A stretch of 64,000 nt of DNA, from the NCBI RefSeq assembly GCF_032362555.1, contig NC_083508.1:4121001-4185000 (forward strand), read 5' to 3'. The DNA comes from Amyelois transitella (lineage: Eukaryota; Arthropoda; Insecta; Lepidoptera; Pyralidae). The position numbers and the translations under genes were made by a program. Positions within the stretch are counted from its first letter, which is position 1; each line of letters begins with the position of its first letter. Below are positions 1 through 64,000 of the stretch, piece after piece. Under the pieces are notes generated by a model. It saw only the letters and a program-made list of their open reading frames with translations, had not been told where the DNA came from and ran no database searches.

Positions 1-360
1 GTTTTGATAATGCACAGGACTTTTATTCATTACGGGTGTATAATATATTACTAAAGCTTTTCCAATAAACCTGAACATGTCATTTAAATTTACTTACTCA
101 CTACCTTTGAGAAACGTAATGACGTAGATAGGTATACTTAACGTGCGTCCACAATATTTGTTCAACTCTATATTTATTCCAATACTTTTAGTTCCAAGTA
201 AGGTAAGGGTGGTAATACAAATATTGTGGTTTCCAATGTCAGACCGCGTCGCAAAATAAACAGTCCACGCCAGTGACGCGCAAGGCACCGCACCCGCTTA
301 CCAATACCTACACATACCTATCTTTCAAACCGAGGAGGTTCTCAATTCGACTTTAATGTC

Positions 361-625
361 TTTTCAAATTCAAATTCAAAATTTTATTCATTATTATAGG
401 ATAGTTCATATCGCTTAATAATTGTCAAAACTTTTGGTTTCACAACATTGGTTGACGTCAAATAAATTACTTAAAACTAAGTTTACTGCCGCTTCCAAGG
501 CGTCAGTGCCGAAGAAGCGGTAACAAACTGCACTGCAGCATTTTCTTCAACAACGTCAACTTCACAAATATCCAAACTTAGAATAGAATGTGGACGAGAG
601 AGTACATTGTTCAGATTAATATATT
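361..625 (-). repeat. Non-LTR retrotransposon 3' UTR fragment (family D)
   Basis: Shares several blocks with 53168-53385: a CCGCTTCCAA...GAAGAAGCGG hairpin, ACTGCAGCATTTTC, GTGGACGA, and a TGACGTCA octamer. The low-coordinate end is a simple AT-rich repeat resembling an inverted retrotransposon tail, so I read the element as minus strand. No reverse-transcriptase coding remains. The first 360 bases hold no gene I can support. Confidence 0.6.
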
Positions 626-1271
626 TATATGAGATTTAAAAATTAATATTCTATAAATATATACATATTTTTAGTATGATTGTTGTGTGATTACTTTGCA
701 AATTTTGCAGCAATTTTGAAGTTTCTTTTTATTTGGATAAAAAGTAATAAGGCAGGTGCCGATGGTTCCATATCACGACGCGGGTTCTGTTGATGGGAAC
801 TGGAAGAAATCGAGGCGAATCTTAAATTTTGAAGGCAAGGTGATTGTTTGAAATATCATTCCTTCAGCTGTTCAGTGTCGCATCTGGATGTCTGCATTTG
901 ATCCTTGATTTCTAATCGAACATATCTCGGAACTAACTTAATACACTTTCAGTAGAAAAATCTAAATCAGTTCATTTTCTGCGAGAAAGCCTCTAATGGA
1001 ATGATGGTGTTCCAGATCAACACACAGATATTTTTAATCCATATTTCTTCCTGTCCTCTGATTGATTATACTTACATATAATTAATCCCATTTGCATTCT
1101 TGCATTAAAATCCCAAAATTTACCTTTTTTATATACATAAATAACATAAAGGTATATTTACAGATTTATTGTAACCTACCTACCTTTAAGTATTACCTAG
1201 AAAAAAAATGGTTCAAAATTGAAAAAAAAATGTTCTATACATTGAGTTTCCTAGAAGGCAAGGGTGCGTTA

Positions 1272-1279
1272 TGACGTCA
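1272..1279. promoter_or_regulatory. Perfect CRE octamer TGACGTCA upstream of peptide gene 1
   Basis: Palindromic CREB/ATF-type octamer about 108 bp upstream of the predicted start site at about 1380. A second partial site (TGACGTA) lies near 1317. The same octamer lies about 200 bp upstream of peptide gene 3. Confidence 0.45.
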
Positions 1280-1343
1280 AGCAAACCTGGCAGCTGGCAC
1301 CGGGCTCGTCCTTCCATGACGTAGACTCCCGATAAACCAGCCG

Positions 1344-1382
1344 TATTTATATGCGAGTTTTCAGATCCAAGCCATAATCAGT
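1344..1382 (+). promoter_or_regulatory. TATA box and initiator of peptide gene 1
   Basis: TATTTATATG at 1344-1353 is followed about 30 bp later by ATCAGT at 1377-1382, the arthropod initiator consensus. The inferred start at about 1380 gives a 5' UTR of about 105 bases before the ATG at 1486. Confidence 0.6.
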
Positions 1383-1485
1383 CGCTAACCGTGTTTGTGG
1401 ATAGTCTGTGATAAGAATTTATTAGTTCCTGTCGAAAATTTGAGTCGCTGCCGTTTAAAAAAAACGTTTTACTTTTTGTCTAAAC

Positions 1486-2319
1486 ATGAAGTGGATCATA
1501 ATAACAGTTTTAATTGTGATGTCGTCAGTGGTGTCGCAAGCTCGTCATATTAATCCTCACGGGAAACACACTGCGCCTATGGAAAAGCATGATTCAACTG
1601 TTTCAAATGAAGATGATTATGCAGACATTGTAAGTAATCAACTGTAATCGTTCTTATTAATAAAACGGATGTGTTGATAATTCTTTTCAGTGAGGGAAAA
1701 CATCGTGAGGAAAATTACACATTCGGACAATTGAATACATAATTAAGATCCAATATGTATTTGGTTTCTATGAAAAACTTACGGGAGTTCAGATGTGAGT
1801 CGTTTCGTGTAAAACCCGCAAAACCTGACTTACACAATCCCAGGATTGTAATCATGGACGGAGCCCGGAGTTCTCTACGGAGACCTATAAAAAGGAGATG
1901 TTTATAATAAATTCATTCGGAAATTAATTTTAAAACAATAATCGGCTGAAGTTTGCCTTCAGTTTGAGGCTGTTGGTTCTATCTACCCCGTAAGGGATAA
2001 AGACGGAGGCGATATAGATAATTATACATATTTATACAGTAGTGTTACATATGGTATGTATGTAAGTGTTTGGAATAGGTATTCCAGTCCAAAAATCCAG
2101 TCGAAAAACGCTATGAAGGATAAAAGAGATATCCTCATACTTATTTAATTTGCAAAGTTATTCACGTTACTATTGTTTATTTTTTAGGTAGAAATTCGAG
2201 CGATGAAGCCAGTGAGATTCGTCCCCATCAACAACGCAATGTACTTCAAAAATTACGAGCCCTGCGAGGAGGGCTACGCTCGGGATCGATTAGGTGTCTG
2301 CAGGGAAATCTGGAATTAG
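1486..2319 (+). CDS. Small secreted one-disulphide peptide precursor (ENF/secapin-like), gene 1
   Basis: Two coding exons, 1486-1629 and 2188-2319, joined in phase 0 across a GTAAGT...TTTTTAG intron, give 91 residues. Residues 1-18 form a clear signal peptide (MKWIIITVLIVMSSVVSQA). A polar spacer follows. The C-terminus holds CEEGYARDRLGVCREIW, two cysteines with 11 residues between, then Asn and stop. The loop C-x2-G-Y-x5-G-V-C-R-E-x-W recurs in the genes at 21955 and 26254. Its cysteine spacing matches the lepidopteran ENF (growth-blocking/plasmatocyte-spreading) cytokines, but the ENF N-terminal signature is absent. A basic site (KPVR) precedes the loop by 16 residues and could release a peptide of about 33 residues. 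Role inferred: haemolymph cytokine or defence peptide. Family assignment rests on motif spacing only. Confidence 0.8.
1680..1885 (+). repeat. Dispersed repeat family C copy
   Basis: Contains the family blocks CATCGTGAGGAAA, TTACACATTCGG, GAGTCGTTTCGTGTAAAA and AATCCCAGGATTGTAATCATGG. These recur near 7015-7235, 35820-35930 and 59960-60085. It lies in the intron of peptide gene 1 and is non-coding. Confidence 0.55.
1965..2035 (+). repeat. SINE family B 3'-end fragment
   Basis: GCTGTTGGTTCTATCTACCCC followed by GTAAGGGATAAAGACG matches the 3' end of the family B SINE (best copies 14325-14505 and 11745-11885). Sense orientation, in the gene 1 intron. Confidence 0.55.
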
Positions 2320-4178
2320 AAGCTAGTTTACTAAAATATCATTTTATTTTTAAATTGACAGGCTTCCAGTCTCATATTTTTTATAGAAATCTTGGTATAG
2401 CTTTAAAAAGTACCTATAAAACAATGACTAAGTGTTTACCGTTAGGAAACTGCAACTTTACAGTTTCAAAAGTTTGATGATTTTGATCAATTGTTTTGTT
2501 GCCCTAGTCCCGGTCAACCGGACTAATAACCAGATCCAAACCTGATCAACATAATTAAATAGTAAAAAAGGACGATCGAAAGCGCCTTAAAAATGGCCAA
2601 GTAATCTCGTAACAATTTAAAAAATGTACAGTTTTTCCATACGAGAACCTCATTCATTTTGAAGTCGGTTGATAATAACATCACATGTTTCATGTTTACA
2701 TTTTCTATATTTTTGTAATTAAAATGTTGACTTGCGACGGTACTGTTAAACAATTTGGGTTTTTCGGTAGTACATACTATATTGGCCCTCGTTTTTCCTT
2801 GTATACGAACTCCTATGACCAATCAAAGTAGCAGAAGACCAAAAATTACGTATTTGAATAGCTACATGATTTAAATTGTCATTTAGTTAACAGAAATACC
2901 TATAAGAATGTTCTTTTATGCTGATGTGAATGGCACAATTTGAAGTAATTTTTTTTTCTGATATTAGCTCTTGTCCTCCTGGCGTTAGTACCCTCACCTT
3001 CACTTGGAAGAGGAGCCCGGGGTACGCCCTGTCTTCGGTATTTGTGATATTAGAAGTAAGGTCATATTTTCATATAAGTTATAAAATTATATAAGTAGGT
3101 AATGATGATAATGTTTCGTACAACCGAATAATACAATATTAATTTTTAACAACGAGCAGATACAAGTTAATTGTTTAATGTAAGTACGGAATAAAAAATA
3201 GTTTTTAAAGACCAATGCATTGTTTTATTACTAGAACTTTGTTTTGTTTGCATCATCCAAGTTGTAATATTAAAAACTCTTTAAAGTCGTCTGCTTCTAC
3301 TGCTGCGTTATTGAGCGGAATGCGATTGAAGAGGCATCGTGCTACAAAATCCCTTGATGTGGTCGAGCCTAAAGAGATGGCTTATCATAGAATTATGTAT
3401 TATCCGATTTATATGTAACCATTGCTTATCTCAACTCATCAAGAGTTCCTATATACTATAATACTGACATATCTTTAAATTATAGTGATGACCATCGTAT
3501 TATAAACCAAATGTGGCCTGAAAACTGTGATAAAGAAAGTCCTACTTATAAACATTTTAGTAAACAATATTTTAATAGTATAGATGATTATAAAATAACG
3601 TATTTGCATACTTAGGTAACATGTATGCTGTTACGCATACTAAGTTCAATCTAAGGCAATCAAAAAAACGAAATGAGTTGATAAATTTAATTTAAGCACA
3701 TTCACGATACATTTAATCTAAATAAATTACCAAGATATTAATTACACAACAAACAAACAAATATGTGAAGATTTAGTTTCCTCGAAATAGACATCACAGA
3801 CTTAGTACTCAGTACATTGCACAAAAACAAACACCCGACTCCAAAATTTATTTGCCTTTAATTTTTTCCTTATCAGAGACATATCCAAATGATTTTCTAT
3901 AATTAGGCTCAATAATTTATTCGTTATTTTGGCTTATAAATCACAGTATGGATTATCAACATACTAATATGTCGACTTAATTATAACATAAGTACGAATA
4001 ATAATTATGCTTAGTGGAGTAACTGTTCTACGCAATTATGGGTAGAAGAAAATCTGGACTAGCTTTTTATCGGCAGTGGACTTCATGGTAAAATGAATTT
4101 AGTAGATACAAAATGTATTTATGTTATATGTACAAAGCGCTTTTAACATAAACAAGGTCGAGAAATATAAAGGCCTTT
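2320..4178. other. Intergenic stretch
   Basis: 3' flank of peptide gene 1 (plus) facing the end of the Kelch gene (minus). Only degraded repeat pieces were seen, for example 2950-3040 resembling family C. The short open frames here lack splice context or domains. I see nothing else. Confidence 0.5.
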
Positions 4179-7100
4179 CTACATGAAAGAAGCCGGGGGC
4201 AGCGTGACAGCTCCGTGGCCCGACAGCGGGGATGGCAGGGTCGCCACGCCTCGAATCCACGCGCCTCGTTCGCAGCAATACGATTCTACGTTGCTTAACG
4301 CTCGCATGTAGACTGTTGTCATTCCACCTGTAAATTATAAACGTTGTACTGGGAAGGGCTAGACAAACGTACCTTGATCAAACTGGGGATATACTGACGA
4401 AAAGTCAGCTCAAGAGTACCACATTACAGTATGTATGTGTATGAAGCGAAAGAAGTTTGTAGGAATCATGATGATTGGAAAGATGTACTAGCCTTTGCCT
4501 AAAACTCCGGAAAAGAGGCATGATTTTATGTATGTATAAGGAGATCATAGACAGTGTAGTGTACTTAAATTGAGAACTAGTTTGAGCTATTATTAAGTTT
4601 TAGTAAAGAAGGAAAAGTCGTATAACCAAACTCGATGAAATTGTATCTCAATAATCGTGTGAATAAACAATTCAGTGATTAATTTCATAGTAACTAGAAC
4701 GATACGTCGAGTAAATATCGTAAACATACTTAATCATCGATTTTCTTAGTGATCGGTTCGACATTTTGTAAACAACCTTGTTGGATAGTGGATATGACAC
4801 GTACGTATATATTCATTTTAAATCGTATTTATCTATTTCCGTAATGAAATATAATATCTGGATATCACGTTTAAGTAATTAAGGTCATATCAAAGACTCA
4901 AAGATTACGTTACCAGATGTTACTAGTCCATTGCCTTAAAAATGTTCCAAGTTTATAAGCATTTCCCTTGATTGACTTATAAAATAGCGCGCGAGGAGAG
5001 AAAATCTGGCTCACATTATGATATACAAATACAGAATAGAGTAGTACATTTTTATATTTGCATAATGACATACAAAAGCTTGCGGCCTGTATTTCAGAAG
5101 AAGCAATGACTAAAATTCTTTGAAAATTTCAACGCCTCTAAGAAAGAGACCGGAAAATCCTACAATATAAAGAAAATGAGAGAGAAATTTGTTTTGGAAG
5201 ATTTTTTTTTACAATTTACACAGATTGAGTTAGCCTCGAAGTAAGTTCGAGACTTGTGTTACGAGATACTTACTCAACGATACTATATTTTATAATAAAT
5301 ACTTAGATAGATAAACATCCAAGACCCAAACCAATCAGAGAAAGTTCGTTTCTCATCATGCCCTGACCAGGACTCGAACCCGGGACCTCCGGTGTCACAG
5401 ACAAGCGTATTACCGCTGCGACACAGAGGCCGTCAAATTTAAAAAAAATAATAAAAACAACCTCAAATATCATACCTCAATGGTTATATTTGAGGAGGAT
5501 ATATTCGAAATGGAATGTACTCGTATGGGTATAACAATTAAAATTAAAGCATTAAGGTGATTCTTAGAAAATTCTAGTCTTGACTGATATAGTTCTATGC
5601 TAATAAAATATACATTAAATTCGGAATGGTCAACTTGGAAAGAAAACTTTTGTGAAACATTTGATGATAGAGGGTGGTCTCCAGTAAAATATGCAATTTT
5701 GTTCAAATATAGGCAAGGGTCAAGGTTAATTTTAGTTTGTAATCATCTTTATTTTATAAGTAGTTTTTAGTTTTAATTTTGCTTATTCCAAAATGAATGA
5801 ACTATAGAAAATATATAACAGACCTATGATGATGAGCTGCGTGCCCAGATATGCGAGCGCGTGCCCGTGCCTGGGTATGGACATCTCCGTCTCAGGCTTC
5901 CACTCCCGCGCATCCCAGTCCCACGAGTCGATGGCTCCAACACTACTTGCAGTTTTATCCTGTTGTGCACATAAAAAATATTGGATCAGTATAAAATTTT
6001 AATTTGAGCTTACATATTTCATATCTGCCTGCATAAAAGAAGCGTGAGGTACGTAAAAGTTGGCCTACTTTCGTAGAAGCCCTGCAGATCTGTAACATAC
6101 ATAGAAAATTTAAATGCTGCACTAAATGTAATAAAATATATTTGCCTTATCAGATTTTTTTCCAGCGCCACCGATGATGTACAACTTATCATTCATCACG
6201 AACAATGTGGCGAGACACCTTGGAAACCGGAGACTGTGTATTTCTGTCCATCTAAAATTTGTTAAATAGTTATACTCTATTTATTTAAGTGACTAGACAA
6301 AACTTAATCATCTCAGGAAGTAAGTATTCTGGACAAGATGCTGTTTCACATACAAACGATTACTTACATATGATCACGTCTTAATCCTATTCTAAAGACT
6401 GAACGGCCACGTTCAGCTATATGGTTAAATTATGGAATTGAGAGTCAAATAGCAGGTTGCTAGCTCATCGCCAAAAAGAATCCCGAGTTTTTTCTACTAT
6501 CCTTTTGTCGCCTTTTACGACATCCATGAGAAAGAGATGGAGTGGTCCTATTCTATAATGCCGGGACAAGTGCCGGAGTTTTTTTAACCTTTACCCATTG
6601 AGTTTTAAAATTAAAAAGATGAACTGAGGTGCTTGTGTATGGAGTAAGTTTATAAGGCTGAATGTTTCGGTAACCAAAATATGCTTTGGAATTAATGAGA
6701 CGAAGTCATGTAAAATCGCTTGTATGCCTTGATTAGCAACTTCATTTGCAGCAAAATGGTACACATTAATAATGTAATTGTGTACAGTCGCCTAAAAAGA
6801 AACATAACCCCTCGTTCATACAAACCAAAATGCGATCAATTTCCTCAGCAAACAACAACAGCGGACAACCTATCATTTATAAATAATACAGGTATTAAAG
6901 GCACACGTAGGTATTTTATTTTATCTCGGACGTTTCGAATCATACAAAATCCCACCCATCATGTATCAATGACTATTTTTAAAGTTATGTACATTAGTTT
7001 GAATACTAACCAACGCTTTTACGGCGAGAGAAAATATCGTGAGGAAACCTACACATTCAGGCACTTGGATGTGTAACCATGGATCAATACGGGTTAGGTT

Positions 7101-9103
7101 TACCTGCAAAGGTTGAGGAAGTCATCAATGGGAACTCCCATTTGTCTTCCTCAACCTTACAGTTTCGTGTAAAAACCTGACTCGCCAATCTAGGATTCAT
7201 GGTCAAAGGTGAGGATAAAACCAGGAGGAAGAAGTTTCAAATCTTGCTACAATGATCCGTGGTCACCGAGCGTCCGACATATTATTTATAAATTGTAGAT
7301 ACATATAATGCAACGCGAAAGTTAATCAGTTCGTTATACCTACCATGATATCGCAAAATAAATATTTCTTTCTTCCTTACTCGTTAGTCTTAGAGTTGTA
7401 GCATTCAACGATCTTGCAAACTGGCTTCCTCTTCTCCCCGGTCATGCCGCCCGCCACCCAGATGTACTCGCGGTACTTGACGGCAGCCACCGCCATGCGG
7501 GCGACGCTCATCGAACGGACTTCGGTCCAGAAACCCGTTTTGGGATCAAACTTCTCCACTGATCTTAGAACTCTAGAGAAATATTTTTGTTGTTTTGGGA
7601 TGAGATTAATATGAGGATTAATAACTCTTGAAAATTTTGTGGATAATGTAGGCCAGGGAAAAAGTACAACCAGAAATCAGAAATCGAGGTTGTGTTGTAA
7701 AAGGAGAAGAATAAGTGCTAAAGAAATGAAAGGAATATTTTAGTCAATGCTTCCTAGCTTCGACCTTTTATTGCGCTGCATGTAGATAAATCTACCGCTT
7801 ATGATCCGATTACCTGAGCCTTGAGCCAAACTCAAAGCAGTATATTTGTAGTATTTTGACGGCCTCTGTGGCTCAGCGGTAGTACGCTTGTCTGTGACAC
7901 CGGAGGTCCCGGGTTCGAATCCCGGCCAGGGCATGATGAGAAAAGAACTTTTTCTGATTGGCCTGGGTCTTGGATGTTTATCTATATAAGTATTTATTAT
8001 AAAATATAGTATCGTTGAGTTAGTATCTCGTAACACAAGTCTCGAACTTACTTCGAGGCTAACTCAATCAGTGTAATTTGTCCCGTATATAAAAAAAAAA
8101 TAATACCACCAGGCAGTTTTCGTTAGTTGGACTAACACAAACTGCCTGGCAAGATACATTATTACCTTCCTTTCTTATCCTGTCCACCAATAGCATACAA
8201 TGCCATCCGGTGGACCACAAGACCAAAGTTCTTCCTAGGAATGGAGAGGCCAGACTCGCTGTACCACGACTTAGCAACAGGCTCGAAACTCCATACCGTC
8301 GAAACCACCACGGACTTGCCTCGGACGTCGTCGTCACGAGGATCTGCGCCTCCTGTAGGTACACATTAATAATTTATCCACAAAGCGTTACTTTCAACTC
8401 ATTCTTTTATTAACTTTCACTCGTACATTGGTGATAATGGTACATATTTAGCCCGAGTATTGACAACGTAAATTTAGTTTTATTTGAGCGAGTCTAAAAA
8501 CGTGCAACTGTACTTACCCACAAGGTAAACTCGCCCCCGTAAGAAAGCGACGGAATGATGGTGTCTTGGCTCCGGCAGGTCCCCTACGAAATCCCACACG
8601 TTGGTCACAGGATCAAATCTGGGAATCAAGTTAAAAGTACTAAGAGAACTTGATGACTGGTGAATGACGCTACAATTTTTTTTCTGGCGTTAATCCCGGT
8701 TACATTCTCACCTCTGGGGAGAGGAGCCTGGGGAGCCCTTATGATCATGAAGAAAATCCCATGGTTACCTCCACAACCTTTGCAGGGATATTGGTAACAG
8801 CTGCACCAGATATAATTATGTGTCCGTTCACTTGGTCGCATTTTACGACATCCATGGGAACTACAATATAACTTAAAAATAAGTTATTTCATAGCTTCCA
8901 TGCTTATAACCTGATTATGATTTTTACAGGCGGTATCTACTTACCTATAAATATTTTTTCCAGTATTATTTCCCATTCCATAAGTCTTATGTGGATCGAT
9001 ACCGCCAAAAACCAGCACCGTTTCTCGGTCCCAATTAAAAAGGGAGCCATCGTTCATGTAGTTTTTGTTGGTGGGTCCAAGGATTGAGGTGGACAATTTA
9101 TTC
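4179..9103 (-). CDS. Six-bladed Kelch propeller exons of the Kelch gene
   Basis: Part of the 4179-18795 gene. Six double-glycine strands are visible: VLVFGGID, VYLVGGAD, LYAIGGQD, YIWVAGGMT, LYIIGGAG and LIIIGGMT. Each has the downstream aromatic pair of the Kelch consensus (for example KFDPKTGFWTEV and SFEPVAKSWYSE). The last exon, 4179-4327, was found by phase: exon 26 ends after ATA-G and exon 27 supplies GT-GGA-ATG. It ends SGHGAVTLPPASFM and stop, a typical Kelch C-terminus. Propellers bind substrates; the partner is unknown. Confidence 0.85.
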
Positions 9104-12100
9104 CTAAAAATTATAATAAGAAACTGAAATAAGACCTAAATGACCAGAAACTTGATGCAAATGAAGCGATAGACGATATAAGTGGCATATTGCATATTGT
9201 AGTCAGAGGTCACTCGAATCTCCTCCATAGAATTCGAAACAATATGGAATGGTGAATATAAATACCTGACTGGAGTGTCTCGTCAAATGTCATTGTAAGG
9301 TGATTGATGGAAATGAAAAAAAGAATTAACAACAGAGCCACTCATCCTCACATGTTCTGCCTAGCTAGAGACTCTTTGGACTGGTCAAAGAGAGATATCT
9401 GTGGACTTCGGATATTGTTTTGAGATACAGGTGGTGGAGATCTGGATACAGGATCTGTACGACTGACGTTTCCGCCTGTCGGCGGCCTGAGTTGTGAAGG
9501 AGACGGTACATGTGACAACCTGAAATAAATATTTCATTGCGAATCTGTGGATCGAAGTTTGTTTGAATCATTTATTTACGTATTCATACTTTTTGTAGAT
9601 GTCTTTTTTGTTGAAATAGTTGAAATTTGAATAGCAAACTCTTGTGTTAGGTGAATTAGATCAACTAATATGGACAGGGATTTACGATCATTTCGATTGA
9701 TAGTACATCAATTGTTGTAATTTGAGCTTGTTACAGCGCAATCAGAATTCAGGATCAGCAATTGGTACTCGTATTTATGATCGTCTTGCTTAAACACCAA
9801 GATCTTTTAACTACCTATAAACCATCTAGATCAAACTTGGCCGAACGGGCATTCTGTATTGAGTCAGATAATTCCAATCGACTACCAATCCTCGATTTCA
9901 GGTAAGGTAAACTAGTAATATAGTAAATTAAAAAAATACGAACTTTCTAGATCCAGCCAAAGCGGCGGTTGCAGTAGCAAGATATGTTGCTGCTAAGCTG
10001 TGCCTCTTCTCGGCGTTAAATGCATATCGATTCTGCAATATAATAGTAGTGTAATGTATATTAGTAAAACTAGTTTATGGCATGGCATCTGAGTATTTAA
10101 GAGATTCAATACAAAACATTTTACATTTGTTGTTTTTAACCTCGATTTCAATGTTTTTGCATATGCCGTTATTACATATTAATTATTCCAATTATCTCGT
10201 TAGCTTTAAGCATAATAATTGACATACTGGGTTTTAAGGAAAATGAGCAAGGAAGCTATATGAAGTCTTTTGTCTATGAATAAATAAAGAATTTTAAAAT
10301 TGGTTACTTTGTCCGTGATGCTGGTGTCAGCGCTCTCCGCACTGGTTTCACTCGGGCTCGTGTGTGTTTCTGTTGAGTCTTTTTCCGGAAAATCTAGCAC
10401 GTGGTCTGTTCTTTTGGAAGGAGTTCTGTCACGCTGTAAATTAAAATAAGTATGTAATTTGTTTATTTAATAGAGCTGACAGGCATCTCAGGCTTATCCT
10501 TTTCATCGTGTCTTCTCTATATGTTCCATTGAATTTAGATCATAAAATTTATGAACGTTCCTATTAGATGTTTCTAAGTCACAAAATTGTATTACATCGC
10601 AAAGAGGAAAGCGCTAGTAAGGCTTATATATCCAGAATTTTTTCTAAGATTAGAAGATATCACTTCAGGAATAATAAGAACGTATGTACAACGATAAGAT
10701 TTCTATAAATGTGAATGAATTAGTTAACGTAAATAAATAAAGTAAGAGAAAACAAACTACGAAATCATGTAAAAGAAATATTATGAAAAATTACACTATC
10801 TCGTTGTACAGCAGTGTGCAACATATGAATCTCTTGAATCTGTTTTTGTTGTTGTTGTTGTAGCTTCCGTTGCTCCTGAAGATACGACACATAAAAATAA
10901 ACATAAATAAGTGAAAAAAAAAACAATTTATTACTCTGAATTGTTTAACCATTTACCCGATAAATAGTTTGGGGTATTTTTAAAATATAGTATGCTGAAT
11001 CACTATCTCATGAGACCCTGTAATAATTTCATTTTTACACATAGATATAAAAATAAGAAGATACCAATGGCGCCAAAACCTGAAATAAACTAAAAAAGAT
11101 CTGTACAAGCCAAGAAGAAAATTCTTTTCAGTTGAAAATACCTCAATGTGCTTCATCTGCCTATCCCTATCAGGGCTTTTCTTTCGGTCTGCCATATTAG
11201 GTATAGGCGGAACTTCTACTTCCTGCGATGGCGATCGAGGTGACATCACGCTATCCTGAAATTATAATACCTAAGGTTTAGAGGATGACCTAGACGAATG
11301 AACTTGGATCAAATCGGAAATTTTCTGGTGAAAGAAAACGTCTAGAGTATCATAAACCGATGAGCTTGTAGAGTGATGAATTATTATTTTGTACATTATT
11401 TTGTATATAGAAAACAGTCTTTGAAAACATGTTATATCTACTATGTATTCTTCTACTTTATTTACAAGTAAACTACTATACGATGTATATATGCGAGTAA
11501 AGCTGTAGGCAAAAGCAGCTATTATGGTAATCTATCTTATAAATGGTTGTTAGAGTACAACACACCTTTCTGCGGTGATCGAAAAAGTCACTCATCGTCG
11601 GAAATTTTTCCCTATCAGCTCCTAAGGACTTCAGCGTTGATAGAGGAAATTCCATATTGCGCCTGCGCATTTCTAACTTCTCCATATCTAGCCCGCGTGG
11701 GCTCCCTGTGCAATGTACATAAATATAAGTATCTAATCGTTATCCTTTGCGGGGTAGACAGAGCCAACAGCCTGATAGGCCGTCGTTCAGCTATTTGGCT
11801 TTAAGATAAAATTGAGATTCAAATAGTGACAGCTGCTTGCCCATCGCTTAAAAGAAGAATCCCAAGTTTATAAGCTCTGAATTTATAGGAAGAGATCTCA
11901 CTTACAGAAAATCCCACCTTTGTACCATGATTTCTATTTAACCTAAATATTGTTATTCTTTTGAACCAACAAATAACAATCATTAGGTAAACTTTTACAT
12001 CAACGACAAATTATGTGCAAATTTTTATTTCAATCTATCTTGTTTACGTGGGCTCAGAAGATAGCTGTGCTACCTCGCCTGATTGATCCACGAGAGGTGG

Positions 12101-15100
12101 CCTAGTTATCTTGAGCCGTGTGTAACTCACATTGTAGTAAAGAAAGTTTGGAGGTTAATCTAGGATTTGTTACCAGGTATGTCATCGCTTCTCCGCGGTG
12201 GCTGCATCACCGTCATTTGCTGGTACAACTGGTCCTTAGGGATCATGAATTGCTCCAAGTATTTCAAAAAGTCTTTATATGTGACGTGATTCTGGAAAAC
12301 AACAGTATGTTAGATTAAGTAAATGATCGAAAGCACGAAACAAATATTATGATCTTTTTCTCAGATTCGGTCTTTATGATAAAAACGAGAATGCGATTGC
12401 ATGCGAACTTTGAATAACTACCTATATACCAGGCTCATGTTTGTTCGCACCTTTATGAAATTTAATGAGAATTAAATAGTTCTACCTTTTCTTCCCCGAT
12501 CCAGTTTCTTTCAGCAGGTTCTGTGAGACCGAGAACGTCGATCCAATGATAGTAATTTTTGGAATTATTCCCATACCAATACTTTATGATGACATAGCTG
12601 AAACAATTTCACCATAAAATTAATTTCATTTAACTATTACTATTCCAATCCAAAGCATTAAAATTTCGGTAGCAACTTTATTAAATTTATGTTGAAGTCC
12701 ATAAGTAAATACCTATTATCCAATATTGAAAAATACAAAAAGTGAAATCTTTAGAGGCTTGTTTGTATTTGAGGGGAGGATGTTGAATGTTAATTTTGCA
12801 AGTACTAATAAGTATGTGATAAATGATTCTAACTTACGCGAGTCCATCATCCACCATTTGTTGCACCTCAGGCTCATTTACAATTTCGAGGATCTCCTCG
12901 TTGTCAGGGTTCCTCTTGATGTCCACCAGTTGCCAGGGGGAGATGAGACCGAAACGTACACATCTCATCACATCCACGGTATGCCGCCGTCGGGATGACC
13001 AGTCCGCGTACAACCATCGCACTCCGGCCATTAGGACTTCTATTTCGCTAGAGCATTAGAAATAAAGCAACATACTTTATTCTTTTGTATATTTGTCATT
13101 GTGTACTTAAAGATCATATGCTCGTTACATTGTAAGCCATATCATGTACCTGAATAAACTGAATAATTGAGGAATACTTTGGCTTCAAAGTATTCCTCAG
13201 TATATGTACTGGTCTGTTGTGGAAATCAATTAACAAAGATTTTCTATAGGCTTTAACGGTAAAATATTTGCCCGACAATCATCTTCTACCACTGGAAGAA
13301 ATGGAATGACTCTCCAGTCAATTGGATCAACTGTAGTTTACACGTTATGATGTGTGACTAGAGGACACAAGTAATATAAACGATCGTTAATAAGCTGATT
13401 AAACATAGTCATTCATAATCAGGTTTTATTTACAATAATTAGAACGTTACGAAGCAGAACGAGGAAAATGACGATAGTCTAATTGTTTTCAAAGCAATAA
13501 CGTAAGGTCTTGTAAATGGAAAGAAAATGGTAGAAATAGATTTAGAGTGAATAAAAAAAACATTTTTGCGATGGCTGAATTGCTTCCGTTGAGAAACGAG
13601 ATATAAGATTAATAATATTACCTTGTAACACATATATAATTTGATTTAAAAAAAGGCATGATTTCTTCTAGTTCCAGTTCAACGAAATCTCTTGATGCCA
13701 CCAATGGCAAAAAGAATCTCTTTACTCGTGGAATCTTTAATCAAAAATAAAATATATTCAATTAGTTTATTTTATACAATTGATAGAAATTTGACACTTG
13801 AAAATAACTGTGGAATAATACCATTAACTCAGTCACTGGGGTCATGCCTTTCAACCTGGCCTCTCTGTATAGCATAAATGCAGTATCTTCTATAAATAAA
13901 TCTTCACTTACGATAAAAGTCCAGCATTGTTCTTCTAGATCTGTTAAATTTGAGGTTAAATCGTGTTTTAGTTCTAAATTCTGTGATCATAAAATGTGGA
14001 TCATTATTTATGAATAACATTAAGGTTAAATAATTAACTATTGTTTTATACCTTTAATAGATAGATATTGGGCGGCACAAAATACATCGAGAACATTCCT
14101 TCTTTTTAATATTTTATTGCTCTCCGGACCACTGAAGATCATCCACTCATATATAGTTTGGAATGCCTCTGAAGAAATGTGTGCCTGTGAACCAACAAAA
14201 CCACATAAAATATTCTAAAGAAATTTGTCAAATTTCGTACATATTATCTGATCAAGTTTTAAAAATCGTGTGGTTTCCGGCATTTTAGATAAGAACCACT
14301 CCATATCTGGATGACGTACAAGGAGACTAAGAAAAAGGCTTTTAACTAGGGATTTCTCTTGTGGTTATGGGTTAGCAACCTGTCACTGTTTGAATTTCAA
14401 TTCCATCCAAAATACAGCTGAACATGGCCTTCCAGTCTTTTCAAGACTGTTGGCTTTCTCTCCTTCCTCGCAAGGGATATAGACGTGACTATATTTATGT
14501 ATGATTTGAATATTACTTAAAACAACGTGATTAATATCTCGTGTGATACTAACAATGGGTAAATCAATTTCTCTTTGAGTGTTCCTTTCGAAATAATTGG
14601 AGTATATCTGAAGTACAATTCTATGACAGTGGAATTCATCTTCGCCTATGTGAACAATGGTATCAGTGTTTCTGAAAAAAAAAATTGTTTTGTTTCATAA
14701 TAAGACAAAATTTCTTCAACCAATTTAATCATTATTTTTGTAAACAATGGATTATTAATTTTTCACTTGCATTGAAGCATGTATCCTTCGATAGAATTCC
14801 TGAAATAAGTCTTGTTTCTTTGGTAACTGCACTCTGGTCCAATCTATGGGTTCTGCATTACCATATCCAAGACTATTCAAACATTTTGATTTCTCTGCTT
14901 TAATTTCTTTATCAGGAGATTTGACTTTTGCATTTCTTTCAAATGTTTTTGTTGGATATGTATCTCTACCACCATATTGTAATTGAGGTTCATCAGTTTC
15001 AATCTCGGTTTCCTGAAATATTATGATTATAATATTATTTTTTTGTTAATCATGCAAAACTGCATACTAGTCTAGAACAACCTAATTTTTTTTCTAAAAT

Positions 15101-18100
15101 TATCATTCAATAGAATTTAGAAAGGAATATAGATATAGGTTACTTGTTTTTTTTTGTAACATTATGGCGTCGTTTTCATGGCAGGACAAAAAGCATAACT
15201 TTTGTAACTTCGATTCAACTTATACATTGTTAGACGTTGCTTTCTTAAGGTTTTCTTAATTTTTTTAAGTTCGGAGTCACACAATTACTTGCATAGTCAG
15301 TCACATTATTTTATCAATTAGCACTTTAACTTTTCAGTATTTACTAGAAATAATCGTTTTAATTATCATTACAAAGATAAAAATTTAGTTTGTTGTAAAA
15401 ATATGAAATAACTAACAGTCTGTTGAATATCATCTGCTTCGTCCGTTGCTTTCCCTTCAATTTTAACTTTAACTTTTGCTTGAGTTGGATCTGCCAATAA
15501 CACCCCCACAGTAGAAGATTGAAACACGACCTGTAATTTATTTAAGGTAGGTATCTATTTAGACTTTAAAAACTGATATCAACTCTCTTTCTTGTAAACT
15601 GACTATATCATACTTCCAGTTTTATTTCTTTCATATATTTCATTTGTTACCACAAATACCTAGGTCACAAAATAATCATCCTTTTATCCATAGAGTGGTA
15701 ATGAGCATGTTATATATACCTATATCAAATTTCAATTAATATTTCAATTCGTATACCTATACGAATTGAAATTTGAAAAAGTTAAAATATACTTATATTA
15801 CCTGATTTGACTGAACTTTTAGATTTCCACTTGGTGTAGATTTGAATGGAAAGGTAGCTTTTTGACTTAGTTGGTCGACACTGCACTGCGAACTATTTAT
15901 TAAAAAGATTAAGTATCTTTCTTCAGTAAAAGGGTATCAAGGGAAAGGCGATGTTTGAAATGTGTATCTCTTTAGTAGGTCCTTAAATATCAAACTGAAG
16001 TAGATATAGCACATGTTGAGGAGATGAAAATACTTTTAATATGATCTGCGGGAGAGTTTTGAGCATTTCCTATCGCAATTTCGAATTCGGGTCAGCAATA
16101 ACAATTTGTATTGTAGCCGCCTTCTATAATATTCAAAGGTAGAGATGCAGATTACATACACAAACATATAATCACGTTTAAAAAAAAGGGTAAAGGGTCA
16201 GGTCACAAGTACCCGAAACCGCCGAGCTTGCATGAAGAGAGTTATGAATGTGGATGAAGCGAAGGAAATATGCCGAGATCGTGGCAAGTGGAAAGAGGTA
16301 GTCTCTGCCTACCCCTCCGGGAAAAAGGCGTGATTTTATGTATGAATGTATAATCACGTTTATATCCCTTGCGGGGTAGACAAAACCAAATGTCTTGAAA
16401 AGACTGAAAGGCCATGTTCAGTTGTGAAGTTTTATGATGCAAATGAGATTCTGATAGTGCAGTGTAGAACTGAAATATTTCTACTCTGCGGACGAATCTT
16501 ACTAAAAAAACTATTCTAATTAAGCCTGCAATGGCATGGAGACAGATTATTAAGATCTAGGTTGCATCAAGGCGGGTCACATGGGACTAACCTCAGTAAT
16601 AAAAGCCAATTGCAGACAAAAATAAACGGTTTGATTACCTGGAATTGTCAGCACCAGATGAGAAATTAACATCGGTAGTAGTGTCTCGTTCGGATTGGTC
16701 ATTGTGAATATATTCTGTTGCGAATTTAGACGCGTACGACTCAGGCGACATCTCTTCTTTCCTCTTCTGTGTTCTATTACAAGTATTATATTAATTTTTT
16801 CCTGCTGGTGTTAGGCGTTCCTATTATATCCTCACCTATCTACAGAAAAGCCTACTATCTGACATCCATATCCAGTCAAACATTCAGTGCTGAATGTGCA
16901 GGTTATTACGATTTTTATCCTGACCTCTTACTTACTAATAACACAGAAAAGAGTCATTGCTATATGGTTTCTACAGTATTATATTAGAATATCGATGTAA
17001 TATCTGATCTGATATAATTGTTTTAAGTGCTTAAGGCTTTGGAAAATTTTACTTACTTTCCTTTAAATTTATTCGACATGAATAGTGAATTTGAAATGTT
17101 GGTAATATATTCCGTATCGCCAAAACTACCGCATATAGATTCTCTTCTGTATCTTTTAGATACTAACTTCTTGGTATGTTTGAAAAAATCTAGAGCTGAA
17201 ATTTTATTCATTACTTTTAAAGGTAATTTTTATTTTGATTCTGAAGAAATAGCAGTAGCACATAAACCTAAAAAAATCTAAAAATGTATGATCCTATACT
17301 ATAGCTTAATATATTCAAAGTATATTAAGCTACATACATATTTGTATACCCAATGAATAATGCGTATTCATCGATTACCTTCAAATAAAAAAAAATCAGG
17401 AAATCCTCTCTTATTGCACCTTTAGACGACGTAAGGATGCCAAATTTCAAATATCTAGACCCAGCAGTTTGGGTATGTCAATCAAGCAGTCAGTTAGTGT
17501 CAGTTAGTGTGAAAAATGAAAAAGTCTCTCTCAAAATACATTCAGTATTAAATTATTATCGTATGACATTTTATAAGATAGATTGAAGAAATACTAACGA
17601 ATATGTAGCACTCACTGAAATCGCTTGATATAGTGGCAAGATCTGACAAAGAACTACTTCTGTACAGTTTAGGCTTAATGGTTATACAGTAGCGTTCAAA
17701 TATGCGTCCTAGATGCCCGTATCTTCTCTTAGGGAGAATGATACTGGTACTGTAAATAAATAAAATATTTACTAATATAATTACTTCGGTTTAAAAATAT
17801 TTAAATATAAGCTGTTTTGAGTGACGTATAGTCACTTCTTCACTAGGATCTACATCTTCTTCGCTAGTATATTGTAAAAGGCGACTAAAAGATCAGACGG
17901 GAGTCGCTTTGTGCAAACATATGACTTTTTAGCCCAATGGCTAAAAAACGCACTTCGGTCTCTTCACACAACTGATCACAACCGGCATTCATGCCAGGAG
18001 GATAACAAGGAAATATTCAACTATAAATACCAATCACATCTTTATTTCTGATAACCATGTTTGGCTAAATGGTTTAATGTTGCTCGTCGACTAAAAGAAC

Positions 18101-18795
18101 AACCATAAAAGCCTTGTTTAACAATGCGCGGGATAAATAGCAGGCACATTATTCTTCAAGATTATTATGTACTTACTCCGGTGCGTTCCGTTTGCAGTGA
18201 TTTCTTGCATTTGATACAATAATATCTGTATCATTAACCTGAATCAGATGTGATTACAAATTGTATTTATTAATCTTGGCTAAAGGACAAGTTACATTAA
18301 AAGCTTTATCTGACTATAAATATTATTTGAATATGCTACCAGTGGTACTAAATTCAAGTTTTTTATTTGCATGGGTACCTACTATAAGTAGTACAATGGC
18401 TTTGCAATTCTTTCCGAAAACGAAAGCTTTTAGGTTCATTAGTTCCATAAACTTGCATAATATACTGCCACCAGTGAAACTAGTGCAATCCTTTGCAACA
18501 ATGAAAGCTTCAAGTTTGATTCTATACCTTCTGATGATATCAATCAATAAGATACTTAAACCTATAGGTACCTACGGTAAAACAAATAGAAAAATCAACT
18601 TACGTTTTCGGAACTTACACTTTTTCGCATTTCAAATTCGCCGAACGAATATTGCAGGTACTGGTTCCATACTGTAAAAACTAATGTTTCAAGATAAGCT
18701 AGTATTGTCCAAAACGTGGAGATAAATTTAGGCAGGCGATGTTTGTGTCTTTTTACGAAATTTGACAACCTTAAAAATGTTCCAAACAGTGACAT
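4179..18795 (-). CDS. BTB-BACK-Kelch repeat protein, 27 coding exons
   Basis: Exons in transcript order: 18604-18795, 18177-18238, 17616-17749, 16639-16766, 15802-15892, 15417-15530, 14771-15012, 14554-14671, 14052-14184, 13822-13940, 13622-13734, 12838-13047, 12486-12597, 12174-12291, 11566-11705, 11142-11255, 10795-10875, 10308-10433, 9944-10032, 9352-9519, 8945-9103, 8518-8618, 8166-8352, 7381-7563, 6146-6251, 5824-5959, 4179-4327. Phases agree throughout except between exons 3 and 4, so an unseen small exon or an internal start (MSPESY in exon 4) is possible. Predicted size is about 1200 residues. Exon 1 carries a hydrophobic stretch that may be a membrane anchor. Then come a polar region, BTB, BACK, a linker with a glutamine run, and six Kelch blades. 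BTB-Kelch proteins usually act as CUL3 ubiquitin-ligase adaptors; that role is inferred. The long BACK-Kelch linker is unusual. Two introns are GC-AG. Confidence 0.85.
4352..4540 (+). repeat. Degraded LINE 3' fragment
   Basis: Aligns by eye with the end of the 43382-44510 element: GCTAGACAAACGTACCTTGA, then GAAGCGAAAGAAGT, GATTGGAAAGATGTA and GGAAAAGAGGCATGATTTTA plus TATGTATG. Too diverged to code. It lies in the last intron of the Kelch gene, just 5' (in gene direction) of the final exon. Confidence 0.55.
5205..5436 (-). repeat. tRNA-derived SINE (family A), minus copy
   Basis: On the minus strand it starts with a tRNA-like head containing a B box (GGTTCGAGTCC) and runs to GAGGCTAACTCAATCTGTGT and an A-rich tail. 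Near-identical in layout to 7858-8101. In a Kelch-gene intron. Confidence 0.8.
6395..6590 (-). repeat. SINE family B, antisense copy
   Basis: Blocks GGCCACGTTCAGCTATATGG, AGCAGGTTGCTAGCTCATCG, GTCGCCTTTTACGACATCCA and GAGATGGAGTGGTCCTATTC match the inverted family B consensus. Intronic. Confidence 0.65.
7015..7235 (+). repeat. Dispersed repeat family C copy with inverted duplication
   Basis: Holds AATATCGTGAGGAAACCTAC, GGTTAGGTTTACCTGCAAAG, GTTTCGTGTAAAAACCTGAC and ATTCATGG, the family C blocks. An internal inverted repeat, AAGGTTGAGGAAG at 7109-7121 against 7146-7158, forms a hairpin not seen in the other copies. Confidence 0.55.
7858..8101 (+). repeat. tRNA-derived SINE (family A), best copy
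   Basis: The tRNA-like head at 7861-7933 has an A box (TGGCTCAGCGG) and a perfect B box (GGTTCGAATCC). The acceptor stem pairs poorly, so it is not a working tRNA. The body ends GAGGCTAACTCAATCAGTGT and an A-rich tail at about 8090. RNA polymerase III would drive it from the internal boxes. In a Kelch-gene intron. Confidence 0.85.
8660..8850 (-). repeat. Repeat family C, antisense copy
   Basis: GGCGTTAATCCCGGTTACAT, ACCTCCACAACCTTTGCAGG and TTTTACGACATCCATGGGAA are inverted family C/B blocks. Between Kelch exons 21 and 22. Confidence 0.45.
11745..11885 (-). repeat. SINE family B, antisense copy
   Basis: CCTTTGCGGGGTAGACAGAG followed by CCAACAGCCTGATAGGCCG, CTATTTGGCTTTAAGATA and AAGAATCCCAAGTTTATAAG define the family. 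Good reference copy for the central part. Intronic. Confidence 0.7.
12486..14671 (-). CDS. BTB and BACK domain exons of the Kelch gene
   Basis: Part of the 4179-18795 gene. BTB begins with DTIVHIGEDEFHCHRIVL (exon 14554-14671) and ends with VLDVFCAAQYLSIK (14052-14184). BACK follows without a break: DLEEQCWTFI, FMLYREARLKGM, RFFLPLVASRDFVELE and the typical VLMAGVRWLYAD...RCVRFGLISPWQL block in exon 12838-13047. The acceptor at 13047/13048 was chosen because it alone restores phase and the conserved SEIEV start of the BACK helix. The BTB core keeps the hydrophobic dimer-interface pattern. No key part is missing. Confidence 0.85.
13168..13199. repeat. Perfect short hairpin
   Basis: TGAGGAATACTTTG at 13168-13181 pairs perfectly with 13186-13199 across the loop GCTT. 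It lies in the intron between Kelch exons 11 and 12. Confidence 0.8.
14325..14505 (+). repeat. SINE family B, sense copy
   Basis: Runs through GGTTAGCAACCTGTCACTG, CAGCTGAACATGGCC, CAGTCTTTTCAAGACTGTTG and CGCAAGGGATATAGACGTGA to TTTATGTATG. The 3' end resembles that of the LINE at 43382-44510. Intronic. Confidence 0.7.
15741..15772. repeat. Perfect inverted repeat, 15-bp arms
   Basis: ATTTCAATTCGTATA at 15741-15755 is the exact reverse complement of 15758-15772, with a two-base centre (CC). It is in the intron between Kelch exons 5 and 6. Confidence 0.85.
16200..16345 (+). repeat. LINE 3'-end fragment
   Basis: GAAACCGCCGAGCTTGCATG, GTTATGAATGTGGATGAAGC, GATCGTGGCAAGTGGAAAGA and CTACCCCTCCGGGAAAAAGG match the last part of the 43382-44510 element closely. 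Intronic in the Kelch gene. Confidence 0.8.
16346..16442 (-). repeat. SINE family B 3' half, antisense
   Basis: CCCTTGCGGGGTAGACAAAA, GTCTTGAAAAGACTGAAAGG and CCATGTTCAGTTGTG are inverted family B. It abuts the preceding LINE fragment tail to tail, with both tails meeting at about 16340-16350. Confidence 0.65.
18323..18547. repeat. Imperfect two-unit tandem duplication in Kelch intron 1
   Basis: Two units of roughly 100 bp share TTGCAT, CAATGGCTTTGCAA or CAATCCTTTGCAA, and GAAAGCTT in the same order. On the minus strand the region is open for 74 codons and the units align in frame (LEAFIVAKDC against LKAFVFGKNC). It lies between exons 1 and 2 and has no splice support, so it is listed as a repeat. 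Confidence 0.45.
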
Positions 18796-20720
18796 TACAA
18801 TGTCATGCTAACTTATTTTAAGTTACGAAAAAGTTTCATTCAATTTATGAAATATTTGTGTTATTTGTAAGATTAAATTTTGGAATCTTGAGTACTAAAA
18901 GGAATTTTATGATATTTCGTACTTCATGCATGTTTTACGGAGGCCATACGTCAAGTATTCGCGAAAACTGCATTTGATTCAAAACCAAGTAAGTAAACTT
19001 TTAAACTTTATTTGTATCATCAATAGCTTTATTGATTTTTTTTTACTTTCTTGAAACTTTTTATTCTTCCTTGATCAGTAACGAAAAATTTAAAACGTAC
19101 AATTCTTGGTACTAAAAAGCTGATGTAAGCTGTGGAAACCAACATGAACTCAAACCTTAGCTAATATTTGTTTGGTCAAGGCTTGTGGATGAGTTGATTC
19201 TTATTGACATTACTAATAACCAAAAACAACTTGATCATTAGTTACTCATTGCGCTTCATTGCCCGTAGTAACTAGTTAAATATTGAATATAAAGAAATAG
19301 GAGTCGGACACTTTATTTCGATTTATATGATATTGAATAGATTTTGACAAATGTAATATTTATCCATCTATACTATTAATAAAGAGAAAAGATTTATATT
19401 TTTGTATGTTAGTAACAAATAAACTCAAAAACTACTGGACTGATTTTCACGCAATGTGGCACAGATATAGAATCAACCTTCGAAATAAATTACTTTTTAA
19501 TCTCTGATTTCCCACTGGAGCGAAGCCCCGCGCAAAAGCTAGATAAATATAATAATATTATATTAATATTTAAAGCTCGCTAAATAAAATGAAGAACACA
19601 AAATGATATCCTATGTGTATATTTTAGGACACCGATATTAGTTGGCAGATACAAAAAATAAGATCATACATCCGGCATTGTCCGGTAATCGAGTATCACA
19701 ATAGGAGGTCAAAAATATAGCACAGAGTTTTTTACAAAGACTCTGACGCTCTAAAAAAAATTACGTCAACAAGTGAAACGAAAATCCCATGACGTTATAC
19801 CAATAAGCATTTTAGTGACGTGAATGTATAGTGCATTGTATTTATACAGAGTATTCTGCCCTTGTTCCTTCAATAACTTCCTGAGAATGTTGGAACATTC
19901 AATACATTAAACGCGTAAGATCGTTGGCTATCTATATTTATTGCAAACATCCTGCCATGCCGATATTGACCAGACTACGCCTTACAGCGATAAGGAAATA
20001 GAATTCCAGTTATTATAGCGAACCTAAACGTCTGAATTTAGAAATATCGGTTTTTGTGTTAACGAATAAAATGACAATGAAATAAAAACTACTCTTGAGG
20101 CCTCAATCGATCAAGCATGACGAATTAAAAGTAACGAGATTGAAATTTTAATGAAAATAAACTAAGAATAACACTTAGACATTTTTTATTTTTAACGATG
20201 GCGGACATTGCCGAAGCTTGTTGATGTTATGTTTTATTTTTTCAGGCATTAAAAAACAGAGAAAGCGGCGTGTTAATTTTGAAGGCATATAATTTTTGTG
20301 ACTTCAGTGAATGTCCTTGATCATAATACTTTATTATTAGATATCCTCTAAATAAACAAAGGAAACACACCTATACACTAAATGCTAAAGTAAACTAAAA
20401 GAGTGAAAGAAAACATGGAACATTACCAAGAAGTTAGTATATAGTAGATTTTGTTTGTTTATTCATATCTTCTTTTTCATTTTGCTTAGTAGATATTGAT
20501 TTTGTCTATCTTTTGAAATGTATTTTCATTAATTACGTTTAAATTGATGAAGCAGTAAACAATGGTATCATTAGTTGCAGCTGGCTTATCTCCTCTAAAC
20601 AAATAAATGTAAACGACCACTTAACCACGTCTATAACTCTGATGATTACAACAAGGTGGGCCCAGATAATGTTAAGCTGATAATAGCAGGAAATCGATCG
20701 ATATCAAATGCTGAACCACC
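18796..20720. other. Intergenic stretch between Kelch gene and peptide gene 2
   Basis: Probable upstream region of the minus-strand Kelch gene and of plus-strand peptide gene 2. It holds one short Helitron-like element (19367-19542) and otherwise AT-rich sequence with no supported gene. Confidence 0.5.
19367..19542 (+). mobile_element. Short non-autonomous Helitron-like element
   Basis: Begins TCTATACTATTAAT after an A and ends GGAGCGAAGCCCCGCGCAAAAGCTAG, with a GC-rich hairpin about 10 nt before the terminal CTAG. No target duplication is expected for this class. The same end type is seen at 28553-29472. Confidence 0.6.
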
Positions 20721-20725
20721 AAAGG

Positions 20726-20919
20726 TATAAAAGGTGTCCGGATGAATCATCGCATATGTCATTCTGCAACTGTGTGTTAGTCTGGAGATAAAGTACTGGG
20801 AATTTATTTTGTAGAGTTTTAGATTGTAGTATATAACGCAGACCGGCCGGCGTTTCGACCAGTTTGGATATTGATCTAGTGTCTGTTGGTTGTTCGAGAT
20901 AATTTGGAGGAATCTTATT
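20726..20919 (+). promoter_or_regulatory. Promoter and ATG-less 5' exon of peptide gene 2
   Basis: TATAAAAG at 20726-20733 precedes a TCATTC initiator-like site at 20759-20764. The inferred untranslated exon runs to 20919, followed by GTAAGT at 20920. It contains no ATG. The acceptor is TTTGTTACAG ending at 21950. Confidence 0.55.
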
Positions 20920-21954
20920 GTAAGTATTGGCAATTGTATTATTAACTTTTATAGCGTAGTTACTTAATAATAAGTCAGTATTATATGAATAAACAGGACC
21001 TAATATATTTGCACAAACATAAGAATTTTACGTACTTATAAATTAAATTTATTTACTAATAATATGAATCTTTAGTTGCCTATTATTGTCTATAAAATAT
21101 TAAAATTTCTAAGTCTTCATTTGTGTGTAATTTGGACATGGTTTGTTTATAAATAGTGATACTGATAAAATTTTACACTCTCACTCCCGTTTATATTAAT
21201 CCGAATATTATTAGTTAAAAATATACAACGAACGTATTTTAATTTGTCTTGTATAATGGCCATACGCTATACTCGTATGTATATAAATCCTATGAACATT
21301 CTGCAGAATTAAACAAAAAAAAAATTATAAACGTGCCGGAAATATATGATCGAAGCCGCCTTGGAACCCTAGCGTTTATAAGAGAATCTGATGGAAACAA
21401 ACTTTTGATATTTTTCGACTTAAAAAATCCACTACAACCTTATTTCCAATACTTTCATCATATACCTACTTAACATTATAAACAATGTTCTTACCTGGTT
21501 TCATTCAATACATTTGTGAAGCGTAAATTTTTTTCAAGGTTACATAAATTAACATCCCTACATTTGAAAAGATTCCTAAAAGTAATACATATAGTGGAAT
21601 TATTACACCTAGATAGTAAGATGTATGCTTTCTTACTTTTCATTATAGGGTTATAATATAAAAGAGATTTAACACGCCACGTGTTCTAAAAATAGCTAAG
21701 TAGGAACCAGCTCCGGACAGCGACCTTCGTTGGCGGTGACATTGCAGTTTTTATACATTAGGGAGTCTCGCTCCTGACCAGAGGCCTTCGTAAATTCCTC
21801 GCAACAAAAAACTGCTTTGTTATATCGATCATCTGTGAAAGATTCATTTGGAAATTCACATTTATAGAATTCGTTTTTTTCATTTTTGTAATAGGTGGTA
21901 ATTGTTATATTCAAAACGCTTTAATCCTATTTTTTTTTAGTTTGTTACAGAAAA

Positions 21955-22182
21955 ATGGCTGACCGCATGGTATTCCCCGATGAAGTTGAAAAAGCTAAGG
22001 CTGAAGCCCTTGAAAACGCAGAAGAGACAAAAGTAGAAGAAGTAAAAAGTAACTCTATTGAAGACACTTCAGGCAGTGTAGAAACACCTCAAGTCACTAT
22101 GAGGAATGTCATTGTTGTACCTGGAAATTGTCCGCCAGGGTACCAGATGGGAGCAGATGGTGTTTGCCGAGAAACCTTCTAA
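21955..22182 (+). CDS. Leaderless one-disulphide peptide precursor, gene 2
   Basis: Single coding exon of 75 residues, four bases after the acceptor at 21950. The N-terminus is acidic and helical (MADRMVFPDEVEKAKAEA) with no hydrophobic segment. The C-terminus, after a lone Arg (VTMR), reads NVIVVPGN and then CPPGYQMGADGVCRETF and stop. Two cysteines are separated by 11 residues, as in genes 1 and 3. The stretch from RNVI onward is nearly alignable with gene 3, so the pair are recent paralogues by eye. Known relatives by motif are ENF cytokines (same spacing) and secapin-like peptides (VP..CPPG-type start), both normally secreted. Here no signal peptide is visible. An upstream coding exon in phase 2 cannot be excluded by exon 2 alone, but exon 1 has no ATG. 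Confidence 0.75.
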   Translation: MADRMVFPDEVEKAKAEALENAEETKVEEVKSNSIEDTSGSVETPQVTMRNVIVVPGNCPPGYQMGADGVCRETF

Positions 22183-22461
22183 GTTGTTCCTCTTCTAAAA
22201 CTAATCTTTTAAACAGATCTCTATTTCTAAATTTATCCACCTTCAAACTTTCCATGTGCAGTTGTTGTTCTTGTATGATCGCAATGATATCAGTATATCG
22301 GATTTATCAGGTTCAAAATGGTCATACCATGATTAAATCAAATGTGATTGTGACGCAGAGGTAGCTATATCTCGCAGTTTGAATACTAAAGAATTGTTTA
22401 GGGAAGCAGTAACTTGAATATCATCGTGTAAAACACTTGGGAAACTGAGGTTAATTCTAAA

Positions 22462-22467
22462 AATAAA
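22462..22467 (+). terminator. Poly(A) signal AATAAA of peptide gene 2
   Basis: First canonical AATAAA downstream of the stop at 22182, giving a 3' UTR of about 300 bases. Confidence 0.5.
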
Positions 22468-22929
22468 TCAATGAATTGGAATCTTTAATTAATTTAAGAT
22501 TGTATCGGTAATTTAAGACCTCCCAGTATTAATTCTTTTGATGTTTTTTATTGTGATGTTTTTCAAATAAGTATTTATGTATGTTAAAGTATTAAATAAT
22601 AAGCATAAATTAAGAGTAAAATTTCGTTTTATTTCATGCCCTTTTGGTTTGACGCATTTGAATTTTGTTTCTAAGTAGCTTGTGTTTGGATCAGAGCAAA
22701 AATACAAGCTTTATAGCAGCATTTCAATTGATGACAAACGAAAAAGTAGGTATTCCTTCTCTGTCCCATGTCTTTTGTGTGTAGATGAACAGAGTTATTT
22801 TCGCTTCCATAATAATAGTGAGGATGCATAATAATAGGTACCCCAAAATTATCTATATAGTATGTTCGATATAAGTACAATGTGTTACGCATAACACGAT
22901 AAAGGACAGTTCTTAAAACTGATAGTATC
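22468..22929. other. Short intergenic stretch
   Basis: AT-rich sequence between peptide genes 2 and 3. Two minus-strand open frames of 64 and 73 codons have no domain, promoter or splice support. I see nothing further. Confidence 0.4.
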
Positions 22930-22937
22930 TGACGTCA
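22930..22937. promoter_or_regulatory. Perfect CRE octamer upstream of peptide gene 3
   Basis: TGACGTCA about 200 bp before the predicted start at 23132. Two further ACGTCA half-sites lie at about 23054 and 23121. A GGGAATTCAG box near 23090 resembles part of an NF-kB/Dorsal site but is not a full match. Confidence 0.45.
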
Positions 22938-23098
22938 ATTAGACAATGATGTAATGATGTGTAGGCAATGCCGGAGGCACTCCGTCGAATCCGTTACAGT
23001 ATATATCCCTGTACAATTTCCCCGGAAGGTGATTCATATGAACTGAATCTCTAACGTCATGCTGTTATATATGGCTTTTGGGAATTCAGCCTGTTCTT

Positions 23099-23262
23099 AT
23101 TATATATTTCAAGGCGACCAACGTCACAATCAGTTCGTTAATTGACACAGTGCCATTTGGACGTGCCTTTGGATTCTTTTGTTTTTAAGATTTTGAAGTG
23201 ACTAAAGTTGTGTTCACCGTATTGTGAACAGTTCAATTTAAATACCAAAAATAAAGACGCAA
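23099..23262 (+). promoter_or_regulatory. Promoter and ATG-less 5' exon of peptide gene 3
   Basis: TATATATTTC starts about 31-33 bp before ATCAGT (23129-23134), giving a textbook TATA-initiator pair. The inferred exon 23132-23262 has no ATG and ends at a GTAAGA donor. The intron to 26244 hosts a DNA transposon. Confidence 0.6.
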
Positions 23263-23656
23263 GTAAGATTGGAAACCATCAAACTAAATCTAACGGTTTC
23301 GTATAAATTGGCGTGTTCAAAATATTCTGGATATACCTAGTAATATAAGTGAGTATTTGATATTTGATTTGATACCTTATTTCTTAATTTCGTGATTTAC
23401 ACAAAAATAACTATGGATGGAAAAAATATCTTATAAAATTGAAAAAAAAAACAACTCCTTAAACGTTAAAAAAAACTATAGCTAAACGTAGCCTTCAAGT
23501 CTTGTGACTATTGGAACTGTCTACCCTGTAATGGAAGTTTGTGTACTTTTACGATTACGAATGCGCATGATGTTAATTTCACTCGCATCTTATTTAAATT
23601 CTCATAGTTAAGACATAGTGATGTGTTTGATCAGTGACGTTGTTTTTGGAATATTA

Positions 23657-25710
23657 CACAGGCCTGCAAAAAAAAAAATTTTTTTTGGTGCAGCCCTGTT
23701 AGTGTCTATGTTCGATAAAGTAGGTAATGTAGGGTATATTGCCTAACGCCATTTTAACTCATCAGCTGTAGTTTTCGTTCTACCCTCGTTTTCAATTTTT
23801 GCCTGTCTTGGTCGTAAAAAGTCATTATTACAATAACATCGATTAAGTTTATGTTGATATTTCATTATGGCTAGTACGTCCAGATGTTGTGTTAACAATC
23901 CTGATCAATTTTGTTATGTTTGTGGTCAATTCATACTGAAAGGTCAGCGCAAATCAATTACAAACACTGTAAATCGTTTGTATTTTGCTTACTTCGGAAT
24001 TGAAATTCGACAGCAAGATAAAGTGTGGGTGCCTCATAGTGTTTGTAAAATATGTGTTGAACATTTGCGACAATGGGAGAAAGGTACACGCAAGTCTTTG
24101 AAGTTTGGAGTACCTATGATTTGGCGAGAACAAAAAAATCATTTTGACGACTGCTACTTTTGTATGACTAATACGGTGGGCATCAACAAAAACAATCGCC
24201 ATAAATGGAAATACCCTAATATTTCTTCAGCACAAAGACCTATTCCTCATTCAGAAAATGTTCCAATACCAACTTTTCACCAGGAAGTGCAGCAATCTCA
24301 CGAGAATCAAGTTGAAAAACCGGTTTCTTCTGAAGATGATTACTTTGAATACTGCGAAAAAACATCAAATCCTAAGCCATTTTCGCAGAAAGAGCTTAAT
24401 GACCTTATCAGAGACTTAGATCTTTCTAAGGAACGTGCTGAATTACTGGCGTCAAGATTAAAAGAAAAAAACTGTCTTACTGCAGATGTTCGAGTGTCTA
24501 TATATCGCACGAGAGAACAAAGTTTATTGCAGTTTTTTTCATCTGATGAAAATTTTGTGTATTGCTGTAATGTGAGTGGTTTGCTAACTTTCATGGGTTT
24601 GCCAACCTATCAGCCCAATGAATGGCGTCTCTTTATTGACAGTAGTAAACGAAGTCTCAAAGCAGTTCTCCTACATAATGGAAATAAATATGCTCCCGTT
24701 CCAATTGCTAATTCGACATGTGTGAAAGAAGAATATGAGGTAATTTCAATTCTGTTACAGAAAATAAAATATTTTGAACATGTCTGGGTGATCTGCGTCG
24801 ACTTGAAGATGGTTAATTTTTTACTGGGCCAACAGAGTGGTTATACTAAATACCCATGCTATATTTGTCTCTGGGACAGTCGAGCCAAATCACATCATTG
24901 AACTCAAAAAAAATTGGCCAATGAGAGATGCTCTTGTTGTTGGGGAAAGAAACGTTATAAATGAACCCTTAGTTTCAAGAGAAAAAATCATTCTTCCGCC
25001 ATTGCATATTAAGTTAGGGCTAATGAAGCAATTTGTTAAGGCTCTCGACAGAAATGGGCAATGTTTTCAGTTTATTTCACGGAAATTTCCTGATTTAAGT
25101 ACTGAAAAACTGAAAGCAGGGATCTTTGATGGACCTCAAATACGTCAATTAATGAAAGACACCGCTAATTTTGAGACTTATATGAGCGAACTGGAAAGAC
25201 TTGCGTGGAAATCTTTTGTAGCAGTTACACGAAATTTCCTCGGAAATCATAAGCCTGAGAACTATGTTAACTTAGTAGAAGAAATGCTAGTTTGTTTCAA
25301 AAATTTAGGGTGTAATATGAGTATAAAAATACACTATCTCCATAGCCATCTGGATCATTTCCAACACAATTTAGGAGATCTAAGCGAAGAACAAGGAGAA
25401 CGTTTCCACCAAGATATAAAAACGATGGAGAACAGATATCAAGGAAGATGGGACGTTCATATGATGGCTGATTATTGCTGGGGAATCATGCGAGATTTTC
25501 CAAGTCAATTTAATTCCAGGAAATCTTTCAAAAGGCAATTTCTTGATGTCTAATGCCAATAAAGTTTTTTTTTTGTGAAATTTATGTTTTTATTTATATC
25601 GAAAACTAGAGCTGATAGAAAAAAACTGATAACATTTTTGATATCACCATGTAAGACTTATTTAAAATCAGGTCCAAAACCCCCGGCACCAAAATCGTTG
25701 TAGGCCTGTG
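23657..25710 (+). mobile_element. DNA transposon with CACAGG termini inside peptide gene 3 intron
   Basis: Inverted ends read CACAGGCCTGCA (left) and CACAGGCCTACA (right, reverse complement), with TTTTGGTGC shared further in. Flanks fit a TTA duplication, or TATT if one more A belongs to the end. About 2.05 kb, with its own transposase-like frame and an AATAAA just after it. CAC ends with a 3-4 bp duplication suggest the CMC group, but I leave the superfamily open. Confidence 0.7.
23867..25553 (+). pseudogene. Transposase-like protein with one frameshift
   Basis: Two overlapping frames, 23867-24901 (344 codons) and an overlapping frame to 25553 (from 24837), belong to one protein broken near 24897-24902 by a small indel beside an A-run. 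The N-terminus has CYVCG...CKIC, a ZAD-like zinc-binding pattern, then a second CYFC pair. The middle has DLSKERAELLASRLKEKN and an IDSSKRSLKAVLLHNG stretch. Near the break is CYICLWDSRAKSHH. The C-terminal part has LPPLHIKLGLMKQFVKALD and SEEQGERFHQDIK...YQGRWD. This protein type is repeated in many arthropod genomes, and acidic residues in these blocks are candidates for the catalytic triad. Its position between inverted ends indicates a transposase. The single break suggests recent loss, or an assembly error. Confidence 0.65.
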
Positions 25711-26253
25711 TTATTAGAGAACATTGGGTAAACATTCTATACGATACGAGATTTATACAGCTGTGTAGTTTAGCCCACTTCCCTTCGGAAAATTAAAGTT
25801 ACTTTTACGTTAAGAATAGAAAAAGAGAATCCAATACTTTATGAAAAGTTGTATAGATAAGATTAATGATATAGGTACCCATTACAAAACAGTTTCAATT
25901 CGTCCAATAGATAAAAAAAAACACCTGCATCAAATTGGTAAACTGAATCATAAAAATGTTTACGCGGCAAATTTTTGCGATGTTTTGTTGACCCATTAAT
26001 TATTGTATGATGATGAACTGATAGTAGACGCTAGACGCTAATTGTGTTTCATTTACAAATTCTAACAAGCGAAGTAATGAAAAACCTATGGTTTTACCAA
26101 TGAAATCCCCCATCCTACTCGTATTCATGATTGATTGAATAGTTAAGAAATTATCACATTTAACACACGGAAAAGCTACATACGTTATCATTTCGTATTC
26201 TAAAAGAAAATGAGCCTTAACATAGTTTTCATTTAAAATTTCAGTAAAATACA

Positions 26254-26463
26254 ATGTCTGACAACGATCACGACCAGCCTACTACTTGCAGCGATGGAGA
26301 TAAAACTACACAATATGACGACGAAACCTGCTCGACCAAAGAGTCTTCTGCGGACAAACCTCATAGAAGAACTCGCAGGAACGTGATATCTGTTCCTCCG
26401 AATGTGAAATGTCCAGAAGGCTACGAATTGTCTGCGGACGGAGTTTGTCGGGAAGTGTGGTAG
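26254..26463 (+). CDS. Leaderless one-disulphide peptide precursor, gene 3
   Basis: Single coding exon of 69 residues. The acceptor TTTCAG ends at 26244. The first in-frame codon of the exon, 26245-26247, is TAA, so the ATG at 26254 must be the start and no upstream signal-peptide exon can be spliced in frame. The N-terminus is polar and acidic (MSDNDHDQPTTCSDGDK). HRRTRR forms a furin-like basic site, followed by NVISVPPNVK and CPEGYELSADGVCREVW and stop. Cleavage would free a 27-residue peptide. Cysteine spacing (11 between) equals genes 1 and 2. Two extra cysteines lie in the spacer. A furin-like site in a protein without a secretion signal is odd and suggests unconventional export or an intracellular role for the precursor. 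Confidence 0.8.
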   Translation: MSDNDHDQPTTCSDGDKTTQYDDETCSTKESSADKPHRRTRRNVISVPPNVKCPEGYELSADGVCREVW

Positions 26464-26550
26464 CGGAGTTTCAATAACTTTCCTGGCGTTTCATTTGTTC
26501 TTTTTCGTCCTCAGTGGTGTGAAAGCCGGGGACTATCTATGACAAAGAAA

Positions 26551-26576
26551 TCGGAATAATATCGTTTTTATTCCGA
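26551..26576 (+). other. Hairpin in the 3' UTR of peptide gene 3
   Basis: TCGGAATAA at 26551-26559 pairs with TTATTCCGA at 26568-26576 over an 8-nt loop. Function unknown. Confidence 0.5.
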
Positions 26577-26682
26577 GACTATTGAACTCCAAGCATAGGG
26601 GTTGCATTGTCGCAGTATAGAGCCAGCGGTCTGTACATGACCACGACTAGTGAAATATGATGTGGTGTTATGGTACTTAGTG

Positions 26683-26688
26683 AATAAA
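26683..26688 (+). terminator. Poly(A) signal AATAAA of peptide gene 3
   Basis: Canonical hexamer 220 bases after the stop codon at 26463. Confidence 0.55.
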
Positions 26689-26699
26689 TTGTATACCTA

Positions 26700-28552
26700 C
26701 TCTCGTCATTGATTATAAACTGTACTTGAATATTTTATTGATACCACACTAGGCACTTCTAATAGGTTTCGTTACGATCGGGGTGAACTAGTTTTGTCTT
26801 TACAATCGTTTTGGATGTTCTTCATCTGACAATAGTGACGAAAATTACCTTGCTCTGTGATATTATGTTGATTAATTACTTTATATCTTATCTCAAAACT
26901 ACCGTTTAGGATTAATAACCTAGATTTACAACATGACATTTTAAACTTTTGTTTTAGCTAGATTAAATCACCGTTTTTCTTAGTATATTCTTTCCGGGAT
27001 TATGGATAATAAGTATCCTGTGTGCCTGAATGTAATTAGGTACAGTCAACTGTAGATAATCTTAATCCACATACTGTCAAAGATATTTGATATTTTATAG
27101 GAGGTTAACTATACTGAAGGCTTCCTAGTGATGTTTTATTACCATAAGTATATTAAATATAAATAAGTCAAGGTTCCTAAATTTTAAGTACAGATATTTA
27201 AGAATTGTATCTTATTTTCCAATGAAGACAGGTAATTTATAATTTTATTGAAATGGAACTCGGAAGTTCATTTTATAAAAACCTGTAAACTCTAGGTTAG
27301 GCAAGGATGGTTGGATGAATGTTTATCATATTTATAATAATGTTCGTTGGTTTTATAATAATTAATGAAAGTAATTTTAGCTACAAGAATGAGTACAAAC
27401 TTATTTTGTAAGGGCATAAATAATTCGGGTTTAGTGAATATTTGTATTCTTGTGAATTGGTTGTACTTTTTCTCAAATATAAGGAATATTAATGTCAAAT
27501 TATATTTAAAAGACGATAAGTGAGTCTTCTACTTAATTGTGATATTAGATTATGTAGGTGTTATTACAATTATAATATGCAGATAACAAAGTTGTTTTAA
27601 TTGTATGACACTAGATTTTAACACATATCTTTCTGCACCCTACCCCGGGCTAGCTAAATACGTAAGGCATTGAGGCATAAATCTTGTCAACGATTGTAAA
27701 TAAACACATTTACATTATAGATTTATAGGTGTTAAATTTGATAAGGTTAGGATGAAATATAGCAATGTATGGTTTTTATGAAAATAGCCATCAAAATGGG
27801 TGTTTTTAGGTAGAAAATAAAACACATGTTTTCTAATAATTAACGATCATTTACTTTAAAATATTCATATAATTACATAATAATGGCCTAACTCTGTGAT
27901 AATTAAAACATAGGATCTAACTTTAAAAAATTAAATATTATTTCCTTCTATAACCCTGACTTCATAAAATATTGTTGATATTCTCTACAAAAATTATAAG
28001 TAACCGAGCGTTGCGTAAGTTTTAACAAATGGAGCGTCGCTCTCACACGAATTCCTGGAAGAGAAATAATTATATCAAAATATTTAATTAAATACATTAT
28101 TATAATTTCGAAAAGCAGACCCCATGCCCCGAGGTAGTAGCGGAGGGTAACTGGAAAAAAGATATGAGAAAAAGAGAAGAAATTAACATGAAACCGAAAC
28201 TTTTTTGGTTTAGAGGCATCTAAATTTACCTACCATAAAAAGATGAAGAGAAAAGACAGGTTTAGCATAATATTTACCTACAACCACTAATTGAATTTAC
28301 TTGTAATATGAGACGATTTGATTTATCACGAGTGTCACCATTCACACTATTTGATTTGCTTCGTATGCATTGTAGTATTTTCTATAATTATCACATTCCA
28401 AAGAAAATATTACATAAATATATTTCAAGTATTCTTTTAAAATTTCTAATGAATTATTAAATTTTAGTTCGTAAATTGAATTCACCTGAGACTATTCACC
28501 AAAGTGAATTAAACAAAATTCATTATTTTATTTCCATGTATGTATCATATCA
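26700..28552. other. Intergenic stretch
   Basis: Very AT-rich. No supported gene, and no repeat that I recognise. Confidence 0.5.
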
Positions 28553-29472
28553 TCTATATATATAAAAGCGAAAAACACTCACTTAGGAATCACGATATCT
28601 CGAAATCTACTGAGCCAATAAAGATGAAATTTGACAGGAAGGTAGATTTTAATAAGGAGGGATCCACTAAGAAAGGATTTTTGGAAATTCTATTCCTAAG
28701 GGGGTGAAATAGGGGTTGCATGTTTGTATGAAACATGGACATTTTTTGTGTGGAATAATTACATGAAATTTTAGATTTAAATTAACAGTTAGATTAAAAT
28801 AATAATCCATTAATTGGATTTTGAAAATAGCATTCCTAAGGGGGTGAAATAGGGGTTGCAAGTTTGTATGAAACTTCGTCATTTTTAGTGTTGGACACAT
28901 TATATTTAATTCACGGTTAAATTAAAATATTAATAATTCATTTATTGGATTCTGAAAATTGCATTCCTATAGGGGTGGAATAGGGGTTATAAGTTTGTAT
29001 GAAACTTTGTCATTTTTAACGTTGGGCACATGAAATTTTAGAATTAAATTTTGGTTAGTATGAAATAATCATTTACACATTGGATTTTGAAAACTGCATC
29101 TCAAGGGTGAAAAATAAGGGTTGAAAGTTTGTATGAAACTTCGTTTTTTGATGGGTGTCGAAGTGTGAGAAGTCTTAAATATTAGTTAGTAAAAAATACG
29201 TATCTGTTGCGGAAAGCAGGATGGCACTAAAAGGATGGGATGGGACAGGATAGGACTGGACGGGGCAGGACGGGACACAACAGGTTGGGTCTGGAGGGAC
29301 GGAACAGAACGAGAAGAGACGGGACAAGACAGGAGAAGCCATATGAATTTAAATCAAATATAAACTTAAAACAGTCCCGCACGATACGGGATTAAAAAAT
29401 GGGTGAAATTTTATGGCGCATCCTTATAATCTAAAATACATTTGCGCGGGCGAAGCCGCGGGCAAAAGCTAG
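28553..29472 (+). mobile_element. Non-autonomous Helitron with internal tandem repeats
   Basis: Starts TCTATATATATAAAAGCG after A. It ends with hairpin CGCGG-GCGAAG-CCGCG followed by GGCAAAAGCTAG and T, i.e. insertion between A and T. Inside, about four units of roughly 120-150 bp from 28670 to 29150 each carry GGATTTTGAAAA, AAGGGGGTGAAATAGGGGTT and AGTTTGTATGAAACTT. A GGGAC-rich minisatellite follows at about 29218-29335. No coding. Confidence 0.75.
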
Positions 29473-30768
29473 TATATTTATATTAGAATAGGAATTTTTA
29501 GCAAAAATTGGATGAAGCAAAACATAGGTATATGCAAACATAGTACATACATACATACACATATATAGTCACGTCTTTATCCCTTGCGGGATAGACAGAA
29601 TCCATTCTTGAAAATACTGAAAGGCCACGTTCAGCTGTATGGCAAACGATGGAATAACATTTAAAAAAATAAATTCAGAAGTTTAAGTCCCCCTTAAATT
29701 TGAGGGAAAATGAATGAAACTTTTCTTAGGTTATTTAAAATTATCTCAAACTACCTGTAAGGATATGATAAGCTAAAAGCTATTTATAAAAATAAAATCA
29801 TGCAAAAATAAAACCAAATAAGTTAACTACTCAATGCAATTTAATTGAATGCAGGCTTGCCATCAATAACTAATACATCAAATCATCACAGTAAAATACA
29901 GTGTTTTAAATGGAAAAAATAGAAGTTTGTACAAAAAAGTTTAAATTACATTTCAGAAAAGATTTATTTACATGACAGTACCAATGGTGCCACTTTCATG
30001 GAATGTAATAATACCTACAGCTAATGAGAAGTCTTATTTGTATGTACAAAAACTCTCTTGTACAATGTGCAAAAGTTTTCTTCACTGAGAAATGGGGCTA
30101 TAGTATCTGGATCTAGAGAAGTAAAAAGTACATGAGTTGATCTAGATTTACATTTTCTCTGCTGTAGATCACTAATTGGAACTACAAATGTTAAGATGCA
30201 TCGGCAGTGTAGTTCGATACTAAATCAAGTCTAGTCTGCAAATAAATTTATCTTTAAAAATTAAATATGCGTAGAAGTTTTCACGAAACTAACTAGGTAC
30301 GGTATGTGAAATGTACAAATGGCGTGATTATCTACAATTTGGCAAAATTTTAATTAAGTATTAATAAATAATTAGAGATGCACAGTGTAATTTGTGGTTA
30401 ATTAAACTAAAACGGAATTCAAACTATAAACTGCACATGATATTGAACCAAAAATTAATAGTAAATTTTCATCATGCTGAGACTAAGGTACTTGTTACAA
30501 AACACGCAGAAATTGTTACAAGAAACCTATAATGCATTACTAGTTATCACCAAAGGTTAATAATAAAAAGGTATTAAATACTTGACTATGATAAAATAAT
30601 AATCTATGTGTGTTCAGTAACAGGTGAAAACATTTCATGCAAAATATTTGTGCGACATGAAATGCAAAACTAATAAAAATCGTGCTTTTTTCAACAAATT
30701 AATCAACTGACCTGTTATATACAATATCGACTACTTTTTATCAACGCACAAACTAAACTCACGAGTAC
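29473..30768. other. Spacer and probable 3' UTR of the RGS gene
   Basis: Lies downstream (minus strand) of the RGS stop codon. It contains an antisense SINE B piece at 29550-29660. The remainder is AT-rich and is the likely 3' UTR and polyadenylation region, without a site I can fix. Confidence 0.4.
29550..29660 (-). repeat. SINE family B, antisense copy
   Basis: Begins in a CATACATACA tail, then CACGTCTTTATCCCTTGCGG and GATAGACAG, then CTGAAAGGCCACGTTCAGCT. Good copy of the LINE-like 3' end. Confidence 0.7.
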
Positions 30769-33026
30769 TTACTCGTCCTCCCAGGGACAAATGTCGTTCC
30801 GCTGCTTACGCTCACCGATGCCGCTTTTATTATCACGCTTAACAATATTGGATTCAGAAACCGACGACAGTTCGTCTGTATGAGCAATTATTTTTGGAGC
30901 GTCCGAATGGAACGCCGCCTCGGTTGCTCCCGAGGCCCTTAGCAGGGGCGCCGAAGGCACTTTGTCTACGTTGTCGTCGTCGACCCCGATGTCCTCGCAA
31001 ACTGCGAGCGGTGCAACTGGCGGTCGCGTTGGAGCCGTGCTTTGAGCGCTCAGAGAAGCCGGCACGCTCGTCGTGCTCGCTGCACTCGGCACGCTTGTCA
31101 CGCTTGCTGCGCTCGGCATGCTCGTAGCGCTCGGTGCACTCGTTATGCTTCCTTCCCTAGACATGCTTGGTGCACTCGGAATCTTAGATACGGTTGACTT
31201 GGGGCAGCTCGCCGTGTCAGCCGTCTCGGCGCTCTTACCCGGCGTCGTCTCCATTGACGCTTCACATCTTGAGGTCTTCATCGGGCTGCTATCTGATGTG
31301 CTCGAAATGCTCTTGGACTCTGAGAGCGTTCTATCAGATTCCGACGCGCACTCTTTAACGCGAGCGCCTTCTGGAAGATCGCCGATTTTGCAACTTGTAT
31401 TTTTACTTGAGGCCGGACTGATTTCCTTCATCGTTGACGGTTCTCGGGAGAGCGTACCTCTAACAGAAACGACCTCGTCGGACGACTGCGTTCGTTCAGA
31501 TTCCTTCGAGTCTGACATAGCGCCAGAAGCGCTCGAGTTGTCGTGGGATTCAGATTCGGTCGCAGATCGCGCACTCACTAGCACTTTAGAAAGTTCAGTT
31601 CTAGAGTCATCACAACCGGGATCGGGGGCAGCGACGTTTGCGCCCCGATCCTCGAAAGTTTTGAAAGACGGGCGACACGGGTCCGTCGGTGTAGCGTCCG
31701 CGGAGGCGAACACCGAAGAGGGCTCATCTGACTGCGCCACGGAGCGCGGCTCATCGGGCGATCCGGTGCCGGGCGGCGAGTCAACGCAGTCATCGTCGGG
31801 CGCGGAGCTGACGCTGATGGTGGGCGTGGGGTGCGGTGGTGGAGCAGCCGCGACGGGCGGAGGAGCGGGTGCGGGGCGCGGCGGCCGCGGCGAGTGCGGC
31901 GGCGAACCCAGCGGCGCCAAGTGCCGCGGTTCCACTGCTGACAGCCGCCGCAGTGGCGGTGGTGCACCTATACATTCGTTTGCGTATTAAATAAGACTTT
32001 CATACTTATTTGTGTGCAATATTGACTGTGCGTATTTATCTGATGAGCGGCTTTAAACACAACAAAAGGATAAAGGTAAAACGACAGAAGGTAAAAATAG
32101 CACAACATACCCCTCAATCCCCCATCCAGCGTGCTCTGCTGCGGCAGCCGGCGAGTTCGCTCCTGGACGGCAACGGCCGCGCTGACATCAGACGATGAGC
32201 TGCCGGAGTCCGCGGCGGAGTCCTGCCGACGTCTGCTTGCGACGCAGTACACCCCCTCCCGAGACGAACTCTCCCACGGTAAAACGTCGGCCGTGTCGTC
32301 ATCAGGATCCCTGTAATTACCAATGTTCTCAATTCAATTATGATTTTACCGCACCTTCCGTCTTCTATATCTAGATAATTATGGATCAGACACAAACGCC
32401 TTTATGGTAAAAACGCATTACAGTTCTCCGAAGCTGCCCAGCTGTCTGAACCTTAGCCGCCTTGGTACTAGGCACAATTTGATTAGTAATTATAACTGGT
32501 GCGGCGCGATCCACAACAAAAGTACTATGTTTGTTGCCTACATGACGTCTTCTTTATGGTAATCGCATCATTTATTAATTCATATTGTAACCAAACTATG
32601 CTATATTAACGTTGAAAAGCTAAAAAAAACATGAACTAATAAATTTGATCGCTGAGATACGGGGTCTCACAGCGGTCCGCGGAGCCCGACAGCGACCAGT
32701 TGGAGTCCCGCCGTTTTAACAGAGCGGCTCCGCTCCCTACGCTGTCACTCGTCTTCCTCAGACAAGCTATGACTTAAAAGAAACTCAGCGGACTTCACTA
32801 AGAACAGTACCTGAAGGGTATAATATCGCAAAGGTTGGACTGCGAGTGGCTGTGGGGCGGGGGCTCGGCGGTCCGCGGGGGCTGCGCGGCGCACACGGCG
32901 AGCTCGTGCGCGGAGCCCGACAGCGAGCGGTCGGAGCCCCGCCGTCGCGACAGAGCGGCTCCGCTCCCACCACTGCCACTGGTCGATCCCGGCTTCTTTT
33001 TTACTTGTCCGCCGAAATTGAAGAAT
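30769..33026 (-). CDS. RGS7: Disordered C-terminal tail exons of the RGS gene
   Basis: Three exons join in phase after the RGS box ([13 protein letters not shown], then PFR/DPDDD, then RG/APPPL). The composition is Ser/Pro/Ala-rich, with a proline run near the start of the last exon and a short degenerate repeat (SVPSAAS type) at about 31040-31170. Two PWE motifs are present: VLPWESS and the extreme C-terminus NDICPWEDE. The GC content here is much higher than around it, which creates long open frames on the opposite strand that I do not call. Confidence 0.75.
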
Positions 33027-36000
33027 CTGTTGGACAATTACGTACTTTAGGACAGTCCGAAAACAGTGTAGTGAACGCAAAATGCGGACCGCATTCAGGA
33101 TTAAATTATCGAACATTTCAATAAAACTTTGTTTAAATATTTGTATGACCAATAAATATATACCATGAGACTGCTAAACTTGGCCATTCAGTCTTTTCAA
33201 GACTCTTAGGCTCAGTCTACCCCGCACGGGATATAGACATTATTATATATATGTATATTGAAGCTTATAGATAATATTTTTATGTAAACCGCATACCTCT
33301 GTCACTTGACTAAATTTAAGCATCTGTAATGATTCAGTAACTAATTCAGATAGTGAAACATGACCCATCATTCAAAATGTACTAACTTCGCCTTCTTCTG
33401 CAGAACGTTCTTCCCCTCCGTCAACAATCGCTGGAAATGATCAGATCGCACGAAGCGGGGGTAGCAGTCTTTCTTCAGGAGCAGATTGTACACGTGCTCG
33501 GCGGCGTGGTCCAGAGCGTAGCGGGACCCAGACTTGATGCCCTCGGCTACGCGCTCGGCCGTCGCGCCGTCGATGTTGATCTCACACGGCGCTCCTGGTT
33601 TCAGAAACTCCCTGCGGGAAATTCATGTACTGTATCATATCGGGAACCAAGGCGAACGATGATAAACAAGTTTTTGTAAAAAAACTTTGCTGCTCTCATA
33701 CTAGTGGTATTATACATATATATTACACATATACATCATGACGCTGGGATATACAAAGATGAAGAAACACTCAAACGATTTGATTTAAATTTGTCTGAGA
33801 AGATCAAAATCATCAATCTCGTTTAAGGCTAAATACACAGGAATTATTAAATTAAGACTTTATTGCTTTTTCGAGCTTGAAAAGGTGAATTTAGTCCCAG
33901 GTAATGTTAATAAAGTACGCAATGGTGATGAAAAAATGCTTCGTAAATAATACTCATATTTAGAGATGTTTAGATACTTACTCATAGATTTCTTCGAGCT
34001 TCTTCGGGATCTGCTTGGTGCTGCTTCTCCGCAAGTCCATGACAGCAAGCCAGAAACGGATGTTTTCGTGAGAATACTCCTTACGTAGAAAGCTGGTGAA
34101 CTCCTGGAGGCCCGTGGGGTCGGAGACCAGCTCTTCGATGGAAAGTGCCCAACGTTGCACACGCTTGTCGCTAGGTACTTCCACTCTAGAAGGAATTTAT
34201 GATGAACTTTGAAAATCGATTAAAAAAAACCATAGATGGTTTTATAACAAAATATCATTCGTTTTCGTTTATAGTCTCAGTCACAATTGATGATTCTAGT
34301 ATTAATCCAAATATTTGTAATCTATTCCATCACCACAAATATTGTACATTAAAAAAACTATGTTAAAAAGTAACAATCAAAATAATATAAAGATAAAGTA
34401 GGTTTTACCACAGATACGAAATAAAGAAAAAGTAACACAGAAACAAAACTTTTTGTTGTATTAAACTTAATAATCCAGTACTCACATGGGGCTGTTAATC
34501 TGCCAGAAGAGGGTATCGTCAGTGACCCAGGGGTTCGAAGGCTGTGGTGGAGTGATCCAGGGATCGTAGGGAGCGAAGGTCTCCGAGTAGGCCAGAAGGG
34601 CCTCTAGGGCAATGGAAGTCTTCACTCGCGTGCGATCCAGGCTCGCTTTTAGATGTTCAATCTGGGGATGAACATTTGAAGAAATGAAATCTTATTCTCA
34701 TTATCTACTCATAGAGCAACAGCGAGCAGTCAGCCATTGCCCCCACCACCCAGCAGTCGACATTATATTATTTTACGATTGTGAAATATTTTTTAATATA
34801 GTCTTATTATAAAAATACTTGTTCAATTTAAATATTTCTTTTATTTTCACTTATTGGATTTGGTAAATTTTATTTTTAGACGCGCTTTTCCTACGCATGT
34901 CTTACAATTTACAGGAGAGTTTTCTCAAGTGTTAATCTTATAATTTCTATCTTTTCTAAGTAGGCTAAGTTGTAGGTTATGATGTAAAGCAGGTACATTA
35001 TATCTTCTAGGATCTAGGTACATTACTTGGTAGGTATGTAATTAAGAATTCCTCCATTTGCAGCCCTCTTATAATTTAAACTATAATTGGTTCTAAAAAT
35101 ACATAAGCGATATCGAGGCTAGACGTTACGATACTATATTCTATTCCTACATTCAATGACAGCCTTTATGTGAACCAACAGTTGTTAACTGAAGCGAGGT
35201 TACCGACCTCTGAAAAGAGTAAGGAGTCGATAAAAAACAATGACAAAAGGTAAAATAGGGACTTATAACTCTGCCATGGCAGTGAATTTCCTTCGCGTGA
35301 CGAGGTTTATGTGATGTTTGCGTGACGCCGGGTGACAGGCGCGAGTATGTGGAAGTAGGAGTTCAACCTCATATGTCCTAATTGCAGTTATTTACATTAT
35401 GTCGTATGGATTCGAAATGACACGCACGAACTACATTTAAATTGAAGTCTTTGAATTTACATGTGGAACCTATTGGATAATATAGTTGTGACCATGTTCT
35501 CCAATTTAGAAAGACGCATTACATAGAGACTGTTTAATAAGGGATTATTTTTTAAAATTTTGAATTGATAAACTAAACATTCCCAAACAGTCGACGTTGA
35601 TCAGTGACTCCTAGATGCTTTTTCATACACCAGCTCCGCCAGACTCAAAATCAATGTGATACGTATACGTTTTATCAGCAGTAATCGACGACGCTTGCGA
35701 ATTATATATGGAATGTTCGTCTTGTCAGTTCTTACTTTTATATTTAATTATATTATTATATTATTTTAACCAGTATGGCCATTATAAACGTAAAATATTC
35801 AAACCCATGATTCAGTATTGGTTAGTTTCCCCTGAAAAGTTTGCAAGAAGTCGCTACGTGTAAAAACCTGAATTACCCAATGCAAATACATGTTCATCAC
35901 CACACTACGGGCTACTCTCCAGAGTGGTGAGGTTACATACGTACATACATATAGTGACGTCTATATATAGGCAATTGCCTAAAATAAGAATCCCAAGTTT

Positions 36001-39000
36001 ATAAGCCTATCCCTTAGTCGCCTTTTACTACATCCATAGGAGAGAGAAAGAGTGGTCCTATTCTTTTTTCTTGGTGCCAGGAACCACACGGCAGATGAGG
36101 TGGTAAACGGGATTTACGCCAGGAGTAGTATTAAGAGTAACAACTTTTTTATTTTTTTTTTGACAAATTACACAGATTGAGTTAGCCTCGAAGTAAGTTC
36201 GAAACAATGTCATCAGTTACCTCTCTCGTCAGCTGCTGAATGGTGCGCTTCTTGGGTCGCGGATGTCGATTGCGCAAGGGCACGGGGCAGGGCTCCAGCG
36301 CGCCGGGCACGCCAGGCGGAGGCCGAGCCACGCGCCAGTAGGCTCGCTCTTGACTATCGCTTACGATCTTGTCGCCTTTCTTTCTTTCTTTTGCCAATCG
36401 AACCTGGACAACGATTGCTCGTGGTTAGATACAATTCTTTATTTACTTTTGCATTTACCTCTTAACATACAAATTTCAAAATGGCGACTGCAATAAATTC
36501 TGAAAGACATTACATTTGTCCAAGTTGGTATTAAATATTAATATCATTCGTATGACAGAGAAAAAAATAAAAGGAGTTGTACAAAAACTCAAAGTAGTTG
36601 TTGTCAACTGAAGGTGTATCCATGATCCAAGCTGTACTTGGTTCCTCTTCCGGGTTGAGGGGGTTGTGTATTAGACGGGAGTTGCTTCGTATAAAATCTT
36701 ACCCACTCCAGACCTATGACCATAATGGACCTTGGGCTCCTCCCAGAGAGGACACCAACGGGATTTTTATTAGTGAAATACAAAAACTGAATTCCTTCAT
36801 TTATCTTTCAGGCAAGCTCAATTGATATTTTTGTTTTTATTTCGATCTTCGATTTCTAAATAAATATAGCACGGAGTCGAAGATGTGTCCTTTTCATATT
36901 TTTATTTAAAAAAAACTATTATTCATTAATACTTCAATGTCTTCTGAAGATGAACAATTGTTATTACCTACCAACTCTTCAATTTGTCTTTTTGGTTACT
37001 CATAGTCGACCATTTGTGGTTGCGTGATAGATTTTTTAATACTATTACACAACTACAAATGGTGAACCAGGGGCACCAGATTTCGTAGGACATAACTCTT
37101 CTTTCTTCTATAAATCTTCTGAATAGTTAAAAAAAATTACCTGTATCTGTGGAAATAATTAGCCTGAATAGAATTCAATTACATATTATTTCAGTAAAGA
37201 ACCAGCAGACCAGAACCGCAATATCAAACTGAATTAAAAATAATAAGTTTCATGTTTTAATTATTTTTATTATAAGTTTCCTTTTCTTTAAACTATCAAA
37301 AATAAACTGTCTTAATTTGGTTAATAATTATGTTATGTTCCCATGTATTGGTCTCTTGCCTTGTTAAAAGGGTATTTAGACATAAGTCATTATCTTATTT
37401 GTATAAACTTCAGGGAGATTTAGGTGTTAAAGAAAGCAAAAAAGAGAAGTTTTTCAAAAATAGTATGATTCTCGCAAGTCGTGCTATAAATACCACAGAA
37501 CCATACCTGTTCTTCTGCCTGCATAGTGATGAAATCCCATTTAGCGGCGAGATTCTTCTTCAAGTTGGCCAGGGCCTCCTGCTCGTAGTCTTCCAGGCCA
37601 TGCCTCTGCTTGTTTCTTAGTGTCCGCTTCACGAGATAGATGGCGTACTCAACATTGTCTGGGCCGAGGGTAGGCGCGCCGGACCCTCCCGCCACGCGCG
37701 GCGCCTGCCACGGCCAGTAATAAGGACTCTATGGACAAATAACAAGGAGTTTGTAAGTTCTAGTTTAATAAAACACAAGGAGAAGGAGTCCATGTGTACG
37801 TCATTCTTTTTACGTTATGTGTGGTCATTCTATAGAATTATGTATTCTACAGTGACGACGAATGGCCCGAAAAAGTAATTCATTTTTTCGAGTTTTCCTA
37901 GGTAGAATGGTTATCAATTGTAAAAAAATAATTTTAAAACAACGCATTAAATTAGTATCGCGATTTGCGCCTTTGTTGCATATTTGGTTCACTTAAAATA
38001 TTTTTGCAATAAGAGTAAAAGATTTTAAAAGTTTTTCAAGGTACTTATAAATTTTATAAAAATGTGAGTTGTATAAAGTCAAAAAAGCATTTGTTTCCAA
38101 AAATTTGCAAAATAGTTATAGGTATAAAAGATTCACAAAAATATGACAGCTATTACTTAACTAAAATTGTATTTGGTGTGTTATGCTTAATAAAAACGTG
38201 ATGTGAAAAGAAGGTGTCAAAATTGAATCTGCTACAGAAATACTCACTTGAAATCTATATAGAGAAGAATCGTCCTTAAGCAGGAGATTTTTCGAATCGT
38301 TGACAGGAAAGAAGTAACCATATTGACAGAGTTGATTGGCTAAATTTATTGCTTCAACTGAAATACAGAAGGAGGATATTATTACAAGGATATTTGTGAA
38401 AATACTTATATACAGATAACTTCAACACTAAAAGCAGGGGTTAGGTATAGTATAGGCTAGAAAAGAATATAAAAATAACGTAAGCTGGTGTAAATGTAGA
38501 CATTCATCTTAATTTGTGTCTGATTCTAATGATGCAAAAACAAGTAAATTGTGAGCCGATATGGTTGCTACATAGAACTGAAGAGTGATGCAGAACTGAC
38601 AATCATGCAGAGGAGAGTGATGGCTCTACCTACATATCAACACCTGGGGAAACAGGTTGCACTTCTCACTATAGCTATGTTCTACGGGAATCCTGCGGCG
38701 ATAGCCTACCCAAGGCCCAGTGCTGACCACTAAACACTCACCATTGCTAGATACATCAAGATTAAACCGTTCCATTAGCCATTCGACAAGATCGTAACCT
38801 GTAACACAAAAAATACAAAAATTAATATATAGCTAGTATAAAATAGCTTAATTGTTTGTTACAAGATAAGGAAGAGCACGAATAAGAAATACCTTAAAGC
38901 TAATGTTGACATGGCTTTGGAGTGTGCAAAAAAGTAGTGATTTTTAATGTCCCATTTAATGTCGATATCTTTGGGGGCTTTTCAACAGCTTTACAAATTT

Positions 39001-42000
39001 TGAATAATTTTAAATACGTGATGGTCTTCGTGTGGCTGCTTTTCAGTACCTCAATGTAATATGCAAAATTACGTAAAATAAAAATAATTCATTTTAGCCA
39101 AATTGTATTATCCAATTTGTGTTCATTGAAAATTTTAATATTTGTAAATTTTCATATATGGTCATAATAATAATTATTACTATCCATATAAGTATTTTAA
39201 ATGGTAAAGTCTCCAACCAAGGCTATTGTCTAATTTTATACTTAATGTTATTTCATTTCAAGTCCGGCAAGGAATGCAGTTAGACTCGTAAAAACTGTTT
39301 ACTATTGCACGGTAAAACAAAACAGTTGCGTGTTACCAGTAACTATAACTTCGCATAATTATAAACCAACCAAATTAAATATACCATTAATATTGCATGT
39401 GGTTATAGCGCACTACGGAAATTAATTACGTATGTATGCAATGCATCTATCAGAATAAATCGGTTGGGTTAGGTAAGCAAATTACCAATTGGATTCAGAT
39501 AAAAAATACTGTATTATTTTTTTTAAACACATAAAAAAGAACAGTGACTGAGTTAATCGAAAGTATAGTAGATTAGATTATTCCCATGGGAGCGTAACCC
39601 CATCCAGAATCTAAAATATACGTAGAACTAGAAATGCGACTTCGTTTGATGTACACCCAATACCTTTTAAAGGGTATTCATTTACTGGATATAAATTTGA
39701 GAACGATTCTTCTTTTAGGCGTTGGCCTTAAAACATGTCATTATCAACATGAACTTCAGTTTCGTGAAACATAACGACACTAATTGAGTCGGAGAGGTGT
39801 GGATACAACGAAATAAGTATGCAAGGATCGTGGCAAATAGAAAGATATAATGTCTGCCTACCCCTCCAGGAAAGAGGCGAATTATATACAGGTTGTCCAG
39901 TAAATCGCGTTGTATATTGAGACCACTTAGTGTTTGATTCTCGTTCCAAATAATTATTAACAAAATAATTTCCATTTCAATATTAGTAGACGCGCTAATG
40001 GTACCTAAAGGAATAGTTTAATTTTCAAACATTCGACATAAACACATGTACGTTTTATAGGGATTTATAAATTTGACCTGTCAAGTATACCTACAGCTCG
40101 GTCAAATTTACAAATTTACGAATGAATTGTACCTAGTATTGATTTTACAATCAGTTTATGCCTTAGACGCCATACAACACATGTAAAGCTACTTTTAATG
40201 ACTTGCTTTTTTGCTTCACCAAAAAATAGGGTACGTATTTAAAAATACAAGTTATTTAGCCGTGTTGTTTCTGATAGAGTAAAAAATACTCCTTCATGAC
40301 TTCCCATTGTTATCGCAAGAAGCGAATAAGAACTTATTAAAAATAAAATAGATTAAGGACCGTAAATAAAATGAAAAAACTATTCCGGCTAAAACGGCAA
40401 AAAATATTTTTATTTACTACATGTTTATGGTATGCTCAATTTTCTTTCTCAATTTTTAGACTTTAAAGAAGCCAGCGACTGAAAATGCAATAAGTACAGG
40501 GTGAGTGTGAGAGAAATATAAATTCGAACTTCATGAAACGATTTACCGGACACAAATGTACAAAATGACCACCTTAGCAGTTAATCATACAAATGAGTCT
40601 ATTTTATTAATCTAACTAATTATTCGGTTTACATTTCCGATGTACAACTTACCCATAAAAGCTGACGGAATAACACTTAGAAAAAGTTTCTGACTTCTCA
40701 CTGGCACACCCGTATGTGGATCTTGCATTTCTTTGATCAAACTTTCCATCTGAAATAAAAATAAGAAACATAAGGCATTTCAAATTTTCAAACATCCTGA
40801 AATCGGAAGGTACATTTTATCAGTTTTGGTTACTATGGTTGGATGTGTAACCATAATCAAGTTGGGATTCCACATGACACGACTGCCGTTTGACTGCGCA
40901 ACTTTTGCAAGGGATCTTTATTGGGTCGTGGTAACATATTCAGTAGCCTGAATGCACAGGTTTTCTCGGATTTTTTCCATTGCCGTCGCAGCGGTAGGAT
41001 TAGAGAATGAAGGCAGATCTCACCCTGTTCCTCAATCGTTCGACCAGTGACGCTCAGTTCTATATGGGTGTGGTACCCCCACGCCAAGACTGTCCCCAGT
41101 AGTACTTACTTTTTCCACGTAAATATATATATCACAATATCGTGTAACGGTTACATAAATAATATCTGAAAATAACTCAACGTCCGCGGAGACGATGACT
41201 GCATCGTAATGGAACCGCACGGTTATTAGCTATCTTGTAGAAGAAAAGCGATAGCCTGAAATTTAGAAATATCTGCTCCCAAATGACTACTTCGTATTAC
41301 CTAGCACAAAACCCACAGCTCTAGTGAAAGCACGGATAGTGCTACTTCTACATAACAAAAAGAGTACTAAAAATGTGCGTTACCATGCAAAGCTTACTGC
41401 TGAAAGTGATTACGCCGTAATTATTTTTGCATTGAAATCGAGAAAGTTCGAATTAATCACCGCTTATTTCTGATGCCATGTTAGTTTCGTTATAACCCGT
41501 TTACTATGGATTTTAAGCAAATATGTACAGGCATAATTTATTAGAAAGGGTAGACTTCGGACGCGAAAAAAACAAAATCCCGTTCCTGCCGGAATTTCGG
41601 GAAATCTTCTCATAGTGCATATCTAGACACATAACCGATATACCAAATTTCAAGTCCGTTCAGCAGATTTTATTTCAAGACTATTTTACTAAAAGATTAG
41701 AGTTATGAGATTGATTTTAGATTTGTGAATAAGCGAGTACATTAATATTCAGTCTTAAATTCTGACCTTTAGTTTTGACACCCACTCAAGTTTTGGGTTA
41801 TACAGACAAAACACTCACTTTTAGTTAGCATTATGTTCTACATAGTTTCGAATTAGTTATGTTTATTTTATTTACTAAGAACACTTTAAAAAATATTACG
41901 GTTTTATCACTTGCTCGAAATTTCCGCTTTTGCCTATAAGACGAGTGTCATGATCGGATGACGTCAGTCGTGTCCTTGTGGGTCACAGCACTTGAGTAGT

Positions 42001-45000
42001 ATCCCCAAGCGACCCTGACGACGAGGGCCCTCAAACCCTCTTCTCAACCATCGAGATGCCAGTAGACTGCATTTATCGAACTTGATCTAATGTGAAGCTT
42101 TGCTCAAGTCGATCATTTATATTTACTCACTTTTTCCCGCGGTTTCATAATCATACATTTTCATTTATATACGAGATTTTTATAAACGTTTGCAAAATTT
42201 GTCAAAATCAGTGGAGATTTGTAAAGAAAAACATTTTTGAAAGAATTCGTAGTCAATTTGACCTGTCGGCCTGTTCGCTACCTGATTACTGGCATACTGC
42301 TTTTACTAACGGCTTTGCCCGCGAAAATTTAACGCCACCTACACGCGCGAATTTAGCGCCACCTTCAAAAAAGTACAGTTTTTTCCCAAATTCACGGTAA
42401 CTATGGTCAGGATGTTTTCATCCTGACCATGACCACGGTAACTATGGTCAGGATGTTTTCATCCTGACCATAGTTACCGTGGAATTTAATCAAATTAAAT
42501 TAAATTTACCAGACTCTTAATTATAAACGCAAAATGTCAAGAAGATTGGATCATAAGATAACGCGTGAAGAGACAACAAAAGAAACAATAAACTTCCTTT
42601 CGCATTTATAATATTAAGTGGGATGTCTAAGTAAGTTTTATTTTTTCTCACGTTTCTCCTGCTATTTCTCTCCCTATATTATTTCTTCGGTTAAAACCCC
42701 AGTAGAACTGAGAATGTAGTCTGTTTTATACGGAAAGGAAAGTGTCACACAAACTGTGAAAGTACCTACGATTTCTATGAGCAACAACTATTTAATGTTC
42801 CCACTGCCGGGGTACTGGCCTTTCCTTATGGATTGGTAAAGTGTCACAAGCAAGGAAAGTATTTTAATTTAAACAAATGAATACAGTACAATTTACTAGA
42901 ACAATAGCTAATAACACGTTATCAAACACGGATTGATTACATGATCGCTGATCAGTTGATAAAATATTTGACAACGGATCGCATTGTGTGATTTCTGGGT
43001 GGGCCCAGGAGACGGGAGTTAGAGCGGAGGCTAAGGCGGTGACGTCACGGGCGCGATCGATCCGAGGGTCACATCGCCCCCCTACCCTCCTCCTCACCCT
43101 TCTACAATTCATTACACGTAAAGATTGTTTGTTTTGAACGTCTTCACCTTGACTGAATCTTATATTCGACGTTTAACACGGATAACTGTGTCAGACGAAA
43201 TTTATACCGCGATATGTAAACAGTATGGAAATAATTTCTTGATGTTCCGTATTAGGTGAAGCAGTTTGTTTTAATTAGGTCTAGCAATGTCAATCGCTAA
43301 ATTGGTGTTGTGTTCCCGAAAGAATCTCAAGATTGTAAGCGTTTTTCATAATTTTTATAAACTTCGTTTTTTATCCCAAACACAGAGTTGAGAGGAATGA
43401 ATTGTGGTCAGCACTTTCTATGCATGGGGTGAGCAGTCTCTTGATACGAGCACTGAAATCCTTATATGAGGATTCGAGTGCTTGTGTCAGGATAAACGGA
43501 GCGCACACTGAGTGGTTTAAGATTGAGAAAGGTGTTAGGCAGGGATGTGTTGCGTCACCGTGGCTGTTCAACCTATTTATGGATAGTTGTTTGACAGATT
43601 TGAAAGAGTCTGAAAGTGGATTAAGGATGAATGAATTACTCGTCAAATGTCTGCTCTATGCCGACGATCAGGTTATACTGGCGTCATCAGCGGAGGAGTT
43701 ACAGGAGATGGTAAACTGTATGCATGAAGCTTTAAAAGAGAAAGGAATGAAAGTGAACGTAAGTAAAACTAAAACACTGGTTTTTGAAATGGAGAAAGAA
43801 ATGACAGCATGTAATATTTTGATTGGAGGAGAAAAAGTTGAGCAAGTGAAAGAGTTTGTATATCTAGGATCAAAGTTTACATCAGATGGCAAGTGTGATA
43901 GTGATATTGAAAGGAGAGTGAACGCGGGGAACATGGTGAATGGAGCTTTGCATGCCTTTATGAGCAGTCAGAAACTATCCAAAAAGGCTCGACTGGCTGT
44001 GCACAGGGGCGTGTTGGTCCCGACATTAATGTATGGGAGTGAAAGTTGGGTATGGCAAAAGAAGCACGAAAGCAGAATAAATGCAGTGGAAATGAGAGCG
44101 TTAAGGAGTATGTTGGGTGTGAAATTGAGTGACCGGATAAGGAACAGCGTGATAAGGGAGTGTTGTGATGTGAAAGAAGATGTAGTTACAGGAATAGAAA
44201 AGGGTATGTTGAGATGGTTCGGTCATGTGGAGAGGATGAATGAAAACAGGTTGACTAAGCAGATATACAAGGAGAGTGTGGAGGGAAAGGTCGGGGTGGG
44301 AAGACCTAGACGAACATATCTTGATCAAATTAAGGACGTCCTGGTGAAGGGTCAGGTCAAAAGTGCCCGAAACCGCCGAGCTTGCATGAAGAGAGTTATG
44401 AATGTGGATGAAGCAAAGGAAGTATGCAGGGATCGTGGCAAGTGGAAAGAGGTAGTCTCTGCCTACCCCTCCGGGAAAGAGGCGTGAGTTTATGTATGTA
44501 TGTATGTATGTTTTATCCCAAACTATCAGGAATCACACGCCACTTTTTAGAAATGGTGAAAATAAGAAGAAAAAATTGAATCTGCATGCAATAAAAAAAT
44601 TTCACGCACATAGTTTTATTCACATAGATATTATCAATTCCACAGCTTGTTCACACGGGCGCTTCGGTTTGATGTGATACACCGTATTAGCTGCGGGTTT
44701 TGCAATTAACAAGTACGTTGTACCTGTTAAACTTGAGAGCAGATGATAATACCATTCTTGGATATCGCTCGCCCGTCATGGGATTTGAACACGCTCACAC
44801 ATACCGTTAGCAAACGCAATTGATATCAAATTTTACAGTAGATAAATGATCTCTTAACAAAGTTAAGTTGATTTATTTATATCCTAAAAAAATGTGTGCC
44901 AAATTGACTGAATTCCATTTAGTCGAAAGAAACTAGTGTGCTTTGATAGATTAGTGAGTTCTTCCCCAATTTTATTCGAAATATAATTGTTGCTGTTGCA

Positions 45001-48000
45001 AAGGTGGGTTTCCCAATAACATGTGTGACCGCGGCTCTGTACCTACAGATGATGATTTCTTGCATAAAAGATATAATATTGTGAGGCATAAACAATTCAA
45101 TATTACCCATGGAAGGAGTCCACTTGTAGGTAGGTAGAGAATCAGGCGCTATTGGCTTTAGCATATTCCGATCTAGTAGTTTCATTTTACCAAATATTTT
45201 ACGCATTAGGTTGTGTAAGCAGTTTCTGGCATTCCGGCTAATGTATTAGGGCCGGGGGAGTCGTCGAGCTCGTAATCTCGTGGGCGGGTTTAGCGCCGCG
45301 CCCCGCGCACCCTGGGCCTTTTACTTTTTCGCTGACTCCTGCTCAATTAATAAATACTTTGGCCGAATTGTTAAACCGAAAATTTTGAACAAAGAGAATG
45401 ACCGCTTAATTATTATTTTTTATAGAAATGTTTTGTATTAGGAAAATTGGCGCACACTAGGTATTTCAGTTTGGTTTAAGTGCAAATATGTTCAGTTTCA
45501 TCTTGTCCTAACTGAATTTCCAATCCATGTGACTTAACTTATACCAGAAAGTAAAAGTATAAAAACAAAATTTCTCTGAGATGTGGGTTTTGTAATTCAA
45601 ATTGTATTAATTTGAAATACCTCATACCGTGGCAGAGATTTCCATTCAGTTCAAAAGCTCTTGCTTTTTGTCCTCAGTTTTGGCACGGCTCCAGAGGCTT
45701 CCTAATATTTCGCGAGCTATAATTTATGGCCTCGCTCTACCTACATGCGGAACATTTTTCATCGTTGGGGAAACCTGCCTATTTAATGTGCTATGGTAAG
45801 TAAGGGCATGAGGTTGGTATGTTCCAAATCTACAAAAGAGTGCAATAACTGTTACTGGGGGGAAACTAGAATGGAAATTCTTTAGTATATTGTAAGTGCA
45901 AAGTCGTTAGTTTTACTGAGAGTATATAATAATATGACAATAATTACATCTTTTTTCTTTGTAGTTGACCATATTTAACATTTATGTGCTGAGGAAGTTC
46001 CTACATATCTGCAAAATCTTTATCTTCATTTCTATGAGAAAATTACAAAAAACAATAACATATTAGGATATGTGGGGTGTATAAATTTACCAATTTAAAT
46101 TTAAAACTGAGAAATTTCTACTAGGTTCGGCGTGCTTTGCCTTAAGTCCTTAGTGCTCCGAATCATTTTTCGCGATAAAGAGCCAGAATTTCTTCGGACT
46201 GCCCCTTCTGCCTGGGTCCAGTAGAAGTGGCAAAGTCAGACATTAATTGTTCCTCAGAAAGCGTAGACTCTCTTTTGTATTTTGACTTATGCTGTTTTAT
46301 ATTACGAACTTAAAAAGTTGTGTAGTTTATTTAGTGCCTACACATTTCTCTTGTTACTTTATTGACTAAAATCTATCACCATTTTTTACAACATTGAATA
46401 ATATGTTGGTTGATATCTGACAGGACATGCTCGGTGTGTGACCTGTGTCACATGCTACTTTTCTTCAAATTGGTTTCACTGTTTGTCGTGGGGGATTTTT
46501 CGTTTCGGTCTACGACTTGTTTGGGATTTTTCCATTAAGGTTTTTGCCAATCTACAAAACCGTACAAGAAAATTATTTCTAACCATCCTAACAGCTAGGC
46601 ACCCATTCGTCCACTCGTTAATCTCTACTCAGCAGCAATTAATCAGCATTCCGGGTATGTGCGTTGTGTAGCATTCAGCCCTGGCGTATTGTGTGACGGC
46701 GTCCGGGTTGTAACAAAGCGAAGCGAGCGCTCGCAGAGTATAAAAGCCTTCCCTAGGCAGCTTGTAAATCAGGCACGTCAATATGGGTAATTATTCTGAC
46801 ATACACACACACAAACATCGTGTTTTTGCGAAATTTATAAAGCTTGCTTTGCTCTGTTTCCATTGCGAACGATTCCAGAAAAAAGGATACTATGTTACCC
46901 CTGAAGGTTTTTGTCTATATCTGTGTAGCATCAAACTCAGTCATTCAATTATGAGTATAGACTAGATAGAGCGTAAAGTCACAATTGATATTCAGATGGT
47001 TGAAATTTTAGATCATCATCAACCCAGCATAGAAACAATTCTAAAGACTAAAAACTGTAGAAAGGCTAAAAACTTTTGCAATACTTTCCCAATACACGAC
47101 ACGAGGCCCAAGGACGGATCGAGCCTTTCATAAAGTTGTGGGCACAGCCACCCGAAAATCGGTCGTGATCTGATATGAGTAAGTCATGATCGATAGATAT
47201 TTCAATCATACAGAATATAGCTGGATTTATTAATAAGTTAGATGTTTTCTTTTCATTAAATTCTGCGCGAAAGAAGTCGGGATCCTAGTAGTACAATTAT
47301 TTGATGTTTTGAGCTCAGACAAAATTTAGATGTTATGTTGACATGGTTTTTTAACGCTGTGGTGTTACAAAAATTATTGAAGACACATATTATCTGCACG
47401 AAGAAATAATTAAGCGTAGAATATAAAGTACATAATCAAGCCATTGTTACATCCGGATATGTACTTATATCATTGTCAATAAAAAGTGACGCTATCTATT
47501 GAATCTTAATCTTGAAGCGCCATTTATAAATTGATATATAAAAGTATAGTAAGTACCTTCGTATCCTAAGGACATACCAAACTTTCTGTCTTTTATTAGG
47601 TATCTAATGTTATAGTACTCGCGAAGTGACTTGTCGGAAATGCAAATTTTGAAGGACATACCACTCAATGCAAATTAGGTATAATTTAGATATTAATCTT
47701 TATAACATTCACTTCTAAGCATAATGATCATATTGTAAGGCATTTATTTTATTTGCTCTCGTGGAAAATACAAAAATCTTTCCTCAGCGGACGCTGAACA
47801 TTGTTTATAGATCTGATAGACAGGCTAAGGTTTATATATAAGAACAGATTTTACTATATTTCCGGACCCAACACTATATCCAAACGTTGTATACTCCAGA
47901 ATTATTAATAGTAAACGCAATCGCAACTCAGTCTACCAAGTTTTACCTTCAATCCGTGAAATGGCTTTAAAAATGTATGTGAAAATCCCAATTTAGCGTC

Positions 48001-51000
48001 GGGCGAGGATAGCGCGGAAGGTGCGAGCCATCGCGGAGCAACCCTATCGATTTTCCTACGCCGCAACCGACCGCGTTAAAAATAAATACTGGAAATAGCA
48101 AGCGTTCCACATAGGCACGGCAAGCCAGATAATTTAATTTGTACACGATGAAATGTTATGTTTACGAGCCGTTCAGTTTTGTGCAGCTTCGGTGTTTGTA
48201 TATTTTTGTGTCTGCTAAAATCCCAGCGCATTCTGCAGTAAATTTTCTAGACGCAGTTTTTAAACTCATTTTTAATATTTTGCTTTCATTCACTCTTTGA
48301 AAACGTAGGTAGATGTGATACCTACGGGGGGCAGTTGGTTTGACATGTTTTGTAGACCCAATAAGAATCCTAACTTCTTTTAATCCTTTCCCTTCATCGT
48401 CTCTAACAGCAACTGGCATTAACCTTATGAAAGACAACAACTAATACTAAACCAATTTAAATATAATAAAAATAATGTAACAAATATTTGACCAACGACC
48501 AACGACTGTATAATGTACAATCTAACCTTTGTCGCTACGAAATATCAAATGTCGTAGCGACTACAGTGAGGCGCTAGGTGACTCCGTAGCTGCTACGATT
48601 TTTTAAGATGTGATTCTGGTACGATTAATTAATAATTTTATATATTATATAGTAGTAGTATTTTTTAGTTTTAGTATAGTAGTATTTTTTATTATGCCAA
48701 CTGCTTAAATCTGGAAAACCCTTGCTCCTCTTTTCCCCGATTCCTAAAACTTATGGATTTTAAAGGCAAACGGCGTAAAAAACAATTTCTTTTTGGGCTC
48801 CTTAAGCATTGACAGGGGTAGGTTTGACATCAATTTACGTTGTACCTTTAATTTGACTAACCTTATCGAAGGCGAGGGGTCGATGTCGAGGCACGTCTGC
48901 GAGGTCCATAGCGTCGGCGGGGCGGGGCGCGGGGAGCGGGCGCGGGTGCTGCGCGCGCGCCGCTAGCCGACCTCCATGGGCGTCTGCCGGCGGGGCCGCA
49001 TGTCGCTCGCGCCCGCGCTGCGCCCCCGACACCTGAAACAGTTCATATAGTCAACTTCTGGGAAATCTTGTATATAATTATCTGCCTCATTAATCTTGTT
49101 TATGAATACTATTCCAAGACAAAGAGTAATTCTTACGTTTTGAGAAAACCTGCGAGACAGGATTAGTAAAGTAAAGGTAAAGTCAAAGTCACGGGTAAAG
49201 TTCTCCTGTAAGGTTGTGGAGGTCAGATGGGTAACTTTATCCAGTCATAATATAAAAAAGTTGTCTTCAGGTTTGTGGTTACTGGACTACCTAGTAAGGG
49301 TTCCAATACTGGTGCACCCATTAAAATCATGAAGAATTATGAATATAACATGATTCCTTCTTCTTAAAAAGAGCTTAGGTACTCTTGTCGGTGGATTTAA
49401 GTGGAATTTCCTCCATTCACCTCTTTTCTTTGTTATTATTTTTTTGACTTCTGGTATGTTGAATTTTTTTAAACTATAGGAGAAGAAAAAATTAATGGAA
49501 AGCGAGGAAGAGGAAGACCAAGAATAAAATATTTTGATCAAATAAAGCAAAAAGGAAACGTTACAACATACCAACATGATTCCATACTTCAATAAAATAT
49601 GTGCGGAACAGAATTCACTCTAAGATAAAATTTTTAGACAAGAATTGATTTAGAATTCAGTGGTTCATATAAGTTGTACTGTAGATGGTAAGTTTTTTCC
49701 AAGGTTATTCGACTGATACCGACAAATACTGTCGACCGTAAGAAGTTTAAAAATTCAATAATTTGATCGTCTTCTCCCCAATCATAAATACCTATATCCA
49801 AAAAGACAGAACGTTTCAATTTCGTCAAAAACCTCTCAATAAAATTTCACGCGAATTCACCCATATAAATTCTGAAATCTAATCGTTCTGCGTTACATGT
49901 TGGTTTTATCTCTATCCACGTGGCCGTGACACGTTCACTTGCGCACGTGCTACTGTTGTGAAGCTTTCTAATTAACAAGTACTTTAAGAGTAAACATACA
50001 CAACTTTAAGAGAAAACATATATAATTTATCAGAGGGGTAGGCGGAGACTACTACATCTTTCCTCTTGCCACGATCCCTGCATAGGTTTTTTCTTCCTAC
50101 ATTCATAACTCTCCTTATACAAGCTCGTCGGTTTCTGTTACGCTTGATCTGACTTTTCATCTCTCGGTTACACCATCAGATGATAGTGATATTCAGATGT
50201 AATGGCAAGGGTTTACTTATGGTTATTCGGTGTCTCTTGGCTCAGGCAATAGCCACCAGAGTTTTTACCACAGACAGACAGAAACATTATCCCTGTCTAT
50301 GCAAACAAAAATCTTAGGGGCCAAGTTTCTCTACAAGAGACTGTACATGGGTTCGCAAATCATCCCCGATAATCCTAGAGGGGCCTTTATTATACTATAG
50401 GGCACGACGTTAATGGAAAACCTAGTTTCAATAATATCATGAATCATTTTTTAATTGTAAAAGTAATCACTGAATGTTTTCACAATATGAAACTAGAATA
50501 GCTAAAACAAACGTAACGTAAACATTACACAGTTTCGAAAGTGCAGAACCAATGTTGTAGAAAATATTACCTATTCATATCCACATAACTCCTTTATCAG
50601 CACTTTATAGTAAATCACTAAGCACTCTCAACTACTTAAATATATATTCTCTAGGAGCAAGTTCCCCACGACTGCACTCGTCAGGTATACAAAGCCGACT
50701 GATGTGAACCAGACATAAGCGTTAAAATACATCGATCATTGGTAATTACCCGTTCCCCGTTAGACCACGTTTCTCCATGCACGTGGAAATAGTGCATCGC
50801 CTATATTTGATACGTTTAGCAAGCATTTATAAAAAAAAAATTATGAATAAAAATCCCGGCCGAGAGAAAAATTGTTTACTTAAAATTAATACAATATAAT
50901 GCAATGTTTCCTCTTAGTTCGAACGCCGGTCTTATCATGATGAAAAACTAAGTACTATTTTTGAATGGCCTAGGTTTTAATACTTTGGAAATTAATTATT

Positions 51001-51710
51001 TTACATACCTACATAAATCGGTTTTATGAAATAAAAGTCTAAATTGTCATAATGGCAATATTATTGACATAACTTCAATGAATGCAACGTACAATCACAC
51101 TGTAAAATGTTAGGTTTTAAAGTAATAATACATGTTTACAAGGTTGTAACAAATAGGCGTAATCGCGTGATACCCTCGCATTTAGCGTCACGCTGATTAG
51201 CCAGAACTACAGGCGAGGATGGTACTAATGAATAACTGTCAGTGTTGCTGTTTTTAACACTGCACTGTATAATTTTCAGGATAATATACCATAAGCATTT
51301 TTTTTTTAATAGTATTATTACGAACTATCTTTTGCTGAAAAAAGTACCCTACGTCATTCCTAAAAGTGTATTCTCTCTGGGTATATTCGTTATAAACATA
51401 CAAAAATAAATATCTTTTCCCTTAATCGACAATTATAATGATGTAGCAAAATTAAATTATATGTACAAAAAAAAAAGGTTGATAATTAACTTTTTTTAAA
51501 TCCCATGGAGTACATTAATATCATAAGAAATGCAAATTTAGTTTATTCCCAAAGCGCAAGACGAAATAAATACGATTATTATGATCGTAGCTATCTGTAA
51601 TTAAGTATGATGATAATGTGGTAAAACAAATAAAAACCTCGCTCGGCTGAATTCTTCAATACCTTGACAAGCCATGCTGTGGAATTGACGAACTCATCTA
51701 TTGAAGCCAT
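30769..51710 (-). CDS. RGS7: R7-family regulator of G-protein signalling with long C-terminal tail
   Basis: Coding exons in order: 51663-51710, 48862-49032, 40653-40749, 38742-38798, 38248-38357, 37507-37728, 36221-36403, 34486-34661, 33982-34185, 33387-33611, 32811-33026, 32111-32310, 30769-31967. All phases agree and the total is 3108 nt, giving 1035 residues. Order: residues 1-73 variable and proline-rich, DEP about 74-160, helical DEP extension about 161-235, GGL region about 296-354 with the hallmark [16 protein letters not shown] domain about 355-498, then a 537-residue disordered tail. R7 proteins pair with G-beta-5 and speed GTP hydrolysis by G-alpha-o, mainly in neurons. The match to vertebrate RGS7/6 and nematode EGL-10/EAT-16 is strong from DEP to RGS. 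The symbol marks the subfamily, not proven orthology. The first two exons are less certain; the tail exons join in phase. Confidence 0.88.
33170..33260 (+). repeat. SINE family B 3' fragment, sense
   Basis: GGCCATTCAGTCTTTTCAAG, CAGTCTACCCCGCACGGGAT and a TATATATGTAT tail. Intronic in the RGS gene. Confidence 0.65.
33387..34661 (-). CDS. RGS7: GGL-region and RGS-domain exons of the RGS gene
   Basis: Part of 30769-51710. The GGL region ends [17 protein letters not shown]. The RGS box shows [50 protein letters not shown] and [14 protein letters not shown]. The Asn/Glu positions that contact G-alpha switch regions appear kept (HENIRFW). Exons 33982-34185 and 33387-33611 split the box at EIYE/EFL in phase 2. 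Confidence 0.9.
35820..36110. repeat. Family C piece followed by antisense SINE B
   Basis: 35840-35940 has AAGTCGCTACGTGTAAAAACC (family C). 35944-36095 has AAGAATCCCAAGTTTATAAG, CGCCTTTTACTACATCCAT and GGTGCCAGGAACCACACGGC, the inverted 5' half of SINE B with an internal deletion. Intronic. Confidence 0.6.
36155..36207 (-). repeat. SINE family A 3' end next to an RGS splice donor
   Basis: T-rich run, then ACACAGATTGAGTTAGCCTC and GAAGTAAGTTCGA, the inverted 3' end of family A. It stops about 13 bp from the splice donor of exon 36221-36403. Confidence 0.75.
36221..40749 (-). CDS. RGS7: DEP and DEP-extension exons of the RGS gene
   Basis: Part of 30769-51710. Exon 40653-40749 begins [18 protein letters not shown] and [10 protein letters not shown], matching the start of R7 DEP domains. 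38742-38798 gives [15 protein letters not shown] and 38248-38357 gives [20 protein letters not shown] and LYRFQ. 37507-37728 gives SPYYWPW then [30 protein letters not shown]. 36221-36403 gives [13 protein letters not shown]. In the family this part binds membrane anchors of the R7BP type. Confidence 0.88.
36600..36770 (+). repeat. Family C copy
   Basis: GACGGGAGTTGCTTCGTATA, ACCTATGACCATAATGGACC and CTTGGGCTCCTCCCAGAGAG. Intronic in the RGS gene. Confidence 0.45.
39789..39896 (+). repeat. LINE 3' fragment
   Basis: TGCAAGGATCGTGGCAAATA, TCTGCCTACCCCTCCAGGAA and AGAGGCGA match the end of the 43382-44510 LINE with several changes. Confidence 0.65.
41545..41700. repeat. Probable degraded dispersed repeat
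   Basis: ATACCAAATTTCAAGTCCGT and GGAATTTCGGGAAATCTTC are phrases typical of moth interspersed repeats, but no second copy is in this window. The call is weak. Confidence 0.25.
42393..42481. repeat. Perfect foldback with partial duplicate
   Basis: 42434-42481 is a 48-nt palindrome: CACGGTAACTATGGTCAGGA+TG, loop TTTT, exact reverse complement. 42393-42430 is a second copy of the same left arm, loop and half of the right arm, offset by 41 bp. In the RGS intron between 40749 and 48862. Confidence 0.9.
42980..43095. promoter_or_regulatory. GC-rich patch with CRE octamer in an RGS intron
   Basis: CpG-containing GC-rich sequence in an AT-rich intron, with TGACGTCA at 43040-43047. A further octamer lies at 41959-41966. 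It could be an enhancer or an alternative promoter for the shorter RGS form; no exon was found with it. Confidence 0.3.
43382..44510 (+). mobile_element. Young 5'-truncated LINE insertion with 13-bp target duplication
   Basis: TTTTATCCCAAAC at 43369-43381 is repeated exactly at 44511-44523. The insert is 1129 bp. It is open from its left edge to the stop at 44487 and ends GGCGTGAGTTTA(TGTA)n. Encoded is the C-terminal part of a non-LTR reverse transcriptase: [18 protein letters not shown], the catalytic LLYADD box, then a C-terminal RWFGHVERM and [11 protein letters not shown] region. The 5' truncation, tail and flanking duplication are classic target-primed reverse transcription. Clade not fixed. 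It lies in an RGS intron, opposite to the gene. Confidence 0.9.
46739..46965 (+). promoter_or_regulatory. TATA promoter-like site and 60-codon frame
   Basis: TATAAAAG at about 46739-46746 is followed 27-30 bp later by AATCAGG. An ATG at 46783 opens a 60-residue frame. That frame contains [10 protein letters not shown], which fits the GY-x5-G-x-C half of the loop found in the three peptide genes, but the first cysteine is missing and no signal peptide is clear. It could be a decayed relative or chance. Lies in an RGS intron on the opposite strand. Confidence 0.3.
48531..48561. repeat. Inverted repeat of the GTCGCTACGA type
   Basis: GTCGCTACGA at 48531-48540 and TCGTAGCGAC at 48552-48561, with an 11-nt spacer. 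The same CGTAGC/GCTACG words fill the tandem repeat at 58735-59160. Confidence 0.6.
49478..49566 (+). repeat. Small reverse-transcriptase C-terminal remnant
   Basis: Translates to [18 protein letters not shown], matching the GRPR..YLDQI block of LINE proteins. No more of the element is present. Confidence 0.5.
50033..50160 (-). repeat. LINE 3' fragment, antisense
   Basis: GAGGGGTAGGCGGAGACTAC, CTTGCCACGATCCCTGCATA and ATACAAGCTCGTCGGTTTC match the inverted end of the 43382-44510 LINE. Confidence 0.75.
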
Positions 51711-52913
51711 TAACACGTTTATCTGCAAAAATATTTTTTCTTAAAAGCATTTTTGTAAGCCTAAATTTAATGTAAGTAATATATAATTGCAGCGAGCAAA
51801 CAAAATATTGAAAGTCGTATATGCAAATCAACACTAACCTCAATGCGAAACCCAAATTAAATCATACGTGCAGCTTACACGTCACAGCAGCCGATATATT
51901 GCGTGCTATAACTGAGCCCATTGACTCAGTCCGAACCACGCGCGTCCATCCAACAGAGCGTGCACTTGTTTCCAACACATGCCGTTATTTATTCTACTGG
52001 TCTTGTCAATGACTCTTTATTTATTACTCTGTTTAAAAATCAGTCTTAGCCCACACACTTCAACATTGCGAGTAAATGAAATGTTCGACAACTATTGTTT
52101 AGAAACGACAGACGCACACTCGCAATATCTTCTGATAAAACAGATAAGGCGGCGTCCGCTAAAATCTCTTCTCACGTCGTAAATTTTAAAGTCATGAGGG
52201 AATTTTGGGAGGCTTAAGCACCTTAAGATAAGTGCGATAACTGGTCTACGTCGCATGCCGAGAGGCACCCTGAATGGATAATAAACTCTTAATGGTTTTA
52301 ACCTCGTTTTATAAGTAAGTATGCGATTTGGGCATTACACTACAGATATAAAATAATACGATGAAATAACAATCCGAGTTTTCGTATTGTGTATATCTTA
52401 AAAGGGCGATGTCTGTACATCTTATCAGCCCAACAAGAATCAGATGTAAGTATTTGTAACGGAATATGAAAATTAGTATGTTAAGTCCATCTGTTGGCCT
52501 TAACCCATCCGATTGACTCTATTACCCTTCCAAAGTATCAAATCTGGAAAAAATAAATGTACCAACAGACTGTCGATATAGTCTTCATTCAGTAGTCTTA
52601 ACCATTGTACTTAATTGAACACAAAAAGTCAAAAACTATTCGACAGTAACTTAATTGACCCACAGTAGACTAATGTTTTACCGACTTTACCTAGCAGTCA
52701 TATTAAACCAAAGAAGTGGGATCAACCAACTTACTCTAACACAGATCAGTAAAACAGCTCGGGGAAGGCTATCTGATGTTACAGAAGCTTTGTTTAGCTT
52801 GTACTTTTTGTGCGATATTCAATAGGAGATCTAGATAGAGTTTTTCATTTCCCCAGTCAGATTAACGCGTCTTGTTTCTACCGTTTGTGATGCATAATCT
52901 TATTTATAACTTA

Positions 52914-53097
52914 CTAGCGACCCGCCCCGGCTTCGCACGGGTGCAAAATTATAAATGTTATTATACATAAAAACCTTCCTCTTGAATCACTCTACCTGTT
53001 ACAAAAAACCGCATCAAAATTCGTTGCGTAATTTTAAAGATTTAAGCATACAGACAAACAGACTAAAATAGCGACTTTGTTTTATACTATGTAGTGA
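52914..53097 (-). mobile_element. Short Helitron-like element, minus
   Basis: On the minus strand it starts TCACTACATAGTATAAAAC after A and ends in a GC-rich hairpin (CCCGTGCGAAGCCGGGGCGGG) then TCGCTAG before T. Same end rules as 28553-29472. Confidence 0.65.
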
Positions 53098-53167
53098 TCT
53101 ACAGAAAAATATTAAGAGCAAACTTAGAATTTAGGGCTAATCATTCGTCAATGAATTGAATGATAAT

Positions 53168-53385
53168 AATTATAGAATAGAATAGATTTATTTTCAAAAT
53201 TGGATACAAGGTATCACTTATTGACGTCACATAACTTAAATCTAATTATAACTACTACCGCTTCCAAAGCGCATGTGTAGAAGAAGCGGCGGAACAAACT
53301 ACACTGCAGCATTTTCATAGGACGTCAATTTACAAATATAGATCTCTTAAATCTAAATCGTGGACGAATGCACATTGTCTACATT
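53168..53385 (-). repeat. Non-LTR retrotransposon 3' UTR fragment (family D)
   Basis: Second copy of the 361-625 repeat: TGACGTCACATAACTTAAAT, CCGCTTCCAAAGCGC...GAAGAAGCGG, CACTGCAGCATTTTC and GTGGACGAATG. It also keeps the TGACGTCA octamer (53222-53229). Confidence 0.65.
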
Positions 53386-55503
53386 AAAAAACATATATAA
53401 ATGTAGAACTGATTATGTCAATACGATATAAATTGCTGGATCCTGGTATCCTAAATATTGAAGAAAAGTTTAAATGAATTGCCATATTTTCCGAGTGGCC
53501 TTTGCCAAATTCTCTATAATAACCGGGTAAATGTAGTCTAATGACGACAATTTTCCCAGCGAAAGTTATTGTTGGACGTATTCCAGTTTCTTTTGGACGC
53601 TTTTTGTATTGGCATTCGTACAAATATGGAAATTGCGTAAAAGTAAAAACTTCCGGTGCTATATAGGTACTCCTCGGAAGAATTGATTAATGATGACAGT
53701 TATACTCATGATACTAATTTAATTTTTATTACTTACGTTACGTAGAATTACATGGTCACGCTTCTTTATCAGAGGCATAGAATTGACAATTGGAAAGATG
53801 AAGTTTCATCCATACCTACTAGTTATTTTTCTATACAAGCTCACCATTTAAGGATACTCTTCGACTTTTTATCAGAACTACCGTATCATAACTGGAAGCG
53901 AATAAAATTAAAAACGGTGCCTGGTTGTTGACTCATTAGGAGTATCTTTGGGGACATCTCCACGGCACATTAAGCGAAACTTCCTCTCATTCAACCAATA
54001 CTACTGAATTGCTGAACATAGTCGAAGCCGCCCAGGCATAACATCTACCTAGCCTGACGGAAAATCTTTCCTTTGGTGGCGGTTCAAAAAATCTGGCTCT
54101 TGCAATCTACTTCCGAATTACTTTTCCTATTACGTTGACCGACATGTTTTAAAATGTTTACCAACTTGAGACTCTGTCTAACTCATCAAGTACCTATAAA
54201 GTCCTAATAAAAGAAAAAATATAGACACATTCCTGACCTATTATAGATATATACACAAGTATAGTGGAATGAAAAGTAAACAATTTGCGGTTCATCTACA
54301 ATACGCACTGTGGCTTAGATTTATGTGTGGCCATGATGTGTAAGGATGACACATCTACTGCTTCATTTGGTTTAATAGCATTAAGTGGCTGTTATTAAGA
54401 CAAAAATGGGATCACAAATGGTGACAATAGTCTGTCATTCAAAAGGCAAATATATAATGAATGTATTAATTTACCAATTTGCTGTTGGCTAATATTAAAG
54501 TATTTTTTTCTTAATACACTTATGCCAACGTTTCCTTGATTTACAATAGAGATCTTTAAAGCACACCTCACATGGATTAATAATTCATGGAATTTAAATT
54601 CAGAGGTGGTAACAGGTTGCTAGTCAATGACTAAAACAGAATTCTATAATTTTAAGCCTTGCTATAGTTTTTAAGTAGGTAAATTGTTTGTTTGTAAGTA
54701 AATTTAATTATTTGTATTTCAATAAAAAACCTTAACTTAAACTCAATCTGTTGATGTATCTTTAAAGCCAGATGGAGTCTAAAAAAGATAAAGGCTAAAG
54801 AAATCAGAATAATAAACATAGGCCTATTATACTGATTTCTGCTGTAAAGACTTTGCTTGAAAACTTTGAAAGCTATAAAATAATATCAGCTTGTTTTTCA
54901 AATACGGTATATTAACCAGAGGAGTAATAAAATTTACCGATTGGCAAAAACTGTTAGTGGTCGTATCCGTAATAGATCGGAATTTGTTTACAAGGAAAAT
55001 GTTTACGCGTGCCGGCGAATGAACTTGAGGGAATCGTAATAAGATTAAGGCAATGGAAAATTAAATGGTTAATTTATGGACTTTTATTCTACGGGAATAA
55101 TAATCAGTAAGGTTATGTGGTATATGTAGGCTAGACAATAATAAATGAAAGATAATCATTGGTGCCTTCTTCTTTTTGCTTCCTCTTAGCTTCAGTTCCG
55201 TTTGTTTATTATAAATCATAAAAATAAACAGTTTAATTTTTTTAAACAAATCTAATTTAGTTAATTATATTCATTCTTAATGTACATCTATTAAAATATA
55301 TGATATATCTGACTGATCCAATATTATACAACAAGTTTCATCATGGAGAAAATTCATCTTCAAGTCTTTATACGCTTCTAGCGTAAGCAATTGAAACGAA
55401 CCAACATAAATGTAGTGTCAAAATGTTTACCCGATATCAAACAAGAAAAAAATGAAATGTAAACAATAATGCTACAATGTTCTAATGCTTTTGTGGGAGA
55501 TCT
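53386..55503. other. Gene-poor intronic or intergenic stretch
   Basis: Likely within the first intron of the RGS gene if its 5' exon is at 56.7 kb. Only a SINE B remnant near 54590-54660 (AACAGGTTGCTAGTCAATGA) was seen. Confidence 0.4.
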
Positions 55504-55847
55504 ATGAATTTGAAATTTGTTTATTTAAAATTTCTTATTGTTTACTTGCTTTTGTTAGGTAAGGCCGACTATACATTTCAAAGTTTTACAAACGTAAGTG
55601 ATATACGATAAAATTAATTTACAAATCCAATCATTAGTTAGTACTTAAAGCTTTTAATGATTGCCTTTGTACAGAGTCCGGATATGTTAGGCAGATATAC
55701 AGAGCTGTCAAAGTAGCCAACAACTGGTGTGATTCAATTTACTCTCACGTTCATAAAAGGAACGTCGAATCGTCTTACAAAGAAGGAGCCTGTAAGTCAG
55801 TAAGACTCACTAAAATAACTTACAAGTATAATTTCCCAAAGAAATAA
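55504..55847 (+). CDS. Possible small secreted two-cysteine peptide (two exons)
   Basis: Exon 55504-55558 encodes MNLKFVYLKFLIVYLLLL, an ideal signal peptide, and ends at a TTAG/GTAAGG donor in phase 1. The acceptor TTTGTACAG ends at 55674. Exon 55675-55847 continues in phase for 56 codons to TAA. The predicted product is 75 residues, with a mature part of about 57. It is basic, with two cysteines (ANNWCDSIYSH and KEGACKSVRL) and a lysine-rich C-terminus (KITYKYNFPKK). I recognise no family. No clear TATA box was found. Support is the signal peptide, splice sites and matched phase only, so chance remains possible. Confidence 0.35.
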
Positions 55848-56735
55848 CACTTGTAAGTTACTTACGAAGAAGTTATTCTCAGTACCTCATTTCTGGCGGG
55901 CGCGGCTACGACTCCGCATAATGACAGGCGTCTTACAAGCGGAACGTCTCTTCCCATGGACCGTTCGGTACATTTCTGCCTCCGAGCTACCAGTCAATTA
56001 ACCGAGCACTGCTAACTCGACCTCAGCGCGTCCATTGTATCTCCCATGATCTATAGGACACGACGCGCATTAGCGTTCACTCGGATTTGCAGATTTTCAC
56101 AACCAATTAGAGAGTGACAGGTTTGTTATGTAAGTATTTTGGTGGTTCGATTAAACTAATTAATTTTAAAAGATGCGAAATAGGATCTACTTTATTAGAG
56201 CGATGCACATGTTAATGTATACGTACTAGAATATGCACGGTATTTCTATAAACGATATCAATAACATTTTGTAAACGTTTCAGTAAATATCAAGACAAGG
56301 GAGCATCATGTCGCCTCGTACGTAGACGACAGAAGGAGACAGAGACCGACGGACGACAGTCTGATACTCCATTATGTAATACGCGCCTAGATAGACTAAG
56401 TTACTTAGATCCACAATTTTCATTGTGAGTAATATGTTTTGATACAATTCGAAAGATAAGAAACAATCAGTAGTTACTTCTACATATATTTTAACATAAA
56501 TATTTAAAATGAAAATAAATAATAAAATTATAGCAACTAACCGATAAAACATCGGAGCAGTTGGTGGAACAACACACGATCGTCGGGATGGGAAGCGTCC
56601 AGCGCAGGTGCAAGTCCAGATAGAAATGTTCAGGTGTGACGAGATAGATCCGGGATTAATGTTTGCGTGATAACGTTACCTATGCACGGCGGCGCGAGCG
56701 GAGACGCGCGTAAAGAGTAGAGAGCGCTACTTTAC

Positions 56736-56985
56736 CTAGCGGCGGGCGCGGCGCAGCGAGGTGTGTGCGGGCGAGTGTGTCGCTGGAGACGGGCGCGGTC
56801 GGCGCTGCGGTCAGCGGTCGCGGCGCGGCGCGGCCATGGCGGCGGCGCGGCAGACGGCTCGCGCACTGCCGGGCCGCGCCCGCCGCGCCGCCGCCGCGCC
56901 CGGGCCCGCGCACGCGCCCTCACGCCACGCCGCCCCGCCGCCCGACTCCGCCGCCAAATTGATCAGCCGGATCCTCGATTGCAAT
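56736..56985 (-). promoter_or_regulatory. CpG-rich block, probable 5' UTR exon/promoter of the RGS gene
   Basis: A dense CpG block in AT-rich surroundings. On the minus strand it ends at CGCTAG/GTAAAG (donor at about 56735), which can join the RGS exon whose acceptor is at 51723. It would be untranslated, with a short upstream frame. The open frames in all six frames here reflect GC content. Strand assignment is inferred. Confidence 0.4.
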
Positions 56986-58734
56986 GAAATTTATGATAGC
57001 TCGTGGATCTATTATATCGACGTGATACCTAGCTTAATCTCAGATAAACGCACAGATTTGGTTTTTCTGTTATTTCATTGGCGCACATAATAGTTTTACA
57101 ACTTAGCAATATGTAAAAATGACATTATAAACAAGATACTTGGCTGCACAGCAACATTCAAAACAGTAAATGAGAAACATTTTTCAGTAATAATATATAT
57201 ACTGGTTTAGTTAAATTAAAACTAACAGCACTAGCTTACTATCTTAACAACATAATAGAACAATGGTAAAAATAGAGGGAAAGCACAAACTGCAATTTAA
57301 AATAACGATAAAATTATATTTAAGTACCTATAATTTAAAGCCCGATGAACAGCGATACACTGACTTTAAAATAATTTTCAAGGAAAAATCTAGGTACATA
57401 ATACTAGTGAACTCAATGATAACAATTGGTTTCCTAGAAATTCTTCATTAATTCAATGGTAGAAATAAAATATACCTACTTTTTCTTTCATAAATTAAAT
57501 ACCTATCCACGGTATTATTTACAACTCTTAAATCTTCTTTGCTGCAGGTAAGCATTGTTCTAGGATAGATATTAAATAGTATGGATCTGTTGGTATCTTT
57601 CAAACTGTCTAGATTCTAGTTAGGTGTATTCTGGAAGTTTACAGAGCTAATTCATTTAAAATCCACCGTAATTAGACGGGGTATTAAAGCAAATAAAAGA
57701 TGTCAAGCGTGAGTCGAATTCGCAGTAATAGGGATCTGTAAGTACTATCCAGCTGTTATAAATAGTTACCCGAGATAAATATAATAGTGTTTAATTTTTG
57801 ATAAATAAATGCACACGTTAAGCTTGTTGGGAGACCCATGGTTTAAAATAAAAACTAGTTCGCATTCGCCGACAAATGTCTTTGAAATAAGAGTGGATTG
57901 ATTGATTGAAAAAATATATAAATACATATAATCAGTCATAATGGCGGGTTATCTGATTTGTGTAACTCGCGGTTTTTGTGAATATTATATACTTTGACTA
58001 ATATACATTGGAAAATATAATTATTATTTACTTTTGATTTTTTATTTAATTTAAAAGCGTCGGTGGTTGAACAAGTTTAAATCCCATAACAATTTTCTTA
58101 CTAATGTAGAATAAACAACATACAAAACCGGTAAACAAATAAATATTTCATCATAATTCCTATTATTTATTGAACCCTGACGATCATATCCCTCATAGGC
58201 ACGTTACAGACGATTCAGTATAGATATATATTAATAGGTTCTTCAACCAGACCCCTAATAGGTATTGCAGGAGTGTCTGTGCTATGGGGAATAGAACAGA
58301 GCAAGGGAAGTCTTGTCTGGGAGAGGGGGAAACAAGCCGTTCAGTGCTCTGTGTCTGTGGGGAGTTTTTGATTGCATACGATATTTTGTATAGGTACTTA
58401 TACGTTGAATTTCCGACAGCTTTTATCGTCGATTTTGAAGGAATCGCAATTTCATTTCTGTTAATTTATAACTATGTTAATCTTGATTTTCTAACATACA
58501 AGAAAAACAATTACAAAATGTAGAAACACAGACCAATTAGAACAAATACAAGATAAAATAACAAGATGTTAGTAGTTGAACTAGTATTTTTATGCCACGG
58601 ACTTCGCATATACAAGTCAGTCAGTAATTTTTTCCTCGTCTGCCTATGATATTATGAAACTTCTCTCGTTTTTCCATTATAACCCTGTTGGCAGAGGAAC
58701 CCTAGCTTTTAACTATTTAATAAAAATGCAAACA
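56986..58734. other. Gene-poor stretch
   Basis: AT-rich, no supported gene or repeat. Confidence 0.45.
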
Positions 58735-59160
58735 ATCAAATGATCATTTACTTTCGCAAACTACGTCGTAGCAGGGCTACGCTCGAGGCTACGAGACGGC
58801 GTAGCAAGATACGTCGTAGAAGACCCGAGATTCGGACATGACACAGACAGGCCGAGGTCGGCATTGTTTCTTCTTGAATGAACGATTTGTAAACAATAGG
58901 AAAATATTTGCATTCGCGAATTACGCCGTAGCAGAGCTACGACCGAGGCTACGATGTACCTTGCTAAGCTAAGTCGTAGAAGACCCTAGATTAATACATG
59001 ATTCAGACAGACCGAGGTCAGTGTCTCTTCTTCAGTGAACAATTTTGTTATTATGATAAACATTTGCTTTCACGAATTACGCCATTGCTACGAGTAGCTA
59101 CGATCGAGGTAACGACACGGCGCGCGGCGTAGCAAGTATCGTCGTAGCAGACCTCAGGGC
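58735..59160. repeat. Three-unit tandem repeat (~160 bp) with CGTAGC palindromes
   Basis: Units start about 58763, 58923 and 59079 (spacing 160 and 156). Each has ACG(T/C)CGTAGCAG(G/A)GCTACG or a variant, CGAGGCTACGA, a block near CAGACAG(A/G)CCGAGGTC, and (A/G)TCGTAG(A/C)AGACC. The CGTAGC...GCTACG words are mutual reverse complements, so each unit can fold. Confidence 0.75.
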
Positions 59161-59389
59161 CATTACCAAAATATCGACATGTTCTAAGATCAACAGAAGT
59201 GAAAAATCAGATTCTTATAATTTCTGTATGTTTGTCTGTATTTTGTACGCGCATCACGCAAAAACTATCGTTTCGATTTGAATGCGGTTTTCTAATGCAA
59301 ACCCTGATGCTGGTCTAGAATTGAAGAAAAATTGCCTCTTCCCAAGCAGAATGTAAAAGGCAATCAAGGGAAGAGCTGATAGATTTAAG

Positions 59390-59490
59390 GCGATGGACTA
59401 GCAACCTGTTACATCCAGTTCAATGTGGCCTTTCAGTATTTTAAAAACTGTTGGCTCTGCCTACCCCAAAAATGAAGGCACGGTATTGTT
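59390..59490 (+). repeat. SINE family B fragment, sense
   Basis: GATGGACTAGCAACCTGTTA, CAATGTGGCCTTTCAGTAT and CTGTTGGCTCTGCCTACCCC. Confidence 0.6.
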
Positions 59491-59723
59491 ATACATTTAT
59501 GTGCAGTCGATCGAACCCCCGGCACCAGCTTGAACTTACAGTGTATCGTTGTGTTGTCCGTTTAATTATAGCCTGATATCGATCAAACAGTTACCCAGTT
59601 GGGTTGCGAAACTTACGGTCGCGTGCCAAAACCTTCAGCTTATCTGAACAATTACCAAGACGAAAACTCCTTTCCGATTACCTCTCAATAAATTAATAAA
59701 ATAACAGAAGTATGTTTAAATGT

Positions 59724-59790
59724 CAAACTTACTTCCAGGTTAGCTCAATCTGTGTGATTTGTTCCACATATTTTATTTATTTGTAAAAAG
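59724..59790 (+). repeat. SINE family A 3' end, sense
   Basis: CAAACTTACTTCCAGGTTAG, CTCAATCTGTGTGATTTGTT and an AT-rich tail match the end of 7858-8101. Confidence 0.65.
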
Positions 59791-59939
59791 TCAACGGACT
59801 GATTGACCGACAAAAGTGTCAAATTAACGCACAAAACGCAAAAAAACCGCTGTATCTAGAGATTTGGCATGTATTGTTCTAGGGGTGCACTAAAAGAGGT
59901 TTTCCCGTAATACCGCAGGAACGTAAATTGTACCCATGG

Positions 59940-60090
59940 ATGTCGTAAAAGGTGACTAAGAGAATAGGCACATTCATTCACTGCAGCTTTTATAATGACG
60001 CAATATGGCTTAGGTACCCCTGCAAAGGATGCGGAGGTCAACGTGGAGTCGCTTCGTGTACGCGACTCACAGGTTCTTGGTCGTAGGGCT
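59940..60090 (+). repeat. Family B/C composite piece
   Basis: TGTCGTAAAAGGTGACTAAG, then TTAGGTACCCCTGCAAAGGA and GGAGTCGCTTCGTGTACGCG. Confidence 0.5.
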
Positions 60091-61800
60091 AAGGTTAGAA
60101 CACAAAAAGCTCGCTGATATAAAAAACAAAACCGAGAATAGCGCACGTATTTCGAGAGCCCTTGGCTCTTTGGTTGTAACTATAAGCGGAACGTTGGTAG
60201 AACCATGGGTTTGTAAAGGGATATATTAAATTTTTTTGTTGTAACTCAGAAAAGGACATTTCTTTTGCAATGTTAATGAATGCCTAATAACTTACTTGTC
60301 ATCTATAAACTGCGAAAGTATTGTATTAAGGATTTAGTCAAGATTTCCAGTTGCGTGCTTTACCAGCCAAAATTTATAGTGACCAGCCTATCCGGGTTTT
60401 CTTAGACTTAAATGGTGACAATCGCCAAGGGTTTAGAGTTTTAAACAACAGACGACCAAATGAAGGACATTCGCCGAGCAACTCATGAAATACGTTCTAA
60501 CTCAAACGTCTCGAAAAAATATTTTTACCCATATTATAGGCCAAACTCGCAGGTCTATCCGGTTATTACATTTGGCAACCTGGCAACCCTATAATCCGTC
60601 ATATAAGACCAAAATCCTTTGTTTATTGTACGCCAGATATTGACCAGACTACTAATTATATTCAATGGATGTAGAGTACCAACTCAGTGTAACAACAACT
60701 ACAGTACGAACAACAAAATGTTGAGAGCCCCACACATCTGTGATCTATTAGTTTATCGCTAGCGTGATTAAATGCAGTCTCTTTTCTTCCTTTATCGTTT
60801 TGCGGACAACATTAGAGATAAAGGACTGATTGGTTATTGGCTTTAGGGAGAAACGCAGGGATTGCAGATTATTTAAGTACTTTTAATTAAGTTTATCGCA
60901 TAATTAGCTTTTTAATGTGGATTACTGAATAGATAGTTACCATAAAAATAATTGAGCAAAGTTCTTAAATACGGTGCAATGAGTGGTCTTATCCTTAGAG
61001 AATCTACTTAATTATAAATCGTCTAATCGCATAATGCAATATCTTTCAGGCAATCTCAAAACAATAGCTTTTGTTAATGTATCATTGATTTGTTTACAAA
61101 ATTCTTGGACACAAGTCTGTCCGCGATAAAATTTTATTTTATTTTGATGCGTTTTTCACAAAAAGGCGAAATTATTTGAAAATGTAAGTGTTATTATGCT
61201 CTATTATTCATGTGGACTATAGGCATCCACTAATAAGACATAAATTTAACCCAAACAACGAGTGCAACGTCAACATGACGATAAATAAAGACTACTCTAC
61301 TCTAGGGACAACCAAACGAAAAGTGGTAAGAAAATAAAACAATTAATTCATTGTTCGTACATTATATTAGATTAATAAAACTTGCATTAAGTATGTAATA
61401 TGCATAGTAAACATAAATGTTAAATATTTCTTACATAAACAAAGTAACAGATATAGAAAATACTAATTTAACTTACTTCTAATATTCAAACTGGGAATGA
61501 TATTCAAGCGAAACTTATAATAACGAGTGAAAAATTATGTGTTGGATGTGAACATTTACGATTGACCTACAGCTATGTATATTTGTGATTTTTTATGCAA
61601 GTCAGCTATGTAAATACAAGGCACCATTATTTGTAATTATAAATTACAATCGAGGGTCATATTATTTCAGTATCTTTTGATAACGATTCCGAGCTACTTA
61701 TTACAAAATTGTTTTCATGATAAAGATATGCTTATAGTCCATTGAAATGTCTTTTTATCTGTGAAATAAAGTATGGTTAATAGCAAAAGAAATGAAATCT
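60091..61800. other. Gene-poor stretch
   Basis: No supported gene; I see nothing repeated elsewhere in the window. Confidence 0.45.
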
Positions 61801-61853
61801 TTAATTTTGTTTTTTTTCCTCATGGCTTATTAATTTTAATACGTATTTCTCAA

Positions 61854-61919
61854 CTGAAATAAATGTAAACAATCTTGTTACGTCTCTATACGTAACAAGA
61901 TTGTTTACATTAATTTCAG
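61854..61919. ncRNA. Near-perfect hairpin, candidate small-RNA precursor or foldback
   Basis: Left arm 61854-61882 (CTGAAATAAATGTAAACAAT...) pairs with 61891-61919 at 28 of 29 positions over an 8-nt loop (TCTCTATA). Pairing extends more weakly outwards (TTTCTCAAC against GTTAAGAAA). The length fits a microRNA precursor, but the nearly perfect pairing also fits a foldback transposon remnant. Confidence 0.3.
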
Positions 61920-61932
61920 TAGTTAAGAAATG

Positions 61933-62751
61933 GTCTATAAGTATTTTACTTGCCGTAAGCCGGTTACATGAGCGACCACGGTTAATGTTCACATATACAC
62001 ATCTGGCACGTTCGTTATTTTATTTGCATATAATACCTATACTTATAAATTCAATTTTATCACATGTGTTTAACAAATTAATGTTATTGCAAGCCACTGG
62101 CGACGCCAGGACAAAATTTGTAACTCCTTTATAAGGAGAGTCTAAATTTAAACATGCTTCTTAAAAAAATTTACTTAATTCTTTTGAGACTTAGTTGACA
62201 TAAATCTTCGATAGAAGTAAAGAAAATGTAATAACAAATAATTTTATAACAATATAAAAGAGGAATCATATAATTTTGTGATGGGCGTACCCAAGAATGA
62301 GCATAATACGATGCTAGTACCTTCTAATAATTAATAGTAGGCATAAAAAAAGGCCGTTAAACATAATACATATCATAGGCTGCCAAATATCAATGAGAAT
62401 GAACTTCTGAAGTCTGTTATTTCACAAAAATAAGGTCTGAAATCAAAGTAATATTGAAATATAATATAATGAAATTGAGAACAACACTAACATTTATTAG
62501 TAACCAGTTTTCAAATAATTTAATTTCGATAAACCTTGAAATTTAACATACACATACAGAAAAAGTAGGAGGATGCCTTATTTTCGGGATCACTGTTTTG
62601 ATATCACTTGAGCAGATCAATTGTAACTTTTCTAATATTTCATAAATTTCTTTATGTTAAGGTATTGGCCTTAAAACATTAAAAAAGGAATAAGTCCTTA
62701 AAACCTTTACAATAAAAATTTGTTGGTTCATTCTCACTGACACTAAACTCT
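61933..62751. other. Gene-poor stretch and probable 3' UTR of the GLOD4-like gene
   Basis: The part next to 62752 is the likely 3' UTR (minus strand). No poly(A) signal was fixed. Confidence 0.4.
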
Positions 62752-63047
62752 CTACTTAGCCCTAGACTTGTCTGCCTTAATGAACTTGTCCAAATCGGCG
62801 TCGCTGGCTGGGTCAAACTGCGAGAGTTGGCGGAAGCTTTCGTCATCCACAAAGCAGATCTCATGGCCATCTGGGTCCGCTAATATGATCACCCTCACCG
62901 TAGCCTTCCCGGGGGTGTCCAGGGAGATCAGGGGGGTGAGAATGGTTTCCTTAGCAGCTTGGATCTTCTGATCGATCATCGGTTGCTGGTCGTAGGGGCA
63001 GGAGAATGCGATACGTCCGTATGCTTTGGCGCGGTTTACTGGGCCAC
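62752..63047 (-). CDS. GLOD4: GLOD4-like glyoxalase-domain protein, last exon
   Basis: Minus-strand final coding exon: acceptor CAG at 63048-63050, entry in phase 1, 97 codons then TAG at 62752-62754. The product segment reads AKAYGRIAFSCPYDQ, TPLISLDTPGKATVRVIIL, ADPDGHEICFVDDESFRQLS and ends KADKSRAK. This is the C-terminal vicinal-oxygen-chelate half of GLOD4 (glyoxalase domain-containing 4), a mitochondrial/cytosolic protein whose catalytic role is not established. The Glu in GHEICFVDDE lies where related enzymes place a metal ligand. Upstream exons must lie beyond 64000; a LINE occupies the intron just upstream. Confidence 0.88.
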
Positions 63048-63187
63048 CTGTAATGTTATTCTAGTAGTTAGTAAAAATGTAATGTAATTCTTAAAAAAAT
63101 TGACAAAGTTTGTAGGTCGGAAAATTCTTTACATTTTTTATCATTGTGTGGTCTGCACCAAAATAAAGAGAGGATCTCCTAAAAATG

Positions 63188-64000
63188 TACATACATACAT
63201 ACATAAAATCACGCCTCTTTCCCGGAGGGGTAGGCAGAGACTACCTCTTTCCACTTGCCACGATCTCTGCATACTTCTTTCGCTTCGTCCACATTCATAA
63301 CTCTCTTCATACAAGCTCGGCGGTTTCGGGTACTTTTGACCTGACCCTTTACCAGGACGTCCTTAATTTGATCAAGATACGTTCGTCTAGGTCTTCCCAC
63401 TCCGACCTTTCCCTCCACACTCTCCTTGTATATCTGCTTAGTCAACCTGCTTTCATTCATCCTCTCCACATGACCGAACCATCTTAACATACCCTTTTCT
63501 ATTCCTGTAACTACATCTTCTTTCACATCACAACATTCCCTTATCACGCTGTTCCTTATCCTGTCACTCAAATTCACACCCATCATACTCCTTAACGCTC
63601 TCATTTCCACTGCATTTATTCTGCTTTCATGCTTCTTTTGCCATACCCAACTTTCACTCCCATACATTAATGTCGGGACCAACACGCCCCTGTGCACAGC
63701 CAGTCGAGCCTTTTTGGATAGTTTCTGACTGCTCATAAAGGCATGCAAAGCTCCATTCACCATGTTCCCCGCGTTCACTCTCCTTTCAATATCACTATCA
63801 TACTTGCCATCTGATGTAAACTTTGATCCTAGATATACAAACTCTTTCACTTGCTCCACTTTTTCTCCTCCAATCAAAATATTACATGCTGTCATTTCTT
63901 TCTCCATTTCAAAAACCAGTGTTTTAGTTTTACTTACGTTCACTTTCATTCCTTTCTCTTTTAAAGCTTCATGCATACAGTTTACCATCTCCTGTAACTC
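63188..64000 (-). mobile_element. Second LINE copy, running off the right edge
   Basis: The 3' tail CATACATACATACATA at 63188 leads into the inverse of the 43382-44510 element. The encoded segment is open from the window edge to the stop at 63209 (259 codons from the first Met) and differs from the first copy at only a few residues (for example SMMGVNL against SMLGVKL). It sits in the GLOD4-like gene intron, in the same orientation as that gene. Confidence 0.88.

Follow-up and report, generated by a model that had tools for sequence, protein, structure and literature searches.

Three small forward-strand genes in the window (the whole 64-kb stretch of DNA analysed) are, with a probability that we put at about 0.55, single-loop representatives of the insect GBP/secapin-like hairpin peptides, encoding pro-peptides for a stress or immune signal and probably paralogous to a multi-loop gene on the same chromosome. 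Each gene would give a small pro-protein that ends in a one-disulphide EGF-type beta-hairpin peptide of 25-34 residues. Cleavage after arginine, expected at R|FVP in gene 1 and at R|NVI in the other two, would free the peptide, which may then serve, like GBP, as a stress or immune signal outside the cell. The label cytokine for these peptides is an inference.

The loop C-x2-GY-x5-GVCRE-x-[WF] was found at three places in a six-frame scan of the window: 2263-2313, 22129-22179 and 26410-26460. This strict pattern, the looser C2GY5GxC[RK] and the published broad insect GBP consensus C-x(2)-G-x(4,6)-G-x(1,2)-C-[KR] (PMC6439351) each matched these three places and no others in the 64 kb. The strict and C2GY5 patterns did not occur in any of 200 first-order Markov windows; the GBP consensus arose by chance in 12 of the 200 (mean 0.06 per window). 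The motif G-[VA]-C-R-[DE], written as a 14-base pattern, matched three times in the window compared with a mean of 0.06 in 100 shuffles, and matched none of the eight flanking 10-kb stretches (40 kb on either side). The first-pass annotation had described a common C-terminal loop with an ENF-type cysteine gap and a stop at, or one residue past, the final aromatic residue, and all of this was borne out. The loop reads CEEGYARDRLGVCREIW in gene 1, where N precedes the stop, and CPPGYQMGADGVCRETF and CPEGYELSADGVCREVW in genes 2 and 3, where the stop follows immediately; the cysteines are 11 residues apart in all three.

Gene 1 consists of two exons and encodes 91 aa in all. Exon 1 (1486-1629) carries a signal peptide and the start of the pro-region (MKWIIITVLIVMSSVVSQA...), with a donor GTAAGT at 1630; a phase 0 intron (1630-2187, GTAAGT...TTTTTTAG) separates it from exon 2 (2188-2319), which contains the end of the pro-region, the loop, N and the stop. 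The span 1486-2319, previously taken as the gene, does hold it, but as exon, intron and exon. The signal peptide was assigned by hydropathy (best 10-residue value 3.06), and the gene 1 product would leave the cell by the normal secretory route; that a signal peptide is visible in gene 1 alone had escaped the first-pass annotation. The gene 2 ORF (21955-22182, 75 aa, acidic) follows a phase-2 acceptor at 21951 and ends in RNVIVVPGN and the loop. The gene 3 ORF (26254-26463, 69 aa, acidic) ends in RRTRR|NVISVPPNVK and the loop; its acceptor at 26245 runs into an in-frame TAA, and an alternative phase-2 acceptor lies at 26292. The RNVI-x-VP lead attributed earlier to genes 2 and 3 is real (19 of 30 residues identical by BLASTP), as is its secapin-like VP..CP.G character. 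Alignment of the regions upstream of the three genes gave no convincing common promoter.

When the same genome was searched with the gene 2 protein, gene 3 was found first (E = 1.3e-4), followed by three exons of the multi-loop secapin-like gene (E = 0.003, 0.14 and 2.4, thus two of the three above 0.1). The multi-loop gene runs from C4:5661736 to about 5666800, 1.5 Mb from the window genes. Four of its repeats follow the pattern NV[VI]xVPxNCPxG[YQ]xxxNG[VA]CR[DE]xW and agree with genes 2 and 3 at 12-17 of 26 positions; one of them carries RRNVITVP, as gene 3 does. In the last repeat exon, the first loop is a poor match (6-7 of 21-22). Gene 3 was identical to repeat 3 at 17 of 26 positions and to the ENF peptide of the same genome at 8 of 24; by this comparison, it is clearly nearer to the multi-loop repeats. 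The margin was small for gene 2 (12-16/26 to the repeats versus 11/24 to ENF) and for the gene 1 peptide (10-13/23 versus 8/21). The multi-loop gene shares with the window genes NV[IV]xVP, the loop, CR[DE]xW and, as read from the letters, phase-2 acceptors. It differs in having several loops per precursor together with a signal-peptide exon, where the window genes have one loop each, and in having 10 residues between the cysteines rather than the 11 of the window genes and ENF. Four of its exons scored 13.6-23.7 bits against Secapin (PF17521), under the cut-off of 25.9 (best E = 4.9e-5). Weak matches of its exons to a CC domain and to FOG_N were taken as chance or composition. Because these repeated exons 1.5 Mb away are related, the peptide family is not purely local. 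The proposal of a local expansion around the Kelch gene therefore holds in part: three copies lie within 25 kb and their pattern was not found in the 40 kb to either side, but relatives exist in the distant multi-loop gene. Exon copying from a multi-loop secreted gene is a suggested origin of the single-loop signal peptides.

The window genes resemble ENF/GBP genes in having one predicted C-terminal disulphide loop with an 11-residue gap, G-Y after the first cysteine and an aromatic end, and in encoding a pro-protein that ends in a C-terminal peptide; ProPSP, for example, is described as being cleaved to a 23-residue peptide (PMC5821394). All eight matches of the gene 2 peptide in a PDB sequence search (E<=10) were GBP, PSP or paralytic peptides (best E = 0.021), and the best of 26 PDB matches of a three-gene profile was a GBP (0.02). 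However, the window genes are not canonical ENF peptides. The E-N-F N-terminus is absent, the expected leads after cleavage being NVI and FVP, and genes 2 and 3, unlike ENF/GBP genes, have no visible leader. The gene 2 peptide reached 14.1 bits (E = 0.036) against GBP_PSP (PF02425, cut-off 25 bits) and the gene 1 and 3 peptides were not listed, whereas a GBP fragment and the ENF gene of this genome, used as controls, scored 51.5 and 36.1 bits. That ENF gene, with a true ENF N-terminus, lies on contig C5 and is the only one of seven GBP_PSP matches in the genome over the cut-off, so the window was rejected as its site. The second-ranked genome match reads as an EGF repeat within a protein resembling a lipoprotein receptor.

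Genes 2 and 3 share with secapins the VPxNCPxG lead and a single predicted disulphide. Against PF17521 the gene 2 peptide scored 13.3 bits, under the cut-off of 25.9, and genes 1 and 3 were not listed; the venom role of secapins finds no support in the window genes. Lepidopteran secapin-like peptides are reported to include TPTX1 of processionary moths (PMC11335235). Searches of the window genes against Pfam, NCBIfam and PDB sequences gave nothing over any curated cut-off, and these sub-threshold matches did not extend to a full-length alignment with an already named family. An IMG/VR profile scan returned 75 pattern matches, none of them confirmed. The three genes stand between the ENF/GBP cytokines, by loop spacing, and the secapins, by lead and nearest relative found, and moth GBP-like signals would outnumber the one ENF gene over the Pfam cut-off here.

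Neither the gene 2 nor the gene 3 ORF showed a signal peptide (best 10-residue hydropathy -0.11 and -1.24, respectively), which suggests that their products either gain a leader from an upstream exon or are released leaderless. An upstream leader exon is possible because the acceptors of both genes are in phase 2, as in the multi-loop gene. That genes 2 and 3 encode ordinary secreted secapin-like peptides, with an unrecognised phase-2-donor leader exon and nothing unusual in their secretion, has roughly even odds. The gene 2 acceptor at 21951 and the gene 3 in-ORF acceptor at 26292 are both in phase 2, the latter scoring 0.9 compared with -0.1 for 26245; the multi-loop gene, read from its letters, likewise has a phase-2 junction between its leader exon and its first loop exon; and leaders are present in gene 1, the multi-loop gene and the ENF gene. 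The leader donor of the multi-loop gene scores only -0.2, which suggests that the peptide family may use weak donors, and we scanned for leader exons with a relaxed donor filter. Three signal-leader candidates survived for gene 3 (in 10,292 bases), ATG 22785 among them, and one for gene 2 (in 9,951 bases), with one common to both. However, set against a background of 20 and 26 per 64-kb strand these numbers show no excess, and no candidate was convincing. The in-frame TAA after the 26245 acceptor also argues against a coding leader, and the gene 3 ATG requires no upstream coding exon.

Alternatively, genes 2 and 3 may encode leaderless, cytosolic alarm peptides whose C-terminal GBP-like part is freed by lysis and arginine-specific haemolymph proteases, which we consider unlikely, at about half the odds of ordinary secretion. 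Consistent with it, both lack the hydrophobic N-terminus of gene 1, their ATG stands just 4 or 9 nt past an acceptor, the proteins start M-[AS]-D, and an ATG-free exon 1 can be proposed for each, with donor scores of 5.8 and 7.6. The candidate for gene 2 lies at 20759-20919 on the forward strand, with TATAAAA (20726), an initiator-like TCATT (20759) and a GTAAGT donor (20920), and that for gene 3 at 23130-23262, also forward, with TATATA (23101), an initiator TCAGT (23130) and a GTAAGA donor (23263). Both are low-confidence calls because the 2.2 kb upstream of gene 2 contains four TATA and initiator pairs and the 4.1 kb upstream of gene 3 another four; the exons thus depend on motifs common in this region. 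Moreover, a disulphide loop is better suited to the secretory route, the related genes that were read encode secreted products, and the phase-2 acceptors leave room for a leader exon. The fuller version, slightly more doubtful still, is that genes 2 and 3 are leaderless GBP/secapin-type pro-cytokines derived from the secreted multi-loop gene by leader loss, which would escape as alarm signals on cell breakage and be activated by arginine-specific haemolymph proteases, like leaderless vertebrate cytokines in logic. If the missing leader is real, an insect GBP-type peptide would exit cells by damage or an unusual route alone. None of the literature titles and abstract openings found mentioned the three genes or any leaderless GBP, from which we claim no absence from print.

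It is less likely again, though by little, that the loop is a generic EGF/TIL-type C-terminal hairpin arising by chance or convergence, with another role such as protease inhibition and no GBP kinship. The C-x2-GY...G-x-C hairpin is indeed shared with cEGF/EGF C-terminal hairpins and IMPI. cEGF (PF12662, cut-off 26.6 bits) was the top Pfam match of the gene 2 (16.3 bits, E = 0.0088) and gene 3 (18.7 bits, E = 0.0016) peptides, with gene 1 unlisted; 10 of 11 PDB matches of the gene 3 peptide were EGF-type chains and one a GBP; both PDB matches of gene 1 were IMPI; and with the three-gene profile, coagulation factor VII EGF domains reached 14.2 bits compared with 17.8 for the best GBP. Further weak matches of gene 3, to HCV_capsid (0.01) and FXa_inhibition, were taken as chance or composition. 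However, cEGF/EGF hairpins and IMPI loops belong to larger multi-disulphide domains, whereas each window loop has one predicted disulphide in a single-loop architecture and is followed by a stop within 0-1 residue of the aromatic. The exclusively ENF-peptide matches of gene 2 in the PDB and the NVIxVPxNCP similarity to the secapin-like gene also favour membership of the GBP/secapin-like group. AlphaFold models from 3-row alignments, made for two of the three genes, predicted a C-terminal hairpin (pLDDT about 80) with strands at 57-59/65-67 in gene 3 and 28-30/36-38 in a gene 2 fragment. In the structural comparison with ENF peptides proposed earlier, the first three Foldseek matches of gene 2 were ENF peptides (PSP1 overlay 0.7 A over 17 columns); for gene 3 an IMPI chain ranked above GBP. 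E-values were not significant for either (0/56 and 0/60 at E<=0.001).

Pseudogenes or spurious ORFs are very improbable: the codon signal is weak and genes 2 and 3 are separated by a transposon-like element, but the frames are intact, the gene 1 splice sites are clean and a comparison of genes 2 and 3 gives near-saturation at synonymous sites with little non-synonymous change. Codon usage was uninformative, as 15-43% of random open stretches scored as high as the ORFs. Over 26 aligned codons, genes 2 and 3 differ at 14.8 of 18.5 synonymous and 14.2 of 59.5 non-synonymous sites, indicating that conservation acts on the protein. The three loop genes flank the Kelch gene.

The motif C-x2-GY-x5-GVCRE-x-[WF] closes three + strand genes (gene 1, 1486-2319; gene 2, 21955-22182; gene 3, 26254-26463), with the stop directly after it or one residue on. 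A six-frame scan of the window found no further matches to this strict pattern, to C2GY5GxC[RK] or to the GBP consensus C-x(2)-G-x(4,6)-G-x(1,2)-C-[KR]; mean counts in 200 first-order Markov windows were 0, 0 and 0.06, respectively. The 14-base pattern for G-[VA]-C-R-[DE] had three matches in the window versus 0.06 expected from 100 shuffles, and was absent from eight 10-kb flanking stretches (40 kb on either side). All three 17-residue loops (2263-2313, 22129-22179 and 26410-26460) fit the broad GBP consensus as published in PMC6439351.

The window genes are constrained at the protein level. When 26 aligned codons of genes 2 and 3 were compared, 14.8 of 18.5 synonymous sites and 14.2 of 59.5 non-synonymous sites had changed. 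In the 17-codon loop, the two genes have 11 residues in common, seven of them encoded by differing codons. Codon usage was uninformative: when the score was trained on 853 codons from neighbouring exons, 15-43% of random open stretches reached values as high as those of the six pieces tested.

To what are these genes related? A translated search of the 327-Mb genome (33 contigs) with gene 2 returned five matches: gene 2 itself, gene 3 (E = 1.3e-4) and three exons at C4:5662988-5665730 (E = 0.003, 0.14 and 2.4), which belong to a secapin-like gene about 1.5 Mb from the window (C4:4121001-4185000). The own-genome queries were gene 2 and the GBP_PSP profile, so the family count is a lower bound. 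In the sequence of this multi-loop gene (stretches L006 and L007), a signal-peptide exon (ATG at L006:5736) is followed by loop exons. Three of these encode NVVTVPPNCPEGQVLVNGVCRDIW, NVVVVPPNCPPGQTLVNGVCRDIW and NVVVVPPNCPPGYVLVNGVCREEW, and a fourth is split by about 0.6 kb of inserted sequence (L006, about 8120-8755) with the word CTATGTACTAGT on either side. A further exon carries two loops, the second of which is led by RRNVITVP. By our reading of the sequence, the exons are predicted to join in phase 2. Against the Pfam Secapin profile, whose cut-off is 25.9 bits, the four exons scanned scored 13.6-23.7 bits (best E = 4.9e-5); they also gave weak matches to the CC domain.

The four clean NV[VI]xVP repeats of the multi-loop gene have the same residue as gene 3 at 15-17 of 26 positions, versus 8 of 24 for the ENF peptide of the same genome. 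The corresponding identities were 12-16/26 versus 11/24 for gene 2 and 10-13/23 versus 8/21 for gene 1. The NV-less first loop of the last multi-loop exon matched genes 1-3 poorly (6-7 of 21-22). On these position identities, gene 3 is firmly akin to the multi-loop gene, while the kinship of gene 2 is fair and that of gene 1 weak. Between its cysteines each repeat has 10 residues, compared with 11 in the window genes and the ENF peptide.

The window peptides were also compared with named families. The ENF gene (C5:5621308-5621376, 39.1 bits) was the only one of seven GBP_PSP matches in the genome above the cut-off, and its precursor (L008 1090-1572) is an intronless open frame running from the leader to the 23-residue ENF end. 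The presence of this canonical ENF gene suggests a moth genome. The window peptides did not reach the PF02425 cut-off of 25 bits (gene 2, 14.1; genes 1 and 3 not listed); a GBP control fragment scored 51.5 bits. Gene 2 was also below the cut-off for Secapin (13.3 bits), as were genes 3 and 2 for cEGF (18.7 and 16.3 bits). In PDB searches, ENF peptides made up all eight matches of gene 2 at E ≤ 10 (best 0.021); gene 3 matched 10 EGF-type chains and one GBP, and gene 1 matched only IMPI (two matches). The three-gene profile gave 26 matches, with GBP at the top (0.02) and mostly factor VII among the remainder. AlphaFold predicted a C-terminal hairpin in gene 3 and in a gene 2 fragment of 40 residues; pLDDT was about 80 over the hairpin and low elsewhere. 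The top three Foldseek matches of gene 2 were PSP1, a GBP and a paralytic peptide, and gene 3 matched an IMPI chain first and a GBP second; neither search gave a significant E-value, unsurprisingly for such a small fold.

ProPSP, an ENF precursor, is described as being processed to a 23-residue peptide (PMC5821394), and GBP as targeting haemocytes, growth and stress responses, with Mthl10 as the Drosophila route (PMC6439351). Secapin-like peptides are known from caterpillar venom, and are noted to occur more widely in insects, where they might take part in normal physiology (PMC11335235). By analogy with ProPSP, cleavage after arginine would release NVISVPPNVK... from gene 3, NVIVVPGN... from gene 2 and FVPINN... 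from gene 1. We infer that the window peptides may be cytokines.

Gene 1 has a clear signal peptide in exon 1 (1486-1629), an intron (1630-2187) and a second exon from 2188 (stop 2317-2319), giving a product of 91 aa. Gene 2 (75 aa, net charge -8) and gene 3 (69 aa, net charge -5) each consist of a single + strand ORF, and no hydrophobic N-terminus was found in either. In gene 2, the ATG lies 4 nt downstream of an acceptor at 21951; in gene 3, it lies 9 nt downstream of an acceptor at 26245, which is directly followed by an in-frame TAA. Putative ATG-free first exons on the + strand, each with a TATA-like box and initiator, would lie upstream and end at good donors, 20920 (gene 2, score 5.8) and 23263 (gene 3, score 7.6). 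These calls are weak because such TATA and initiator pairs are frequent here (four upstream of each gene in the scanned stretches). That genes 2 and 3 are truly leaderless seems unlikely. Leaders are present in the other genes read (gene 1, the multi-loop gene and the ENF gene), and the gene 2 acceptor and an alternative gene 3 acceptor at 26292 have a phase that suits a leader exon whose donor is in phase 2. A scan for such exons yielded one candidate in 9,951 bases upstream of gene 2 and three in 10,292 bases upstream of gene 3, one of them common to both; against a background of 20 and 26 per 64-kb strand, none stood out. The donor of the multi-loop leader exon itself reads as weak (score -0.2).

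A DNA-transposon-like element at 23656-25711, with inverted ends (ACACAGGCCT...) and TATT flanking both sides, would sit within the proposed intron 1 of gene 3. Its two ORFs (23867-24901 and 24837-25553) are in different frames and overlap, and a weak, sub-cut-off zf-AD-like match lies close to the N-terminus. Genes on the - strand encode a BACK/Kelch protein (about 5900-13031), an R7-type RGS protein (30769-38421; DHEX and RGS domains, sub-threshold DEP match) and the C-terminal exon of GLOD4 (62752-63060), and are useful synteny anchors. Reverse-transcriptase-like ORF copies, near-identical by eye, lie on the same strand at 43339-44487 and 63209-64000, and the former matched RVT_1.
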